Positions 1 through 55,828 of a DNA stretch of 55,828 bases are shown here, one piece after another. Each line of letters begins with the position of its first letter. Position 1 is the first letter of the stretch. The notes beneath the pieces are model-generated. The model ran no database searches and was not told the DNA's origin. It saw only the letters and a program-made list of their open reading frames with translations. The translations under genes were made by a program, and so were the position numbers. This DNA comes from Bacteroidaceae bacterium (GTDB lineage: Bacteria; Bacteroidota; Bacteroidia; Bacteroidales; Bacteroidaceae): NCBI GenBank assembly GCA_017447625.1, contig JAFSNB010000020.1:1-55828 (forward strand), in the 5' to 3' direction.

Positions 1-1
1 G

Positions 2-1036
2 GTCTATGCCACAGAACAGGGCATCGATCCAGAGACCATCTATCGCGACATAGAAGCGAAACGCAACATGGGGCAACTGGCAAACGAATTGCCCGAGAAG
101 AGCGAGCAGGGGTACTTCCATTATCTGGACTCTACTTACCATCGTGTTAATGAACTGATAGACAACGACAGGGAAATAGGTCAAGCGTATCGTGAGTTTG
201 CAAAGGCCGTCAACCGCTATGAATGGGGAGCGATGATGCCCTTCTGTGGCCAGTCCATCCAATATGCGGGCATTGATACGGACGAGGCGTATGATGCTTT
301 CAAAGCACGACTGAAACAGCGTTTGGAGGTTTATATGAAGGATGACCCTTGGGCCAATCCGGTGCTCTGCTATGTTATGTGGAGCATGCCCGAAACATTC
401 GTTGATTCGTATGTCAGCCAGCCCGTAAAGTTACCTACGGACTACCGGCAGTGTCATCTGGCCTCAAAATTCCTGGAACAAATGGGAGCGCAGAGATTTC
501 TGCTAACCGAGGCACAGAAAGACAGCGTACTGACATTCTTGCCAGAACTAGCTCAGGATGTGTTGGACTATAACGAGCGGATGGAGCGGGAACTCTCGTT
601 CGTCAGCGAGCAGGGGATGTCCCGCGTTTGTACCATGTCTGACAATGCTGATGATATTCTTGCCGCTATCCTGAAACCTTATAAAGGAAAGCCCGTATTG
701 TTGGACCTCTGGGAAACCACCTGTGGCCCGTGCCGATTAGCCTTCAAGGAAATGCACGATAAAAAGAAAGAACTTGCCGACCGCATCCACTTCGTCAACA
801 TCGCCAGCGAAAACTCAGACCACGCCACATGGCAGCGTCTTATTTCCAACTACATCGGCGACCACTACCGCTTGACCAAGCAGCAACTTCAGTCTCTGCA
901 CAGCCAACTTCCATGTAATACAAGTGGCGTACCCATTTGGGTGCTCATCAATGCCGACGGCACCATCCACCACGCATTCGTTGGCTGGAGGAATATTGAC
1001 GACATGATGAAGGAAATCAATCAGGTGTTGCAATAA
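2..1036 (+). CDS. Thioredoxin-fold periplasmic protein, C-terminal part (cut by window edge)
   Basis: The reading frame is already open at the first base, so the gene begins before the window; the ATG at 68 is internal. About 215 residues of helical, unrecognised sequence precede a TlpA/AhpC-like thioredoxin domain in the last 110 residues. The active site is C-G-P-C within WETTCGPCR (first Cys codon at 722). The domain closely matches the C-terminus of the 12189-14225 gene: both have YKGKPVLLD, a GPCR motif, TWQ and GDHY. A thiol-disulfide role in the periplasm is inferred from the family; the substrate is unknown. The next gene begins 24 bp downstream, so the two are probably co-transcribed. 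Confidence 0.8.
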   Translation, partial: VYATEQGIDPETIYRDIEAKRNMGQLANELPEKSEQGYFHYLDSTYHRVNELIDNDREIGQAYREFAKAVNRYEWGAMMPFCGQSIQYAGIDTDEAYDAFKARLKQRLEVYMKDDPWANPVLCYVMWSMPETFVDSYVSQPVKLPTDYRQCHLASKFLEQMGAQRFLLTEAQKDSVLTFLPELAQDVLDYNERMERELSFVSEQGMSRVCTMSDNADDILAAILKPYKGKPVLLDLWETTCGPCRLAFKEMHDKKKELADRIHFVNIASENSDHATWQRLISNYIGDHYRLTKQQLQSLHSQLPCNTSGVPIWVLINADGTIHHAFVGWRNIDDMMKEINQVLQ

Positions 1037-1060
1037 AAACAATAATGCGGACAAACCGAA

Positions 1061-2614
1061 ATGAATATGAACAAGCATACCATCATCACCATCCTCCTCG
1101 CCCTCCTCGCAGTGGCGGGGCAGGCACAAGAGCCGTTCTTCAGCACAGATTCGGCAGTTGTCCGTGGGCGTATTGTTGACTATTCACCGGCGATGGGCTT
1201 TCAGAATCTGACGGCACAGGTGACGGACATCTTCACGGGAGAGTTGAAGACAGCAACAGCAGAGATACGGGAAGATGGGGCGTTTGAGAAGCGGCTATTG
1301 TTGCACCATCCTATCCTCAACTGGCTTTACACAAGCGAAATACACATTGGCAAACAACAAGTGCCTTTCTATCTCTGTCCTGGTGATACTTTAGATATCA
1401 CGATATGTTTTGATGATGGTGATGTACCAGATTGCGAATACAGAGGCGGACATTCCGCAGAGGTCGCACGACTGCTGAAAGTCAGAAGCGACTATCTCAA
1501 CCTGCTCAACCTCTGTCGTTCCTTTGATGGCAACATCGAAGCCTATCACCACTTTGCCGACTCGCTCTATTCGGCTCAACAACGTATGGTGGACAACGTT
1601 GCCGACGAGCATCACTTCACCTCTTTCGAACGTCGGTTGGCACAATGCAACATGGCTGCAGTATTCGGAACCGCCTATCTCAGTTATTTCAGCCAGATAC
1701 AGAACAAGATGGCGCAAGATGATCCTGTGGCTCCATATACCGCGGGTAATGCCATGATGGAACGGCTCAGCCTCCCTGAAATCTATCCTCTGCTGAGACG
1801 GTTGCCTAATAATGATTCGCTCATGCTTGCCACCAAATTTTTTCAATGGTATTTGAATTATCTCGAGTTTTCTGCACCTCTCCGCTATCCCTTGTTCGTC
1901 AAACGTGGGATGACATGGGGAAACAGCAGGGATGAGGTAACGGAGCAACTGTCATTGCTCCGCGACACAGGACGGAGGTTGTTTGTTTCTGAGAACGACG
2001 TGTTGCCAATACAGTTGTTGCAGCTTCATTGCATCAACGAGGCTATTGGCGAATGGTTGGAAGCAGGCTCGGCAGAAGAAAATTTCCGTTCGGTGCAATC
2101 CTTCCTTACGCATCCGACGCTTCAGAAGAAGGCACAACAGATTTTTGATGAGCAGACTAATATGGACGCCACACTCTCCTTGCCAGAAAGCGATGCCGCA
2201 CACTTCGTGAAAGACCTCCTTGCCCTATACCCTGGTCGCTATATTGTTCTGGATTTCTGGGCAATGTGGTGTGCACCCTGTAAGGCTGAGATTTGGGCGA
2301 CCAAGGAATTTCGCTATCGTCTGCATGAACGGTCGGATATCAAATTTGTGTTTCTGGCCAATGAGCGCAATCCCAATCGCGAGGATTACCTTGCATTTGT
2401 CCGAGAGAACCTGGAGGGAGAGGAAAACGTAGCCATTGATGACAACCGTTTCCATCAACTCCAAGAGTTGTTCGGCTTCAACGCCATCCCATTCAATGTT
2501 ACCCTCACGCCCGATGGCCGGATTGTCCGAGACGGTCTCCTTCTGCGTGCCGCCGAAGCAGGGTACGACAGATTCATTCTGATGTTGGAGGAAATGAAAG
2601 CAAGACTCGAATAA
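1061..2614 (+). CDS. Secreted TlpA-like thioredoxin-domain protein
   Basis: 517 aa. A signal peptide (residues 1-22, core IITILLALLAVAG, then AQ) is followed by a beta-rich DUF4369-like segment with motifs RGRI, DGAFEKR and PGDTLDITI, a helical middle, and a C-terminal thioredoxin domain. The active site is C404-A-P-C407 (FWAMWCAPCK), so both redox cysteines are present. It is a shorter paralogue of the 14436-16469 protein: it lacks that protein's first roughly 130 mature residues and joins the signal peptide directly to the DUF4369-like part. Periplasmic thiol-disulfide exchange is the family role; the partner is unknown. Confidence 0.85.
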   Translation: MNMNKHTIITILLALLAVAGQAQEPFFSTDSAVVRGRIVDYSPAMGFQNLTAQVTDIFTGELKTATAEIREDGAFEKRLLLHHPILNWLYTSEIHIGKQQVPFYLCPGDTLDITICFDDGDVPDCEYRGGHSAEVARLLKVRSDYLNLLNLCRSFDGNIEAYHHFADSLYSAQQRMVDNVADEHHFTSFERRLAQCNMAAVFGTAYLSYFSQIQNKMAQDDPVAPYTAGNAMMERLSLPEIYPLLRRLPNNDSLMLATKFFQWYLNYLEFSAPLRYPLFVKRGMTWGNSRDEVTEQLSLLRDTGRRLFVSENDVLPIQLLQLHCINEAIGEWLEAGSAEENFRSVQSFLTHPTLQKKAQQIFDEQTNMDATLSLPESDAAHFVKDLLALYPGRYIVLDFWAMWCAPCKAEIWATKEFRYRLHERSDIKFVFLANERNPNREDYLAFVRENLEGEENVAIDDNRFHQLQELFGFNAIPFNVTLTPDGRIVRDGLLLRAAEAGYDRFILMLEEMKARLE

Positions 2615-2691
2615 TGAACAATCAAACGATCATCACCGCACAACTCGCCCTCGTTGCAATGGCAAGTCTGACACGATGGTTCACCGATTAG
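2614..2691 (+). pseudogene. Signal-peptide relic of a further thioredoxin-family paralogue
   Basis: A 25-codon frame begins at an ATG that overlaps the preceding stop codon (TAATG). It reads MNNQTIITAQLALVAMASLT and then ends, and recalls the leader MNMNKHTIITILLALLAVAG of the gene just upstream. No thioredoxin body follows. I read it as the surviving 5' end of a deleted tandem copy; a short leader peptide is the alternative. Confidence 0.5.
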
Positions 2692-2752
2692 TGGTCCACC
2701 AGTTGGTGAACCAAAAGTAATAGCAACAAATGAAGCCGTTACAATTGTAACG
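2677..2752. promoter_or_regulatory. Hairpin and 16-bp palindrome downstream of the thioredoxin pair
   Basis: Two inverted repeats lie here. TGGTTCACC (2677-2685) pairs with GGTGAACCA (2705-2713), a 9-bp stem that could end the upstream transcript although no T run follows. CGTTACAATTGTAACG (2737-2752) is a perfect 16-bp palindrome of operator type. No gene is clearly placed to be controlled by it. Confidence 0.35.
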
Positions 2753-2808
2753 CTTTGCTGACTCTATTATTTTGTGAACTCATATTCTATATTATTTGTA
2801 TTTTCAGT

Positions 2809-3031
2809 TCACAAAAGCACTGCTTGCCACTCGTGAGCCTTCATGGCCACGCAGCCGTTTGCTTTGATGCGGACGCCCTCTGACATGAGAAGGATGGCTT
2901 GCTGGTGCCAGCCGGGCACGGTGCGCCCGATGCTGTTGACGACACGGTGGCAGGGCAGGCCGAGGGCCAGCGGAGCATCGTGCATCGCACGTCCCACGAT
3001 GCGCGAGTGGTTGGGTGTCAGTGTCGGGAGC
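2809..3031 (-). pseudogene. MGMT/alkyltransferase-like DNA-binding domain, N-terminally truncated
   Basis: The minus-strand frame from 3031 carries the second half of a small MGMT-family (Ogt/ATL) protein: TPNHSRIVGRAMHDAPLAL, then LPCHRVVNSIGRTVPGW and a tail with EGVRIKANGCV. The PCHRVV motif holds the active-site cysteine of the family. The upstream half (helix-turn-helix entry, usually about 45 residues) is missing: a TGA lies just upstream in frame and nothing similar is found before the next gene remnant at 3074. Intact homologues are about 100-110 aa. Very likely a dead fragment. Confidence 0.75.
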
Positions 3032-3073
3032 CTTCATCCTTTGTGAGTCATCTTTTTCGTGTGAGTAGCTTGT

Positions 3074-3356
3074 TTAAGCCATGAAGAGCTCTTTGATGTC
3101 TAATGCGAGGAACTCATCAACAGGCATACCACCAGAACCGACTATTAGAGAGAGCTGAGGGTGGAAGTGCTCACGGAACAGCCCCATACCTTTGTTGGAT
3201 GTTCGCCGTCCGCTCTTCACTTCAATGGCGCAGAGTTTATGTCTGTCCGATAAGTGTTGATTTTCCCACCTGACGCGGTCCTGCCAACACCTGAATGAAT
3301 CTTCTGCGTTCATTCAGTCGGCTCATAACTTCCTGATATTGTTTTCTTTGGTACAT
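3074..3356 (-). pseudogene. AAA ATPase with DUF4143, internally deleted
   Basis: Translation from the ATG at 3356 gives MYQRKQYQEVMSRLNERRRF, then IQVLAGPRQVGKSTLI, a normal N-terminus with an intact Walker A (GPRQVGKS). It stops almost at once at a TAA near 3241. A second frame continues with KLCAIEVKSGRRTSNKGM and runs to the stop at 3074; this is the C-terminal nuclease-like end of the same family. About 280 central codons, including Walker B, are gone and the two ends meet out of frame near 3240. The promoter at 3407-3414 is still present. Compare the complete relative at 6485-7663. Confidence 0.8.
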
Positions 3357-3406
3357 ACTTTTACAAAATGTTCAATGCGCAGAATAAAAATGTTCATTCG
3401 AGAGGG

Positions 3407-3414
3407 CAAAGGTA
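3407..3414 (-). promoter_or_regulatory. Bacteroidetes -7 promoter element TACCTTTG
   Basis: The minus strand reads TTTACCTTTGCCC, matching TAnnTTTG exactly, 50 bp upstream of the start of the deleted DUF4143 ATPase. The promoter appears intact although the gene is dead. Confidence 0.6.
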
Positions 3415-3571
3415 AACATAATAGCTGAGAAACAAGCTCTTTCATGAATTTTTTTTCATGTTTTACCACATTTTTCATGCATTCTGGCCTGAATCATCGA
3501 CTCTATGCATGATTCCCGTAGCAGTTTTATCATTTTTGTGCGGTGTGCGCACTACTTTTGTTAAGAAATAT

Positions 3572-3773
3572 TTAACCCAATTCGGTTATTAGGCCGACAA
3601 ATACATAATTCAGCTCTTTTTTCGCTCTATTAATGTCATCTTAGCATTTCTTTCAGCATCTTGTCCATATTGCCATCTCACCGTAGCCCGCTACGCCTTC
3701 GATAGCGATATGGCCAATCTGCTCGAAACCAATACCAATCTGCCATCAATCCTAATAACCGATTTGGGTTTAA
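3572..3773. mobile_element. 202-bp MITE-like element with 22/23-bp terminal inverted repeats
   Basis: The left end, TTAACCCAATTCGGTTATTA then GG (3572-3593), is the inverse of the right end CCTAATAACCGATTTGGGTT then TAA (3751-3773), with one mismatch and one indel. The interior of about 157 bp has no convincing coding capacity; one minus-strand frame of about 23 codons reads GIGFEQIGHIAIEGVAGYGE, which I do not recognise. No clear target-site duplication is visible. It could be a miniature transposable element or a transposase-gene remnant. It occupies most of an otherwise gene-free stretch (3357-3991). Confidence 0.5.
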
Positions 3774-3832
3774 TTTGTGGGGAGGAGGGGGCTGTGGAAG
3801 CAGTTTTAGGATTCTTTAACGTTGATTTTTGG

Positions 3833-3843
3833 TGACTTTTGCG
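3833..3843 (+). promoter_or_regulatory. Promoter-like TGACTTTTGCG upstream of sigma gene
   Basis: The 11-mer TGACTTTTGCG, preceded by a T-rich run, lies about 150 bp upstream of the sigma gene at 3992. The same 11-mer, again after a T run, lies at 7885-7895 upstream of the sigma relic at 7934. It is near, but not identical to, the TAnnTTTG element. Confidence 0.35.
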
Positions 3844-3991
3844 ATGACTGCTCCGATGGGCTGTGAAGCTCGTCGGGGCTTAACTTGGTTGGAGGCAATT
3901 AACCATTCTTTTGAAAAAAGGTGGCGACGGTGCGCGATATTTTGCGAATTTTGTCGTATAATAAGTAGAGAGTCATTAATAAGTCGAGACC

Positions 3992-4540
3992 TTGCAGACA
4001 GAAAAACAGATAGTGGAGGCCGTAAAAGACGGCAGGCGCGAGGGGCAGGACGCGATGATAGCAGCCTTTGCCCCGCATGTGTTCGCCTTGATTGCCCGTC
4101 AGGTGCCCGATGCTATGGATGCGCAGGAGCTGACGCAGGACACGTTCCTGAAAGCCTTCCGCAACATCGACCGCTATGACGCGCGGCAGTCCTCGCTCGG
4201 CACATGGCTCTGCCGCATCGCATACCACTTGACACTCGACTTCCTGAAGCGCCGCCGTCCCGTCATTGTCTCCTTGGAGGACAGCTCAGTATGGCAGACA
4301 TACATCAGTGACGAGGAGTTGGAATCCGAGTTCTCCACAGGCAACGAGCAGCGCATTGAGCGCTTGCAGGAGTTGGTACAGCAGCTGCCGGATGAAGAAC
4401 GAATGCTACTCACGCTCTACTACTTCGACGACCACCCGCTCTCAGAGATTGCCTTCATAACAGGCATCGGTGAGAAGGCTTTGGCCAACCGACTCTACAG
4501 AATACGTAAGAAACTATACAAAAAACTGAAAGCCCTATGA
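3992..4540 (+). CDS. ECF-type RNA polymerase sigma factor
   Basis: 182 aa. Sigma region 2 spans about residues 20-90 (AFAPHVFALIARQV, DAQELTQDTFLKAF, WLCRIAYHLTLDFLKRR) and region 4 about 125-180 (LPDEERMLLTLYYFDDHPLSEIA, then GIGEKALANRLYRIRKKLYK). The start is probably TTG at 3992: an in-frame TAA lies four codons upstream and no ATG fits; a GTG at 4013 is the alternative. The stop overlaps the ATG of the next gene (ATGA), the usual coupling of a sigma factor with its anti-sigma factor. An extracytoplasmic-function role is inferred from size and from the membrane-anchored partner. Confidence 0.9.
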   Translation: MQTEKQIVEAVKDGRREGQDAMIAAFAPHVFALIARQVPDAMDAQELTQDTFLKAFRNIDRYDARQSSLGTWLCRIAYHLTLDFLKRRRPVIVSLEDSSVWQTYISDEELESEFSTGNEQRIERLQELVQQLPDEERMLLTLYYFDDHPLSEIAFITGIGEKALANRLYRIRKKLYKKLKAL

Positions 4541-5178
4541 AAAAGCTGAAAGATACCGACCTACGCGAAGCCCTGCGACGCAACTATGCCGAAACGCCAC
4601 AGTTGCCGGAGGGGTTTATGGAGAGGATGCACGAGGCCCAAGAGACCACCCCTATGCGGAAGTCCCGCCGCCTCGTGTGGCTCCACGCCGCCTTTGGTGC
4701 CGCAGCCGCCAGTATTCTGCTGTTACTGATGTTTAATAATAATGTGGAACCCGAAGAAGTGCTGCCCATGGTTGCGCAGCAGGTACAACAAGAAAAAGAC
4801 CTATCAGCGACTACTGAAGTAAATATGCCTGAAACCGCAGAGACTGACAAGTCTGTTGAACCTCACCCAGTGTCCAATGAAACTCCCCATGCAGGAACTA
4901 TCAAAACGGAGCATCGATGCCGTCGGGTAAAGACGAGGCAGGAGGATATTCCCGACACGCAGGACAATGTCGCCTGGCAGGACGAAAAAAAAGTGATACT
5001 GGCCTTGCAAATGCTGACTGACTGCGAAGCCACCATCAAGGAGGGTGAACGCAACGCACGCAACGGTATCATCGAGGCCACCTTCCACGCCACGCCGCAG
5101 TCTCCGAGTGCCATACTCGCATCCGACGAAGCTGGCGACTACATAATCATTGAACCGCGAACAATCGTTGATATATAA
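4537..5178 (+). CDS. Single-pass membrane protein, probable anti-sigma factor
   Basis: 213 aa. A charged cytoplasmic N-terminus of about 45 residues (LREALRRNYAETPQLPEGF) is followed by one membrane segment (about 47-66, WLHAAFGAAAASILLLLMF) and a Pro/Glu/Thr-rich periplasmic part. No zinc-binding HxxxCxxC motif is seen, so it is not a ZAS-type anti-sigma factor. The function is inferred from topology and from the 4-bp overlap with the sigma gene. It resembles in layout, not clearly in sequence, the 9671-10291 protein. Confidence 0.65.
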   Translation: MKKLKDTDLREALRRNYAETPQLPEGFMERMHEAQETTPMRKSRRLVWLHAAFGAAAASILLLLMFNNNVEPEEVLPMVAQQVQQEKDLSATTEVNMPETAETDKSVEPHPVSNETPHAGTIKTEHRCRRVKTRQEDIPDTQDNVAWQDEKKVILALQMLTDCEATIKEGERNARNGIIEATFHATPQSPSAILASDEAGDYIIIEPRTIVDI

Positions 5179-5202
5179 ACCCTCATTAAAATACACAGAA
5201 CA

Positions 5203-6270
5203 ATGAAAACAAGAATCATCATCATCGCCCTGGCAATGCTGACAGTCGCTTCGGCTGCCTCGGCACAGGAAGCCATCAAGAAGCAGTTTGAGCGAATCGA
5301 CAACATGAAGGGCATCACCCATGTGAGCGAAAGCAAGAGTTGGACAACAGACTCCACGGGCCTCATGACAGGAAGCCGCGTCATCATCCTACGGGCGGGC
5401 GAGCAGTACTTCGGTGACCTGGACAAACTGAGGAAAGCCTTCGACAATGACGGCAGCCGAGCCTCCATGACCTACTCCTACATCGCCGACCACTTTACCG
5501 ACGGGGAAAACGGTGCGCCACGCAGGCGGTTCAGCGTGCATAGAGACGGGGCTGATCCAATCATCGTTGGAGACATGAAGAACAGCACCTACCTCATTGC
5601 CAACTTCGACGATAAGGAACATCCCGGTTACCGCAGTTGTTATGCCGCCGAATGGACCGAGACCGATGACCCCGGCCCGCGTCCGCTACAGCTCACCTAT
5701 GTCTATGGCCGCAAGCCGCAGCCGCAGACTACTATAAGCCGGACAATTCGTTATAGTGGAAGAGCGGACTGGCCCGAACTGGAACGGCGGTTGGAGGAAC
5801 TGAAACTCATTCCCGACACGCTGCTGAAAGGCGAGACGTTCCACTTAGACCTCGGTCAGCGGCTTTCCGAACTGCGCGACAGCCTGCGCTCCGCTGGGGT
5901 GTATAAGTTCGACTTCACAATGCCCGGCGACGGACAACCGCAGGACATCCCCATGACGGACGGCGACACAAAACAATGGATGCAGAAGGCTATGAAACGC
6001 GTGACCCACCTCTCAGCCAGCGACTGGCATCGGTTCTTCGGCATACTCACCCAGAAAATGTTGGATGAGGGCAAGACGAAATCGACGGAGGATATGGTGG
6101 TAGCTGCCAACCTCATTCTCGACCTCTGCAAGAATGCCGACCAACTGGACGATGACGAGCGGGCGGTGGCTGCACAACGCCTGCAATCGATGAATAACCG
6201 CGAGAAAATTGGGGACGAATACGTCCGCCAAATCCTGCAACTCGGCTATAAGAAGCTGCTTAGGAAATAA
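5203..6270 (+). CDS. Secreted protein of unknown function with one copy of a shared ~90-residue domain
   Basis: 355 aa, signal peptide 1-21 (IIIIALAMLTVASAASA then Q). Residues about 73-170 (LDKLRKAF, IIVGDMKN, YLIANFDDKEHPGYR, CYAAEW) resemble by eye two consecutive segments of the 10345-12192 protein, so both sigma clusters encode the same kind of exported domain. The C-terminal half is helical and charged. I do not recognise a named family. It follows the anti-sigma gene by 24 bp and is probably the last gene of that operon. An envelope sensing or stress role is only inferred from context. Confidence 0.75.
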   Translation: MKTRIIIIALAMLTVASAASAQEAIKKQFERIDNMKGITHVSESKSWTTDSTGLMTGSRVIILRAGEQYFGDLDKLRKAFDNDGSRASMTYSYIADHFTDGENGAPRRRFSVHRDGADPIIVGDMKNSTYLIANFDDKEHPGYRSCYAAEWTETDDPGPRPLQLTYVYGRKPQPQTTISRTIRYSGRADWPELERRLEELKLIPDTLLKGETFHLDLGQRLSELRDSLRSAGVYKFDFTMPGDGQPQDIPMTDGDTKQWMQKAMKRVTHLSASDWHRFFGILTQKMLDEGKTKSTEDMVVAANLILDLCKNADQLDDDERAVAAQRLQSMNNREKIGDEYVRQILQLGYKKLLRK

Positions 6271-6310
6271 TACGGAATCATTGAATTAGAGTTAGTAATA
6301 ATAAATGAAG

Positions 6311-6375
6311 GAAAGTAAACGCTAATAAAGTCCTATAGGCGCTACGCCCCGCTGCGTTGTGAGATGCGGCGGGGC
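6311..6375 (+). terminator. 3' module: shared GAAAGTAAACGCTAA motif plus GC hairpin
   Basis: GAAAGTAAACGCTAATAAAG followed by TCCTATA (6311-6337) recurs, nearly unchanged, after the thioredoxin-type gene ending at 14225. It is followed by a hairpin GCCCCGC (6346-6352) / GCGGGGC (6369-6375). There is no strong T run, so termination is likely but not certain. Confidence 0.45.
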
Positions 6376-6413
6376 CGTTTACAGTTGTTCTTTGTCATTT
6401 AATGCCCTTGAAA

Positions 6414-6445
6414 TTTGGAGATTAGGAGATAAAGCTTTACCTTTG
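6414..6445 (+). promoter_or_regulatory. Bacteroidetes promoter (-33 TTTG, -7 TACCTTTG)
   Basis: TTTG at 6414-6417 and TACCTTTG at 6438-6445 are separated by 20 bp, matching the phylum consensus. The ATPase gene starts at 6485. Confidence 0.7.
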
Positions 6446-6484
6446 CGGCCAAATTTGCAATTCAACTGAAAATTTGTCCAAGCA

Positions 6485-7663
6485 ATGAATAAGTCATTTA
6501 TCAACAGACGTTTGTCTTCGTCCATTTCGGAAGCATTCCGCTATCTGCCTGTAGTTACCTTGACAGGTCCCCGCCAGTCAGGTAAGACCACTTTGTGTAG
6601 AGAGCTGTTCCCAGAACTGCCCTACGCCAATCTGGAGGATGCCGCTGTGATGGACGAAGTGCAGGCCGACACAAAGGCCTTCTTGGGCAAATATCCGCAG
6701 GGAGTCATCATCGACGAAGCTCAGAACTATCCCGAATTGTTCTCCTATCTGCAGGTGTTGGTGGATGAAGACCGTTTTCATGGGCGCAGCGACCGTCATT
6801 TCATCGTCACGGGCAGCAACAATTTCTCGCTCATCGAGAAAGTGACACAATCCATGGCAGGTCGCACAGCTGTGATGACGCTGTTGCCGCTTTCCACTCA
6901 GGAAATCATTAGTCATGTGCCACAGGCAAGCACCTCACAGCTTATCCTGAATGGAGGCTATCCTGCTGTCTGGACTGCCGATGATGGGGCACGTCCGCTG
7001 CTGCTTTCCAACTATTACACCACCTACATTGAACGCGATGTGCGACGGCTCATCAATGTGCGCGACCTGCGTGCATTCCAAACTTTCATTCGCCTGTGTG
7101 CAGGGCGTGTGGGACAAGAATTCAACGCATCGTCCATCTCCAATGAAATCGGTGTGGCGGTGAATACGATACGTAGCTGGTTGAGCATACTCAACGCCTC
7201 CTACGTCGTCCACCTCCTGCAGCCCTACTATGCCAACATCAGCAAGCGTCTGACCAAGACCCCAAAGTTGTATTTCTACGACACGGGCCTTGCCGCCTTC
7301 CTGCTCGGCATCACCACCACCGAACAGCTCGACGTGCATCCTTTGCGCGGCAATCTCTTCGAGAACATGATTGTCAACGACTTCATGAAGCACGGCACCA
7401 ACGCCGGGCGTGAGGAAATGCTGTCGTTCTACAGGGATAAGAGCCAGCGCGAGGTCGATATCATGCGCACACTCATCGACAAGGTGGAAGCCTACGAAAT
7501 CAAATCCTCACAGACCTTCCAGACGGACTTCTTCAACAACCTCAACTATGTCCGTCCCCTCCTTGCCGACCGCATCATCCGCACCACCGTCATCTATGAC
7601 GGCGAACAGGAAAATCCGCAGGCAGACAACGGTTTCCTCAACTTCCGCCATCTCTTCGACTGA
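6485..7663 (+). CDS. ATP-binding protein, AAA domain with DUF4143
   Basis: 392 aa. Walker A is GPRQSGKT (about residues 29-36), Walker B is GVIIDEAQ (about 75-82), and an arginine-rich sensor follows VTGSNNF. The C-terminal DUF4143 (about 190-392) ends in a PD-(D/E)XK-like motif: QREVDIMR, then VEAYEIKSSQTF. The family is common and variable in Bacteroidales; its cellular role is not settled. It has its own promoter and a hairpin downstream, so it is a single-gene unit inserted between the two sigma regions. A deleted relative lies at 3074-3356. Confidence 0.9.
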   Translation: MNKSFINRRLSSSISEAFRYLPVVTLTGPRQSGKTTLCRELFPELPYANLEDAAVMDEVQADTKAFLGKYPQGVIIDEAQNYPELFSYLQVLVDEDRFHGRSDRHFIVTGSNNFSLIEKVTQSMAGRTAVMTLLPLSTQEIISHVPQASTSQLILNGGYPAVWTADDGARPLLLSNYYTTYIERDVRRLINVRDLRAFQTFIRLCAGRVGQEFNASSISNEIGVAVNTIRSWLSILNASYVVHLLQPYYANISKRLTKTPKLYFYDTGLAAFLLGITTTEQLDVHPLRGNLFENMIVNDFMKHGTNAGREEMLSFYRDKSQREVDIMRTLIDKVEAYEIKSSQTFQTDFFNNLNYVRPLLADRIIRTTVIYDGEQENPQADNGFLNFRHLFD

Positions 7664-7667
7664 TGTG

Positions 7668-7694
7668 ACCTGTCACTTTTATCTGGTGACAGGT
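7668..7694 (+). terminator. Hairpin after DUF4143 ATPase gene
   Basis: ACCTGTCAC (7668-7676) pairs perfectly with GTGACAGGT (7686-7694). A run of A and T residues follows only from about 7710, so this is a weak candidate terminator. Apart from the TGACTTTTGCG element, nothing else is recognised between here and 7933. Confidence 0.45.
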
Positions 7695-7884
7695 GCGCTC
7701 TATTCCAAGTAAAAAAATGTTTTTTTGTCTGTTCCCTGCCTGCAATCCTCTCTATTCAGGCAATCGTCTGGCAAATGTCTGGGAAATGTCCGGGAAATAA
7801 TTTGCAGGGAATAATTGGGGAGGGCTTCAGAATCAAGGAGGAGCTTTTGGAGGCTATATATATAATAATGTGTTGTTTCTTTTT

Positions 7885-7895
7885 TGACTTTTGCG
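7885..7895 (+). promoter_or_regulatory. Promoter-like TGACTTTTGCG upstream of sigma relic
   Basis: Same 11-mer as at 3833-3843, again behind a T-rich run, and 39 bp before the ATG of the truncated sigma gene. The repetition in front of two sigma genes suggests a shared promoter type. Confidence 0.35.
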
Positions 7896-7933
7896 CTTCT
7901 CGGTCGTATCACGAATAAAATCACTCAGAAACG

Positions 7934-8083
7934 ATGACCAAGATAGACAACACCATCATCACCAGATGCCAGAAGGGCGACAAGGACGCATTCCGGTCGT
8001 TGGTCGAGACGTGCCAGGGGATGGTGTTCTCTGTGGCGCTGAAGATGCTGGCCGACGAGGAAGAGGCGAAGGACATCGTGCAG
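7934..8083 (+). pseudogene. ECF sigma factor, first 50 codons only
   Basis: The frame starts MTKIDNTIITRCQKGDKDAF and continues through region 2 (VETCQGMVFSVALKMLADEE, then EAKDIVQ), where intact relatives continue with ETF. At 8084 the sequence switches abruptly to IKRLFLAGIGK, which is not sigma-like and ends at 8167. The remainder of region 2, region 4 and any anti-sigma gene are absent here. The join coincides with the start of the Fic gene and its promoter, so a Fic-bearing segment appears to have replaced the rest. Confidence 0.75.
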
Positions 8084-8099
8084 ATAAAACGCCTTTTCC

Positions 8100-8130
8100 T
8101 TGCCGGTATCGGCAAAAATACGTACCTTTG
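8100..8130 (+). promoter_or_regulatory. Bacteroidetes promoter for the Fic gene
   Basis: TTGC (8100-8103) and TACCTTTG (8123-8130) with 19-bp spacing lie inside the out-of-frame tail of the truncated sigma gene and 43 bp before the Fic start. The Fic gene therefore carries its own promoter. Confidence 0.65.
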
Positions 8131-8172
8131 CATCAGAAAAAGGAAGAAAAGTTTGCCGATAACGTAAAAAAG

Positions 8173-9060
8173 ATGGAGTATATTTCAGTTTCACAGTTTG
8201 CCGAGAAGTATGGCATTTCAGAGCGCACAGCCCGCAACTATTGTGCCGTCGGAAAAATAGAAGGCGCCTTCCTCACGGGGAAGACGTGGAACATCCCTGC
8301 TGATGCGGTTCTACCGAAGAAGGGTGTAGGCAAGAGGGACGTGTCGCCCCTGTTGGAAGCCTTTAGGGAGCAGAAAGGCTCTAGGCTTAAAGGGGGCATC
8401 TATCATCGCACTCAAATAGACTTGACCTATAACTCCAATCACATGGAGGGTAGCCGTCTGACTTACGACCAGACGCGCTATATCTTTGAAACAAACACCA
8501 TCGGTATGACGGATAGTGCCGTCAACGTGGATGATATCATTGAAACAGTTAACCACTTCCGCTGTATCGACTTCATTATCGACCACGCTGAAGAGCCTCT
8601 TACGGAGCGTTTCATCAAGCAGCTCCATCTGCTGCTGAAGACGGGGACGTCAGACAGCCGAAAGAATTGGTTTGCTGTAGGGGAGTACAAGAAACTGCCT
8701 AACGAAGTTGGCGGACAAGAGACGACGCAACCTGAAGAGGTGCATCAGCACTTGAAAGTATTGCTAACGGACTACAACCGCAGTCGTCGGCACAATATGG
8801 AAGACATCATCGATTTCCATGTTCGTTTCGAGCGTATTCATCCCTTTCAAGACGGAAACGGGCGAGTGGGCCGTCTGCTGATGTTCAAGGAATGTCTGGC
8901 TAACGACATCGTTCCATTCATCATTACCGATGAGCTGAAAATGTTCTACTATCGTGGCTTGCGCGAGTGGGGTCACACAAATGGCTATCTGATGGATACT
9001 TGCCTGACAGCACAAGATCAATACAAATCACTACTCGATTATTTCAAAATAGGGTATTAG
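8173..9060 (+). CDS. Fic-domain protein with N-terminal helix-turn-helix
   Basis: 295 aa from the ATG at 8173; a longer frame upstream belongs to the sigma relic and intergenic DNA. Residues 4-45 form a helix-turn-helix/excisionase-like domain (SVSQFAEKYGISERTARNYC). S88-NHM-EG93 fits the inhibitory alpha-helix motif (S/T)xxxE(G/N). The catalytic loop is H223PFQDGNGR231, matching HxFx(D/E)GNGR with all key residues. Active Fic enzymes transfer AMP (or other nucleotide parts) to hydroxyl side chains of proteins, held in check by the inhibitory glutamate. The target is unknown. Its position, replacing most of a sigma gene, suggests recent arrival. Confidence 0.9.
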   Translation: MEYISVSQFAEKYGISERTARNYCAVGKIEGAFLTGKTWNIPADAVLPKKGVGKRDVSPLLEAFREQKGSRLKGGIYHRTQIDLTYNSNHMEGSRLTYDQTRYIFETNTIGMTDSAVNVDDIIETVNHFRCIDFIIDHAEEPLTERFIKQLHLLLKTGTSDSRKNWFAVGEYKKLPNEVGGQETTQPEEVHQHLKVLLTDYNRSRRHNMEDIIDFHVRFERIHPFQDGNGRVGRLLMFKECLANDIVPFIITDELKMFYYRGLREWGHTNGYLMDTCLTAQDQYKSLLDYFKIGY

Positions 9061-9114
9061 TGAGTGCTGTGCGGTGTGCGCATGAAAGGGTTGCATGTCA
9101 ACGTTAGCATTAAA

Positions 9115-9138
9115 CAATGTTAACGGCGCATAACATTG
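9115..9138. promoter_or_regulatory. Inverted repeat upstream of second sigma gene
   Basis: CAATGTTA (9115-9122) and TAACATTG (9131-9138) form a perfect 8-bp inverted repeat around ACGGCGCA, 27 bp before the sigma start. Two copies of CAACGTT flank it, at about 9099 and 9149. This could be an operator or the sigma factor's own target site; only the arrangement is seen. Confidence 0.4.
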
Positions 9139-9164
9139 CATGGCATCCAACGTTTTATTGATGT

Positions 9165-9674
9165 ATGGCACCTGCTGAGTTTACATCCGTCGCACAAGCG
9201 CTGCGCCCGAGGCTACTGGCCTTGGGGCGTAACTTCTTCGGCGACGGAGATGCGGCAGAGGACGCCGTGCAGGAGGCGATGATGAGGCTGTGGACGGCGT
9301 GGCAGCAATTGCCTACGGAGGCCGATGTGGAGCGATTGGCAGTGCGCCTGACCAAACACGCCTGCATCGACATTCAGAGGCGACAGCACACCGACGTGAT
9401 GCTGCCTCTGGAGGCGACGCAAAAAGTGGAGGTCGTAAGCAGTCGGACAGCGTCGGAGGCGCTGCACGAACGTGAGCTGCGTGAGGCCGTGGCGAGAGCG
9501 GTAAGCCTGCTGCGGCCATCGGAGCGACGACTATGGACTATGTTTGCCGAGGGGCAGATGGACACGGCACAGATAGCTGCCGCCACAGGCATCCTCACAC
9601 GCACTGTAAGCGCGATGCTCAGCACAGCACGACGTAAGATCATGAACGAATTGAAGAAAGGAGGTTTCCTATGA
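9165..9674 (+). CDS. ECF-type RNA polymerase sigma factor
   Basis: 169 aa. Region 2 spans about residues 8-75 (LALGRNFFGDGDAAEDAVQE, then AMMRLWTAW, LAVRLTKHACIDIQRR) and region 4 about 105-160 (LLRPSERRLWTMFAEGQMDT, then AQIAAATGILTRTVSAMLST). The sequence differs clearly from the 3992 sigma factor, so the two are distant paralogues. The stop overlaps the ATG of the next gene by 4 bp. It begins a probable five-gene unit: sigma, anti-sigma, secreted two-domain protein, and two thioredoxin-domain proteins. Confidence 0.9.
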   Translation: MAPAEFTSVAQALRPRLLALGRNFFGDGDAAEDAVQEAMMRLWTAWQQLPTEADVERLAVRLTKHACIDIQRRQHTDVMLPLEATQKVEVVSSRTASEALHERELREAVARAVSLLRPSERRLWTMFAEGQMDTAQIAAATGILTRTVSAMLSTARRKIMNELKKGGFL

Positions 9675-10291
9675 AAATGAAAAACGGAGAAAGAGGAGAA
9701 GAAAGGAAGAGCCGATTCTCTTTGGAACAATACCTGGACGGTAAGCATCCGTTGCAGCCGGAACGGACAGCCTTGCCTGCGGATGCAGAACTGGAGGCCG
9801 CTGAAGCGGAGTATGACCGAATCGTCAGTGAACGTACAAAGGCAAAGACGGAGCAGGGCGACAGACCCAGGCATGACAGACAGTATTGGGCTTGGGGCTT
9901 ATCCATTGCCGCCGTTTTCATACTGGTTTTCCTCCTTTGGCCAGAGAAACACGAGACCACCACGACGGCACCAGAGGTTCTGCCCGCCGTCGCTGAGATA
10001 AGAACCGTGGAACGTCAACCACAGGCCATCCCAGTCCCAAGCTTACAACCGTCGTTGCAAAAAAAGCATATCAGGAAAACAAGAGGCCCCGTCACTCCGA
10101 TACAACAGGAACAGCCCGCCGAAGCGGCAAGCCCACAGTCGGAAGCAGAAGATCTGCTGACAAGATGTGCCCAAGTCGACGAAGAGATCCAGACCCGCAT
10201 CGAAGCCATCGATGCCATCACCCAAGCGCAGGCCGAACAAGCTTATGAAGCGGCGGTTGCTGCCGTCCTCTGTTCGCGCGAACCATCATAA
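9671..10291 (+). CDS. Single-pass membrane protein, probable anti-sigma factor
   Basis: 206 aa. A charged N-terminus (FSLEQYLDGKHPL, EAAEAEYDRIVSERTKAK) of about 70 residues is followed by a membrane segment (about 72-92, WAWGLSIAAVFILVFLLWP), then a Pro/Gln-rich and Ala/Glu-rich helical periplasmic part. It starts in the overlap with the sigma gene. Same layout as the 4537-5178 protein. Anti-sigma function is inferred from position and topology only. Confidence 0.65.
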   Translation: MKMKNGERGEERKSRFSLEQYLDGKHPLQPERTALPADAELEAAEAEYDRIVSERTKAKTEQGDRPRHDRQYWAWGLSIAAVFILVFLLWPEKHETTTTAPEVLPAVAEIRTVERQPQAIPVPSLQPSLQKKHIRKTRGPVTPIQQEQPAEAASPQSEAEDLLTRCAQVDEEIQTRIEAIDAITQAQAEQAYEAAVAAVLCSREPS

Positions 10292-10311
10292 GATGTCGCT
10301 ACACTATTTCA

Positions 10312-10406
10312 TTGTTCATTATTCATTGTTCATTCTTTATTTATATGCACCGCTTTAATATCCTTCTTTGTTCATTATTCGTTGTCAATTCTTCGTTGTT
10401 CGTGAG
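10312..10406. repeat. TTCATT/TTGTTC simple repeat at a gene start
   Basis: 10312-10333 is built from TTCATTGTTCATTA-type units. After a short gap, a degenerate copy (10368-10406, TTGTTCATTATTCGTTGTCA onward) continues inside the next gene. There it encodes the hydrophobic core CSLFVVNSSLFV of the signal peptide. Confidence 0.6.
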
Positions 10407-12192
10407 CACGGCCTCAGCGCATGCCCGCGTCGAAGAAGCCTTCCGGGCCTTGCTGGCCGTGAATCAGCATCCGATGGCCTACTTGGTGGGCGGTCAAGCT
10501 CCTGCTGCTACGCAGTTCTGCATCTCGGACGAGCACTTGCCGCTGATCATGGACGTCTATAAGGCCATCGAAGAGGAGCACACGATGCGCACCGTCTGGT
10601 TCCGTCAGGACTTGGGCTCGGCCTGCGCCAACGGCATCGAGCTACAGGGACGTGACTTCCAGCTCGCCGGACGGTACAATAACATCCTCGGGGGCTTCTC
10701 CGATCCTTCAACGACGCCCACCACCTACCGTTGGTATTACCTGGCCTGGCGTCCCGAACCCCAGCAAGGCACCATCGTCGGCTACATCGTCATCACACAA
10801 GAGGCCGCCAACACGAAGCGTCCGCACGTCCAGGAGCCGAAAGCACCCAGCTATCAGGCGTTGCTCGAAGCGATAGAGACGTTTAAAAGTTGGGGTGAGG
10901 CCTCCTCCCGCCATGCCGACTTCGAGATGCGTGCTGCAGCTACCGGACAGTGGATCTACCGGTGGAAGACCTTCGGCTTCAACCTCCCTGTCTCTGCCGA
11001 GCAGGAACTCATCGCCCCGCTCTACCGCGCCTTCCTCGAAGTGCGCCCACGTGCCTATCGTTTCCTGAACAAACGTGCCGGCGAGACAGCAGAGGACGTG
11101 CAGATTGTGGTCAACCACACCGGACGCACCATCGGCCTCGGCCTGCAGACCGACTGGAACATCATCTATGCCTACTTCAACGACGAGGACTTCCCGCAGA
11201 ACCGCTACGTCTATGCCCTCTGGTACAAGCTCGACGTGCCGAGCCAGCGCATCGTGGGCGAGCTTATCGAAGTCAACACCCCGCGACCGGATGGCGGACA
11301 GGTGACAGCATCCGTGCAGATGAACGTGCCACCTTATTTATTTAGTATCAGTCAGCCCCTCGCCACCAACACACAGGGTGCACTGAACAACGTGTCGAAC
11401 GACCCTTCGCCGGAACGGCGAGAGGAAAACGTCCGCTATCTGGGGACCAGCAATTACCGCGATGCCCGAACGGGCGACGAAGCTGTGCGCATCATCCTGA
11501 ACAATCCAAGTGACATCTTCTCCAACCAATGGCTGACACAGGGCTTCGACCGCGAGGCCATGGAACTGGAGTACAGAGCCACCGTCGAGCGCCTGCGCAG
11601 CGACCGTATCTTCTACAGCGAGGAGTTACGCCAGTTCACCGAAATATACAACACGAGCACGGCCGACGCACGAACGTTCATGCAAGCCTCACTGGACTCC
11701 GTCAAGGCCGACTTCAGGCAGCAGGCCTCACGCCTCAACGCCAGACGACCATCCCTCTCTCGCGATGACTACGAGCGGCAGACGACTGCTCTCTTCGAGC
11801 ATTACCGCCAGGAACTTGACAGCGTGACCGTCCACTACAAGGCCACCGTGGAAGCCCTCGGCAAGAGCTACGAAGCCGTCGTCAGCGCCATGGCCGCCCG
11901 CCATCCCACGGAGGACATTCTGCTCACGGCCGACGGCGACCTGACACCCTTCGGACAGCGTCTGTTCACGCAGATGACAAATGCCTACCAAGGCAAGGTC
12001 TCCTCCGCCGACCACGAACTCGCCGAGCGCATCCGTCTCTTCGTACGAGCCGTCGCGGCCTCCGTCAACAAACGCACCTACGACACGATGCTCACGACCC
12101 TGCGCAAGATGACCAAGCGAGGCAACCGCCACGCAAGCGGTCGAGAAACCATCAAACAATCCATCAACATCCTAACCCTACAACAACAATGA
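10345..12192 (+). CDS. Secreted protein with two copies of the shared domain and a coiled-coil
   Basis: 615 aa from ATG 10345. The signal peptide is about 1-25 (FNILLCSLFVVNSSLFV then STASA). Two related segments, about 64-152 and 220-311, share YRW/YVYALW, GR, NNILGGF/NIIYAYF and GTIVGYIVI/QRIVGELIEV, and both resemble residues 73-170 of the 5203-6270 protein. Residues about 415-560 are rich in Glu, Arg and Gln and look like a coiled coil. No known family is recognised. Its stop overlaps the start of the next gene (ATGA), so it is translationally coupled to a thioredoxin-like protein. A longer in-frame start at TTG 10312 lies wholly in repeat DNA and is unlikely. Confidence 0.75.
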   Translation: MHRFNILLCSLFVVNSSLFVSTASAHARVEEAFRALLAVNQHPMAYLVGGQAPAATQFCISDEHLPLIMDVYKAIEEEHTMRTVWFRQDLGSACANGIELQGRDFQLAGRYNNILGGFSDPSTTPTTYRWYYLAWRPEPQQGTIVGYIVITQEAANTKRPHVQEPKAPSYQALLEAIETFKSWGEASSRHADFEMRAAATGQWIYRWKTFGFNLPVSAEQELIAPLYRAFLEVRPRAYRFLNKRAGETAEDVQIVVNHTGRTIGLGLQTDWNIIYAYFNDEDFPQNRYVYALWYKLDVPSQRIVGELIEVNTPRPDGGQVTASVQMNVPPYLFSISQPLATNTQGALNNVSNDPSPERREENVRYLGTSNYRDARTGDEAVRIILNNPSDIFSNQWLTQGFDREAMELEYRATVERLRSDRIFYSEELRQFTEIYNTSTADARTFMQASLDSVKADFRQQASRLNARRPSLSRDDYERQTTALFEHYRQELDSVTVHYKATVEALGKSYEAVVSAMAARHPTEDILLTADGDLTPFGQRLFTQMTNAYQGKVSSADHELAERIRLFVRAVAASVNKRTYDTMLTTLRKMTKRGNRHASGRETIKQSINILTLQQQ

Positions 12193-14225
12193 AGAGAATC
12201 ATCCTTTCCCTGCTGCTCGCCCTCATCGGCCTGACTGCCGGGGCCGCCAAGACAAAAACCGTCGTATGGCACGAGCCGCAGGCTATCTACAAGAGTGGCG
12301 CCACCTTCCATATCACCTCCGTGGAGCTGAAGCCCGAGGAGACGGTGATGCACGTCCACATCCAGTTCCATCCTAAATATTGGATCCGCTTCGACAGCAA
12401 CTGCTATCTTTTGACTGACAGTGGCAACAAGTACGCCATCCTCTCCGGCAAACCCACGGCACCCGATGAGAGCACGATGCCCCTGAGCGACTATTTCTGG
12501 ATGCCCGAGAGCGGCGAGGTCAACGTGGCCCTCCACTTCCAGCCGCTGCCCGCCGACATCGATTGCTTCCACTTCGTAGAACCCGTTGACAACGGCTGGG
12601 CGTGGTGGAACATCCGCGACATAAAAGCCAAGTACCGCTCGCCCATTCCTGCAGACTGGCAGCGCATCAACTACGCCACGGACGAGAGCCTTCCCGATGC
12701 CAAGGTACAGAAAGGAACAGCCACGCTGAAGGTGCGCCTCTTAGGCTACAGACCCGAGATGAAGTTCAGCCTGAAGGTCCACTTCAAGCCCTTGAACGCC
12801 ACGACAGAATACTTCGACAAAGAGTTTCCCTTTGCCGACGACGGAACGCTAACGGCAGAAGTGCCGCTGTACTTGGCGCGCACCGTCTCCGTCGCCATCG
12901 AAGAGGCCCCAATCTATCTACGCCCTGTACTCGCACCGGGCGAGACCACCGAGATGCTCATCGACCTGAACCGCCTCCAGGACCCGTTCGTCGCGTTCAA
13001 AGGCTTCCTCGCCCGCACCAACTTCGAGAGCACCCGCCCGGAGAAGACCACCGACGACGCGTCGCAGAAGAACGCCGTCAAGCTGTTGGCCGACATCCAG
13101 AAGCAGAAGACGCCCATCGAGCGGCTGCAGTTCTTCCGCAAGCGCCTGGACAGAGCCATCGCTGCCTGCAACAAAGAGCGCAAGACCTCGGCTTGGAAGG
13201 CGCTGCAACGAATGATGTACGAGCAGGACTATCTCAGTTGGATTCACGCATACGATGCAGAATATGCAGACTTACGCATAGGCATCTATTTCCACAATCG
13301 TGCACCACGGAATTTTGAGGAATACGATTCTATCAACCGTTCCTTCCATGACGAAGCCGTAGGCAAGTTGCGCTTTCCCAATGACTTTGAGGGGCAAGGG
13401 GATGTGCTCCTTGAGGAAGAGAAGCATATAGCGGGCATGGAAATCATGCAGGCAGCCTATGCACCCGCCTCAGAAGAGTTCTGGAGTGGCATTCCGTGGT
13501 CGGACGAACGCGCCTCAGCCTTCAACTGTGACCTCCATCGATTGGAAAAAGCCCTTATGTTCTGGGACGATAAGACTGTGATTCTTAATCATCCAGACAA
13601 AGGGCTGGTTATGACACAAAGTCAGGTATCCGCCTCTAAAATCAAATCTCCTGCCGTCCTCGCCGTCCTCGAAGAATTCAAAGCCGAGCAGGAACGGATT
13701 CGCCAGCAGTTGGCAGCACAGGGTAATGTCTTCTATCAGCAGCTGGACAGTGTGCCGCCCTCCGATATTCTTCAGACCATCCTCGACCGCTACAAGGGCA
13801 AGCCCGTGCTCCTAGACATCTGGGCCACATGGCGCGGCCCCTGCCGTGCGGGCCATCAGCAGCTGGCGCCGCTGAAGGAGGAAATGCAGAAGCGCGGTGT
13901 GCAGTTCATCTACATCACCTCGCCCTCCTCGCCCGTCAAGACCTGGCAGACGATGATCAAGGACATCCCCGGCGACCACTACTACCTAACTCGGGAACAG
14001 GAAAACCACCTGATGAAACTCTATGCCTCTGACGGTATTCCCACCTATGCTATCTACGACCGCGACGGCAACCGCGCCTATTTCCATATCGGCCTCCCCA
14101 GCACTGACGACACCAACGAGATTCGCCGCGTACTGGAAGATGCACTAAACAAACCGACATATACAGGCTCATTGGTAGTCGGGAAAGACACGATTACCGT
14201 GCAAAACGCACATTATGAACCTTAG
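12189..14225 (+). CDS. Secreted thioredoxin-like protein lacking the first active-site cysteine
   Basis: 678 aa. Signal peptide 1-19; a beta-rich N-terminal domain (about 20-150) related to that of the 14436 protein; a helical middle; and a C-terminal TlpA-like thioredoxin domain (about 520-665). The active-site motif reads W-A-T-W-R549-G-P-C552, so the nucleophilic first cysteine of CGPC is an arginine (codon CGC, one base from TGC). The paralogue at 2-1036 keeps CGPC. Such a domain cannot perform normal dithiol exchange; it may bind partners, act through one cysteine, or be decaying. The reading frame is otherwise intact. Confidence 0.85.
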   Translation: MKRIILSLLLALIGLTAGAAKTKTVVWHEPQAIYKSGATFHITSVELKPEETVMHVHIQFHPKYWIRFDSNCYLLTDSGNKYAILSGKPTAPDESTMPLSDYFWMPESGEVNVALHFQPLPADIDCFHFVEPVDNGWAWWNIRDIKAKYRSPIPADWQRINYATDESLPDAKVQKGTATLKVRLLGYRPEMKFSLKVHFKPLNATTEYFDKEFPFADDGTLTAEVPLYLARTVSVAIEEAPIYLRPVLAPGETTEMLIDLNRLQDPFVAFKGFLARTNFESTRPEKTTDDASQKNAVKLLADIQKQKTPIERLQFFRKRLDRAIAACNKERKTSAWKALQRMMYEQDYLSWIHAYDAEYADLRIGIYFHNRAPRNFEEYDSINRSFHDEAVGKLRFPNDFEGQGDVLLEEEKHIAGMEIMQAAYAPASEEFWSGIPWSDERASAFNCDLHRLEKALMFWDDKTVILNHPDKGLVMTQSQVSASKIKSPAVLAVLEEFKAEQERIRQQLAAQGNVFYQQLDSVPPSDILQTILDRYKGKPVLLDIWATWRGPCRAGHQQLAPLKEEMQKRGVQFIYITSPSSPVKTWQTMIKDIPGDHYYLTREQENHLMKLYASDGIPTYAIYDRDGNRAYFHIGLPSTDDTNEIRRVLEDALNKPTYTGSLVVGKDTITVQNAHYEP

Positions 14226-14248
14226 TTAGCATGTTCAATAATATTGAA

Positions 14249-14340
14249 GAAAGTAAACGCTAAAAAGTCTATAGACTCTTTCTACCGAAAGGTAGATTTT
14301 CTTCAAGCAGCTCCGCCCGCCTGTGACAGGTAGGCGGAGC
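14249..14340 (+). terminator. 3' module with tetraloop terminator and second hairpin
   Basis: GAAAGTAAACGCTAAAAAGT (from 14249) repeats the motif found at 6311. It is followed by TCTACC-GAAA-GGTAGA (14281-14296) and TTTT, a compact GNRA-loop terminator, and by GCTCCGCC (14310-14317) / GGCGGAGC (14333-14340), which has an inner CCTG-TGA-CAGG stem. Good candidate end for the sigma operon transcript. Confidence 0.65.
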
Positions 14341-14435
14341 AAACCGCAAAGCCCCCTTTCCCGTTAATTCTTCGTAATTCTTTAGCTTCAATGAAATGAA
14401 ACCGCACATTTGTGCGTTATAAATGAAGTAAAAAA

Positions 14436-16469
14436 ATGAATAAGAAATCCATCATCACCATCCTGCTTGCCTTCGTCGCAGTGGCGGGGCAGGCAAAGAC
14501 TTACAAGAGATTCATCGCGCCGGAAGCGATGGCGAGTGTAAACTGCGAATTGACAGCTGACGAGGTCGTGTTCACGGACACGGCCACCACCGTGCGCTTC
14601 ACCAAGAAGGGCGACCCGCGTTACACGTTTCGCATCATATCATCGTCGTACCTTATGGACGAGGACGGCAACCGCTATCTGCTGCGGTCTGCCGAGGGCA
14701 TACGGCTTGACGAGTGGGTGGCGACCAATGCGGACAGCATCAACCACTTCACAATGCACTTTGAGCCGATGCCCAAGCGGGTGAAGGTGTTCGACTTCAT
14801 CGAGGGCGACGTGCGTGGCGCGTTCATGCTCCTCGGCATCCACGACAAGAAGACGAAGCTGAAAGCCCCGTCTCTTAAAGAGCTGTCAGACGCTTATCCG
14901 TGGACGCTGCCTGAAGACTGGTTCAAGACCGACACCGTCTGCATTCGTGGACGTATCGAGGGATATGATGCAGAGCAGTTCGGGTTCACGTCTTTGGAGT
15001 GTTATCTTCACGATGTGTTCAACAAGGATGACGGCGTGGCGGTAATGGACATTGCTCCCGACGGCACGTTTGAGAAGCGGTGGCTGGCGAACCAGCCGCT
15101 GCATGATGCGTTCTTCGCCACTGGCTCGCGGATTGATTTCTCCTCAATCCCCTTCTTCGTCCGTCCGGGCGAGACCATCGACATCACCATCCGCAAGAAC
15201 GAGCATGGGAAGTACGAGTGCTACTACAACAACGGGAGCTGCAAGGAGGTGGAACGGTGGCTGAAAGCACCACTGCAAATTGTCTCTCTGTTCCGCCTGC
15301 TGCATTATGATTTTCAGGGAACGCCCGCTGAGATGCGTCCCGTGGCCGAGCAGATGCGGCAGAACGTACTGTGGCGCATTGACAACATCGCCCGCCGCGA
15401 ACAGTTCACCCCGATGGAGATGCAACTGGCTTTGGCTGAAGCTGATTTGGGATTCGCCTATGCCATCTTGGACTATTTCATGTATCGTGCAGACCGCAGC
15501 GAGAAGCAGGAGTTTCGCGATGGCAATTATTACAACGAGGTGGTGGACAGTATAGCGAACAAGGACGTGCGCGTGATTGAGAACTACGATCTGCTACGTC
15601 TCGTTGATTTCGACAATCCGCTGCTGCTGTGCCTGAGTGATGCAAACGTATTCATCAACCGACTGAGCTATGCCCGTCCCATCCTCGCTGCTATGTATGA
15701 CGATGGAAACGCTTCAGACATTGAGGAAATGGAACGGTTCTACGCCGCTACGCAAGAGCTGCTGGGCAGTAAGCACAACACGCTCATGGCGCAGATGTGC
15801 CGTTTTGTCACCATGCAAAACGACTTCAAGTACTGGCGCGGACGAATAGAAAGCTTGAAGTCATGGCTCAAAGAGCATCCCAGAGTGGCGGAGTCTCAAG
15901 GCGAGGAATTGCTTGCCAAGGCAAACCGTGTGGAGGACACCTTTGCCGCCTACCTCAGCTCTTTCACGCATCCCTATCTCCAAGCCAAGGCACAGGCTTT
16001 CTACGATGAGCAGATGGCCATCACAGAACTCTCCACGCCGCTGCCCACGGACAACGCTGCCGCCGACCTCATCCACAAGCTCTCGGCCAAATACCCTGGC
16101 CGCTACCTATTCATTGATTTCTGGCAGATGGGTTGCGGTCCTTGCCGTGGTGCCATCCAGCAGAGCAAAGACCTGCGCGCAGAGATTGCCAAGCGGGACG
16201 ACGTAAAGCTTATCTTCATCTGTGGAGAGCCGACGTCCGAAGGCAGCGAAGCATACAAGAAATACGTTGCCGAGTGGCTGGCCGATGAAGAGACCGTCTG
16301 CATCACCTACGCCGACTTCTCCCGTCTGCAAGAGCTCTTCCGTTTCAGCGGCATCCCACACTACGAGACCATCACCCCCGACTGTCGCCGTGTCCGCGAC
16401 GACCTTCGTCTCAACGGCCTCTACAACTTCGAACAGGACATGAAAAGGCTAAAAGAGAAACTCAAATAA
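14436..16469 (+). CDS. Secreted TlpA-like thioredoxin-domain protein
   Basis: 677 aa. Signal peptide 1-21 (SIITILLAFVAVAGQA). The N-terminal domain (about 22-150) is similar to the 12189 protein (YLMDEDGNRYLL versus YLLTDSGNKYAIL; HFEPMPKRVKVFDFIE versus HFQPLPADIDCFHFVE). A DUF4369-like part (RGRIEGYD, DGTFEKR, PGETIDITI) follows, then a helical middle and a thioredoxin domain with C567-G-P-C570 (FWQMGCGPCR). Closest relative in the window is 1061-2614. The 210-bp gap and terminator before it suggest a separate promoter, though no clear TAnnTTTG is seen. Confidence 0.85.
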   Translation: MNKKSIITILLAFVAVAGQAKTYKRFIAPEAMASVNCELTADEVVFTDTATTVRFTKKGDPRYTFRIISSSYLMDEDGNRYLLRSAEGIRLDEWVATNADSINHFTMHFEPMPKRVKVFDFIEGDVRGAFMLLGIHDKKTKLKAPSLKELSDAYPWTLPEDWFKTDTVCIRGRIEGYDAEQFGFTSLECYLHDVFNKDDGVAVMDIAPDGTFEKRWLANQPLHDAFFATGSRIDFSSIPFFVRPGETIDITIRKNEHGKYECYYNNGSCKEVERWLKAPLQIVSLFRLLHYDFQGTPAEMRPVAEQMRQNVLWRIDNIARREQFTPMEMQLALAEADLGFAYAILDYFMYRADRSEKQEFRDGNYYNEVVDSIANKDVRVIENYDLLRLVDFDNPLLLCLSDANVFINRLSYARPILAAMYDDGNASDIEEMERFYAATQELLGSKHNTLMAQMCRFVTMQNDFKYWRGRIESLKSWLKEHPRVAESQGEELLAKANRVEDTFAAYLSSFTHPYLQAKAQAFYDEQMAITELSTPLPTDNAAADLIHKLSAKYPGRYLFIDFWQMGCGPCRGAIQQSKDLRAEIAKRDDVKLIFICGEPTSEGSEAYKKYVAEWLADEETVCITYADFSRLQELFRFSGIPHYETITPDCRRVRDDLRLNGLYNFEQDMKRLKEKLK

Positions 16470-16475
16470 AACGAA

Positions 16476-16556
16476 ATGAATATGAACAAGAACGCTCGGC
16501 TTTGGTCGCTTGACACTTCAAGAACCATCATCACGTCACACACGTTGTTTCTATGA
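16476..16556 (+). pseudogene. Start-region relic of another thioredoxin-family paralogue
   Basis: The sequence CGAAATGAATATGAACAAG here is the same as at the start of the 1061 gene, with its preceding A-rich leader. It reads MNMNKNARLW, later TIIT, and stops after 26 codons. As with 2614-2691, a paralogue's 5' end survives directly after an intact copy. A 9-bp inverted repeat GTTGTTTCT (16544) / AGAAACAAC (16576) overlaps its end. Confidence 0.5.
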
Positions 16557-16627
16557 TGTGTCCTTCCCGCTGTTTAGAAACAACTATGGCAACGTTAGGA
16601 AGGTGGTTTCTTCGCACCTGTATAAAC

Positions 16628-16656
16628 AAAAAGAGCACCCAGAAGGATGCTCTTTT
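16628..16656 (-). terminator. Terminator of the slyD-aroC-cstA-ilvD transcript
   Basis: On the minus strand, AAAAGAGCA (16656-16648) pairs with TGCTCTTTT (16637-16629) around a 10-nt loop and is followed by further T residues. It lies 16 bp after the ilvD stop. The A/T symmetry may let it act on plus transcripts too. Confidence 0.75.
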
Positions 16657-16659
16657 CGA

Positions 16660-16686
16660 TTGAATTATGAATTATGAATTCTCAAT
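16660..16686. repeat. AATTCATAATTC-type repeat forming the ilvD stop region
   Basis: ATTGAATTATGAATTATGAA and following bases belong to the AATTCATAATTC family. The last two IlvD residues (Asn-Ser) and its TAA are encoded here (AAT TCA TAA), exactly as at the end of rhaB. Confidence 0.65.
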
Positions 16687-18510
16687 TACCCTAACTCCTC
16701 CCTTGTCGGCGCTGGTTACGCTTTGGGCGTAGGCGCGGAGGGCTTTGGAGACGGTACGCTGGCGCTGCAGGGGACGCATCGGGCGGGCTGCTAGCTCAGC
16801 TTCGGTGAGGCGCACGTTGATGGAACGGTTGGGGATGTCGATGTCTATGATGTCGCCGTCGAGGATTTTGCCGATGTTACCGCCACTGGCTGCCTCGGGG
16901 GATATGTGGCCAATGGAGAGGCCGCTGGTGCCGCCGCTGAAGCGTCCGTCGGTGATGAGGGCGCACTCCTTACCCATGTGCATCGATTTGATATACGAGG
17001 TGGGGTAGAGCATTTCCTGCATTCCGGGACCGCCTTTCGGCCCTTCGTGAGTGATGACCACCACGTCGCCTTTCTTCACCCGTCCGCCGAGGATGCCCTC
17101 GCAGGCCTCCTCCTGACTGTCGAATACCACGGCCGGGCCTGAGAACTTCCAGATGCTCTCATCAACGCCTGCGGTCTTCACCACGCAGCCGTCCTGGGCT
17201 ATGTTGCCGAAGAGGACTGCCATGCCGCCATCTTTAGTGTAGGCGTGCTCGATGTCGCGTATGCAGCCGTTTTCGCGGTCGGTGTCGAAACTGTCATAGT
17301 ATGTCTCCTGCACTCCGAGCTGGTTGCAGAAACGGCCGGCAGGGGCAGACAAATAAAGACCCACCCCCAGATCCCTCCCGTCAGGGAGGGGAGAAGGCTG
17401 TGCGCAGGAGTCCTTTTTACTTATAGCATAGTTATTGATGGCCTCTCCTTGTGTCAGCCCGTCCACACGTATTGCGCTCGTGTCGATAAGTCCGCCCTTG
17501 GCCAGCTCGCCCAGCAGGGACAATACGCCGCCGGCACGACCGAACTCCTGAACGCTGTACTTCTGGCCGTTGGGAGCCAGTTTGCAGAGGAACGGAGTCT
17601 TGCGCGAGAGGGCATCGATGTCGCTCATTGTGAAATCGACCTCGGCTTCTTGTGCTATGGCAAGGAGGTGGAGCACGGTGTTCGTGGATGCACCCATGGC
17701 GATGTCCAATGTCATGGCGTTGAGGAAGGCCTGACGGGTGGCTATGCTGCGTGGCAGAACGCTCTCGTCGCCGTCCTCGTAGTAGGCCAGCGCGTTCTTC
17801 ACTATCTGGCGGGCAGCCTGCTGCATCAAGCGGACGCGGTTCACGTGGGTTGCGAGGATTGTGCCGTTGCCGGGCAGCGACATACCGAGGGCCTCTGTGA
17901 GGTTGTTCATGGAATTGGCCGTGAACATACCCGAGCAGCAGCCGCATCCGGGGCAGGCGCGATTCTCCACTTCGGCCAGTTCCTCGTCGGAGACGGTGGG
18001 GTCAGCTCCCTTCACCATGGCGGCGATGAGGTCGAGGTTCTCGCCTTTGTACTTGCCTGCTTCCATAGGTCCGCCGCTGACGAACACGGCAGGGATATTC
18101 AGTCGCATGGCGGCCATCAGCATACCCGGAGTGATCTTGTCGCAGTTGGATATGCATATCATGGCATCTGCCTTGTGTGCATTCACCATATATTCCACGG
18201 AGTCGGCAATGATGTCGCGTGAAGGCAGCGAGTAGAGCATTCCGTCGTGGCCCATGGCTATGCCGTCGTCGATGGCTATGGTGTTGAACTCGGCGGCGTA
18301 ACAGCCGAGACTCTCAATCTCTTTCTTTATGATCTGTCCGGCTTCGTGCAAGTGGGTGTGACCCGGAACAAACTGGGTGAACGAATTAACTATGGCGATG
18401 ATGGGTTTGCCGAATTGCCCCCGTTTCATACCATTTGCCACCCATAGGGCGCGGGCTCCCGCCATGCGGCGGCCTTCGGTGCAGACTGCGCTGCGTAATG
18501 TGTGTTTCAT
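16672..18510 (-). CDS. ilvD: Dihydroxy-acid dehydratase
   Basis: 612 aa from ATG 18510. It dehydrates 2,3-dihydroxy-3-methylbutanoate and the homologous C6 acid in valine and isoleucine synthesis. Iron-sulfur ligands are visible in CDKITPG and [19 protein letters not shown]; the C-terminal swivel domain has [14 protein letters not shown] and [15 protein letters not shown]. Residues about 372-387 ([15 protein letters not shown]) are encoded by an interspersed hairpin repeat and sit just before the conserved SAPAG, where family members have an unrelated, shorter linker. The frame is kept, so the enzyme may still work. It is the last gene of a likely slyD-aroC-cstA-ilvD operon. Confidence 0.95.
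17357..17393. repeat. CCCTCCC-loop-GGGAGGG hairpin repeat inside ilvD
   Basis: AGACCCACCCCCAGATCCCT leads into a hairpin CCCTCCC-GTCA-GGGAGGG. The same AGACCCACCCCC lead and hairpin occur at 30329, 52707 and, inverted, at 52860 and 54380. Here it lies in frame within a coding region. Confidence 0.8.
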
Positions 18511-18514
18511 ATAG

Positions 18515-18542
18515 TTCAATGGTCAATGGTCAATGTTCAATG
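18515..18542. repeat. ATTGACC heptamer repeat at the cstA-ilvD junction
   Basis: On the minus strand ATTGAAC/ATTGACC units run back to back. The last residues of CstA (Ile-Glu-His) and its TGA lie inside them, and the ilvD ATG follows 5 bp later. The same heptamers occur inside rfbB (37314) and xylB (52056). Confidence 0.75.
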
Positions 18543-20017
18543 GAAGAAAACCCCTTCCTGACCTTGTAAAGAAAGCAGATGCCGAGGATAACGGCCAGAA
18601 CGAATCCGGCACAGATGCTGGGTGTTACGGGCAGGCTGAAGCCCTCGGGGGCTGCCAGAATGTAGCTGGTGCAGACCACCGTCATGAAGAGGGCGGGGAG
18701 GAAGGCTATCCAATAGATTCTTTTATTCCTCAGAAGCCAGACGGCGGCTGTCCAGAGGAAACAGGTGGCAAGGGTCTGGTTGAACCAAGCGAAGTAGCGC
18801 CAGAGGATGTCGAAATCGACAAATACCAGAGCTGCAGAAACTGCGAAGAGGGGCAGGGCAAGGAGCAGACGGCTCCCTACCTTCTTCTGTTTCATCTTCA
18901 GGAAATCGGCCACGATGAGGCGGGCTGAGCGGAACGCTGTGTCACCGCTGGTGATGGGGGCTGCCACAACTCCGAGGACGGCAAGGATAGCCCCGATGCG
19001 GCCCATCCAAGTCTGGCAAATCATATTAACGAGGATGGACGGATTAGTCTTTCCGCCGGATGTCATCAGGGCGGCGAGCCCCTCGTATGCCTCGCTGTGT
19101 CCGGCTGTTTCGCTGCCTACAGAAGCGGCCGCGAACTTGATGGCTGCGCCGGCCCAGATCATAGCCACGATGCCCTCGGTAATCATAGCTCCGTAGAAGA
19201 CGAGACGGCCCCGGCGTTCATTCTCCAGACAGCGGGACATCAGCGGCGACTGTGTGGCGTGGAAACCGCTTATGGCTCCGCAGGCGATGGTGATGCAAAG
19301 GAAGGGGAATATGGGCAGACCCTTAGGATGATGCGAGATAAACGGAGCGTCGGTTATCTCGGGCAGCCAGCCGTCGCGTGTCACGATGCCGAGTCCAACG
19401 CCAAGAGCCATTATCAGCAGGGCCGCTCCGAAAATGGGATAGAGGCGCCCGATGAGGGTGTCGATGGGAAGCAGGGTGGCCAGTATGCAATAGAAGAATA
19501 CAAGCCCAATCCAAATCCAACGCCACATGGAGAGATCCATGTTCCAAGCGCCGTCGGTCATGGTAGCCAGAAGGCCTGCAGAGGTTGTCACGAACACCGT
19601 TCCAACCAGAACAAGCAGGATTATGGACAGCACTCGCATAGCCTGACGGGCTACTGTTCCAAGCTCGTTTCCAACCATCTCGGGAAGTGAGGCGCCGTCG
19701 TTGCGCAACGATATCATGCCACAGAGGTAGTCGTGGACTGCCCCCATGAAGATGCAGCCGAAGACAATCCAGAGGTAGGCGGCCGGGCCGAACAGTATTC
19801 CCATGATGGCACCGAAGATTGGCCCGGTTCCGGCGATGTTAAGGAACTGGATGAGATAAACGCGCCACGTAGGCATCGGGATGTAATCCACTCCGTCTGA
19901 AAGGCGGTAGGAGGGAGTGGTGCGATTGGATTCTGCACCGAAGATGCGCTCAACGACTGAACCGTAGAGCAGATAGCCCGCAATGAGCGCAATAATACAA
20001 ATAATAAAAGTTGTCAT
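18530..20017 (-). CDS. cstA: Carbon starvation protein CstA-like transporter (peptide or pyruvate uptake)
   Basis: 495 aa, polytopic with about 13-14 membrane segments. Family motifs include FLNIAGTGPIFGAIMGILFG, then FGCIFMGAVHDYLCGMISLR and GAISGFHATQSPLMSRCLEN. CstA proteins import peptides or pyruvate during carbon limitation; this is the short form common in Bacteroidetes, lacking much of the C-terminal extension of the E. coli protein. Its ATG directly follows the aroC stop with no gap, so it must be read from the aroC message. Its last residues SSIEH and stop are coded by repeat DNA. Confidence 0.9.
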   Translation of the reverse strand: MTTFIICIIALIAGYLLYGSVVERIFGAESNRTTPSYRLSDGVDYIPMPTWRVYLIQFLNIAGTGPIFGAIMGILFGPAAYLWIVFGCIFMGAVHDYLCGMISLRNDGASLPEMVGNELGTVARQAMRVLSIILLVLVGTVFVTTSAGLLATMTDGAWNMDLSMWRWIWIGLVFFYCILATLLPIDTLIGRLYPIFGAALLIMALGVGLGIVTRDGWLPEITDAPFISHHPKGLPIFPFLCITIACGAISGFHATQSPLMSRCLENERRGRLVFYGAMITEGIVAMIWAGAAIKFAAASVGSETAGHSEAYEGLAALMTSGGKTNPSILVNMICQTWMGRIGAILAVLGVVAAPITSGDTAFRSARLIVADFLKMKQKKVGSRLLLALPLFAVSAALVFVDFDILWRYFAWFNQTLATCFLWTAAVWLLRNKRIYWIAFLPALFMTVVCTSYILAAPEGFSLPVTPSICAGFVLAVILGICFLYKVRKGFSSIEH

Positions 20018-20055
20018 TTATAATTTACTATTTGACGATTTACAATTTACGATTT
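20018..20055. repeat. AATTTAC/GATTTAC-type repeat forming the aroC tail
   Basis: The plus strand reads TTATAATTTACTATTTGACG followed by ATTTACAATTTACGATTT, a degenerate 9-10-bp repeat. It encodes the terminal residues [12 protein letters not shown] and the stop of AroC, which do not look like a conserved part of the enzyme. Confidence 0.6.
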
Positions 20056-21130
20056 GGGCTGCGCAGAGCCAGGCATCAAGGATGGTGATGGCGGCCATAG
20101 CTTCAACGATAGGTACGGCACGAGGCAGGACACAGGGGTCGTGGCGGCCACGCGGGTTGATCGTCACAGCTCTGCCGTGAATGTCAACGGTCTCTTGTGG
20201 ACGAAGCAATGTTGCCACGGGCTTGAACGCCACGCGGAAGGGAATCGGCGCGCCGTTGCTTATCCCGCCCTGAATGCCGCCAGAGTGATTGGAACAAAAT
20301 TCAAGGCCCCTCTCTGACTCCCCCCGTGGGGGGGAGGATGGCCTGTCGTTTACCTCGCTGCCACGTTTTTCAGTCATAGCAAATCCGTCGCCGTACTCAA
20401 ATCCCTTGACGGCGTTGATACTTAGCATAGCTGAACCGAGTTGGGCATGGAGTTTGCCAAAGACAGGTTCACCGAGACCTGCGGGGCAGCCCTCGATGAC
20501 TCCGGCTATGACTCCGCCAATAGTGTCGCCGTCGGCCTTCACCTCCATGATGAGCTCTTCCATGCGGCGTGCTGCATCGGGGGCGGGGCAGCGCACATCG
20601 TTGGTCTCAATGAGAGTGAGGTCGAGGCGCGTCCAGTCGCGTTCGCAGGCGATGTTTCCGACCTGCTGGGTCCAGGCTGTTATGCGTATGCCTATCTTAC
20701 GAAGTACGAGTTTGGCCAACGCTCCCGCAACAACGCGGGCTATGGTCTCGCGTGCCGATGAACGTCCGCCTCCGCGATGGTCGCGGATGCCGTACTTCAT
20801 GAAATAAGTGTAGTCGGCGTGGGAAGGGCGGAAGACATCGCGCAAGTCATCATAGTCCGTAGAGTGCTGGTTTTCGTTACGAACGATGAATCCGATTGGT
20901 GTACCTGTGCTTTTCCCCTCGAATATACCAGAGAGGAACTCCACCTGGTCGCTCTCCTTGCGGGCGGTGGTGAGCCGACTCTGCCCGGGTTTGCGGCGTG
21001 CAAGCTCGGACTGAATGAAATCCACGTCTATGTCAATGCCAGGCGGCATACCGTCAACAACGCCTCCGATGGCGGCTCCGTGGCTCTCGCCGAAGGAGGT
21101 GAGACGGAAGAGAGTTCCGAAAGTATTCAT
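20018..21130 (-). CDS. aroC: Chorismate synthase
   Basis: 370 aa. It converts 5-enolpyruvylshikimate-3-phosphate to chorismate with reduced FMN. Signatures: [15 protein letters not shown] near the N-terminus, [29 protein letters not shown], and [12 protein letters not shown]. Residues about 265-277 ([13 protein letters not shown]) are encoded by a CTCCCCCC-type repeat and lie between RGSEVND and the [10 protein letters not shown] motif, in the flexible flavin-site loop; the frame is kept. The C-terminal 12 residues come from another repeat. It lies 30 bp after slyD and abuts cstA. Confidence 0.95.
20304..20337. repeat. CTCCCCCC-ACGGGGGG repeat inside aroC
   Basis: The minus strand reads CTCCCCCCCACGGGGGGAG, then TCAGAGAGGGGCC. 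The plus strand at 54846-54876 reads the same CTCCCCCCCACGGGGGGAG, then CTGGAGAGGGGCT. This is a second hairpin-forming repeat family, here in frame in a gene. Confidence 0.75.
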
Positions 21131-21160
21131 CCAATGAATAATGTTTTGGGTTTATTGGGC

Positions 21161-21718
21161 TTAACAGCCGCATTTGCCACCACCACAGCCGCCTCCGCAA
21201 CCGCTCTCGCAGTTGCCGTCACAGCTGCCGCAGCCACAACTGGCCTCGCGCAGAGCTTCTCTGATTTCTTCAGGAGTGGCTTCGCGGTTTTCCAGAACGC
21301 GACCGATGAAACGGAGCTCCTTGCCAGCGAGCGGGTTGTTCAGGTCAACGGTAACGGTGGTGGGCGTTATCTGGGCGACTGTTCCGGGGAAGTGCTGCCC
21401 CTCTTCGTTCATCAGAGGCACAACGGCTCCCTCGTAGATGTGCTTGTCATCGAATTTACCGTCGATCTCGAAGGCCGAGCGCGGCAGTTCCTGTACGAGC
21501 TCTTGCAGGTGAGGACCGTAGGCTTCATCAACAGAGAGTGTGAAGTCAAACGAATGTCCTTTTTCCACAGGAACGATATGCGCCTCGAAAGAGTCGAGCG
21601 TAAGCCCCAGTTCGGAGATAAACATAAAAGGGTGCTGGTCGGTGGCTTCCTCGACCATTTCGCCCTCTGATGCCCAGTCGGTATAGAGGCGATATGCCAC
21701 AGTGATGTATTTATTCAT
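21161..21718 (-). CDS. slyD: FKBP-type peptidyl-prolyl isomerase, SlyD-like
   Basis: 185 aa from ATG 21718 (MNKYITVAYRLYT); upstream in-frame codons belong to the leader. FKBP/insert-in-flap architecture: FMFISELGLTLDSFEAHI, DFTLSVDEAYGPH, NNPLAGKELRFIGRVL. The C-terminus is a Gly/Cys-rich tail (CGCGSCDGNCESGCGG and onward, ten cysteines), like the metal-binding tail of SlyD, which uses histidines as well; here only cysteines are seen. Proline isomerase and chaperone activity with nickel or zinc binding is the family role. It heads the slyD-aroC-cstA-ilvD group. Confidence 0.88.
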   Translation of the reverse strand: MNKYITVAYRLYTDWASEGEMVEEATDQHPFMFISELGLTLDSFEAHIVPVEKGHSFDFTLSVDEAYGPHLQELVQELPRSAFEIDGKFDDKHIYEGAVVPLMNEEGQHFPGTVAQITPTTVTVDLNNPLAGKELRFIGRVLENREATPEEIREALREASCGCGSCDGNCESGCGGGCGGGKCGC

Positions 21719-21748
21719 ATTGATAATATAAGATTCGTTTTGCGGCTG

Positions 21749-21756
21749 CAAAGGTA
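21749..21756 (-). promoter_or_regulatory. Bacteroidetes -7 promoter element of slyD
   Basis: The minus strand reads GCCTACCTTTGCAGCC (TACCTTTG), 31 bp upstream of the slyD ATG. Probably the main promoter for the four-gene group. Confidence 0.7.
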
Positions 21757-21782
21757 GGCAAAAATATTGGTAAAGTGGCGTT

Positions 21783-24698
21783 TTATTGCAAAGAATCTTG
21801 CAGGCGTCGGGTCGCTTTCTCTATCATGTCCATTGTTCCGCTGCCGTCGCTGACGTATTTCACCACCATTTCAGCATATTCGATGGCCTCGTTCAGAGCC
21901 TTGGTCTGAGGTGTGGATTTGGCGCGGGCCTTTTCCAGGAGCTGGAGCAGAGCGTCCATGTCCTCCAGCTCAGGCAGATTGCCCGGACGCATGGTGTTGA
22001 TGGCGGCGTTCAGCTCGGCTGCCGCGTGGTTTATGGCTTCCTGGTCGGCGCTGGTATCGGGGTTGTCGAGAGTGCGCTGGGCGTTGGAGAGCTGCTGCAT
22101 CATGCGCCCGAATCCGTGCTTGGCCCATGGCGCATACTCCGGCACCTTCACGGTCATATCGTTCCATCTGGCCTGTGCGTCGCGTCGGCTCTTGGCTTCA
22201 GTCATAAGCTCGCGCAGAGTGGATATATCCACACCATCGGGAGTGTCGGCTTCCACGGCCATAGGCGTTCCGGGCAGGCGGAGACGGAAATAGTGGGTTA
22301 CGCCGCGGTCTGCTTCGTAGTCGGGGACAAATTCTCCATTGAACATTGACAAGTATTCGGCTTCGCTCAGCAATCCGCGACCGTCGGACAGATCCACGGT
22401 GGCATCCTGCCAGCTCTTAATCCCTCTGGCAGCCATAACGAGTGGGCCGCGCATGAAGGCTCCGAGCCAAAGCGGTTCAAACGGGGTGCGGGTCTCGTTC
22501 TTGCCGGTGGCTGCAATCTCCATCTTGTCAGGTCCGAAGTCGATGTGTGGGGTGAACGGCATTTCCACCTCAACGCGGTCGCCTTTCTTCCATTGACGCT
22601 CGGAGATGGTGATATAGGTACCGGGGCGGCAGTTGCGTGTCACCTCCTCGCCGTTCAGTTTCACAGAGAATCCCTCTGTAGCCCAGTAGGGTACACGCAG
22701 TTTCATTGCGAAGCGGGCTTTCCCCTTGTCTATGGTGATGGTCGTGTGTTTGGCAGGCCACTCACATTCTTGTCTGATAGTGACTCGTTTGGCGTCCCAC
22801 TCAGCTATAGTCGGCAGATACAAGCCCACCCAGATGGTGTTCTTGGACACGAAATAGGCGGCCTCCTGATATTTCACGTGATTCTCTGCGCCCGTGCCGC
22901 CACAACAGGTGCTCTGCGGGGTCTCGTTACCCCATGGCTTGGAGGCGTTGAGGCCCACGGCATACTGATAGACTGTGGCATATCGATGCGGATTCACAGA
23001 ACCGACAATCTGGTTGTAAAGCACGCGCTCGTAATAGTCCATGTAAGCGGCTTTGTCGGGATTGAAGGAATTCAGGTCTTTGGTCAGTTTGGCCAGATTG
23101 TATGCGCAGCAGGTCTCGTTGATCGTGGGTTCCGGATATAGGTTGCGGCGCCCGTCGCCAGTGACGTTTGTGCACATGGAGAGCATCTGCGAGTAAGGCT
23201 GGCGGAACATCTCGCCGTTGCCCACTCCGCCCATAGCGTAGCGGTAACGTCCCTGAATCATGTTCCAGAAGTTCTCTGCCAGATTGTAATAATAAGGATT
23301 CCCGTTTATGCGATACGACCGCAGCGCGCCTGTCACCATCGGGATATGCTGGTTGGCGTGGCGGGTGCGGATGGCATCAATGTTGCGGGCGAGCGGGTCG
23401 AAGAAGGCGGGGCTGTCAAAGCAGTTGGCGGCCTCCAGCAGTTGTGCTTTCTCCTCCTTGTCCGATACCATCTCCGCGAGTCGTGACAGACTCTCTTCCA
23501 TACCTCCAACCTCGCCGGCGATGTACATGTTCCACATCTCGTAGCGGTTGCCCGGGCGCTCGCGGCGTTCGGCCTGCGTGCCGTCGTTCTTGACGAATGT
23601 GCGGTAGTGCATTCGGTTCCACACCCAAAGCCCCATGTCTTTGGCTATGAGCAGGGCTTTGCGGGCGATAGCTTTGTCATCTACATAGTTGGCGATGTCG
23701 ATGAGTCCTGCCAGCTGCTTGTGTACCGAATAATAAGGTGCCCACACCCATTGCTCGTTGTTGTAGGCGCGGTACATCTCGATGAGTACACAATGTTGGG
23801 CGGGAATAGCGTTGATGTAACCGTAGCCGTAGTGGGCGTAGTCCTGCTTGTAGCGGTCGAAATCAGCCCATGAGCCTTTCATCTCGCGCAGCTCGGCTTC
23901 CGGCGCAAAGTCGCGGGCCTCCCAATAGCGGCCCAACTCCTTGTTCCAGACAAAGGTGCGCTCCTGACATTCGCGGAGCTGATTGACCATCAGACTGATG
24001 CGTTCCTTGAGCTGCTTACGCTTCGCGGCATCGGGACAGGAGGCATAGGCAAATGCCAGCGCGCTCATGTAATGTCCGGAGCCGTGCCCCTTCAGCTTTG
24101 TGGTGGGCGAATCCCAGCCGTCGGCCTTCGGGTAACCGTCTGTGGGCAGACCGTAGGTGTCGCGATAGTTGTATAGCTGCTGCTTTACGTCCAGCGCGAT
24201 CAGGTTGTCTATGTCGAGGTCGCGGTTGTGTGTCAGACGGTTATCGCCAATGAGCCTCACCTTGTTCAGAGGCAGGGGTTCGGCAACGACCGCTGGGGAC
24301 ACGGTGGTAGTCGGAGTTCCGAGGGTAGAGATAATCTTGGTGGGGGGGACGACGGTGGTGGCAGCCACCACGTTTACATGGGCTGTAACGGGAAAGCCGG
24401 CAGTTGTTGTGTTGTCACCGATGATGTAACCGCGCACCTCGTAGGCCGTCCCCACAGGGTTCTGGGCGGGGTCGGCCTGCTTCTGTTCCACACTCAGACT
24501 GGAGTTCGTCCACTTGACCTGACGGTATTCTGCCCGTCCGTCGCTATATTTCACCCACAGACGATAGGGCAGACGAGGTGCTGTCCCTACTGGACATTGC
24601 ACTTTAACAGGCTCAATGGCCGAGATGGTGGATTGTGCCATCAGGGCCATTGAACTAAGAAGCAGTAATAATGTGGGTATAACCCTTGTTTTTGTCAT
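21783..24698 (-). CDS. GH127 family beta-L-arabinofuranosidase-like protein, secreted
   Basis: 971 aa from ATG 24698 (MTKTRVIPTLLLLLSSMALM then AQ), a clear signal peptide; an upstream in-frame start lies in repeat DNA. A short Ig-like N-terminal part (to about 150) precedes the DUF1680/GH127 barrel (about 150-800). Catalytic zinc-thiolate residues known from the family are present: INETCCAYN (Glu and Cys) and STCCGGTGAENH (the Cys pair). A helical C-terminal extension (about 830-971) is added. Expected to cut beta-L-arabinofuranosides from plant glycans in the periplasm. It follows the NagB-like gene, separated only by repeats. Confidence 0.88.
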   Translation of the reverse strand: MTKTRVIPTLLLLLSSMALMAQSTISAIEPVKVQCPVGTAPRLPYRLWVKYSDGRAEYRQVKWTNSSLSVEQKQADPAQNPVGTAYEVRGYIIGDNTTTAGFPVTAHVNVVAATTVVPPTKIISTLGTPTTTVSPAVVAEPLPLNKVRLIGDNRLTHNRDLDIDNLIALDVKQQLYNYRDTYGLPTDGYPKADGWDSPTTKLKGHGSGHYMSALAFAYASCPDAAKRKQLKERISLMVNQLRECQERTFVWNKELGRYWEARDFAPEAELREMKGSWADFDRYKQDYAHYGYGYINAIPAQHCVLIEMYRAYNNEQWVWAPYYSVHKQLAGLIDIANYVDDKAIARKALLIAKDMGLWVWNRMHYRTFVKNDGTQAERRERPGNRYEMWNMYIAGEVGGMEESLSRLAEMVSDKEEKAQLLEAANCFDSPAFFDPLARNIDAIRTRHANQHIPMVTGALRSYRINGNPYYYNLAENFWNMIQGRYRYAMGGVGNGEMFRQPYSQMLSMCTNVTGDGRRNLYPEPTINETCCAYNLAKLTKDLNSFNPDKAAYMDYYERVLYNQIVGSVNPHRYATVYQYAVGLNASKPWGNETPQSTCCGGTGAENHVKYQEAAYFVSKNTIWVGLYLPTIAEWDAKRVTIRQECEWPAKHTTITIDKGKARFAMKLRVPYWATEGFSVKLNGEEVTRNCRPGTYITISERQWKKGDRVEVEMPFTPHIDFGPDKMEIAATGKNETRTPFEPLWLGAFMRGPLVMAARGIKSWQDATVDLSDGRGLLSEAEYLSMFNGEFVPDYEADRGVTHYFRLRLPGTPMAVEADTPDGVDISTLRELMTEAKSRRDAQARWNDMTVKVPEYAPWAKHGFGRMMQQLSNAQRTLDNPDTSADQEAINHAAAELNAAINTMRPGNLPELEDMDALLQLLEKARAKSTPQTKALNEAIEYAEMVVKYVSDGSGTMDMIEKATRRLQDSLQ

Positions 24699-24712
24699 TA
24701 TAATCAGATTGT

Positions 24713-24787
24713 CAATTATCAATTACGAAGAATTGTTGAGCGCAGGCTCAAAATAATTATGAATTCTGCATTATGCATTATGAATTA
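24713..24787. repeat. AATTCATAATGCATAATG-type repeat block between two genes
   Basis: The whole gap is composed of AATTATCAATTACGAAGAAT then TGTTGAGCGCAGGCTCAAA and ATTATGAATTCTGCATTATG units. It contains a 6-bp hairpin TTGAGC-GCAG-GCTCAA (24736-24751). No promoter is seen, so GH127 is probably read through from the upstream gene. Confidence 0.65.
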
Positions 24788-26779
24788 TCACAAAGGATGA
24801 TATTCCACGAAGGCCTCCATTGCCTCGTAAGCTGCGAGACCGAGCGACTTGTACAGCTCGGCGGTGGCGTGGTTGCGGTCCTCGGAGCGCTGCCAGAACA
24901 GACGCTCGTCGTTGCCGAGGAACGGGGCGCTCTCCATCTGGCTCTGGTGCTTCAGGATGGCATTGCGCTTCGTCCGCAGTTCTTCCGGGCTGATAGGCAC
25001 AACCATCTCGATGTGTTCAATCTCCCACTCTGCCCAGGCACCGCGATACATCCAGATGCGGCAGTCCTTAAGCCACTTGGCACCGGCCTCTTTCTCCAGG
25101 TCGATGGCAGCCAGAACGGCATCTGTGCAGACGCGATGAGTACCATGCGGGTCAGCCAGGTCGCCAGCCACGAATATCTGATGCGGCTGAACCTCTTGTA
25201 GCAATGCGCGGACTATCTCAACATCTGCCTCCGAGATTGGATTCTTCTGAATCTTGCCTGTCTCATAGAATGGCAGGTTGAGGAAGTGCACGTGGTCGAG
25301 TTTCAGACCGCTGTAGAGACTGGCTATGCGTGCCTCGCCACGGCGGATGAGGCCCTTCAGGGCGAGGATGTCGGCGGTATCCATGTCGTCGGCAGTCTTC
25401 CTGCTGAAGAAATCGTAGAATTCCTTGTCCTTCTGCGCGATAATATCGCTCTTGGAGTCGTTGAAGAGTTTGTCGAAACCACGGATGAAATGCATAAAAC
25501 GATAGACCTCTTCGTCGCCTACGGCGATGTTACCGCTTGTCTCGTAAGCCACGTGTACGTCGTGCTTCTGTGCCACCAGTCGCTGAAGGGTGCCGCCCAT
25601 GGAGATGACGTCGTCGTCCGGGTGTGGCGAGAAGATGATGACTCGCTTCGGGAACGGTTTTGCACGCTCGGGACGCATGGAGTCGTCTGCGTTGGGCTTG
25701 CCGCCCGGCCAACCGGTGATGGTGTGTTGCAGGTCGTTGAATATCTTGATATTTACCTGATAGGCAGAACCGTAGATTGCAAGCAACTCGCCGAGGCCGT
25801 GCTCGTTATAGTCTTTGTTGGTGAGTTTCAGGATGGGCTTGCCTGTGCGCTCGCACAGCCAAACGATGGCGGAGCGTATGAGTTTGTCGGTCCAGTCGCA
25901 CGAGGTCACGAGCCACGGGCGGTGGATGCGTGTCAGATGGGCAGCCGACGAGAGGTCGAGAACCACCTGCACGTTGTTGTGCATCTGCAGGAAGGTGGCG
26001 CTTTGTGCATCTGTCATTTCGCCCTCAACGGCGTTCTTGATGACATCGGCCTTTTCCTCACCCCAGGCGATAAGGAATATCTTTCGTGCCTGGCGAATGG
26101 TGCTGATGCCCATCGTAATAGCGCAGATGGGGACGTTCTGCTCTGAGCCAAACACCTTGACGGCCTCGTTGCGGCAGGTGGGGTCGAGCAACACAAGACG
26201 TGTGTGCGAATTTCGCTGAGAACCGGTCACGTTCATAGCGATGTTGCCCATGCGACCAATACCGAGCAACATGATGTCGATGCCACCGAGCTGTTCAATC
26301 ATCTTCTCGTAGGCCATACAATGCTCGTTCACGCGCTCCTGCGGAGTGGATCCGTCAAGCGGGTAGATGTTCTGGGCCGGGATATCAACGCGGTTGAAGA
26401 ACTGTTCCTTCAAGGTGCTCAAATTGCTCACCGTTGCGTCAGGGGGCAGAGGATAATACTCGTAAGTCACAAAGACCACGACATTATGGAAGCTCAGACC
26501 TTCCTCTTCGTGCATGCGAATCAGTTGGTTGAACACTTCTGTCAGGGTTGCACCGCCGGAGAATGCCATTGTGCAGGCGCGGATTTCCTGTTGGCGCTTG
26601 CGGATGGTCTGGGCGATTTTAAGAGCGATTTCCGTAGCAGCTTCTTCGGCACTTGCATAAATTTCTGTTGGCAGTTTTTCGAAACGAGTCAGAACGCTGC
26701 GTTCGATGTTTCCGCCGGGACGATAGTAGCGGGGTGATACGCGGTCAAGCGTGATTTGTGAGCTTAGGTTAGTTTTCAT
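24788..26779 (-). CDS. NagB-like/PIG-L two-domain protein with altered deaminase site
   Basis: 663 aa. Residues about 30-290 resemble glucosamine-6-phosphate deaminase; about 375-660 form a PIG-L/LmbE deacetylase domain with the metal motif FSPHPDDDV near residue 385 and later DPHGTHR. The deaminase site is degenerate: the segment equivalent to E. coli FNMDEY reads FVTYEY (Asp72 to Tyr106), and GNDGHIAFNEP reads GRMGNIAMNVT (Asp141 to Met177, His143 to Asn179, Glu148 to Val184). Commonly annotated nagB, but deamination is doubtful. Deacetylation of an amino-sugar derivative by the second domain is plausible. Confidence 0.85.
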   Translation of the reverse strand: MKTNLSSQITLDRVSPRYYRPGGNIERSVLTRFEKLPTEIYASAEEAATEIALKIAQTIRKRQQEIRACTMAFSGGATLTEVFNQLIRMHEEEGLSFHNVVVFVTYEYYPLPPDATVSNLSTLKEQFFNRVDIPAQNIYPLDGSTPQERVNEHCMAYEKMIEQLGGIDIMLLGIGRMGNIAMNVTGSQRNSHTRLVLLDPTCRNEAVKVFGSEQNVPICAITMGISTIRQARKIFLIAWGEEKADVIKNAVEGEMTDAQSATFLQMHNNVQVVLDLSSAAHLTRIHRPWLVTSCDWTDKLIRSAIVWLCERTGKPILKLTNKDYNEHGLGELLAIYGSAYQVNIKIFNDLQHTITGWPGGKPNADDSMRPERAKPFPKRVIIFSPHPDDDVISMGGTLQRLVAQKHDVHVAYETSGNIAVGDEEVYRFMHFIRGFDKLFNDSKSDIIAQKDKEFYDFFSRKTADDMDTADILALKGLIRRGEARIASLYSGLKLDHVHFLNLPFYETGKIQKNPISEADVEIVRALLQEVQPHQIFVAGDLADPHGTHRVCTDAVLAAIDLEKEAGAKWLKDCRIWMYRGAWAEWEIEHIEMVVPISPEELRTKRNAILKHQSQMESAPFLGNDERLFWQRSEDRNHATAELYKSLGLAAYEAMEAFVEYHPL

Positions 26780-26816
26780 AAGGTGATGTTTTTAGTGATT
26801 CATTGCATATTGCCTA

Positions 26817-26824
26817 CAAAATTA
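26817..26824 (-). promoter_or_regulatory. Bacteroidetes -7 promoter element TAATTTTG
   Basis: The minus strand reads TGTAATTTTGTAGG, matching TAnnTTTG, 38 bp before the NagB-like gene. Confidence 0.55.
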
Positions 26825-26910
26825 CAGGCAAAGTGCCGCCTGACCAAATCCCGTTTGCTTTTTTAGAATAATTTAACGCGCGCACATCTGCACACTCCAA
26901 TTATATAATG

Positions 26911-26918
26911 TATCTTTG
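26911..26918 (+). promoter_or_regulatory. Bacteroidetes -7 promoter element TATCTTTG
   Basis: TATCTTTGCGCC lies 29 bp before the GHL10 gene. It matches TAnnTTTG exactly; a -33 TTTG is not clear. Confidence 0.65.
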
Positions 26919-26946
26919 CGCCAATAAAACGTAAAAACAGCAAAAA

Positions 26947-28449
26947 ATGATGAGAAAAATTCTATTCGGCGCCATCGCAGCCATAGTATGCGTCGCCGCT
27001 CTCGCGCAGAACCCGAAGCGGGAGTTCAGGGGCGCATGGATTCAGGCCGTCAACGGCCAATGGCAAGGGCTTGGCCGCGATGCTATGCAGGCCGAACTGA
27101 TACGTGAACTGGATACCCTGCAGGCCGACGGCATAAACGCCATCCTGTTCCAGTGCCGTGTGGAGGGAGATGCCCTCTACCAGAGCAACATTGAGCCGTG
27201 GAGCCGATACCTCACGGGGCAACAAGGCACACCGCCCTCGCCCTATTGGGATCCGCTCGCTTGGATGGTGGAACAGTGTCACGCCCGTGGAATGGAGCTT
27301 CACGCTTGGATTAACCCCTTCCGTGCCAAAACCAAAGGGACCAAGGAGGTGGCCACGACCCACATCTGTGCCCGACATCCTGAACGCTGTTTTGAGTACG
27401 ATGAACTTTATATCATGGATCCCGGATTGCCCGAGAACCGCGAATATATCTGCCAGGTGGCAGCTGATATAGTGGAACGCTATGACATCGACGGTCTGCA
27501 TATCGATGATTATTTCTATCCCTATCCTGTGAAAGGAAAGGCTATTCCGGACGATGCCTCGTATCGCATGTACGGGAACAATATGGACCGGGGCGACTGG
27601 CGACGTGCCAACGTAAACCAGTTCATACGCGACCTCTTCACGACTGTCAGAAATACAAAGCCGTGGGTGAAATTCGGCGTGTCACCATTCGGTATATACC
27701 GTAACCGCCGCTCTTGGGAAGGCGGTTCAAATACGAATGGCACCCAGAACTACGATGACCTGTACGCCGATGTGCTTTTGTGGGTTGACGAGGGCATAAT
27801 AGACTACAATATGCCTCAGATTTACTGGGAAATAGGTAATAAGGCGGCTGACTACGAGACTCTGATTCGCTGGTGGAACGACCACGCCGGACAGCGCCCG
27901 CTTTTCATCGGACAGGATGTGGATCGAACAGTCACTAAGCCCGATCTGGTGAATCCCAACACTCATCAGATGGTGACCAAATATACGTGGCAACGCTCGC
28001 TGCCTGCCGTCTTCGGCTCCTGCCAGTGGTATGCCCGCGCTGTGGTTGACAACAAGGGACAGTACGGCTCCATGCTTCGCCGTTATTATCACAACACACC
28101 AGCCCTGCAGCCCTTGATGCCTTGGATTGACAAGAAAGCGCCCGGAAGCCCGCGCAAACTGGCTGTTGTGCAGACGAGCCTCGGCCCGCGTCTGTTCTGG
28201 ACTCCGCCCAAGACCGGCCGCAAGCCCTTGCAACAGATTATGGACTCTGCGCGTCAGTTCGTGGTATATCGTTTCGGACCGAAGGAGAAAGTGAATCTGG
28301 AACTTACCGACCACATCGTTGCCATCACCTCCGAGAACAATATACCTCTCCCCGAGCGTGTCGGCAACACAAAATATACATACGTGGTCACCGCCCTTGA
28401 CCGCCTTCACAACGAGAGCAAAGGATCTAAAATAAAGATTAAACTTTAA
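26947..28449 (+). CDS. Secreted GHL10 (family 10-like, DUF187) glycoside hydrolase
   Basis: 500 aa. Signal peptide 1-20 (ILFGAIAAIVCVAALAQ). The barrel domain starts at RGAWIQAVNGQW and shows family motifs FQCRVEGDALY, ELHAWINPFRAKT, GLHIDDYFYPYP and KFGVSPFGIYR; a small beta domain (Fn3-like, about 400-500) closes the protein. Relatives (YngK type) act on envelope glycans or peptidoglycan-linked sugars, but the exact substrate is not settled. It is transcribed from its own promoter and ends in repeat DNA. Confidence 0.88.
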   Translation: MMRKILFGAIAAIVCVAALAQNPKREFRGAWIQAVNGQWQGLGRDAMQAELIRELDTLQADGINAILFQCRVEGDALYQSNIEPWSRYLTGQQGTPPSPYWDPLAWMVEQCHARGMELHAWINPFRAKTKGTKEVATTHICARHPERCFEYDELYIMDPGLPENREYICQVAADIVERYDIDGLHIDDYFYPYPVKGKAIPDDASYRMYGNNMDRGDWRRANVNQFIRDLFTTVRNTKPWVKFGVSPFGIYRNRRSWEGGSNTNGTQNYDDLYADVLLWVDEGIIDYNMPQIYWEIGNKAADYETLIRWWNDHAGQRPLFIGQDVDRTVTKPDLVNPNTHQMVTKYTWQRSLPAVFGSCQWYARAVVDNKGQYGSMLRRYYHNTPALQPLMPWIDKKAPGSPRKLAVVQTSLGPRLFWTPPKTGRKPLQQIMDSARQFVVYRFGPKEKVNLELTDHIVAITSENNIPLPERVGNTKYTYVVTALDRLHNESKGSKIKIKL

Positions 28450-28451
28450 TC

Positions 28452-28542
28452 AATTCATAATTCACAATTCACAATGCATAATTAGGCTGCGCGCATATTC
28501 AGAGGACAGGTAATTATGAATTATGAATTAAGAATTATGCAT
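28452..28542. repeat. AATTCATAATTC-type repeat block before uvrA
   Basis: AATTCATAATTCACAATTCA and related units run on both sides of a unique spacer (GGCTGCGCGCATATTCAGAG). The block ends 8 bp before the uvrA start, so no ordinary leader or ribosome-binding sequence remains. Confidence 0.65.
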
Positions 28543-28549
28543 AAAAAAA

Positions 28550-31500
28550 GTGGATTGCATTCATATACATAAGGCGCGGGTCAACAACCTGAAGAATGTC
28601 ACCGTGGATATTCCACGGGATAAGTTGGTGGTGATTACCGGACTCAGCGGTTCGGGTAAGTCGTCGTTGGCCTTTGACACCCTTTATGCCGAGGGACAGC
28701 GCCGTTATGTGGAGAGCTTGAACGCTTATGCACGCCAGTTTCTCGGGCGAATGAGCAAGCCTGAATGTGACTATATCAGTGGTATTCCGCCCGCCATTGC
28801 CATTGAACAGAAAGTGATTTCGCGCAACCCGCGTAGCACCGTCGGGACCAGCACGGAGATTTATGAATACCTGCGTCTGCTCTATGCCCGCATCGGACAT
28901 ACCTTCAGTCCGGTGAGCGGCGAGGAGGTCCGCAAACACACCACGGAAGATGTCGTGCGAACCGTCCTGACTTATTCGCCCGGCACTCGCTTCCTGGTCC
29001 TTTCTCCCGTCCGGATTCATGAGGGACGAACCCTCGAAGAACAGCTCCGCGCCTATCTGCAAGAGGGCTACACCCGCATCGAAATCAACGGGGAGGTCAC
29101 CCGCATCGAGGATGTTCTCGGCTCGAACACGGCCGCCGCCCCCTCTTCTACCGCCACTGTGCCCGACGGTTCTCCGTCGGGTTCCCCCTTGGCCGCCCCC
29201 GCTGCAAGCATCCGCCTCCTCATCGACCGCCTTTCTGTCCCCGAACAATCTCCGGAGGCCGCTCCCTCCCCGCTTATCTCCCGTCTCACCGACTCCGCCG
29301 AGACCGCCTTCTACGAGGGTGGGGGAGAAATGATGCTTAAATTTATGCCTGCCGGCATTGAACATGTCTTCTCCACTCGTTTTGAGGCGGATGGCATCAC
29401 CTTCGAAGAACCGAGCGACCAGCTCTTTGCCTTCAATTCGCCCATCGGGGCCTGTCCCACGTGTGGCGGATGGGGAAACACCACAGGCATCGACCCTCAT
29501 CTCGTTATCCCCGACACATCCAAAAGTGTATATGAAGGTTGCGTGCAGTGCTGGAGAGGCGAAAAACTGAGCGAGTGGAAGACAGAATTCATCCGTCAGG
29601 CCGAGCGCCTCAACTTCCCGATATTCACTCCTTATTTCGAACTGACCCAAGAGCAGAAGAATACCCTGTGGCACGGAAAACATCCGGAGCTTGGACTTGA
29701 TGAACGGTGGGAGCGTGGTGACGTCTGCATAGACCTCTTCTTTGATTATTTGGCTGAGGCCCGCTATAAGATTCAGAACCGTGTGATGTTGGCCCGATAT
29801 ACGGGCAAAGCTGAATGTCCGACCTGTCATGGCACTCGCCTGCGTCGCGAAGCCACATACGTCAAGATTGCCGGGCGAGCCATCACGGACCTCATTGATA
29901 TGCCCGTGAACGAACTGAGTCGCTGGGTCAAATCTCTGTGGGATGTCCTTTCCGAACATGAGCTTCAGGTCGCAAAGCGTTTGCTCACGGAGATAGAGAA
30001 CCGCCTTCAGTACCTCGTAGATGTGGGACTTGGATACCTTACGCTTGGTCGCCGTTCAAACAGTCTCAGCGGCGGTGAGAGTCAGCGCGTAAACCTCGCC
30101 ACCAGTCTCGGTTCGTCGCTCGTGGGTTCGTTGTATATCCTTGATGAGCCGAGTATCGGTCTGCATCCGCGCGACACCGCCCGTCTCATCGGAGTTCTGC
30201 GCCAGCTTGTCGATTTGGGAAACACAGTCGTGGTCGTTGAACACGACGAGGAAATCATCCGTGCCGCCGACTACATTATTGATATGGGTCCTGAAGCCGG
30301 ACGGCTTGGAGGAGAAGTGGTGATGGAAAGACCCACCCCCCTGCCCCTCCCTTGTAGGGAGGGGAGTAGTAACCTAAGCAGTAGTGACTTCCCCGAAGAA
30401 ACGATATGCCGCTCCCACACCCTCCAGTGGTTACTTGGTTTAGATATAGATACTCCCAAAGATTGCGATGGCAAAATACAGCCTGCTAACAGTAATTACT
30501 CCACGCCCTACAAGGGAGGGGCAGGTGGGAGGGTCCCCGGTGTGAGGGTCTCCAATCGCTCCATCCTTGTTCGCAGCGCACGTGCCAACAACCTGCGAGG
30601 CATTGATGTGCGCTTCCCCCTGAATGTGATGACATGTGTCACGGGCGTGAGCGGTAGCGGAAAGAGCTCTTTGGTTCGTGACATCCTCTACTGCGCCATG
30701 AAGCGCCAACTCGATGAGGTGGCTGACCGCCCGGGAGAGTTTGGCGGACTGGAAGGCGATTTGGATGCCATCAAAGCTGTGGAGTTCGTGGATCAGAACC
30801 CGATAGGCAAGAGTTCGCGCTCCAATCCTGTTATTTACGTCAAGGCATACGACGAGATTCGCCGCCTCTTTGCCGAGCAGCAGCTTTCTAAGCAGCTGGG
30901 CTTTACAGCCGGCCACTTCTCGTTCAACACCGACGGAGGACGCTGTGAGGAGTGCAAGGGCGAGGGTACCGTAACCGTAGAGATGCAGTTCATGGCTGAC
31001 TTGGTGCTGGAGTGCGAGAGTTGCCACGGCCTGCGCTTCAAGCCCGAAATTCTCGAGGTGCGCTTCGAAGGCAAGAACATAAACGACGTGCTTAACATGA
31101 CGGTAAATCAGGCTATAGAATTCTTCTCCGAACACAAGCAGAAGCGTATTGTCAGCCGGTTGAAGCCGTTGCAGGACGTCGGTCTTGGCTATATCAAACT
31201 CGGGCAGTCATCTTCCACCCTCTCCGGTGGTGAGAGCCAGCGCGTGAAACTGGCCTATTACATCGGCTCAGAGAAGCAGGTGCCCACACTCTTCATTTTC
31301 GACGAACCGACAACCGGCCTTCACTACCACGACATCCGCCGCCTGCTCGCTTCCTTCAATGCCCTCATCGAGCGCGGACACACCATCGTAGTCATCGAGC
31401 ACAATCTGGATGTTATCAAAATGGCTGATTATATCATCGACCTCGGTCCTGAGGGAGGAGCTGCTGGCGGAAATATCGTCGTAACGGGAACTCCAGAGCA

Positions 31501-31558
31501 GGTTGCAGCCTGTGCAGAGAGCCATACGGGGCGCTTTTTGCGCGAAAAAATGAAATAA
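28550..31558 (+). CDS. uvrA: Excinuclease ABC subunit A
   Basis: 1002 aa, longer than the usual roughly 940. The likely start is GTG 28550 ([16 protein letters not shown]); the nearby ATG 28537 is out of frame. Two ABC modules: Walker [10 protein letters not shown] near residue 32 and GVSGSGKSS near 700; signatures [10 protein letters not shown] and [10 protein letters not shown]; the second zinc finger has CEEC and CESC. UvrA recognises bulky DNA damage with UvrB. Two inserts explain the length: a Pro/Ala/Ser-rich stretch (about 190-235) and residues about 594-664 in the linker between the modules, which carries two inverted copies of an interspersed repeat. The frame is kept throughout. Confidence 0.95.
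29162..29181. repeat. Perfect hairpin inside uvrA
   Basis: CCCGACGG-TTCT-CCGTCGGG is a perfect 8-bp stem within the low-complexity insert of UvrA ([10 protein letters not shown]). It looks like an inserted palindromic unit, but no second copy was found in the window. Confidence 0.5.
30329..30366. repeat. CCCTCCC-loop-GGGAGGG hairpin repeat inside uvrA, copy 1
   Basis: AGACCCACCCCCCTGCCCCT is followed by the hairpin CCCTCCC-TTGTA-GGGAGGG. It encodes [13 protein letters not shown] in the interdomain linker. Copy 2 is inverted, 140 bp downstream. Confidence 0.8.
30506..30535. repeat. Inverted copy of the hairpin repeat inside uvrA, copy 2
   Basis: CCCTACAAGGGAGGGGCAGG and the following TGGGAGGGTC form the reverse complement of copy 1 at 30329, with about 20 identical bases. 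Together they bracket a segment that contains the linker motif SHTLQWLLG. Either two separate insertions, or one element with inverted ends. Confidence 0.75.
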
Positions 31559-31661
31559 ATCCCCTAATTTCTTGGCTGAAAGTTAAAAAAGCTATATTTT
31601 TACCGCGCAAAACGAACAATCAACCTTATTTTACAAACCTTTTAAACATTATTTTCTATCT

Positions 31662-32345
31662 ATGAAAAAGTATCTTGCTGAAATGGTTGGCACGATGGTT
31701 CTCGTGCTCATGGGTTGCGGCACAGCCGTAAGTCTCAACTGCGGTGTCGATCCCGCATCAGTTATCGGCACAGCTATCGCATTCGGCCTCGCTGTGGTTG
31801 CAATGGCTTACACTATCGGTGGCATCAGCGGCTGCCACATCAACCCCGCCATCACTCTCGGTTGTCTGCTGACAAAGCGCATCAGCGGCAAGGATGCCTG
31901 CATGTACATGATCTTCCAGGTCATTGGCGCATTCATCGGCTCCGCCCTGCTCTATGCTCTGGTTTCAACATCACCCGGTCTTGCTGAAGGAACCACCACT
32001 GGCGCCAACGCTTGCGCTGCCGGTCAGACCAACGGCCTCATCGCAGAAATCATCCTCACCTGCGTATTCGTGCTCGTAGTTCTCGGCACCACCGACGCTA
32101 AGAAGGGTGCTGGCAACTTCGCCGGTCTCGCCATCGGTCTCTCACTGATCCTTATCCACCTTGTTGGCATCCACTACACCGGCACAAGCGTGAACCCCGC
32201 CCGTTCTATCGCTCCCGCCGTCTTCCAGGGTGGTCAGGCTCTCACAGACCTCTGGGTCTTCATCGTTGGCCCGTTCATCGGAGCTGCCTGCGCTGCCGGC
32301 ATCTGGTGCTGCATCGGCTGCGACTGCGACAAGTGCGAGAAATAA
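31662..32345 (+). CDS. aqpZ: Aquaporin Z-type water channel with a cysteine-rich tail
   Basis: 227 aa, six membrane segments and two NPA half-helices: GCHINPAITLG (about residues 63-73) and TSVNPARS (about 178-185). The His of ILIHLVGIH and the Arg after the second NPA fit the narrow water-selective filter of AqpZ rather than a glycerol channel. The C-terminus ends WCCIGCDCDKCEK, five cysteines in twelve residues facing the cytoplasm, which is unusual for the family. Codon use is strongly biased, suggesting high expression. The promoter is unclear; a TATATTTTTAC lies about 70 bp upstream. Confidence 0.93.
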   Translation: MKKYLAEMVGTMVLVLMGCGTAVSLNCGVDPASVIGTAIAFGLAVVAMAYTIGGISGCHINPAITLGCLLTKRISGKDACMYMIFQVIGAFIGSALLYALVSTSPGLAEGTTTGANACAAGQTNGLIAEIILTCVFVLVVLGTTDAKKGAGNFAGLAIGLSLILIHLVGIHYTGTSVNPARSIAPAVFQGGQALTDLWVFIVGPFIGAACAAGIWCCIGCDCDKCEK

Positions 32346-32373
32346 GACTTCTATCTCCCTTTATCTACAAAAG

Positions 32374-32397
32374 CAAGCCCGCCAATCAGCGGGCTTG
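32374..32397. terminator. Bidirectional terminator between aqpZ and mscS-like gene
   Basis: CAAGCCCGC-CAATCA-GCGGGCTTG is a perfect 9-bp stem followed by TTTC on plus and preceded by A residues, so it can serve both convergent genes. Confidence 0.75.
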
Positions 32398-32410
32398 TTT
32401 CGTTATCTAA

Positions 32411-35050
32411 TTATTCTTCCTGAATCAGGTGTACATCGCATTGCGGGAAGGCGAAGGTTATGCCGGCAGCGGTGAGGGCGTCGTAGATAACCTCCTTGGC
32501 CCGTTCCACATAGGCGATGCGCTCTGCCACAAGCACGTACTGCTTCACATCGATTTCCACAGAGCTGTCTTTCATGTCGCCGACTACGACATTGAAGCCG
32601 TAATTGGGATCCACGATCTCGCGGCCGTAATGGTCCTTAGTGCGCATCTTCTGCATAGCCTCATTCAGCACTTCGCGTACCTGTTTCACTTCTGTGCCGT
32701 AAGCCACACCTACAGGTATTGTTGTCAATTCATACGAGTTGTTGCGGGTGAGGTTGTTGAAGTTCTTGCCGAAGAGTGACGCATTGAGGAACGACATCTC
32801 AGTACCTTCTATAGTTTCTATCTGTACACATTGGTAGTTGATGGAACTCACCTTACCGCGAACGCCGTCACACTCTATCCAGTCGCCAACCCTCAGACGT
32901 CCTCCCATCAGCTGTATGCCATAAATCAGGTTGTTGATGACGTCCTTCAGCGCAAGACCGATACCTGCCGACAGACCTCCAGCTATCAGACCCAGCGAAC
33001 CTGTAGGTATCTTCCACGTAATGATGACCACGGCGGCATAACCCATCCACAGCAGAACACTTATTATACTGTTGCCCAAAGAGAGGTTAATCTCGTTGGC
33101 ACGTATGTTATTGCGGTGGTGCTTGCGCATGAAAGCCTTATATGAGAGATGTTGCCAGATTGTGTGTATTGCCTGGTTGCAGTAGCGCAGCACATAGAAC
33201 AGGATGATCAGGCGGATGATGCTGTTGACAGAGATGCATAGTGTCGCAATGCCGTCCTTGTCGAACAGTTGTACGAACGGGTCGTAGTAGAACTTGTAGA
33301 ACAGGGTGTCAAAGTCGAAGATGTCCAACGACAGACTGATACACCACGGCAGCGACAGCAGCACAGCCGGAATTGCCATCTGCTTCATTAGCTCGTAGAA
33401 CCAGGTGGTGCCGAAAAGCAGCGACTCCCTGTCATCGCCCGTCACGTATGTGATGCGGTTGCGAGCAGCTTCCACGCGCTTGTCGAGCCAACGGGCCTTG
33501 TAGCGGTTCAACAGATCGAAGATGCAGAATATCGTCAGCAGAGCGGCCAACTGGAAATACCACCACACCATAATGAGCAGAGCCACGAAGGTGTAGCCGC
33601 TGAACGATGCTATTAAGGCAATAACATAGATGGCCAGCGAGATCCACCCCAACGTGCTGTCTATCTGATCGGCCTTGCGGTTGTACCTGATGCTGAAGAA
33701 CAGCTGCCATATTATGGCCACCAGCAGAATGGGCGGGAGCAAGAATACCAGCATCTTGTCGGGGATAAAGATGATTCGGCAAGAGATGATAAACAACGCC
33801 AGCATAAATGAGGCTGAGTAGAGCTGCAAGCCGTGACGTATCTTGTCTGGCACCCTGAGCAGCAGGGAACCGAGAATGACAATTAGCAGCCAGAGCAGAG
33901 TGTTGATGTGTCTGACACCCGTCATAGCCATCTCGTCACCATTCCAGAAAAAGCCATAGATGAAGAAGTAGAGCACCGTGCCTATCAGTAGGGCATATAC
34001 CATCAGCAGCCTTATGGCAAAACGCTTCTTAAACTTGGTGAAGCGGGCTATCAGCCGATTCAGAATCCAGATAAACACGAATGAGGCAAGCCAAAAACAT
34101 GACAGCAGGAACAGCTGAACGATACAAAAAACCAACAGAACAGCCTTCTCGCCGTGATTAGACAGTTGGCCTGATAATATACTCTCGTCCGTTTGCTCTT
34201 CTTCAGGTGTCTCATCATCTTTAATGCTGTCGGACAGTTCTTTTAAATCGTACTGACTACGCATGTCAGCCTTAGCCTTCTCCCAGTAGGAACCTGGATT
34301 GGCCAGGATGTCCATATAAGGCGTCTGGCCATCTACGAAGATGTAATTCTGCAGCTTCTGGTAACGTAACTGAGTGTAGTCGTAGGCTTCCTTCAGTCGC
34401 AAGTATGACTCCTGGTAGTGCATGCTGTCAGCTACCACAGTAGCGTGGTTCGCGACATGCATCTTCAGCAGTTCAGAGGCTAAGAATATACATGTGTCGC
34501 GCAACATCAGGCCCTCTTCGTCAAGTAAGTAGGAGAGCCCCGCCGTGTCAGTCGCCTCAATGTTGATGACCTCGTGTTCATGCGCAAGACCTATGACCTC
34601 GTGATCATGAGATGCCGAGTCGGTCTCGTTGTGCTGGTAGTTAGGATCGTTATGCAGCAACGCCTCAATCAGTCGGCCGTATCGGTCGATGTTTGTGTGC
34701 AGCCCCTCAACTATGCGGTCGTACGGGTGTCTGTCCTGGCTGAAATCGTTGTACTTGGCCGTCACCTTCTGCAGGGCGTAGGCCAGATCGAACGTCATCT
34801 CTTCCTCCTGCGTATAAAGCATCAGAGATATCTCGTTCGACTCTCTGACGATGTCCAGCATCCGCTGTCGCTGCAGCTCATAATCCTCGTTGAAACGTTT
34901 TTGCGTCTCCTCACGCTGTTGGTATGCCGTTTGCAACTCAACCCGAAGGTCCTTAAGCGTATTCGTCAACGCCCGTTTGCTCACGACAGCCCGTAGCGGA
35001 ATCGCACATACACAGAGCACCACGGCCAGTGCCAGCAGTTTCCTTTTCAT
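32411..35050 (-). CDS. Large MscS-family mechanosensitive channel
   Basis: 879 aa. Signal sequence 1-21, then a periplasmic helical part to about residue 280 (LRVELQTAYQQREETQKRFN and similar), about ten membrane segments, and a C-terminal MscS pore and beta domain (AAVVIITWKIPTGSLGLIAG, then LKDVINNLIYGIQLMGGRLR, VGDWIECDGVRGKVSSINYQ). This is the MscK/YbdG-like large type, which opens on osmotic down-shock to release solutes. It is transcribed alone from the TACCTTTG promoter at 35152-35159. Confidence 0.92.
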   Translation of the reverse strand: MKRKLLALAVVLCVCAIPLRAVVSKRALTNTLKDLRVELQTAYQQREETQKRFNEDYELQRQRMLDIVRESNEISLMLYTQEEEMTFDLAYALQKVTAKYNDFSQDRHPYDRIVEGLHTNIDRYGRLIEALLHNDPNYQHNETDSASHDHEVIGLAHEHEVINIEATDTAGLSYLLDEEGLMLRDTCIFLASELLKMHVANHATVVADSMHYQESYLRLKEAYDYTQLRYQKLQNYIFVDGQTPYMDILANPGSYWEKAKADMRSQYDLKELSDSIKDDETPEEEQTDESILSGQLSNHGEKAVLLVFCIVQLFLLSCFWLASFVFIWILNRLIARFTKFKKRFAIRLLMVYALLIGTVLYFFIYGFFWNGDEMAMTGVRHINTLLWLLIVILGSLLLRVPDKIRHGLQLYSASFMLALFIISCRIIFIPDKMLVFLLPPILLVAIIWQLFFSIRYNRKADQIDSTLGWISLAIYVIALIASFSGYTFVALLIMVWWYFQLAALLTIFCIFDLLNRYKARWLDKRVEAARNRITYVTGDDRESLLFGTTWFYELMKQMAIPAVLLSLPWCISLSLDIFDFDTLFYKFYYDPFVQLFDKDGIATLCISVNSIIRLIILFYVLRYCNQAIHTIWQHLSYKAFMRKHHRNNIRANEINLSLGNSIISVLLWMGYAAVVIITWKIPTGSLGLIAGGLSAGIGLALKDVINNLIYGIQLMGGRLRVGDWIECDGVRGKVSSINYQCVQIETIEGTEMSFLNASLFGKNFNNLTRNNSYELTTIPVGVAYGTEVKQVREVLNEAMQKMRTKDHYGREIVDPNYGFNVVVGDMKDSSVEIDVKQYVLVAERIAYVERAKEVIYDALTAAGITFAFPQCDVHLIQEE

Positions 35051-35151
35051 CCTTTTTGTCTATTCTTTATGGTTTCTTGACTCGTGTCATCATGATAGAG
35101 CATGGAGATATCGTTGCTATCTGTCAGCCAGAGTCTGCAAATAATTCGGGG

Positions 35152-35159
35152 CAAAGGTA
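35152..35159 (-). promoter_or_regulatory. Bacteroidetes -7 promoter element of the MscS-like gene
   Basis: The minus strand reads GATTACCTTTGCCCC (TACCTTTG), about 100 bp before the ATG at 35050. Confidence 0.6.
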
Positions 35160-35381
35160 ATCTTTTTAATTCAAAATACTTAATTCCTAATTCATTATTT
35201 TTATTTTTCCCCTTTTTTCCGTAGCTTTTTGCCACAATCGGGCAAAAGTTACGCCTCGTAGCCGCCTAAAACCCACTTGGGTTGCTCCCTTACTGACATA
35301 AGACCTGCGATGCATTTCCACAAGGCTCATCACACGTTAGACCAAGGCTAAACAATCGCTTCCTGTAGGGTTCTTCGTCGT

Positions 35382-35532
35382 GAGACGGCTGTGTCACGAA
35401 TCTGAGACGGCCGTCTCAGATTCAGGTGACGGCTGTCTCACGTTCATGATACGGCTGTCTCAGATTCAGGTGACGGCTGTCTCAGATTCAGGTGACGGCT
35501 GTCTCAGATTCAGGTGACGGCCGTCTCAGATT
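35382..35532. repeat. Array of seven palindromic 21-24-bp units
   Basis: Units with the core GACGG(C/T)(C/T)GTCTCA followed by GATTCAGGT repeat head to tail at 35382, 35404, 35428, 35451, 35472, 35494 and 35516. Two adjacent 22-bp units (35472, 35494) are identical. 35398-35423 is a perfect 26-bp palindrome centred on GACGGCCGTC. No spacers separate the units and 22 bp is not a codon multiple, so it is neither a CRISPR array nor a coding repeat. The rest of 35160-35742 holds only T/C-rich simple sequence. Confidence 0.85.
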
Positions 35533-35742
35533 AAACAAGCCTTAGCGGATATGTAAGTTTATCCTGTGAGAAAGGGTCGTTGGCCAGCATAGATTAGTCT
35601 CTAAGTCCTTTCCACCTCATCGTAGAGACGGCGATTTTGCCTCCTCTAATCATTTTTTCTTTATTTTTTCTCTTATATCTTCTTCTCTTTTAATATTTAT
35701 TTCTACTATTGCACCCAGATATCAATACAAGAAGATATAATA

Positions 35743-36036
35743 ATGGGCAAATTTATGGAAACCCTGAACCGTCTCCCCTTCGCTGCCCAAAGTGCAGTGT
35801 TTCAGAAGTTGGCCACAATAACCGACGTGGCCTCATTGAGTAAGCAGGAGCGTATGAAATATGACGAGAGCCTGCGAATGTTCCGTGACACCTTAGTCGT
35901 AATGGAAACAGAACGCGCCAAAGGTCGCGAAGAAACAAATTTTGAGCATGCCCGCAAAATGAAAGCGTTGGGCATAACATCTGATATTATCTCACAAGTC
36001 ACCGGCCTTAGTGCCGAAGACATCGAGAAGCTATAA
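35743..36036 (+). pseudogene. C-terminal remnant of an Rpn/PD-(D/E)XK family transposase-like nuclease
   Basis: 97 aa. FQKLATITDVASLSKQERMK then YDESLRMFRDTLVVMETERA is the typical C-terminal helix region of Rpn-family (DUF4351/PD-(D/E)XK) proteins of Bacteroidetes, with a final ARKMKALGITSDIISQVTGL. The nuclease domain that should precede it, about 200 residues, is missing. It begins with a proper ATG and might still be made as a small protein. The neighbouring arrays and hairpins suggest a scarred locus. Confidence 0.65.
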
Positions 36037-36178
36037 CAACAACTATTAACAATTATTCACCCTTAAACTATTGAAATCAAGAAACAGATAGTATTTTAGA
36101 CATATAGGAAGAAGCGTTTGCTTTATTCTTGCTTTCAGAAATTTCGCCAAAATTAAAGAAGCATTCAAGAGTAAAATG

Positions 36179-36218
36179 ACGTATCAGTATAGTTGATTTA
36201 TTGATTATACTGATACGT
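36179..36218. terminator. 13-bp perfect inverted repeat
   Basis: ACGTATCAGTATA (36179-36191) and TATACTGATACGT (36206-36218) are perfect complements around a 14-nt AT-rich loop, followed by TTT on plus. It may be a terminator, or the end of a lost element; GATACGTAT recurs at about 36228. Confidence 0.5.
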
Positions 36219-36254
36219 TTTAACATTGATACGTATCCCCTATATAATAATAGC

Positions 36255-36296
36255 AACAGCAACTATATGCTTCGTATGAAGTGTATAGCTGCTGTT
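36255..36296. terminator. Long hairpin between Rpn remnant and DUF2007 gene
   Basis: AACAGCAACTATA (36255-36267) pairs with TATAGCTGCTGTT (36284-36296) with one mismatch, with an inner CTTC-GTAT-GAAG stem, then TTTT. Suitable as a terminator in both directions, here for the rfbC-rfbB-DUF2007 transcript that ends at 36316. Confidence 0.6.
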
Positions 36297-36315
36297 TTAG
36301 ATTCTGAATTTACAA

Positions 36316-36525
36316 TCAGTTCTTGAGTAGCTCTTCGTAGATTGCGGTGGCGCGTTCAAAGTCTTCTTCGTTGACCATAACATCTACAGTCTGATCAAGG
36401 ATGCCTCGTGCTACTTTACTGTTAGTTTCATCATAGATGAGGCTCTTGATGCCAGCGTCTTCGAGCCAGGCTTGCAGCGCACCAGCTTCTATGGCCGTGC
36501 GGCAGGTGATGCGTTTTACTTCCAT
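36316..36525 (-). CDS. DUF2007-like small protein
   Basis: 69 aa. A ferredoxin-like small domain: VKRITCRTAIEAGALQAWLE, DAGIKSLIYDE, VDVMVNEEDFERATAIYEEL. DUF2007 proteins are often called putative signal-transducing proteins, without firm function. It follows rfbB by 26 bp in the same direction and is probably the last gene of that operon. Confidence 0.7.
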   Translation of the reverse strand: MEVKRITCRTAIEAGALQAWLEDAGIKSLIYDETNSKVARGILDQTVDVMVNEEDFERATAIYEELLKN

Positions 36526-36551
36526 GGGCTTGAGTGTGTTTACAGTTGTAG

Positions 36552-37733
36552 TCAGCGTCCCTGATACATGCTCTCGTAGTATGTCTGGTAGTCACCGCTG
36601 GTGACGTTATCCATCCAGGCCTCGTTGTCTAAGTACCAGCGTACGGTCTTCTCGATGCCCTCCTCAAACTGGAGACTGGGCTCCCAGCCCAGTTCCTTCT
36701 GGAGTTTGCTGGAGTCGATGGCGTAGCGCATGTCGTGGCCAAGACGGTCGGTGACGTAGGTGATGAGATCCATGTCGGCTCCCTCGGGACGGCCGATGAG
36801 ACGGTCAACGGTCTTGATTACGACCTTGATGATGTCGATGTTCTTCCACTCGTTGAAGCCGCCGATGTTGTATGTCTCGGCTATAGTACCTTTGTGATAG
36901 ATGAGGTCGATGGCGCGTGCGTGGTCCTCGACGTAGAGCCAGTCGCGTACGTTCTCGCCCTTGCCATAAACGGGCAGCGGCTTGCGGTGACGGATATTAT
37001 TTATGAACAGGGGAATAAGTTTCTCGGGGAACTGATACGGGCCGTAGTTATTGGAGCAGTTGGTAACTATTGTCGGCATCCCGTAGGTGTCGTGGTAAGC
37101 GCGGACGAAATGGTCGCTGCTGGCCTTGGATGCGCTGTAGGGCGAGTGCGGGTTGTACTTCGTGGTCTCGTAGAAGAAGGTCTCGCCGTAAGCCAGATGG
37201 TGCTCGCTGCTGCTGGCGGTAGTGGTGAACGGCGGTTCGATGCCTTCGGGGTGAGTGAGCTCCAGCGCTCCATAGACCTCGTCTGTGGAGATGTGGTAGA
37301 AACGGCAAGGGACATTGACCATTGAACATTGACCATTGACCATTCTTTCAACACTCATCACATAAGGTGTGGGCTGCGATTCCCAATAGAGTTTTGCGGC
37401 CTGAAGCAGAGAGAGGGTTCCCATCACGTTTGTGCGGGCGAAGGTGAAGGGGTCTTTGATGCTGCGATCCACGTGGCTCTCTGCTGCGAGGTGGATTATG
37501 CCCGTGACGTGCTTGTCCTGCATCAGCTTATAGACACCGTCGAAGTCGCAGATGTCCATGCGTACGAACTCGTAGTTCGGACGGTCCTCGATGTCCTTCA
37601 GGTTGGCCAGATTGCCGGCGTAGGTGAGTTTGTCGAGGTTTATGATATGGTACTCGGGATACTTGTTCACAAAGAGGCGAACTACATGGCTGCCGATGAA
37701 GCCTGCGCCGCCAGTGATGATAATAGTATTCAT
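36552..37733 (-). CDS. rfbB: dTDP-glucose 4,6-dehydratase
   Basis: 393 aa. Rossmann motif GGAGFIGSHVVRLF at 7-20, catalytic STDEVYGALE and YSASKASSDHFVRAY. It makes dTDP-4-keto-6-deoxyglucose for dTDP-L-rhamnose. Residues about 130-141 ([11 protein letters not shown]) are encoded by the ATTGACC heptamer repeat and lie just before FYHISTDEVYGAL, close to the active-site strand, where relatives have a short loop. The identical decapeptide occurs in XylB of this window. The frame is kept. It is 4 bp downstream of rfbC; rfbA and rfbD are not in the window. Confidence 0.95.
   Translation of the reverse strand: MNTIIITGGAGFIGSHVVRLFVNKYPEYHIINLDKLTYAGNLANLKDIEDRPNYEFVRMDICDFDGVYKLMQDKHVTGIIHLAAESHVDRSIKDPFTFARTNVMGTLSLLQAAKLYWESQPTPYVMSVERMVNGQCSMVNVPCRFYHISTDEVYGALELTHPEGIEPPFTTTASSSEHHLAYGETFFYETTKYNPHSPYSASKASSDHFVRAYHDTYGMPTIVTNCSNNYGPYQFPEKLIPLFINNIRHRKPLPVYGKGENVRDWLYVEDHARAIDLIYHKGTIAETYNIGGFNEWKNIDIIKVVIKTVDRLIGRPEGADMDLITYVTDRLGHDMRYAIDSSKLQKELGWEPSLQFEEGIEKTVRWYLDNEAWMDNVTSGDYQTYYESMYQGR
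37314..37344. repeat. ATTGACC heptamer repeat inside rfbB
   Basis: Plus-strand units ATTGACC, ATTGAAC, ATTGACC, ATTGACC and ATT. Read on minus they give [10 protein letters not shown] in frame. Confidence 0.85.
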
Positions 37734-37737
37734 GATG

Positions 37738-38307
37738 TTAATATAGTTTGTCTTCGTAACGGAAATCTATGGAGCTGTCCTTTAATGCCTTATATGTCAG
37801 GTCTTTCTCTGAGAGGATTGCGCTGGCGGCAGGGATGCGCCAGTCTATTTCCAGATCGGGGTCGGTGAGACAGATGCCCCCTTCGGACTCGGGGTGATAG
37901 AAGTTGTCGCATTTGTATTGGAACACAGCCACGTCGGTCAGTACTGAGAAGCCGTGGGCAAAACCGCGGGGGATAAAGAACTGGCGCTTGTTCTCGTCTG
38001 AGAGCACCACTGCAACGTGCTTTCCGAATGTGGGGGAGCCGTGACGGACATCAACTGCCACATCGAGCACCGTGCCTTTTGTGCAGCGCACCAGTTTGCT
38101 CTGCGAATATGGCATCTTCTGATAGTGGAGGCCGCGCATCACACCGTATGTGGACATGCTTTCGTTGTCCTGTACAAACTGGATTGGGCGTATCTTCTCA
38201 TCGAAATCCCGCTGTGAGAACGACTCGTAGAAATAGCCTCTCGAATCCCGGAACACACGCGGCTCCAGTATAAACAAGCCTGGAATCTCTGTCTCTATTA
38301 CGTTCAT
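37738..38307 (-). CDS. rfbC: dTDP-4-dehydrorhamnose 3,5-epimerase
   Basis: 189 aa from ATG 38307 (MNVIETEIPGLFILEPRVF). Cupin epimerase motifs: catalytic His in VMRGLHYQ, PRGFAHGFSVL, Tyr in YKCDNFYHPESEGGI. It epimerises C3 and C5 in dTDP-rhamnose synthesis, directly before rfbB. A longer frame upstream would translate the purine-rich repeat as a Lys/Glu/Arg run and is rejected. Confidence 0.95.
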   Translation of the reverse strand: MNVIETEIPGLFILEPRVFRDSRGYFYESFSQRDFDEKIRPIQFVQDNESMSTYGVMRGLHYQKMPYSQSKLVRCTKGTVLDVAVDVRHGSPTFGKHVAVVLSDENKRQFFIPRGFAHGFSVLTDVAVFQYKCDNFYHPESEGGICLTDPDLEIDWRIPAASAILSEKDLTYKALKDSSIDFRYEDKLY

Positions 38308-38356
38308 AAAATAAGACCTATCTTTTCTTTTTTCTCTTTTCTTTTTTCTCTTTTTC
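38308..38356. repeat. Polypurine junction repeat (GAAAAAAGA type)
   Basis: On the minus strand, runs of GAAAAAAGA/GAAAAGA fill most of the gap between the DUF4738 stop and rfbC. The preceding gene ends in a GAA-type run coding for EIEEEEEEDGV. Another case of simple repeats at a gene junction. Confidence 0.65.
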
Positions 38357-38920
38357 TCAGACTCCGTCTTCCTCTTCTTCTTCTTCAATTTCCGGACGGA
38401 CATCCCTCTCAATGGACATCCCGCCCTTTTCGTCGAAGTTCAGGATGAACGGCTCCGACATATCGCTCTGCGGCAGACTGACACAAGCGGCGAAATGCAG
38501 ACCTTGCTGACTGGCATCGTAGATGAGGCCGTCAAGGATTCCACCTCGTTTGATTGTGGGGGACAGATAGGCGGCAAAGTCAGCTTTGGTAAATGTTCGG
38601 GTGATGATGGCGCTGCCGTTGCGGGTTACTCGCAGCGAATAGACGTTGTCGGCGAACTCATAACCCATGTCATCTTGTACGGTTGGCAGGTCGGGTGCGG
38701 GTTCGCGGTGGATTGTATAGACATAGGTTCGTCCGTTTGTACGGATGGTGTCTGTGTAGTCATAGACGCTCATCTGCTGCACACCGTTTGCGCCCTCGGT
38801 AATAGCTGTTGCTGCGTACTCATCCTTTTGATTATCAGATTGGTTACTCTGCTTACAGGATGCCATGATGATAAGTGCTGTCAACAGTATCAAGCCAATG
38901 CGGAAGGTCATATTTTTCAT
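38357..38920 (-). CDS. DUF4738-type lipoprotein
   Basis: 187 aa from ATG 38920. Signal peptide with lipobox LTALIIMASC (Cys about 21), so a lipoprotein. The body (TYVYTIHREPAPDLPTVQDD, VYSLRVTRNGSAIITRTFTK, HFAACVSLPQSD) matches the DUF4738 family of Bacteroidales, of unknown function. The acidic C-terminus lies in simple-repeat DNA. First gene of the rfbC-rfbB group, with its own promoter. Confidence 0.8.
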   Translation of the reverse strand: MKNMTFRIGLILLTALIIMASCKQSNQSDNQKDEYAATAITEGANGVQQMSVYDYTDTIRTNGRTYVYTIHREPAPDLPTVQDDMGYEFADNVYSLRVTRNGSAIITRTFTKADFAAYLSPTIKRGGILDGLIYDASQQGLHFAACVSLPQSDMSEPFILNFDEKGGMSIERDVRPEIEEEEEEDGV

Positions 38921-38940
38921 ATTCTGTTGTTTTTTCGGCA

Positions 38941-38948
38941 CAAAAGTA
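38941..38948 (-). promoter_or_regulatory. Bacteroidetes -7 promoter element TACTTTTG
   Basis: The minus strand reads GCTACTTTTGTGCC, 20 bp before the DUF4738 start; it probably drives DUF4738-rfbC-rfbB-DUF2007. Confidence 0.65.
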
Positions 38949-38994
38949 GCTATTTATTCTGAATAAGCACTATGTTAGCCTCGAAAAGTTTTGT

Positions 38995-40326
38995 TTATAT
39001 GTCTTCGCCGTAGCGTTCAAGGGTGATTTGTGAGAGGGACTTGCCGCGTGTGTTCGGGCAGCCGATGACACCGATAATAAGGGAAATGAGCAGAAGGGCA
39101 ACCATACAGTAGGCCGCAAGGGTGAAGCCCTCTCCGTTCTCACCGTATATATAGGTGAAGACGAGTCCCCAAACGGCGGAGAGGCCGCGGACGATGAAGA
39201 ACATGAGGCCCTGGGCTCCGGCGCGGAACTTGGCAGGGAAGAGCTCGCTTCCCCACAGGGCGTAGAAGACCTGAACACTCAGGCCGCCATTGATGCCCCA
39301 CAGGATGGAGAAGGCCCAGAGGCTGCCGACGCCCGTCACGCCCCGGATTATGATTACCCATGTGGCTATGGCGGCAATCAGACCTAAGACGTAGAAGAGT
39401 TTATGAGACAGGCGGTCGATGGCAAACGAGAAGAAGAACGTGACAACGACAACCACGAGCCAACCTATGCAGCTCAGCATATTGGCATACTCGTTGCTCA
39501 GTCCTCCAGCCGTCTCGTAGATATGCGGTTGGAAGAACCCCATCACGCTGGCCACCAAGTTCCAACTGAGATAGATGGACGAGAGGAAAATGACAGTCTT
39601 GATTGCAATCTTGTTTGTGAAAAGCAGACGGATGTTGTCCGTCAGTCCCGGTTGTTTCTTTCCAGAGGACTTCTGGGCGGTGAACTCAGCACTCTCCTGT
39701 AGTTGTCGCTGTAGATTCCATGCTATGAAGGCCACGATGAAGAGTGTGCAGAAGACCACGCGGGAGCTGAACACCTCCACTGCGGCTGTGGTGGCATCGG
39801 CACCGATAATGGCGTGTGCCACGGATTCAACGATGTTATAGAGGTAACCGCCGGGGGCGAATAACATGCCGAACAGCAGGATAAGCATTGGCCCGAACCC
39901 CCACGACATCTGCGAGATACAGATGTTGCGCCCGCGGTTGTTGGCCTCGGAACTCTCGGAAATATAGGTCCACGAGGCGGGTACGCCGATACCTACACTA
40001 ATGCCCGTCACGAGGAAACCGCAGAGCAGCATCGGGAAGTTCACCGACAGCATTACAATCAGAACACCTGTCATATACACCAGTAGGTTGTAAGTGAAGA
40101 TGAACTTGCGTCCGAACTTATCAGCCAGGAATCCGCCGATGATGGCTCCGATGGCGGCACCCAAGGCGTTGGCGCTTATGGCATTGAGCCACCCCAGATG
40201 CATCTCACTAAGGCCCAAATAGTTCTGCCATAGCGTGATGCCGCTGGCGCCGGCCACGATGGCTCCCGCGTCGAGGTAGTTGTTAAGAGACACCGCAAGG
40301 GTGCTCTTCAAAGAGGAATTTGCCAT
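38995..40326 (-). CDS. MFS sugar transporter, probably for L-rhamnose
   Basis: 443 aa, twelve membrane segments. Sugar-porter-like motifs: GGFLADKFGRKFIF between segments 2 and 3, RGRNICISQMSWGFGP, FYALWGSELFPAKFRAGAQG. It is not the RhaT type. Its position 10 bp behind rhaA in the rhaB-rhaA unit suggests that it imports rhamnose or a related deoxysugar; the substrate is inferred from context alone. Confidence 0.88.
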   Translation of the reverse strand: MANSSLKSTLAVSLNNYLDAGAIVAGASGITLWQNYLGLSEMHLGWLNAISANALGAAIGAIIGGFLADKFGRKFIFTYNLLVYMTGVLIVMLSVNFPMLLCGFLVTGISVGIGVPASWTYISESSEANNRGRNICISQMSWGFGPMLILLFGMLFAPGGYLYNIVESVAHAIIGADATTAAVEVFSSRVVFCTLFIVAFIAWNLQRQLQESAEFTAQKSSGKKQPGLTDNIRLLFTNKIAIKTVIFLSSIYLSWNLVASVMGFFQPHIYETAGGLSNEYANMLSCIGWLVVVVVTFFFSFAIDRLSHKLFYVLGLIAAIATWVIIIRGVTGVGSLWAFSILWGINGGLSVQVFYALWGSELFPAKFRAGAQGLMFFIVRGLSAVWGLVFTYIYGENGEGFTLAAYCMVALLLISLIIGVIGCPNTRGKSLSQITLERYGEDI

Positions 40327-40336
40327 TTTTCGAAAA

Positions 40337-41587
40337 TTATCGTTTTGACGTCACGTTCTTCTCGTACTCCTGAATGGCAGGGATAAAGTCTTCGCCGACG
40401 GGTACGTTGTTCTTGAGGTTGAAGTAGTCGAAGACGGCACCGAAGGGGAGAGACTTGGCTTCTTCGATGAGGGCGAGACGCTCGAAATTCTGACCTGCAT
40501 CCTCGTATTTGCGCAGCTGGGCGAGCGGTTCGAGAAGAGCCTGGAGCAGGCACTTCTGTGTGGCGCGCGTGCCGATGATGTATGCTCCGATGCGGTTGAT
40601 GCTGGCATCGAAGTAGTCGAGACCGATGTGTGCGCGATTCAGGGCGTCGGCACGTACGATCTCCTTGAAGAGGTCCAGTGTCTGGTCGTTCATGATGGTT
40701 ACGTGGTCGCTGTCCCAGCGGATTGGGCGTGAGACATGTAACATCAGTTCCGGCACAAAGAGTAGCAGCGAAGCCACCATGTCCGCTACGTTCTCCGTCT
40801 GCTCGTAGTGGCCTGTGTCGAGGGTGTACATCAGTTTGCGGGTAGCGCAGTAGCCGGCGACGAAGTCGTGCGAGCCTACGGTATAGCTCTCGAGTCCGAT
40901 ACCGAAGAGCTTTGCTTCGAGGCAGGTCTTCATCCCAGGCAACTCCTCCTTCAGGATTTCGTCGAGACTTTCGGCGAAGATTTCGCGGTAGCGCTTGCGC
41001 TCTACAGTCATATCCTTCGATCCGTCGTGAACCCAGATGTTCATTATAGCGGGGTCACCTTGGGCCTTACCCATTGCGTCGGCGATGCGACGGCAACGTT
41101 TGGTGTGCTCAATCCAGAATTCACGGATTGCGGGGTCGGGGTTGCTGAGTGTGAGGCTTCCGCTCTTGGGGTGGGAGAAGCTGGTGCTGTTGAAGTCGAG
41201 CTTCAGATTCTGCTCTTTGGCCCATTGAATCCAACTCTCGAAGTGCTTGATTTCCACTTGGTCGCGATCCACGAACTGTCCGCCGAAATCGCCGTATATC
41301 TCATGGAGATTCAGGCGGTGATTGCCGGCGAGGAGGCTCTTGGCGAAAGCTACGTCAGCCCTCACTTCTTCTATGTTGCGGGCACGGCCGGGATAGTTTC
41401 CTGTGGTTTGGATGCCTCCGCTCAGAGCTTCGTTGCGCTCGAAACCGACTACATCGTCTGCCTGCCAGCAATGGAGGCTTATCGGGGTCTGCTCTAACTG
41501 TGCAATGGCCTTGTCTGTATCTACGCCAATGGCTGCATAACGTTCACGTGCAATCTCGTAGGACTGCTGAATTAATTGCTCTTTCAT
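40337..41587 (-). CDS. rhaA: L-rhamnose isomerase
   Basis: 416 aa, normal length. It converts L-rhamnose to L-rhamnulose. Metal and substrate residues are visible in NLHEIYGDFGGQFVDRDQVE, then LDFNSTSFSHPKSG, MNIWVHDGSKD, YTVGSHDFVAGY and TLDTGHYEQTENVADM. It lies between rhaB and the transporter gene. No rhamnulose-1-phosphate aldolase is present in the window. Confidence 0.96.
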   Translation of the reverse strand: MKEQLIQQSYEIARERYAAIGVDTDKAIAQLEQTPISLHCWQADDVVGFERNEALSGGIQTTGNYPGRARNIEEVRADVAFAKSLLAGNHRLNLHEIYGDFGGQFVDRDQVEIKHFESWIQWAKEQNLKLDFNSTSFSHPKSGSLTLSNPDPAIREFWIEHTKRCRRIADAMGKAQGDPAIMNIWVHDGSKDMTVERKRYREIFAESLDEILKEELPGMKTCLEAKLFGIGLESYTVGSHDFVAGYCATRKLMYTLDTGHYEQTENVADMVASLLLFVPELMLHVSRPIRWDSDHVTIMNDQTLDLFKEIVRADALNRAHIGLDYFDASINRIGAYIIGTRATQKCLLQALLEPLAQLRKYEDAGQNFERLALIEEAKSLPFGAVFDYFNLKNNVPVGEDFIPAIQEYEKNVTSKR

Positions 41588-41594
41588 TTTATAA

Positions 41595-41625
41595 ATTATG
41601 CATTATGAATTAAGAATTATGAATT
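41595..41625. repeat. AATTCATAATTC-type repeat between rhaB and rhaA
   Basis: ATTATGCATTATGAATTAAG then AATTATGAATTA fills the gap and runs into the end of rhaB, whose last codons AAT TCA TAA (Asn, Ser, stop) come from it, as in ilvD. Confidence 0.7.
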
Positions 41626-43041
41626 AGTGTAGCTTTTCAGTTCAATGCTGCGTCCGATGATAGAACGCATCTCTGCGAGCGAACCCACGTAACCGGCGGC
41701 ACGCACCTGAACGAGTGCGTTGCCAAGTCCTGTGCCTTCCATAGGTCCGGCGATTACTGGCATCTGCAGGGTGTCGGCTGTGAACTGCATCAGGAACTCG
41801 TTGCGCGAGCCGCCGCCGATGACGTGCAGCCGTTGGATATCTACGGAAGCGATGCGCCGCAGGATGTCAATAATCTCTTTGTATCGGTTGGCCAAGCTGC
41901 GGAAGATTACGCGGACGTAGTCGGCGGGTGTGTCTGGCAGCGGCTGTCCTGTCTCTGTGAGATATTCGCGTATTGCGGCTGTCATGGATTCAGGATGGGC
42001 AAAACGCGGGTCGTCAGGGTTGATGAGGCTCTGGCATGTGGATGTGAGGCTGAGAGCGTTCAGCTCGTTCACGTCGGAGGGGATTGCGGCTGCGCTTTCC
42101 CATTCTTTTCGGCACTGCTCGAAAATCCACAGACCGGTGATGTTCTTCAGGAATCGTATGGTGCCGTCAAGACCGCCCTCGTTGGTGAAATTCTCCGAGA
42201 AACTCTCTTCATTGATTATCGGTTCGGGGCTCTCGATTCCGAGAAGACTCCATGTGCCGCAACTCAGATAAGCATAGTTGCCGTCTTCTGCAGGAACAGC
42301 AGCCACCGCAGAAGCGGTGTCGTGACTGCCTACTGCTACTACCGGTACGGCACCGAGGCCCGTGGCCTTCTGCACCTGCTCGCTGATGACTCCGATTCTA
42401 TCTCCGGGCTGCACCAGACGACCAAACCGGTCGCGGCTGAGACCAAGAGCCTGGAGCAAATCGGGGTCAAGGTCTCCGGTGCGCGGATTGAGCATCTGGG
42501 AAGTGGATGCGACTGTGTATTCGCAGACAGCTTCGCCAGTGAGCATATAAATGAGAGCATCAGGGATAAAGAGGATTTTAGCGGCGTTGGCCAGTGCCAC
42601 GCTGCCTTCGCGACGAATGGTGTCAAGGTGGAAGAGAGTGTTGAACGGCATAAACTGTATGCCAGTGCGCTCATAAACCTCCTTTTGCGATATACTGTCG
42701 GCAAAGAAACGCTCCATAGCCCCGTCGGTGTGCGGGTCGCGGTAGCAATAGGGGAGACCCAGCAGTTGTCCGTCGGCTCCGAAGTAAGCTACGTCGCAGC
42801 CCCAGGTGTCTATGCCGATGCTGGTGAGGCTTATGCCTTCGGCTGCAACTTTCTGCAGAGCGATGATGATTTCATTGTACAAGTGGGGAAGATTCCAGAA
42901 GATATGTCCTCCGAGAGGAATCTGCGGATTCTTGAAACGGGTAAATTCGCGCATGTCGATGCGCTCTCCGTCGAATGTAGCCAAGACGGTTCGACCGCTG
43001 GTTGCACCGAGGTCAACAGCGAGATAATGGGTTGTTTGCAT
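41617..43041 (-). CDS. rhaB: Rhamnulokinase
   Basis: 474 aa, FGGY kinase. N-terminal phosphate motif AVDLGATSGRTVLA; GIDTWGCDVAYFG; ATP-site motif YLSCGTWSLLGIE and HVIGGGSRNEFLMQF. It phosphorylates L-rhamnulose at O1. First gene of the rhaB-rhaA-transporter unit, read from the promoter at 43077. No regulator gene is adjacent. Confidence 0.95.
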   Translation of the reverse strand: MQTTHYLAVDLGATSGRTVLATFDGERIDMREFTRFKNPQIPLGGHIFWNLPHLYNEIIIALQKVAAEGISLTSIGIDTWGCDVAYFGADGQLLGLPYCYRDPHTDGAMERFFADSISQKEVYERTGIQFMPFNTLFHLDTIRREGSVALANAAKILFIPDALIYMLTGEAVCEYTVASTSQMLNPRTGDLDPDLLQALGLSRDRFGRLVQPGDRIGVISEQVQKATGLGAVPVVAVGSHDTASAVAAVPAEDGNYAYLSCGTWSLLGIESPEPIINEESFSENFTNEGGLDGTIRFLKNITGLWIFEQCRKEWESAAAIPSDVNELNALSLTSTCQSLINPDDPRFAHPESMTAAIREYLTETGQPLPDTPADYVRVIFRSLANRYKEIIDILRRIASVDIQRLHVIGGGSRNEFLMQFTADTLQMPVIAGPMEGTGLGNALVQVRAAGYVGSLAEMRSIIGRSIELKSYTNS

Positions 43042-43076
43042 AAGCCTTTTTGCGGTGTTTTTTATTACTCACCCCG

Positions 43077-43084
43077 CAAATGTA
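43077..43084 (-). promoter_or_regulatory. Bacteroidetes -7 promoter element TACATTTG of rhaB
   Basis: The minus strand reads GCCTACATTTGCGGGG, 36 bp upstream of rhaB; a TTTC lies 20 bp further upstream in the -33 position. Confidence 0.65.
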
Positions 43085-43123
43085 GGCAAAAAATGCGAAC
43101 TGAAGAAAGATTTGAATAAAAAT

Positions 43124-43158
43124 AATGGGGAAAGATGCAAAAAAGCTCTTTCCCCATT
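43124..43158 (-). terminator. Terminator of the export operon
   Basis: AATGGGGAAAGA and TCTTTCCCCATT form a perfect 12-bp stem around an 11-nt loop; on minus the stem is followed by ATTATTTTTATT. It lies just past the last permease gene. Confidence 0.8.
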
Positions 43159-43160
43159 GA

Positions 43161-44342
43161 TTATCCTAGTACTGTGCGGCCCACGGCACGCCTGATTTCC
43201 CACGTATAGATAAGACATGCAAGCAGGAAATAGAAACCAGCCTGATACCACATGGCCATCACCTCGTGGTGAATGTCGCCAAGCGTTGCTCCCATAGAGC
43301 CGGCGCGGATATATGCGTTGCACCCGAAGGTGGAGGGGAATATTGTTGCCACCCATTGCCATACTTCTGGTATAGCTGCGCCAGGCCAGCTCACTCCGGT
43401 TAGGAACAGCAACGGAACGCTCATGAACACGAAGAGCAGGATACAGTCTTCGCGTCTGAAGATGAATGTGGAGAAGCAGAAACCGAGGAAGATGCAGGCC
43501 AGAAGATATGGTACCATAAATCCGAAGAACACATCCCAGTGCATCAGCTGCGGCAATCCGAACCAATGCGTTACGACCACGCACATATAAACCGCCAGCA
43601 CTATGTAAAGGCAGAAATAGAGCAGGGCTTTGCCAAGAACAACGCTCACTACGTGCTTATAGTCTGAGTGCGGGGGAATTACGAGACCTCGGTTGCGCTC
43701 ACGCGTGCGGCCCATAGACATGCCGATTCCAAGGAAGAGGGTCTGCTGCAGGATGAGCATCAGGACAGGCGGAATCAGGAATGCAGAGAAGCCGCCTTGA
43801 GGGTTGTAGAGCTGCACATGCTCGAAGTCAATGGGCATTCGGGCCACTTTCTCCTCGCGGCGTGAGGTCGGACGGATATAGTTTCGTATCTTGATGTCGC
43901 GGTTCATGTCCTGCGCCACGTTAGTTACGCCGAGTAGCATCACCTTGTAGTAGAGCATGGATGTGAGGTCAGAAAAGACGCCAACCACCACCTGCTTGCC
44001 GTGAGCCAGGTCGCGGTCAAACGAACGCGGAATCTCTATGATGCCGCTGACTTCGCGCTTGCGCAGCAGTTCCTGGGCCTCTGCCATATTCATGGCATTG
44101 CCTGCAATTCGCACTTCAGGAGTCGAATCGACTTTGCGGATGAACTCGCGGCTGCGTGTGCTGTTGCATTGATCCACCACGCAGACAGGCAGGTTGTGCT
44201 GAGTTTCTGTCGTGTAGATGAAAGCATAGAGCAACGGATATGCCAGCGGCACAAGGATGATGAATATCATTATACCCTCGTCGCGTATGATATCGCGCAG
44301 CTCGTTATACCACACTTTGAATATATTGACAAACCAGGTCAT
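43161..44342 (-). CDS. ABC-2 type permease protein
   Basis: 393 aa. A membrane segment near residues 25-45 (MIFIILVPLAYPLLYAFIYT), a large periplasmic domain (to about 180), then five membrane helices with LTGVSWPGAAIPEVWQWVAT, the ABC-2 signature region. Same type as YhhJ/YbhR. Translationally coupled to the upstream permease by a 4-bp overlap. No ATPase domain is fused or adjacent. Confidence 0.88.
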   Translation of the reverse strand: MTWFVNIFKVWYNELRDIIRDEGIMIFIILVPLAYPLLYAFIYTTETQHNLPVCVVDQCNSTRSREFIRKVDSTPEVRIAGNAMNMAEAQELLRKREVSGIIEIPRSFDRDLAHGKQVVVGVFSDLTSMLYYKVMLLGVTNVAQDMNRDIKIRNYIRPTSRREEKVARMPIDFEHVQLYNPQGGFSAFLIPPVLMLILQQTLFLGIGMSMGRTRERNRGLVIPPHSDYKHVVSVVLGKALLYFCLYIVLAVYMCVVVTHWFGLPQLMHWDVFFGFMVPYLLACIFLGFCFSTFIFRREDCILLFVFMSVPLLFLTGVSWPGAAIPEVWQWVATIFPSTFGCNAYIRAGSMGATLGDIHHEVMAMWYQAGFYFLLACLIYTWEIRRAVGRTVLG

Positions 44343-45514
44343 GGTGCGTATTCTTTATTGATGAAACCATCTTTGAGGCGGGGCAGGAGCAGTACCGGAA
44401 GTATGCTGAAACCAATCAGAGCCGCGATGCTTGGCCACTCGTATAAAGCAGGATATCCGTTCAGGGCCTGTGCCTCGTATAACAGGAAATAGTGGTGCAG
44501 CGGGAACAGGTTTGCCATCCACTGCAGCGGCAGTTCCATGGCGCTGATGGGGAAAGAGAAGCCGGCCAGAGAGAAAGAGAGCACGCCCCATAGCGAGCAG
44601 GCACTCATGGCCATGCGCATCTCACCCACGAACAACTCATAGAAGAACAATCCGAGTCCCTGCGAGGCTATCACGGACAGGAACCCCCAGAGCATCATTC
44701 TCTCCATTCCGCATACACACGGGAAATCGAGATACATATAGAAGATTGCCTGGACAAACCACATCAGAAGGGTGTAGAGCAACGTCTGCGGCAATAACTT
44801 GCCCCAGACTGCCACTATTACGTTTCCGCCTGCTACATTCAACAGATCCTTCTGTCGTCCTCGCTTCCATTCTATTCCCATAGCATAGCTGGTGGAGAGC
44901 AGAATCAGGAGCATCAGAATTCCTGGAACAAGCAGGTTTGAAAGCACCACGGAGTAGTTGAGATACGGGTTGCCAAGCGGATGAGATTCGATGACTATAG
45001 GCTGCAGTATCGGCATTATGGCCCGCTCGTTTACACCTTTCGCCCTCAGCGTCTCCCTGGTGATAGCCAGACCAGCCAACTCGGACAGTTTGCGCATATC
45101 TTTCATCAGCAGGGATGCCGCCACGTAATAGGAGTCGTTGGTGTAAAACGATATCTTAGGCTGACGGCTGGTCAATGCCGCGTGAGTCGTTCCTCGCGGT
45201 ATGCGGAAGATGGCATATATCTCACCACGTTGCATGGCCTTGCGTGCCGAAGTGAAATCGCTATAGCGTTGTACGATATCCGTCTCCTGCATGGAGCCGA
45301 GGATACGGACAACAGCGCGCGACACATGAGTGTTGTCCTCATCAACCACAGCTGCAGGCAGTTTTGTCGGCAGCCCGCTATTCATCATCGATGTGAACAG
45401 CGTCAGGAAGAGGATTGGGGCAACAACCAGGCACACAAAGAATATCGGGCGTGAGAGAAACGCTCGCAACTCCCGTTCGCTGATGTTGATGATTCTTTTC
45501 AGGATGTCAAGCAT
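44339..45514 (-). CDS. ABC-2 type permease protein
   Basis: 391 aa, paralogue of the following gene with the same layout: first membrane helix about 22-42 (FFVCLVVAPILFLTLFTSMM), a periplasmic domain (DEDNTHVSRAVVRILGSM), then helices with FSLAGFSFPISAMELPLQWM. The two permeases likely form one heterodimeric channel for export of a drug-like or envelope molecule. It lies 7 bp after the HlyD-type gene. Confidence 0.88.
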   Translation of the reverse strand: MLDILKRIINISERELRAFLSRPIFFVCLVVAPILFLTLFTSMMNSGLPTKLPAAVVDEDNTHVSRAVVRILGSMQETDIVQRYSDFTSARKAMQRGEIYAIFRIPRGTTHAALTSRQPKISFYTNDSYYVAASLLMKDMRKLSELAGLAITRETLRAKGVNERAIMPILQPIVIESHPLGNPYLNYSVVLSNLLVPGILMLLILLSTSYAMGIEWKRGRQKDLLNVAGGNVIVAVWGKLLPQTLLYTLLMWFVQAIFYMYLDFPCVCGMERMMLWGFLSVIASQGLGLFFYELFVGEMRMAMSACSLWGVLSFSLAGFSFPISAMELPLQWMANLFPLHHYFLLYEAQALNGYPALYEWPSIAALIGFSILPVLLLPRLKDGFINKEYAP

Positions 45515-45521
45515 CTCTTAC

Positions 45522-46511
45522 TTATTTCTTTATGATAGCCGTCATGCCAGCAATTACATCCTTCACGTCGGATGTTTTGGCGGGACGGGCTTCTACCTCG
45601 AATGTCTTCAGGTCATATTGATCCAGAGCCTTCGTTGCCTTCCATGTGGAATAGCTGCCCATAACGGCGATGCGCGAGATCTTAACCTCGATGTCCTTGT
45701 CCAAAGCGGGGATATAGACACTGAGGTTCGAACCTACCTTCATTTCAGGCAGGTAGTCTTCGCGAATGTTGAAGATGAAGCGCACGTCTGTGTCCATAGC
45801 CACATTCATGATGGGAGCACCCGTGCCGACCAATTCTCCGATTTCAGGGAAGATCTCTGTTACGGTTCCGTCGGCTGTAGCCGTCAGCACGGTTTCAGCT
45901 ATATAGGACTTCACCTCCTGGATTGCACCCTTGGCGCGAGCCACCTGAGCCTGAGCAGCAGCCTTGTCCTCGTGGCGTGCACCCTCTTGTGCCATCTCAT
46001 ACTGGCTCTTGGCAGCCTTCTCGGTGGCTTCCATAGCCTGCAGCTGAGCCAGAGCCTCGTCGCGCTTCTGAGCAGCCACTACGCCTTCGTTATAGAGACG
46101 CTCCACACGTGCATAGGTCTTTTCGGCCACATCCAGACCGGCTTTTGCCTTCTGCCACAACTCGTAGGCGCCTTGAATCTCCTGTTGGCGAGCGCCGTTC
46201 TGAGCCTTCTGCTCTATAGCCTGAGCTGCGCTCTCGGCAGCCTTGGCCTGAGCCAGTTTTGCCTCCACCTCGGGGGCTTCGATGATTACCAGCGTGTCAC
46301 CGGCCTTCACCTTGTCGCCGGCCTGAACGCGGATTTCGCGGATACGTCCCGGTACCTTGGATGAGAGACGGTAGTCTGTGGTCTCGGCCTCGCCTTGGAG
46401 CACTTCCTCGGGCTTAGGCATAAATTTACCAACAATAATGATGAGCGCAAGTACAACCAAAATCACCAAAGCGATGATGAGCATGTTGTTCACTCTTGAT
46501 TTCTTAGCCAT
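45522..46511 (-). CDS. HlyD/EmrA-type periplasmic adaptor
   Basis: 329 aa. Membrane anchor about 9-29 (NMLIIALVILVVLALIIIVG), lipoyl half-motif VPGRIREIRVQAGDKVKAGD, an Ala/Glu-rich coiled coil (about 80-195), the second lipoyl half TADGTVTEIFPEIGELVGTG, and a beta-barrel. It bridges the inner-membrane permeases to the TolC-type channel encoded upstream. The YbhG-like order TolC, adaptor, permease, permease is common in Bacteroidetes. Confidence 0.92.
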   Translation of the reverse strand: MAKKSRVNNMLIIALVILVVLALIIIVGKFMPKPEEVLQGEAETTDYRLSSKVPGRIREIRVQAGDKVKAGDTLVIIEAPEVEAKLAQAKAAESAAQAIEQKAQNGARQQEIQGAYELWQKAKAGLDVAEKTYARVERLYNEGVVAAQKRDEALAQLQAMEATEKAAKSQYEMAQEGARHEDKAAAQAQVARAKGAIQEVKSYIAETVLTATADGTVTEIFPEIGELVGTGAPIMNVAMDTDVRFIFNIREDYLPEMKVGSNLSVYIPALDKDIEVKISRIAVMGSYSTWKATKALDQYDLKTFEVEARPAKTSDVKDVIAGMTAIIKK

Positions 46512-46779
46512 AATATATATAAGAGTTTAAGAAGTTTAATGGTTTAAGGGCTGGCGCGATGCTTTGTTTTTCTGAACACGAATCTGACGAATCGGACGAA
46601 TAAGGCTGGCGCGATGTTTAATCCGTTTAATCCGCGTAATCCGTTGTTTGAGAAATAATTCGTTTAATTCGTAAGATTACTGCGTTCCTCGTGGGTCTGC
46701 GACAAATCTCGTGTTCGTTTAAATGTTAGCGTCCTGCCAATTATGAATTCTTAATTATGCATTATGCATTATGAATTAA
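46512..46779. repeat. Repeat-filled gap between tolC-like and hlyD-like genes
   Basis: No gene is seen. GGCTGGCGCGATG occurs twice (about 46550 and 46605); GTTTAATCCGTTTAATCCGC and CGTAATCCG units follow, with related TTCGTTTAATTCGTAA; the end (46740-46775) is the AATTCATAATTC/GCATTATG family. Three simple-repeat types are thus stacked within one operon. Confidence 0.65.
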
Positions 46780-48333
46780 TTATCGAACTCTTCCCAGAGC
46801 TTTGCGCAGGTAGAGGTCTGCCAGCGTCCAGTCTATCTGTGCCTGAATGCGAGTACTCTTGGCCAAGAGCCAGCCCGTCTGGGCTTCCAGAACGTTGGAG
46901 ACGGGGATAACACCCTCTGTCATACCAAGATTTGCTATGCGCAGATTCTCGTCTGCCTGCTGCTGACTGCGGATGGCGGCAGCGAGACGCTGGCTGGCTT
47001 CCTGCACCTTCTGGCGGTTCTGGTTCACCTGAAGCTCTACCTTCTCGCGAACCTCCTCTACATCTACGTGGGCAATGGCAGCTTCGGCCTTTGCCTGACG
47101 AACCTTATAGAGGCGTTCACCCCAAGTGACTACGGGAACTTTCAGCACCACGCCGACATTCCACATACCGCTGAACTTCTTGCTGAAACCGTTGTAGAGG
47201 TTCGGGCTTGTGGCAGAATAGCCGGCTGTCAGGGCCAGGTTCGGAAGGAACTCCGAGCGTGCCACCTTCACCTGCTCGTCCTTGACATTTGCTGCAAGGG
47301 TCAGGGCCTGCAACTCCGGGCGTGCTGTCCAAGCTTCTGCCACGTTGGCATCTATAGCGGTTGGCATAGGCCACTCGTCGAGATCTTCGTCAGCCAGACG
47401 GAATTCAGAGTCCAAAGGCAGACCGCACAACTGGCAAAGAGCCATGCGTGACAGGGCTAAGCCGTTCTCCACCTGAATCAGAGTCACTTCGGCCTCGTTC
47501 ACCTTGACCTTTACTGACAGGCCGTCAGCCTTTGTTGCCAGACCTTCAGCCACAAGCTTATCCACATCTCCGTCCAGCTTACGGACAGTTTCCAGATAGC
47601 TCTTGGCCAGTTCCTTCTTGCTCTCCAGACCAACGATGCGCCAATATGCCTCATCGACTTCCACTATTGTCTCTTGCTGTTTCAGGTCTTGTTTGTTGGC
47701 AGCAATCTTCTCGGCATACTTCGTGATTTTGTCGTAGGCACGTATCTTGCCGCCCATATAAAGAGGCTGGGTTAGCATCACAGTCAGGCCGTACAAGTTT
47801 CGTGTGTCTGTATTGAAGGCATCTACAATTCCTTGTCCCACAGCGTTGAGCGACCCTGCCATTGTGGTCCCGAAGGCACTTACCATCGAGTTCACAAGAG
47901 CGTCCTTGTTCGCAATCAGCTGTTGCATTGCCGGGCTGCTGGCCACCATAGCGCCGATCACGGGGTCTGTCATCAGTCCAGTGATGAGCGGGTTCTGCGA
48001 GAGCGAGGCCTGCATCTGTCCCACTGTTCCTTGCATCTGGGTGGCCATCGTGGTTCCCATGTTGGAAAAATTAGCCTTCTGCTCATCGCTGAGCAAGGAA
48101 ATCTTGCGGCTGGTAAACATATAACCGCCTACAGCGTCAAGGCGCGGAAAATAATGGCTTGTTGCAGCCTTGTGCTGCCAATGGGCAGCCTCCTTGTCAA
48201 ATTCTCCCATACGCAATGCCTTGTTGTTGCGCAGGGCCAGTGCCCGGCAACTGTCCAGAGTCAGTATCTGCTGAGCCCCGGCTGTCATTGCGAGCAACCA
48301 CATTAAAGATGCTGTTAAAAGCTTAAATCTCAT
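46780..48333 (-). CDS. TolC-family outer membrane efflux protein
   Basis: 517 aa from ATG 48333 (MRFKLLTASLMWLLAMTAGA then QQ). An upstream in-frame extension lacks a leader and is rejected. Two outer-membrane-efflux repeats: LTLDSCRALALRNNKALRMG, PLYMGGKIRAYDKITKYAEK, RSEFLPNLALTAGYSA, EVREKVELQVNQNRQKVQEA. A Met/Gln/Ser-rich insert (about 75-160, NMGTTMATQMQGTVGQMQAS) lengthens the first half. Outer-membrane exit duct of the export system. Confidence 0.92.
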   Translation of the reverse strand: MRFKLLTASLMWLLAMTAGAQQILTLDSCRALALRNNKALRMGEFDKEAAHWQHKAATSHYFPRLDAVGGYMFTSRKISLLSDEQKANFSNMGTTMATQMQGTVGQMQASLSQNPLITGLMTDPVIGAMVASSPAMQQLIANKDALVNSMVSAFGTTMAGSLNAVGQGIVDAFNTDTRNLYGLTVMLTQPLYMGGKIRAYDKITKYAEKIAANKQDLKQQETIVEVDEAYWRIVGLESKKELAKSYLETVRKLDGDVDKLVAEGLATKADGLSVKVKVNEAEVTLIQVENGLALSRMALCQLCGLPLDSEFRLADEDLDEWPMPTAIDANVAEAWTARPELQALTLAANVKDEQVKVARSEFLPNLALTAGYSATSPNLYNGFSKKFSGMWNVGVVLKVPVVTWGERLYKVRQAKAEAAIAHVDVEEVREKVELQVNQNRQKVQEASQRLAAAIRSQQQADENLRIANLGMTEGVIPVSNVLEAQTGWLLAKSTRIQAQIDWTLADLYLRKALGRVR

Positions 48334-48379
48334 ATTATACATTAATAATATATATAGGGTATTTCCAGTTTTGCGGCTG

Positions 48380-48387
48380 CAAAGGTC
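48380..48387 (-). promoter_or_regulatory. Promoter-like GACCTTTG before the export operon
   Basis: The minus strand reads CCCGACCTTTGCAGCCGC, one base off TAnnTTTG in the TA pair, 47 bp before the tolC-type gene. The surrounding TTTGCAGCCGCAAAAC also appears at slyD. Confidence 0.5.
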
Positions 48388-48412
48388 GGGATTTCTTGCC
48401 ATATATACAATA

Positions 48413-48441
48413 CAAAACGACCAATAATATTGGCCGTTTTG
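48413..48441 (-). terminator. Terminator-like hairpin after hisS
   Basis: CAAAACGACCAATA and TATTGGCCGTTTTG are complementary with one mismatch across 29 bp; on minus it is followed by TATTGTATAT. It lies between the hisS stop and the next promoter. Confidence 0.6.
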
Positions 48442-48459
48442 TTCAATTAATTGGATTTT

Positions 48460-49812
48460 TTAACAAAGATTGGTTAATTCGTTCGGTTTAACCGTTCTTT
48501 GTTCTCCGGTTTTCATGTCTTTCAGGGTGAATGTGCCAGCTGCAATTTCGCTTTCGCCAGCCAGGGCCACGTAGGGGATTTGGCGGGCGTTGGCATATTG
48601 CATCTGCTTCTTCATCTTGGCGGCATCGGGATAGATCTCAGCCCGGATTCCTGCCTGGCGCACAGCGGCCAGAGCCTTCATAGCGTAGGCAGCCTCGGCC
48701 TCTCCGAAATTCACGAAGAGCAGCTGTGTGGCTGTCGTGATAGCCTGCGGATAGGCATCCAACTGGTTCAGAACGTCGAAGATGCGGTCTATGCCGAACG
48801 AGATACCGACACCCGATATTCCTGGCATACCGAAGATGCCCGTGAGGTTATCGTAGCGTCCGCCGCCCGTGATGCTGCCAATCTGCACATCCAAGGCCTT
48901 TACCTCGAAGATGGCTCCTGTATAGTAGTTCAGTCCGCGTGCCAGAGTGAGGTCCAGTTCTACGCAGTTGCGCATATTCAGACCTTTCAGCGTGTTCAGG
49001 ATAAAGCGCGTCTCTTCCACACCCTTGCACCCGGTTTCGCTGCTGCCGAGCACGCCAGCTATCGTAGCCAGTTTCTCCTCGTTCGTGCCTTCCAGAGCTA
49101 TGATGGGTTGCAGGGCTGCAATCTGCTCCTCGGTGAGGCCGTCCTCGCGCAGCTCGGCGTTTACGTTGTCTAAGCCGATTTTATCCAGTTTGTCAATGGC
49201 CACCGTGATATCCACGATCTTATCCGCTGCGCCGATTACCTCCGAGATGCCGGTGAGAATCTTGCGGTTGTTTATTTTGATGCAAACACGCACACCGAAG
49301 CGGCTGAACACTTCATCCACAATCTGCATCAGCTCAACCTCGTTCAGCAGGGAGTCGGAACCCACCACGTCGCCGTCGAACTGGAAGAACTCGCGGTAAC
49401 GACCCTTCTGCGGGCGGTCGGCACGCCACACGGGCTGCACCTGGAAACGGCGGAAAGGCAGTTGCAGTTCCTCGCGGTGCTGCACCACATATCGTGCGAA
49501 CGGCACGGTGAGGTCGTAGCGAAGTCCCTTCTCGCACAACTGTGCAGCGAGATGTCCGAGCGACGTTTCCTGCAGATTACCGGTGTCGATTCCTTTCATG
49601 AAATCACCGCTATTGAGAATCTTGAAGAGCAGCTTGTCGCCCTCTTCGCCGTATTTGCCCATCAGCGTGGAGAGATTCTCCATCGCCGGAGTCTCAATCT
49701 GCTGGAATCCGTAGAGCATATAGACGCTGCGGATAGTGTCGAGAATATAGTTGCGGCGAGCCATTTCTGCAGGCCCGAAGTCGCGTGTACCCTTAGGAAT
49801 ACTAGGTTTCAT
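48460..49812 (-). CDS. hisS: Histidine-tRNA ligase
   Basis: 450 aa. Class II aminoacyl-tRNA synthetase: motif 1 around [20 protein letters not shown] and ETPAMENL, motif 2 [20 protein letters not shown], histidine motif [16 protein letters not shown], motif 3 [13 protein letters not shown] and [15 protein letters not shown]. The anticodon-binding domain is about 355-450. Essential gene, here transcribed alone from the promoter at 49837. Confidence 0.96.
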
Positions 49813-49836
49813 GTCTAATAATTATTAATTGCGGTG

Positions 49837-49885
49837 CAAAAGTAGTGATAATTGGGCAGACTTTCGCCATTTTTGCATACTTTTG
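49837..49885. promoter_or_regulatory. Mirror-image divergent promoters of hisS and the dehydrogenase
   Basis: Minus TACTTTTG (49837-49844) and plus TACTTTTG (49878-49885) each match TAnnTTTG. The identity extends to GGTGCAAAAGTA / TACTTTTGCACC, a perfect 12-bp inverted repeat with a 33-bp spacer. Each lies about 24 bp from its start codon. Confidence 0.7.
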
Positions 49886-49909
49886 CACCACAATCGCTAT
49901 TATTCTCTT

Positions 49910-50872
49910 ATGAAAGTCGTAATTCTCGACGGATTTTCCGTCACTCAGAGTGATCTCACTTGGGAACCGCTGTCAAATGCAGCCGGGTTGCAGAAGCCGG
50001 TAGAACTTACTGTTTATCCGCGCACACGGGCGGACGAAACCATCGGTCGAATCGCCGGTGCCGAGGCCGTACTGACCAATAAAGTCCTGATTACCGATGA
50101 AATTATGGCCGCATCGCCCGCCCTGCGGTATATCGGTGTGCTTGCCACAGGCTATAACGTGGTGGATGTCGAGGCCGCCCACAGACGTGGAATCGTAGTA
50201 ACCAATATCCCGGCCTACAGCACAGATTCTGTGGCGCAGCTGGTATTTGCCCATCTGCTTAATGTGACCAATAGCGTGGCTCATTATGCCGAGCGGCGTT
50301 CCGAGTGGCCCTCATCGCCCGATTTCTGCTGGATAGACACTCAGCTCACGGAACTTGCAGGCAAGACCCTTGCCATCCGTGGGCTTGGGAACATCGGCAC
50401 CAAGGTGGCACGCATAGCGGCCGCTTTCGGGATGCGTGTCCTCGCTGTGACCAGCCGCGAGCCGGAGGCTTTGCCCGTCGGAGTGGAGAAAGCGACTTGG
50501 GAGACGGCCCTTGCTGAGGCGGACGTGCTTTCGCTCCATTGTCCGCTGACGCCATCAACCCGCGAGATAATCAATGCAGAAGCCCTCGCCCGTATGCGCT
50601 CTTCGGCAATACTGATAAACACGGGGCGCGGCCCGCTTGTCAACGAGGCTGATGTGGCAGAAGCCCTCCGCTCTGGCCGTCTGGCCGCCTACTGCGCCGA
50701 CGTTCTCTCCACAGAGCCACCAGCCGCAGACAACCCGCTGCTGTCTGCCCCCCGTTGCTTCCTGACTCCGCATATAGCGTGGGCCACGCGCGAAGCCCGT
50801 CAGCGTCTGCTTTCCATTGCCGTTGACAACCTCATCGCTTACGCCGCCGGACATCCACAGAATACCGTTTGA
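49910..50872 (+). CDS. D-2-hydroxyacid dehydrogenase (glycerate dehydrogenase/hydroxypyruvate reductase type)
   Basis: 320 aa from ATG 49910. NAD-binding motif GLGNIGTKVARIAAAFGMRV (about 150-170), catalytic Arg in INTGRGPLVNE, Glu in LSTEPP and His in LTPHIAWATREAR. It resembles HprA-type enzymes that reduce hydroxypyruvate or glyoxylate; phosphoglycerate dehydrogenase is less likely because there is no C-terminal ACT domain. Confidence 0.9.
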   Translation: MKVVILDGFSVTQSDLTWEPLSNAAGLQKPVELTVYPRTRADETIGRIAGAEAVLTNKVLITDEIMAASPALRYIGVLATGYNVVDVEAAHRRGIVVTNIPAYSTDSVAQLVFAHLLNVTNSVAHYAERRSEWPSSPDFCWIDTQLTELAGKTLAIRGLGNIGTKVARIAAAFGMRVLAVTSREPEALPVGVEKATWETALAEADVLSLHCPLTPSTREIINAEALARMRSSAILINTGRGPLVNEADVAEALRSGRLAAYCADVLSTEPPAADNPLLSAPRCFLTPHIAWATREARQRLLSIAVDNLIAYAAGHPQNTV

Positions 50873-50876
50873 AAAG

Positions 50877-50950
50877 TCCTTTTAACTTCCAAGAGAGCGA
50901 AGCGAACGATAAATCCTTTTAACTTCCAAGCGAAGCGATAACTTCCAAAA
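50877..50950. repeat. TCCTTTTAACTTCCAAG direct repeat
   Basis: The 17-mer TCCTTTTAACTTCCAAG occurs at 50877-50893 and 50914-50930, each followed by GCGAAGCGA-type sequence, with a partial third copy AACTTCCAAA. It begins 5 bp after the dehydrogenase stop. Confidence 0.65.
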
Positions 50951-50977
50951 CTAAAATTATTAATAAATTCTGTTGTT

Positions 50978-51118
50978 TTTGTTCTCCTTATTCAAATAAT
51001 GTGTATATTTGCGGCTGATAACCTAAAAGAGCAGTCAATTTAAGACGATAATGAGACATCAGTCATAGTTTTTGTGACATATATTAATAATATAAGTACA
51101 AGAAAAGCAGTACCTTTG
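50978..51118 (+). promoter_or_regulatory. Two tandem Bacteroidetes promoters before xylB
   Basis: TTTG (50978) with TATATTTG (51004-51011), and TACCTTTG (51111-51118) 61 bp before the xylB ATG. Both are followed by CGG. Two start sites would allow separate control of the xylose genes. Confidence 0.6.
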
Positions 51119-51178
51119 CGGTCGCATTTCAAATGTTAAGGACAAAAAGGAAGTTAAATCATAAACAAAAGCAAAGTA

Positions 51179-52699
51179 ATGTATTTACTCGGTTACGACA
51201 TTGGCTCATCAAGCGTGAAGGCATCGTTGGTAGATGCCCAGAAAGGCAATTGTGTGGCTACAGCCTTCTATCCCAAGAGCGAGGCTCCCATCAAGGCAGT
51301 CCGCGCGGGGTGGGCAGAGCAAGACCCGAACGCATGGTGGGAATACCTCAAGGCAGCTACGGCTGACATCATGGCTCAGAGCGGAGCAGACAAAGCCGAC
51401 GTGAAGGCCATCGGCATAAGCTATCAGATGCACGGCCTCGTCTGTGTGGACAAGGACCTGAAGCCCCTGCGCGACGCCATCATCTGGTGCGACTCACGCG
51501 CCGTTCCTTACGGTCAGAAGGCTTTCCAGGCTCTCGGCAACGAGAAGTGTCTCTCGCATCTGCTCAATTCTCCCGGCAACTTCACAGCCTCCAAACTGGC
51601 TTGGGTGCGCGAGAATGAGCCTGAGCTCTTCTCCAAGATTTACAAGATTATGCTGCCGGGCGACTATATCGCCTGCCGCCTCTCCGGCACTCCCGCCACC
51701 ACCGTCAGCGGCCTCTCAGAGGGCATTATGTGGGATTTCAAAGAGAACAGCCCAGCTCAGTTCCTGCTCGACTACTACGGAATCCCTGCCGACCTCCTTG
51801 CAGACATCGTTCCTACCTTCGGCCTCCAGGGTGAGGTCAGCGCAGCAGCTGCCGCAGAACTCGGTCTCGCTGCCGGCACACCCATAACCTACCGCGCAGG
51901 CGACCAGCCCAACAACGCCCTCTCACTTAATGTGTTCGAGCCGGGTGAGGCTGCAACCACAGCCGGTACCTCAGGCGTTGTTTATGGCGTGCTCGGACAG
52001 GTCGCATACGACCCGCAAAGCCGCGTGAACACCTTCGCCCACGTGAACCACCAACCAATGGTCAATGGTCAATGGTCAATGGTCAATGGTCAATGTTCAA
52101 TGGTCAATGGTGCAACTCGCCTCGGTGTTCTGCTTTGCATCAACGGCACAGGCATCCTCAACTCATGGATGCACCGCAACGTGGCTCCATCACTCTCATA
52201 CGCAGAGATGAACGACCTCGCAGCTCAGGCACCCATCGGTTCCGCAGGTCTCAGCATACTGCCGTTCGGCAACGGTGCCGAGCGCGTGCTCTGTGACAAA
52301 GAGGTGGGAGCCAGCATACACGGCATCAACTTCAACACCCACACTCAGGCACATCTGCTCCGTGCAGCCCAGGAGGGCATCGTCTTCTCCTTCGCCTACG
52401 GTATGGAGGTGATGAAGCAGATGGGTATGGATCTCAAGACCATCCGCGCAGGCAAGGCCAATATGTTCCTCAGCCCCATCTTCCGCGATACTCTGGCTGG
52501 CGTTACAGGTGCCACCATCGAGCTCTGCGACACCGACGGCAGCGTCGGAGCAGCACGCGGAGCCGGTATCGGAGCAGGCATCTACGCAGACCACAACGAG
52601 GCCTTCGCCGCTCTGCAGAAGCTTCAGGTCATCGAGCCTGTGGCCGCAGACCAGGCCGCTTACCGCGAGGCCTACGAGCGCTGGTTGACATTCCTCTAA
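51179..52699 (+). CDS. xylB: Xylulokinase
   Basis: 506 aa, FGGY kinase: GYDIGSSSVKASLVDA at the N-terminus, GISYQMHGLVCVD, ATP-site TTAGTSGVVYGVLG. It phosphorylates D-xylulose. Residues about 293-311 ([18 protein letters not shown], a 7-residue peptide repeat) are encoded by eight CAATGGT heptamers placed between FAHVNH and TRLGVLLCINGTGI; these two motifs are normally joined by a few residues. The frame is kept. xylA follows 205 bp downstream, after repeats. Confidence 0.95.
   Translation: MYLLGYDIGSSSVKASLVDAQKGNCVATAFYPKSEAPIKAVRAGWAEQDPNAWWEYLKAATADIMAQSGADKADVKAIGISYQMHGLVCVDKDLKPLRDAIIWCDSRAVPYGQKAFQALGNEKCLSHLLNSPGNFTASKLAWVRENEPELFSKIYKIMLPGDYIACRLSGTPATTVSGLSEGIMWDFKENSPAQFLLDYYGIPADLLADIVPTFGLQGEVSAAAAAELGLAAGTPITYRAGDQPNNALSLNVFEPGEAATTAGTSGVVYGVLGQVAYDPQSRVNTFAHVNHQPMVNGQWSMVNGQCSMVNGATRLGVLLCINGTGILNSWMHRNVAPSLSYAEMNDLAAQAPIGSAGLSILPFGNGAERVLCDKEVGASIHGINFNTHTQAHLLRAAQEGIVFSFAYGMEVMKQMGMDLKTIRAGKANMFLSPIFRDTLAGVTGATIELCDTDGSVGAARGAGIGAGIYADHNEAFAALQKLQVIEPVAADQAAYREAYERWLTFL
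52056..52111. repeat. Eight-unit CAATGGT heptamer array inside xylB
   Basis: Eight exact-length units (one is CAATGTT). Because 3 x 7 nt equals 7 codons, the array encodes a perfect heptapeptide period [14 protein letters not shown]. Confidence 0.9.
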
Positions 52700-52706
52700 G
52701 CCCTAC

Positions 52707-52742
52707 AGACCCACCCCCAACCCCTCCCGTGAGGGAGGGGAG
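52707..52742. repeat. CCCTCCC-loop-GGGAGGG hairpin repeat after xylB
   Basis: AGACCCACCCCCAACCCCTC and the hairpin CCCTCCC-GTGA-GGGAGGG begin 7 bp after the xylB stop. The copy at 52860-52897 is its inverse, so the two could pair over about 36 bp and enclose the gap before xylA. Confidence 0.8.
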
Positions 52743-52812
52743 AGAGGTTACTTCCAAGGGTGGTTGCCTTTAAGATATTTCTTTTTAATTTATTATAAAC
52801 ATTTAACCCATT

Positions 52813-52897
52813 AAAGAATGACCCTAACAGCCCTCTCATAGCGTGCCCCAAAGCGCAGCCACCCCCTCCCTAACGGGAGGGGTATGGGGGTGGGTCT
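52813..52897. repeat. 85-bp repeat directly upstream of xylA
   Basis: It starts AAAGAATGACCCTAACAGCC, contains AGCGCAGCCACCCC, and ends with the inverted hairpin CCCTCCC-TAAC-GGGAGGG and GGGGGTGGGTCT followed by T residues. A same-orientation copy lies at 54333-54418, so xylA is bracketed. It ends 7 bp before the xylA ATG and would form a stable structure in the leader, or act as a terminator or attenuator. Confidence 0.8.
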
Positions 52898-52904
52898 TTT
52901 TATT

Positions 52905-54212
52905 ATGAAAGAGTATTTCCCTTCAATCTCCGCCATCAAGTTCGAGGGCGTTGAGAGCAAGAACCCAATGGCTTACCGCTACTACGACAAGGATCGTGTC
53001 GTTATGGGTAAGAAGATGAGCGAATGGTTCAAGTTCGCTATGGCTTGGTGGCACACCCTCTGTGCAGAAGGTGCTGACCAGTTCGGCAGCGGCACAAAGT
53101 CTTTCCCCTGGAACACAGCTGCTGACCCCGTTCAGGCTGCTAAGGAGAAGGCTGACGCTGGCTTCGAAATCATGCAGAAGCTCGGCATCGAGTATTATTG
53201 CTTCCACGATGTTGACCTCGTTGCTGAGGCTGCCGATGTGGAGACCTACGAGAAGAACCTCAAGGAGGTCGTTGCTTACCTGAAGCAGAAGCAGGCCGAG
53301 ACCGGCATCAAGCTCCTCTGGGGCACAGCCAACGTGTTCGGTAACAAGCGTTACATGAACGGCGCCAGCACCAACCCCGACTTCGACGTTGTTGCACGTG
53401 CCATCGTTCAGATCAAGAACGCCATCGACGCTACCATAGAGCTCGGCGGTACCAACTACGTGTTCTGGGGCGGCCGCGAAGGTTATATGTCCCTGCTGAA
53501 CACCGACATGAAGCGTGAGAAAGAGCACATGGCCACCATGCTCACTATGGCTCGCGACTACGCTCGCAGCAAGGGCTTCAAGGGCACCTTCCTCATCGAG
53601 CCCAAGCCCATGGAGCCCAGCAAGCACCAGTATGACGTTGACACCGAGACCGTCATTGGCTTCCTGAAAGCTCACAACCTCGACAAGGACTTCAAGGTGA
53701 ACATCGAGGTGAACCACGCCACTCTCGCAGGTCACACCTTCGAACACGAGCTCGCTTGCGCCGTTGACGCCGGTATGCTCGGCAGCATCGATGCCAACCG
53801 CGGTGACTACCAGAACGGCTGGGATACAGACCAGTTCCCCATCGACCACTACGAGCTGACTCAGGCCATGATGCAGATCATCCGTGGCGGCGGCTTCAAG
53901 GACGGCGGCACCAACTTCGATGCCAAGACCCGTCGTAACAGCACCGACCTCGAGGATATCTTCATCGCCCACATCGCTGCTATGGATGCTATGGCCCACG
54001 CCCTGCTCTCCGCAGCAGACATCATCGAGAACTCTCCCCTCTGCGCAATGGTTAAGGAGCGTTACGCAAGCTTCGACCAAGGCGAGGGCAAGAAGTTCGA
54101 AGAGGGCAAGATGACTCTCGAAGAGGCTTACGCTTACGGCAAGAAGGTCGGCGAACCCAAGCAGACCAGCGGCAAGCAGGAACTCTACGAAGCAATCGTG
54201 AACATGTATTAA
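52905..54212 (+). CDS. xylA: Xylose isomerase
   Basis: 435 aa from ATG 52905 ([20 protein letters not shown]); in-frame codons upstream lie within the repeat. Catalytic and metal sites: [10 protein letters not shown] (His and Asp), [36 protein letters not shown] and [20 protein letters not shown]. It converts D-xylose to D-xylulose, which XylB then phosphorylates. Codon use is highly biased, as for a strongly expressed gene. A clear terminator follows. Confidence 0.97.
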
Positions 54213-54235
54213 TAGGTACATCAACCTTATGTGCA

Positions 54236-54268
54236 AACCCCGCAGTCAAAACGGCTGCGGGGTTTTTT
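54236..54268 (+). terminator. Intrinsic terminator of xylA
   Basis: AACCCCGCAG (54236-54245) and CTGCGGGGTT (54255-54264) form a perfect 10-bp stem followed by TTTT. Textbook form, 24 bp past the stop. Confidence 0.92.
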
Positions 54269-54289
54269 ACATACAAAAACATATGTCTT

Positions 54290-54331
54290 CTACCTTCTTT
54301 TATCTTCTTTTATCTTCCTTTATCTTCCTAT
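54290..54331. repeat. CTTCTTTTAT decamer repeat
   Basis: Three to four units of CTTCTTTTAT/CTTCCTTTAT run head to tail immediately before the second 85-bp repeat. Confidence 0.6.
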
Positions 54332-54332
54332 A

Positions 54333-54418
54333 AAAGAATGACCCTATAAGCCCTTGCATATCGCGTACAATGCGCAGCCACCCCCCCTCCCTCACGGGAG
54401 GGGCAGGGGGGTGGGTCT
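54333..54418. repeat. Second copy of the 85-bp repeat, downstream of xylA
   Basis: AAAGAATGACCCTATAAGCC, then GCGCAGCCACCCCCCCTCCC, loop CA, and GGGAGGGGCAGGGGGGTGGG then TCT. Same strand as 52813-52897 and similar along its whole length, with scattered substitutions and small indels. Confidence 0.8.
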
Positions 54419-54629
54419 AAAAAGGTGGCGGACATCACTGCCAGCCACCTTCCGAGCAATCAATCACTTAAAATACAGGTTCTTCATGTGCATTTAAGGT
54501 CTGTTGTATTCATATTTTGCGGTTGTTATGGTATTAGTGTTTGTGTCTTTGTTGTTATGTGTGTTTTGGTATTGTGTCTTGTGTGTTATGGTTTTTTGTC
54601 GTTTGTGTTGTGGTAGTTCTTTTCTTTTG
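54417..54629 (-). ncRNA. Candidate small RNA (about 210 nt)
   Basis: On the minus strand a promoter-like CACCTTTG (54643-54636, one base off TAnnTTTG) precedes a C/A-rich, almost G-free stretch. It ends in the hairpin AAGGTGGC (54451-54444) / GCCACCTT (54429-54422) followed by TTTTT (54423-54419), a good intrinsic terminator. No open reading frame of note lies within. The extents are estimates from these signals; no known RNA family is recognised. Confidence 0.4.
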
Positions 54630-54809
54630 ACGATGCAAAGGTGCAATGATATTTTCACCCAACAGCGGGGCTTTCCCCTATTTAGTCAGGGAAAATCCCT
54701 ATAACCGCAAAAAAGTGGCGTTTTTGCTTTTTTTCGCCACTTTTTTATCGCTTTTCTCCTTCTCATTTTTTCGCCTTCGCTTGGGCAATTCGTCTCTTTT
54801 ATTTTTAAT

Positions 54810-54876
54810 CTCCCCCCCACGGGTTCTCTCCCCCCCACGGGTTCTCTCCCCCCCACGGGGGGAGCTGGAGAGGGGC
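54810..54876. repeat. CTCCCCCCCACGGG repeat, three tandem arms
   Basis: CTCCCCCCCACGGGTTCT occurs at 54810 and 54828; a third unit at 54846 continues as CTCCCCCCCACGGGGGGAG, closing the hairpin, then GAGAGGGGCTT. The same element, reversed, lies inside aroC (20304-20337). The muramidase gene's stop is 4 bp further on. Confidence 0.8.
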
Positions 54877-54879
54877 TTC

Positions 54880-55587
54880 CTACAGATTGTGCCTCTGTAT
54901 ATGTTCGATGTAGTCCACACGCTTTAGGAGGCCGCGGTGGAATTTCTCGTTTATGGTGCCGCGCTCAACGCAGCGGTTGATGAAGTCGCGGCGGAGTTGG
55001 CAAATCATGTTCACGGCCTGAGTCTCTGCGTTGCATTGCCGCACAACCTTCTGTATGGCGGTGAGAGTCTCACGACCGACGATACCGTCTTCCGCAATGT
55101 GGATTAGTTCGACACGATGCACACCGTCCTCACCTTCACGTTTTGTCTGATAGGCGCGGGTGATTTCGTTTATCTCGTTCAGGACGGATTGGAGATACTT
55201 GGCGGCTCGCTTGACGCCGCTATTGAAACCGAAGTCCGCAACGGCGAGGGCAAGATGCGGACGGCCGTAATACTGGTCGCATCCGAGGGCTTTCCAGTAG
55301 AGAACCTTAACGACTTCCACCCAAGTGTGGAAGGAGAGGTTCTGCAGGTCTTCCTTTGTGAACGTTGTGCTCGGGCCGAGTACGCGGTGCGCCCAGTCGT
55401 TGTATGTGGTGAGGGTTATGCCGCAGAAGGTCGCGCCTCCGTTGTCGTCGGGATCGTCGGAGTACATCCGCTCGCGGTTGTCCTCAAACTGCTCCATGAG
55501 GGACTTGTTCTCGGAGAGCTTCACGCCTCCTTCGAGCCGAATAAGAACACGAAGGAACGGCGTTATATCAATTGGAGATTTTTTCAT
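54880..55587 (-). CDS. GH108-type muramidase/peptidoglycan-binding protein
   Basis: 235 aa. N-terminal GH108 (secretion-activator/phage muramidase) features: LIRLEGG with the likely catalytic Glu at about 19, DPDDNGGATFCGITLTTYND, YWKALGCDQ, LALAVADFGFNSGVKRA. A C-terminal peptidoglycan-binding region (EDGIVGRETLTAIQKV, RRDFINRCV, FHRGLLKRVDYI) follows. About 22 residues (VKLSENKSLMEQFEDNRERM) are inserted between EGG and DPDD compared with the usual motif. No signal peptide is seen, as in phage-derived enzymes. It may be a prophage remnant or a domesticated lysin. Confidence 0.85.
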   Translation of the reverse strand: MKKSPIDITPFLRVLIRLEGGVKLSENKSLMEQFEDNRERMYSDDPDDNGGATFCGITLTTYNDWAHRVLGPSTTFTKEDLQNLSFHTWVEVVKVLYWKALGCDQYYGRPHLALAVADFGFNSGVKRAAKYLQSVLNEINEITRAYQTKREGEDGVHRVELIHIAEDGIVGRETLTAIQKVVRQCNAETQAVNMICQLRRDFINRCVERGTINEKFHRGLLKRVDYIEHIQRHNL

Positions 55588-55600
55588 AATGGGAATCGGA

Positions 55601-55631
55601 CTCTCCCCCCGCCCTCCCTAAAGGGAGGGAG
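55601..55631. repeat. CCCTCCC-loop-GGGAGGG hairpin before the muramidase gene
   Basis: CTCTCCCCCCGCCCTCCCTA then AAGGGAGGGA: the hairpin CCCTCCC-TAAA-GGGAGGG lies about 25 bp upstream of the minus-strand start at 55587. Confidence 0.7.
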
Positions 55632-55828
55632 CGAAATGAGGAAGAGGATGTTTTTTAAGGGTTAATAATTCGTTATTTTAGAGTTATTTATAGGGTCGGC
55701 CTATCGGCCTCAAAATTGTAAGAAAATCAAATCAGAAAATTATAAGGCCTACGGCCCGAAATACCAATATATGCCAATTTTGGAGCGAAGCGACTGAAAT
55801 TTTCTAAATCAATTTTTCTATAATTTTA
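55632..55828. other. AT-rich gene-free end of window
   Basis: No gene is seen. GGGTCGGCCTATCGGCCTC and AAGGCCTACGGCCCG are related GC islands. The A/T-rich arms about 55712-55744 and 55796-55828 are loosely inverse to each other, so a further repeat element may be cut by the window edge. Confidence 0.4.

Follow-up and report, generated by a model that had tools for sequence, protein, structure and literature searches.

The window, by which we mean the whole analysed stretch of 55,828 nucleotides of Bacteroidaceae contig JAFSNB010000020.1, contains the genes ilvD, aroC and uvrA together with short palindromic repeats that lie both within and between genes (Table 1). Exact CCCTCCC-N-GGGAGGG hairpins occur six times, at 17373, 30345, 52722, 52864, 54385 and 55612, compared with none in 100 dinucleotide shuffles of the same window. 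The first-pass annotation had described seven copies sharing one lead; the repeats are real, but the exact lead AGACCCACCCCC is found at five of them only (17357, 30329 and 52707 on the forward strand, 52886-52897 and 54407-54418 on the reverse). An inverted copy placed at 30506 is indeed 86% complementary to 30330-30373 across 30492-30535, although its hairpin is degenerate, and the copy at 55601, for all its exact hairpin, has a different lead, GACTCTCCCCCC, and belongs to a sister subfamily with 67 lead-plus-arm matches in the window's genome. A second palindrome family absent from that annotation, CTCCCCCC-GTG-GGGGGGAG with lead GGCCCCTCTCTGA, has one copy in aroC, of the same type as the palindromes around an IspG-DUF559 unit on contig C21, and another between genes. 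The paired copies at 52707 lie between genes, with the stop codon of a xylulokinase-like gene on one side and the xylA start on the other.

Table 1. Genes and repeats of the window discussed in the text
Feature	Position	Strand
ilvD, dihydroxy-acid dehydratase, with repeat in variable linker	16672..18519	-
Palindromic repeat in frame in ilvD: lead AGACCCACCCCC, hairpin, tail GGCTGTGC	17357..17403	+
aroC, chorismate synthase, with palindrome-encoded stretch	20018..21130	-
Second palindrome family, copy in frame in aroC	20306..20337	+
uvrA, with inserts in linker joining the two ATPase halves	28550..31558	+
First in-frame uvrA insert, palindromic repeat	30329..30373	+
Second in-frame uvrA insert, inverted degenerate repeat	30492..30536	-
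Putative complete non-autonomous element, two lead-plus-hairpin ends pointing outward	52707..52897	.
Putative half element: one hairpin end and internal part 81% alike to 52807-52843	54327..54418	-
CTCCCCCC palindrome family, second copy, intergenic	54846..54876	-
GACTCTCCCCCC-lead sister subfamily copy	55599..55629	+

That three copies sit in frame in conserved enzymes, one in ilvD and two in uvrA, was borne out, as both reading frames are open throughout, repeats included. The ilvD frame matches the NCBIfam dihydroxy-acid dehydratase, and that of UvrA scores above the cut-off of TIGR00630 and below that of NF001503. The sites are linkers, as had also been proposed: relatives vary there, and the regions are unaligned in the best PDB alignments (IlvD residues 362-426 against 354-373 of 6NTE; UvrA residues 594-667 against 553-585 of 3PIH). 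The IlvD linker measures 48 residues in 12 of 30 relatives and 58 here, and that of UvrA 43-50 residues in 9 of 29 relatives, one of which itself holds an insert, and 85 here (one of 30 loci was unreadable and left out). The segment enclosed by the two uvrA copies is native and present in relatives, so these are two inserts and a single paired element is ruled out. For the ilvD insert, no clearly unoccupied counterpart was found: the linker varies among relatives, so that alignment gave linker lengths but not the exact insert ends. The palindrome-encoded stretch of aroC is given with ends not aligned to relatives. The first-pass annotation had reasoned that the same inserts in distant orthologues, free of nucleotide similarity to the repeat, would make these ordinary linkers. 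In that simple form this was not found, many linkers being shorter, but several relatives do carry their own different or decayed inserts in the same linkers.

The genome-wide search which that annotation had recommended recovered 157 exact CCCTCCC hairpins in 2.56 Mb, and none of the reversed pattern. They occur singly or in pairs of 131-251 bp; the fetched stretches yielded 29 inverted facing pairs of this length range at 28 loci (L120 being listed twice), a list that includes the dapF case L025, which encloses native sequence. A mechanical test places 40 of 132 copies within long ORFs, some of which may be in the wrong frame, and 92 outside. Five or six of the six frames are open in 111 of 143 lead-plus-hairpin copies. 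Some elements start directly after stop codons. No target-site duplication was seen by eye at five aligned element copies or at the listed pairs.

Ten further repeat-bearing genes were each set against as many as three relatives. An insert carrying the genome-wide repeat, where at least one relative has a shorter linker, is present in dapF, purM, topB and gltB, which join ilvD, uvrA and aroC as conserved genes with in-frame insertions. For rsgA, dnaG, priA, a P-type ATPase gene, mfd and carAB, no gain could be assigned cleanly to the repeat, since at that place the relatives contain different linkers, frequently longer ones. The earlier proposal that a small mobile element adds peptides to housekeeping proteins is supported by these four of ten. 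Insertion has been repeated in the same linkers of UvrA, DnaG, PurM and CarAB, and a palindrome pair links CarA and CarB within a single open frame. In dapF, as in uvrA, two inverted copies surround native sequence, an arrangement that a single paired insertion leaves unexplained. PurM (113.9 bits against a cut-off of 236), GltB, Mfd, MetH, LeuB and the xylulokinase fall below their NCBIfam cut-offs, several of these frames being partial. The frame at L021 has no NCBIfam match; we take it to be glycogen synthase-like.

GC hairpins also border genes of the DUF559 family. They flank both sides of 58 of 79 named Bacteroidota DUF559 loci (one of 80 was dropped for a short flank) and 5 of 300 control windows, with a median flank inverted-repeat score of 32 against 12; only two of the 79 loci exceed the largest control score of 47. 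On one or both sides a hairpin went undetected at 21 of the 79 and at 11 of 28 loci in a second set, from which four of 32 had been dropped as cut by contig ends. Left and right loops are identical in 33 of 59 elements, compared with 114 of 3422 mismatched pairings, and DUF559 identity tracks palindrome similarity (Mantel rho 0.41, with none of 2000 permutations as high). Similar units of about 490 bp occur in unrelated contexts, with homology stopping at the repeat: at L221, L255, L261 and L265 the DUF559 genes are 82-89% identical and the palindromes kept, while the outer left flanks are unrelated (for L255 the left end compared is that of an adjoining gene-less pair, since its own immediate end is degenerate). 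An alignment of five copies, which represent four contexts since L221 and L241 share one, ends in GAGTC at all five right ends and GACTC at four left ends. These differing contexts may be taken to speak against spread confined to one site, and against nothing further. Among 12 plasmid DUF559 loci fetched from three other phyla, every one has a hairpin no more than 300 bp away on one side or the other, and five have them on both, counts for which no control rate was computed.

The window's genome has three DUF559 genes beside its 157 hairpins. On contig C6 a 159-bp pair encodes MDHRTASPDRYKLL and a stop, retaining DUF559 codons 1-14, and then runs on into a DUF559 element's right tail; no other repeat pair of this genome yielded DUF559 codons, and the tails of 12 of 56 pairs match known DUF559 tails above the shuffled 95% level, where 2.8 would be expected. 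In other genomes, DUF559 units stand in frame inside UvrA, RecG, LeuRS and other genes. In the UvrA linker, some genomes have only palindromes while another has a DUF559 unit, and IspG has a palindrome-like remnant without DUF559 in G059, none in G018 and DUF559 in G003.

The DUF559 profile matches 3HRL (E 1e-28) and 3R3P, a 'Mobile intron protein' (E 9e-8) that is presumably I-Bth0305I, and PADLOC returns a 'homing endonuclease' match (5.6e-6). Residues D59, E70, D72, H76 and D85 are invariant in 14 aligned sequences. With these acidic and histidine residues conserved, DUF559 qualifies as a putative endonuclease homologous to EDxHD/Vsr enzymes. A Caulobacter study reports a DUF559 protein that is Vsr-like and triggers an SOS response in methylase-lacking cells (PMC12907096), so DUF559 need not be a mobiliser.

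We consider it probable, from comparison of sequences, that the repeats derive from DUF559-coding elements of about 0.5 kb, either as their ends or as internally deleted, non-autonomous (MITE- or REPIN-like) copies. Such an element, when complete, would consist of a lead (GACCCACCCCC, GACTCTCCCCCC or a relative), a GC hairpin, a single short DUF559 gene, and the same hairpin and lead in inverted orientation. DUF559 would be the mover: the endonuclease may recognise or cut either the target or the hairpin ends, after which repair may install copies of the unit, or of its derivatives, elsewhere without duplicating the target. Because the repeat ends contain few stop codons, in-frame insertions into permissive linkers could survive as extra peptides (ilvD, uvrA, aroC, purM, topB, dapF and others), later decaying into ordinary-looking linkers.

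Other origins must be weighed against this. Inverted palindrome pairs in many copies are equally a feature of REPs/REPINs mobilised by RAYT (Y1) transposases in enterics and pseudomonads, and intragenic REPs, also in uvrA, were reported for other bacteria in 2013 (PMC3733652), so that protein-coding palindromes are not unique to Rickettsia. Of 73 same-genus genomes, 10 have RAYT-type genes scoring at least 60 bits. Against such an origin, no Y1_Tnp was found in the window's genome (73% complete), palindrome number is unrelated to Y1_Tnp number across the 73 genomes (rho -0.02), and seven of 12 same-genus Y1 loci carry other palindromes, of CCCAGGGC/CCTGGGGC or CCAGCC type, while none of the 12 has a CCCTCCC/GGGAGGG hairpin within 300 bp. 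On these three grounds we set RAYT origin aside as very unlikely. One Y1 locus (L329) has a CTCCCCC hairpin upstream, and GC hairpins lie on both sides of 7 of 21 Y1 loci examined. Still harder to credit is that these are ordinary intergenic hairpins (terminators or mRNA stabilisers) and compositionally similar low-complexity linkers: the preponderance of copies outside long ORFs and the elements starting directly after stops would fit, but not the absence of the reversed pattern, the defined element ends with shared leads, loops and termini, or the in-frame gains in four of ten genes. No Rfam family was found in the window, which tells against a known RNA family.

A more serious contender, though we judge it unlikely, is that the palindromes move otherwise, by host repair, template switching or another transposase, and that DUF559 is a passenger or a homing gene invading palindromes as landing sites. 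The nuclease's relationship to a homing enzyme and the occupied and unoccupied states of UvrA and IspG agree with this, as do palindrome-rich genomes without DUF559: of 40 genomes with 10 palindromes or more, 8 lack the gene (G017, one of these, has 123 palindromes); 10 of 33 genomes with fewer than 10 have DUF559. Nonetheless, palindromes and gene are shared as one unit across unrelated contexts, the two ends of an element tend to match, and the C6 deletion derivative keeps the DUF559 start. For the DUF559 element itself it also speaks that palindrome number follows DUF559 number in the 73 same-genus genomes (rho 0.60; 0.48 after size and completeness; r 0.49, p 0.006 in 29 phylogenetic contrasts from 30 genomes), where DUF559 and Y1 matches of about 60 bits or more were kept and weaker fragments dropped.

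Elements moved by DUF559 would resemble several known systems without coinciding with any. The likeness to Rickettsia RPEs suggested at the outset holds in that palindromic repeats lie in frame in conserved protein genes and add peptides, whereas here they have outward leads, REPIN-like pairs and a tie to DUF559 elements; RPEs are not known to have a mobiliser. As in the REP/REPIN-RAYT system (REPtron), hairpins border a small nuclease gene and are also dispersed through the genome, either alone or as inverted pairs, but the gene is of Vsr/EDxHD type and not a Y1 HuH transposase, and the repeat tag is GACCC/GACTC and not GTAG. MITEs, too, are short copies that have lost internal sequence and the gene but keep the terminal inverted ends of a parent, a derivation traceable here for the C6 pair only; the parent, however, encodes a putative homing-type endonuclease in place of a known transposase, and target duplication was not seen. 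With EDxHD homing endonuclease genes the element shares nuclease relationship and insertion inside conserved genes, but the Pfam hits of seven DUF559-interrupted proteins include no intron or intein domain, and many sites, hairpin ends and gene-less derivatives set it apart.

On balance, we lean towards a new, widespread and minimal mobile element, in which a single DUF559 endonuclease gene, of restriction/homing fold, between GC-hairpin inverted ends would move itself and gene-less palindromes and insert in frame in essential enzymes, so that nuclease or palindrome peptide joins the host protein; no description of such an element was found in the open papers searched. A DUF559-coding parent would explain how palindromes enter genes and, if true, would provide a mobiliser for some families of palindromic repeats that lack one. 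Since the element itself encodes the candidate enzyme, which occurs in several phyla, the question of the mobiliser becomes testable. Such an element would also generate new linkers and fusions in core proteins (DUF559 in UvrA, RecG and LeuRS; CarA-CarB), would provide an annotation rule for peptides such as PTPLPLPREG or PSLTGGAGGGS, and would give a role to DUF559, a family of 'unknown function'.

Six exact CCCTCCC/GGGAGGG hairpins lie in the window, compared with none in 100 shuffled sequences, and the genome-wide search proposed by the first-pass annotation found 157 of them, against none of the reversed pattern, in the 2.56 Mb assembly containing the window as its contig C9 (46 contigs, rated 73% complete). 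That annotation had counted seven window copies sharing one lead: six hairpins stand, but the seventh is degenerate, the exact lead is present at five copies and another copy belongs to a sister subfamily. Genome-wide, lead and arm together match 96 times as the GACCCAC type and 67 times as the GACTCTC type. Of 143 copies, 111 have a lead plus hairpin that is open in at least five of the six frames; by a mechanical test, 40 of the 132 copies with context lie inside long ORFs. Heptamer-type repeats, also found in the window, are a second kind of in-frame repeat, occurring elsewhere in the genome within carA (L140) and dacB (L034) and encoding peptides such as VNYELCIENYEL and CSMFNVQCSM.

The proposed in-frame location in ilvD and uvrA is borne out, both reading frames running uninterrupted through the repeats. 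Two copies in uvrA enclose a native segment in the linker that connects the ATPase halves; this linker is 85 aa long here and 43-50 aa in nine of the 29 readable same-genus loci (30 compared; one of the nine, G068, with an insert); the IlvD linker measures 58 aa, against 48 aa in 12 of 30. Alignment with relatives, likewise proposed, recovered shorter linkers, but other or decayed inserts in some. By a loose test, GC hairpins occur in 11 of the 29 UvrA linkers, although those of G010, G016 and G017 look like chance; the IlvD linker has one in two of 30 loci, and G054 IlvD carries its own, different palindrome there. UvrA of G068 and G045 holds PTPLPLPREGG-like inserts with loop GA, also the loop of G068's own DUF559 palindromes, while the inserts of G015, G017 and G041 look decayed. 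NCBIfam supports the repeat-bearing ORFs of DapF, RsgA, TopB, DnaG, IlvD and UvrA. It also supports PriA, PBP4, a heavy-metal ATPase and a single frame containing both CarA and CarB, in some cases through one of several models. For PurM, GltB, Mfd and MetH the ORF is incomplete or the match falls below the cut-off. A second, NCBIfam-supported UvrA paralogue (L125, contig C43) contains four palindrome inserts in a single gene.

Ten more repeat-bearing genes were compared with one to three relatives each. The purM product is 21 aa shorter in G018 and 6 aa shorter in G059, and in G003 the corresponding site holds a different insert, also encoded by a palindrome; the topB linker is shorter in all three relatives; the dapF insert is missing from G003 and common to G018 and the window's genome; and the gltB insert is missing from G059 and G003, with a decayed version in G018. 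No clean gain was found against these relatives in rsgA, dnaG, priA, the P-type ATPase, mfd or carAB, where the relatives have other linkers at the repeat site, palindrome-like in dnaG (G003, G018) and carAB (G018). At L140 (contig C22) a palindrome pair links carA and carB into a single open frame; in G018, too, they read as one frame, across a palindrome-like joint that differs from this one, and the joint in G003 is of another repeat type. In three different proteins (L090, L100, L123) palindromes directly precede a C-terminal YDLSGR-like segment. Chorismate synthase (aroC) holds an in-frame copy of a sister palindrome family, in the form found around the genome's IspG-DUF559 fusion.

One repeat copy lies immediately upstream of a gene for DUF559, a putative Vsr/homing-type endonuclease domain. 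The genome has three such genes, and in each of them GC hairpins flank the domain on either side at distances of no more than 100 bp. Their best named matches are in Bacteroidaceae, Prevotellaceae and Bacteroidales assemblies, several of which bear rumen-type isolate names. The DUF559 motif was found in 92 of 112 loci scanned, 17 of them with a long in-frame extension; in one UvrA (L244) the domain sits in the linker that carries the inserts in the window's UvrA.

Locations of repeats, pairs and DUF559 genes
Feature	Location	Detail
Sister-subfamily copy	window 55601	lead GACTCTCCCCCC
Degenerate copy	window 30492-30535	
Heptamer-type repeats (AATTATG..., GTCAATG...)	window 10308, 18515, 24754, 28511, 37312, 46738, 52062	
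Tandem array, 22-bp unit (GACGGCTGTCTCAGATTCAGGT)	window 35362-35554	adjoins minus-strand ORF 32411-35050
GACTCTCC-type pairs, examples	C25:68351/68497; C39:40545/40692	
DUF559 gene	C23	hairpins with loop GTGA, GACCC leads; sole CCCTCCC-type of the three
DUF559 gene	C27	flanked by two other genes, presumably GNAT-like and argininosuccinate synthase-like
DUF559 gene	C21	in frame at end of IspG
DUF559 between two host parts	L244; L280; L269; L222; L231; L266	UvrA; RecG (Tamlana nanhaiensis); LeuRS; GH31; DegT; ABC protein (HMM searches)
DUF559 C-terminal to host	L037	IspG (HMM searches)
Host by NCBIfam, DUF559 place by motif	L047; L246; L056, L059; L254; L220	LeuRS; WecB; guanylate kinase; PurD; LeuB (partial)

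A RAYT kind of repeat, dependent on a Y1_Tnp transposase, is unlikely: Y1_Tnp was not found in the window's genome (73% complete), palindrome number bears no relation to it across 73 same-genus genomes (rho -0.02), and of 12 same-genus Y1 loci seven carry other palindromes of their own type and none the CCCTCCC/GGGAGGG repeat. The distinct palindromes of six same-genus Y1 genes (L077, L324, L326, L329, L331, L333; CCCAGGGC..., CCAGCCAT...) are a separate REP system. With DUF559 number, palindrome number does rise in the same 73 genomes (rho 0.60, medians 30 and 2; partial 0.48 after size and completeness), as it does in phylogenetic contrasts on a tree of 30 genomes (r 0.49, p 0.006). GC hairpins flank both sides in 58 of 79 DUF559 loci (of 80 named) against 5 of 300 control windows; the inverted-repeat score exceeds the 95% control level in 71 of the 79, and the control maximum in only two. 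Left and right loops of one element are identical in 33 of 59 cases versus 114 of 3422 mismatched pairings, and DUF559 similarity correlates with palindrome similarity (Mantel 0.41). A DUF559 element does not account for palindrome-rich genomes without DUF559, nor for uvrA and dapF, where inverted copies flank a native stretch.

Four DUF559 genes (L221, L255, L261, L265), 82-89% identical and sharing one palindrome type, lie in unrelated contexts. Homology among the aligned units stops at the lead at either end; the exception is the left end of L255, which is degenerate and abuts another pair that has no gene. Target duplications were not seen, and several copies start, by eye, just 3' of a stop codon. 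Fetched stretches of the window's genome hold 29 facing pairs, GACYC to GRGTC, of 131-251 bp (one locus counted twice, and the dapF case included), and 12 of the 56 pair tails score above the 95% level of shuffled sequences. The C6 pair, one of the 29, reads MDHRTASPDRYKLL-stop and continues into the right tail of an element resembling L259: an internal deletion derivative. The LeuRS gene L269 carries a DUF559 unit alongside an insert lacking the gene, and the peptide ends of the two are nearly identical. The GACTCTCC-type pairs often have one TGCCCCTCCC end and one GCCCTCCC end, as if belonging to an element with distinct left and right ends.

DUF559 matches 35 plasmid records, of which 12, from Alpha- and Gammaproteobacteria, Cyanobacteria and Deinococcus, were fetched. 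In raw counts, every one of the 12 shows a hairpin no more than 300 bp away on one side or both, and five have C/G-run hairpins on both; six score well above local controls for inverted repeats. Phage matches number 11 among 50,697 records. Structure databases return 3HRL and 3R3P ('Mobile intron protein'), Pfam returns DUF559 and, below its cut-off, a weaker restriction-enzyme family, and PADLOC 'homing endonuclease'. According to one report, a Caulobacter DUF559 protein is Vsr-like and causes an SOS response in methylase-less cells (PMC12907096); others describe intragenic REPs, including in uvrA (PMC3733652), and in-frame RPE fusions (PMC10969869). No description of DUF559 mobility or palindromes was found in the accessible text of the open-access literature, and novelty is only provisional because subscription papers lay outside the search. 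We infer that DUF559 is the mobiliser of the repeats, by a mechanism of insertion that is likewise putative, and that the inserts would be translated.
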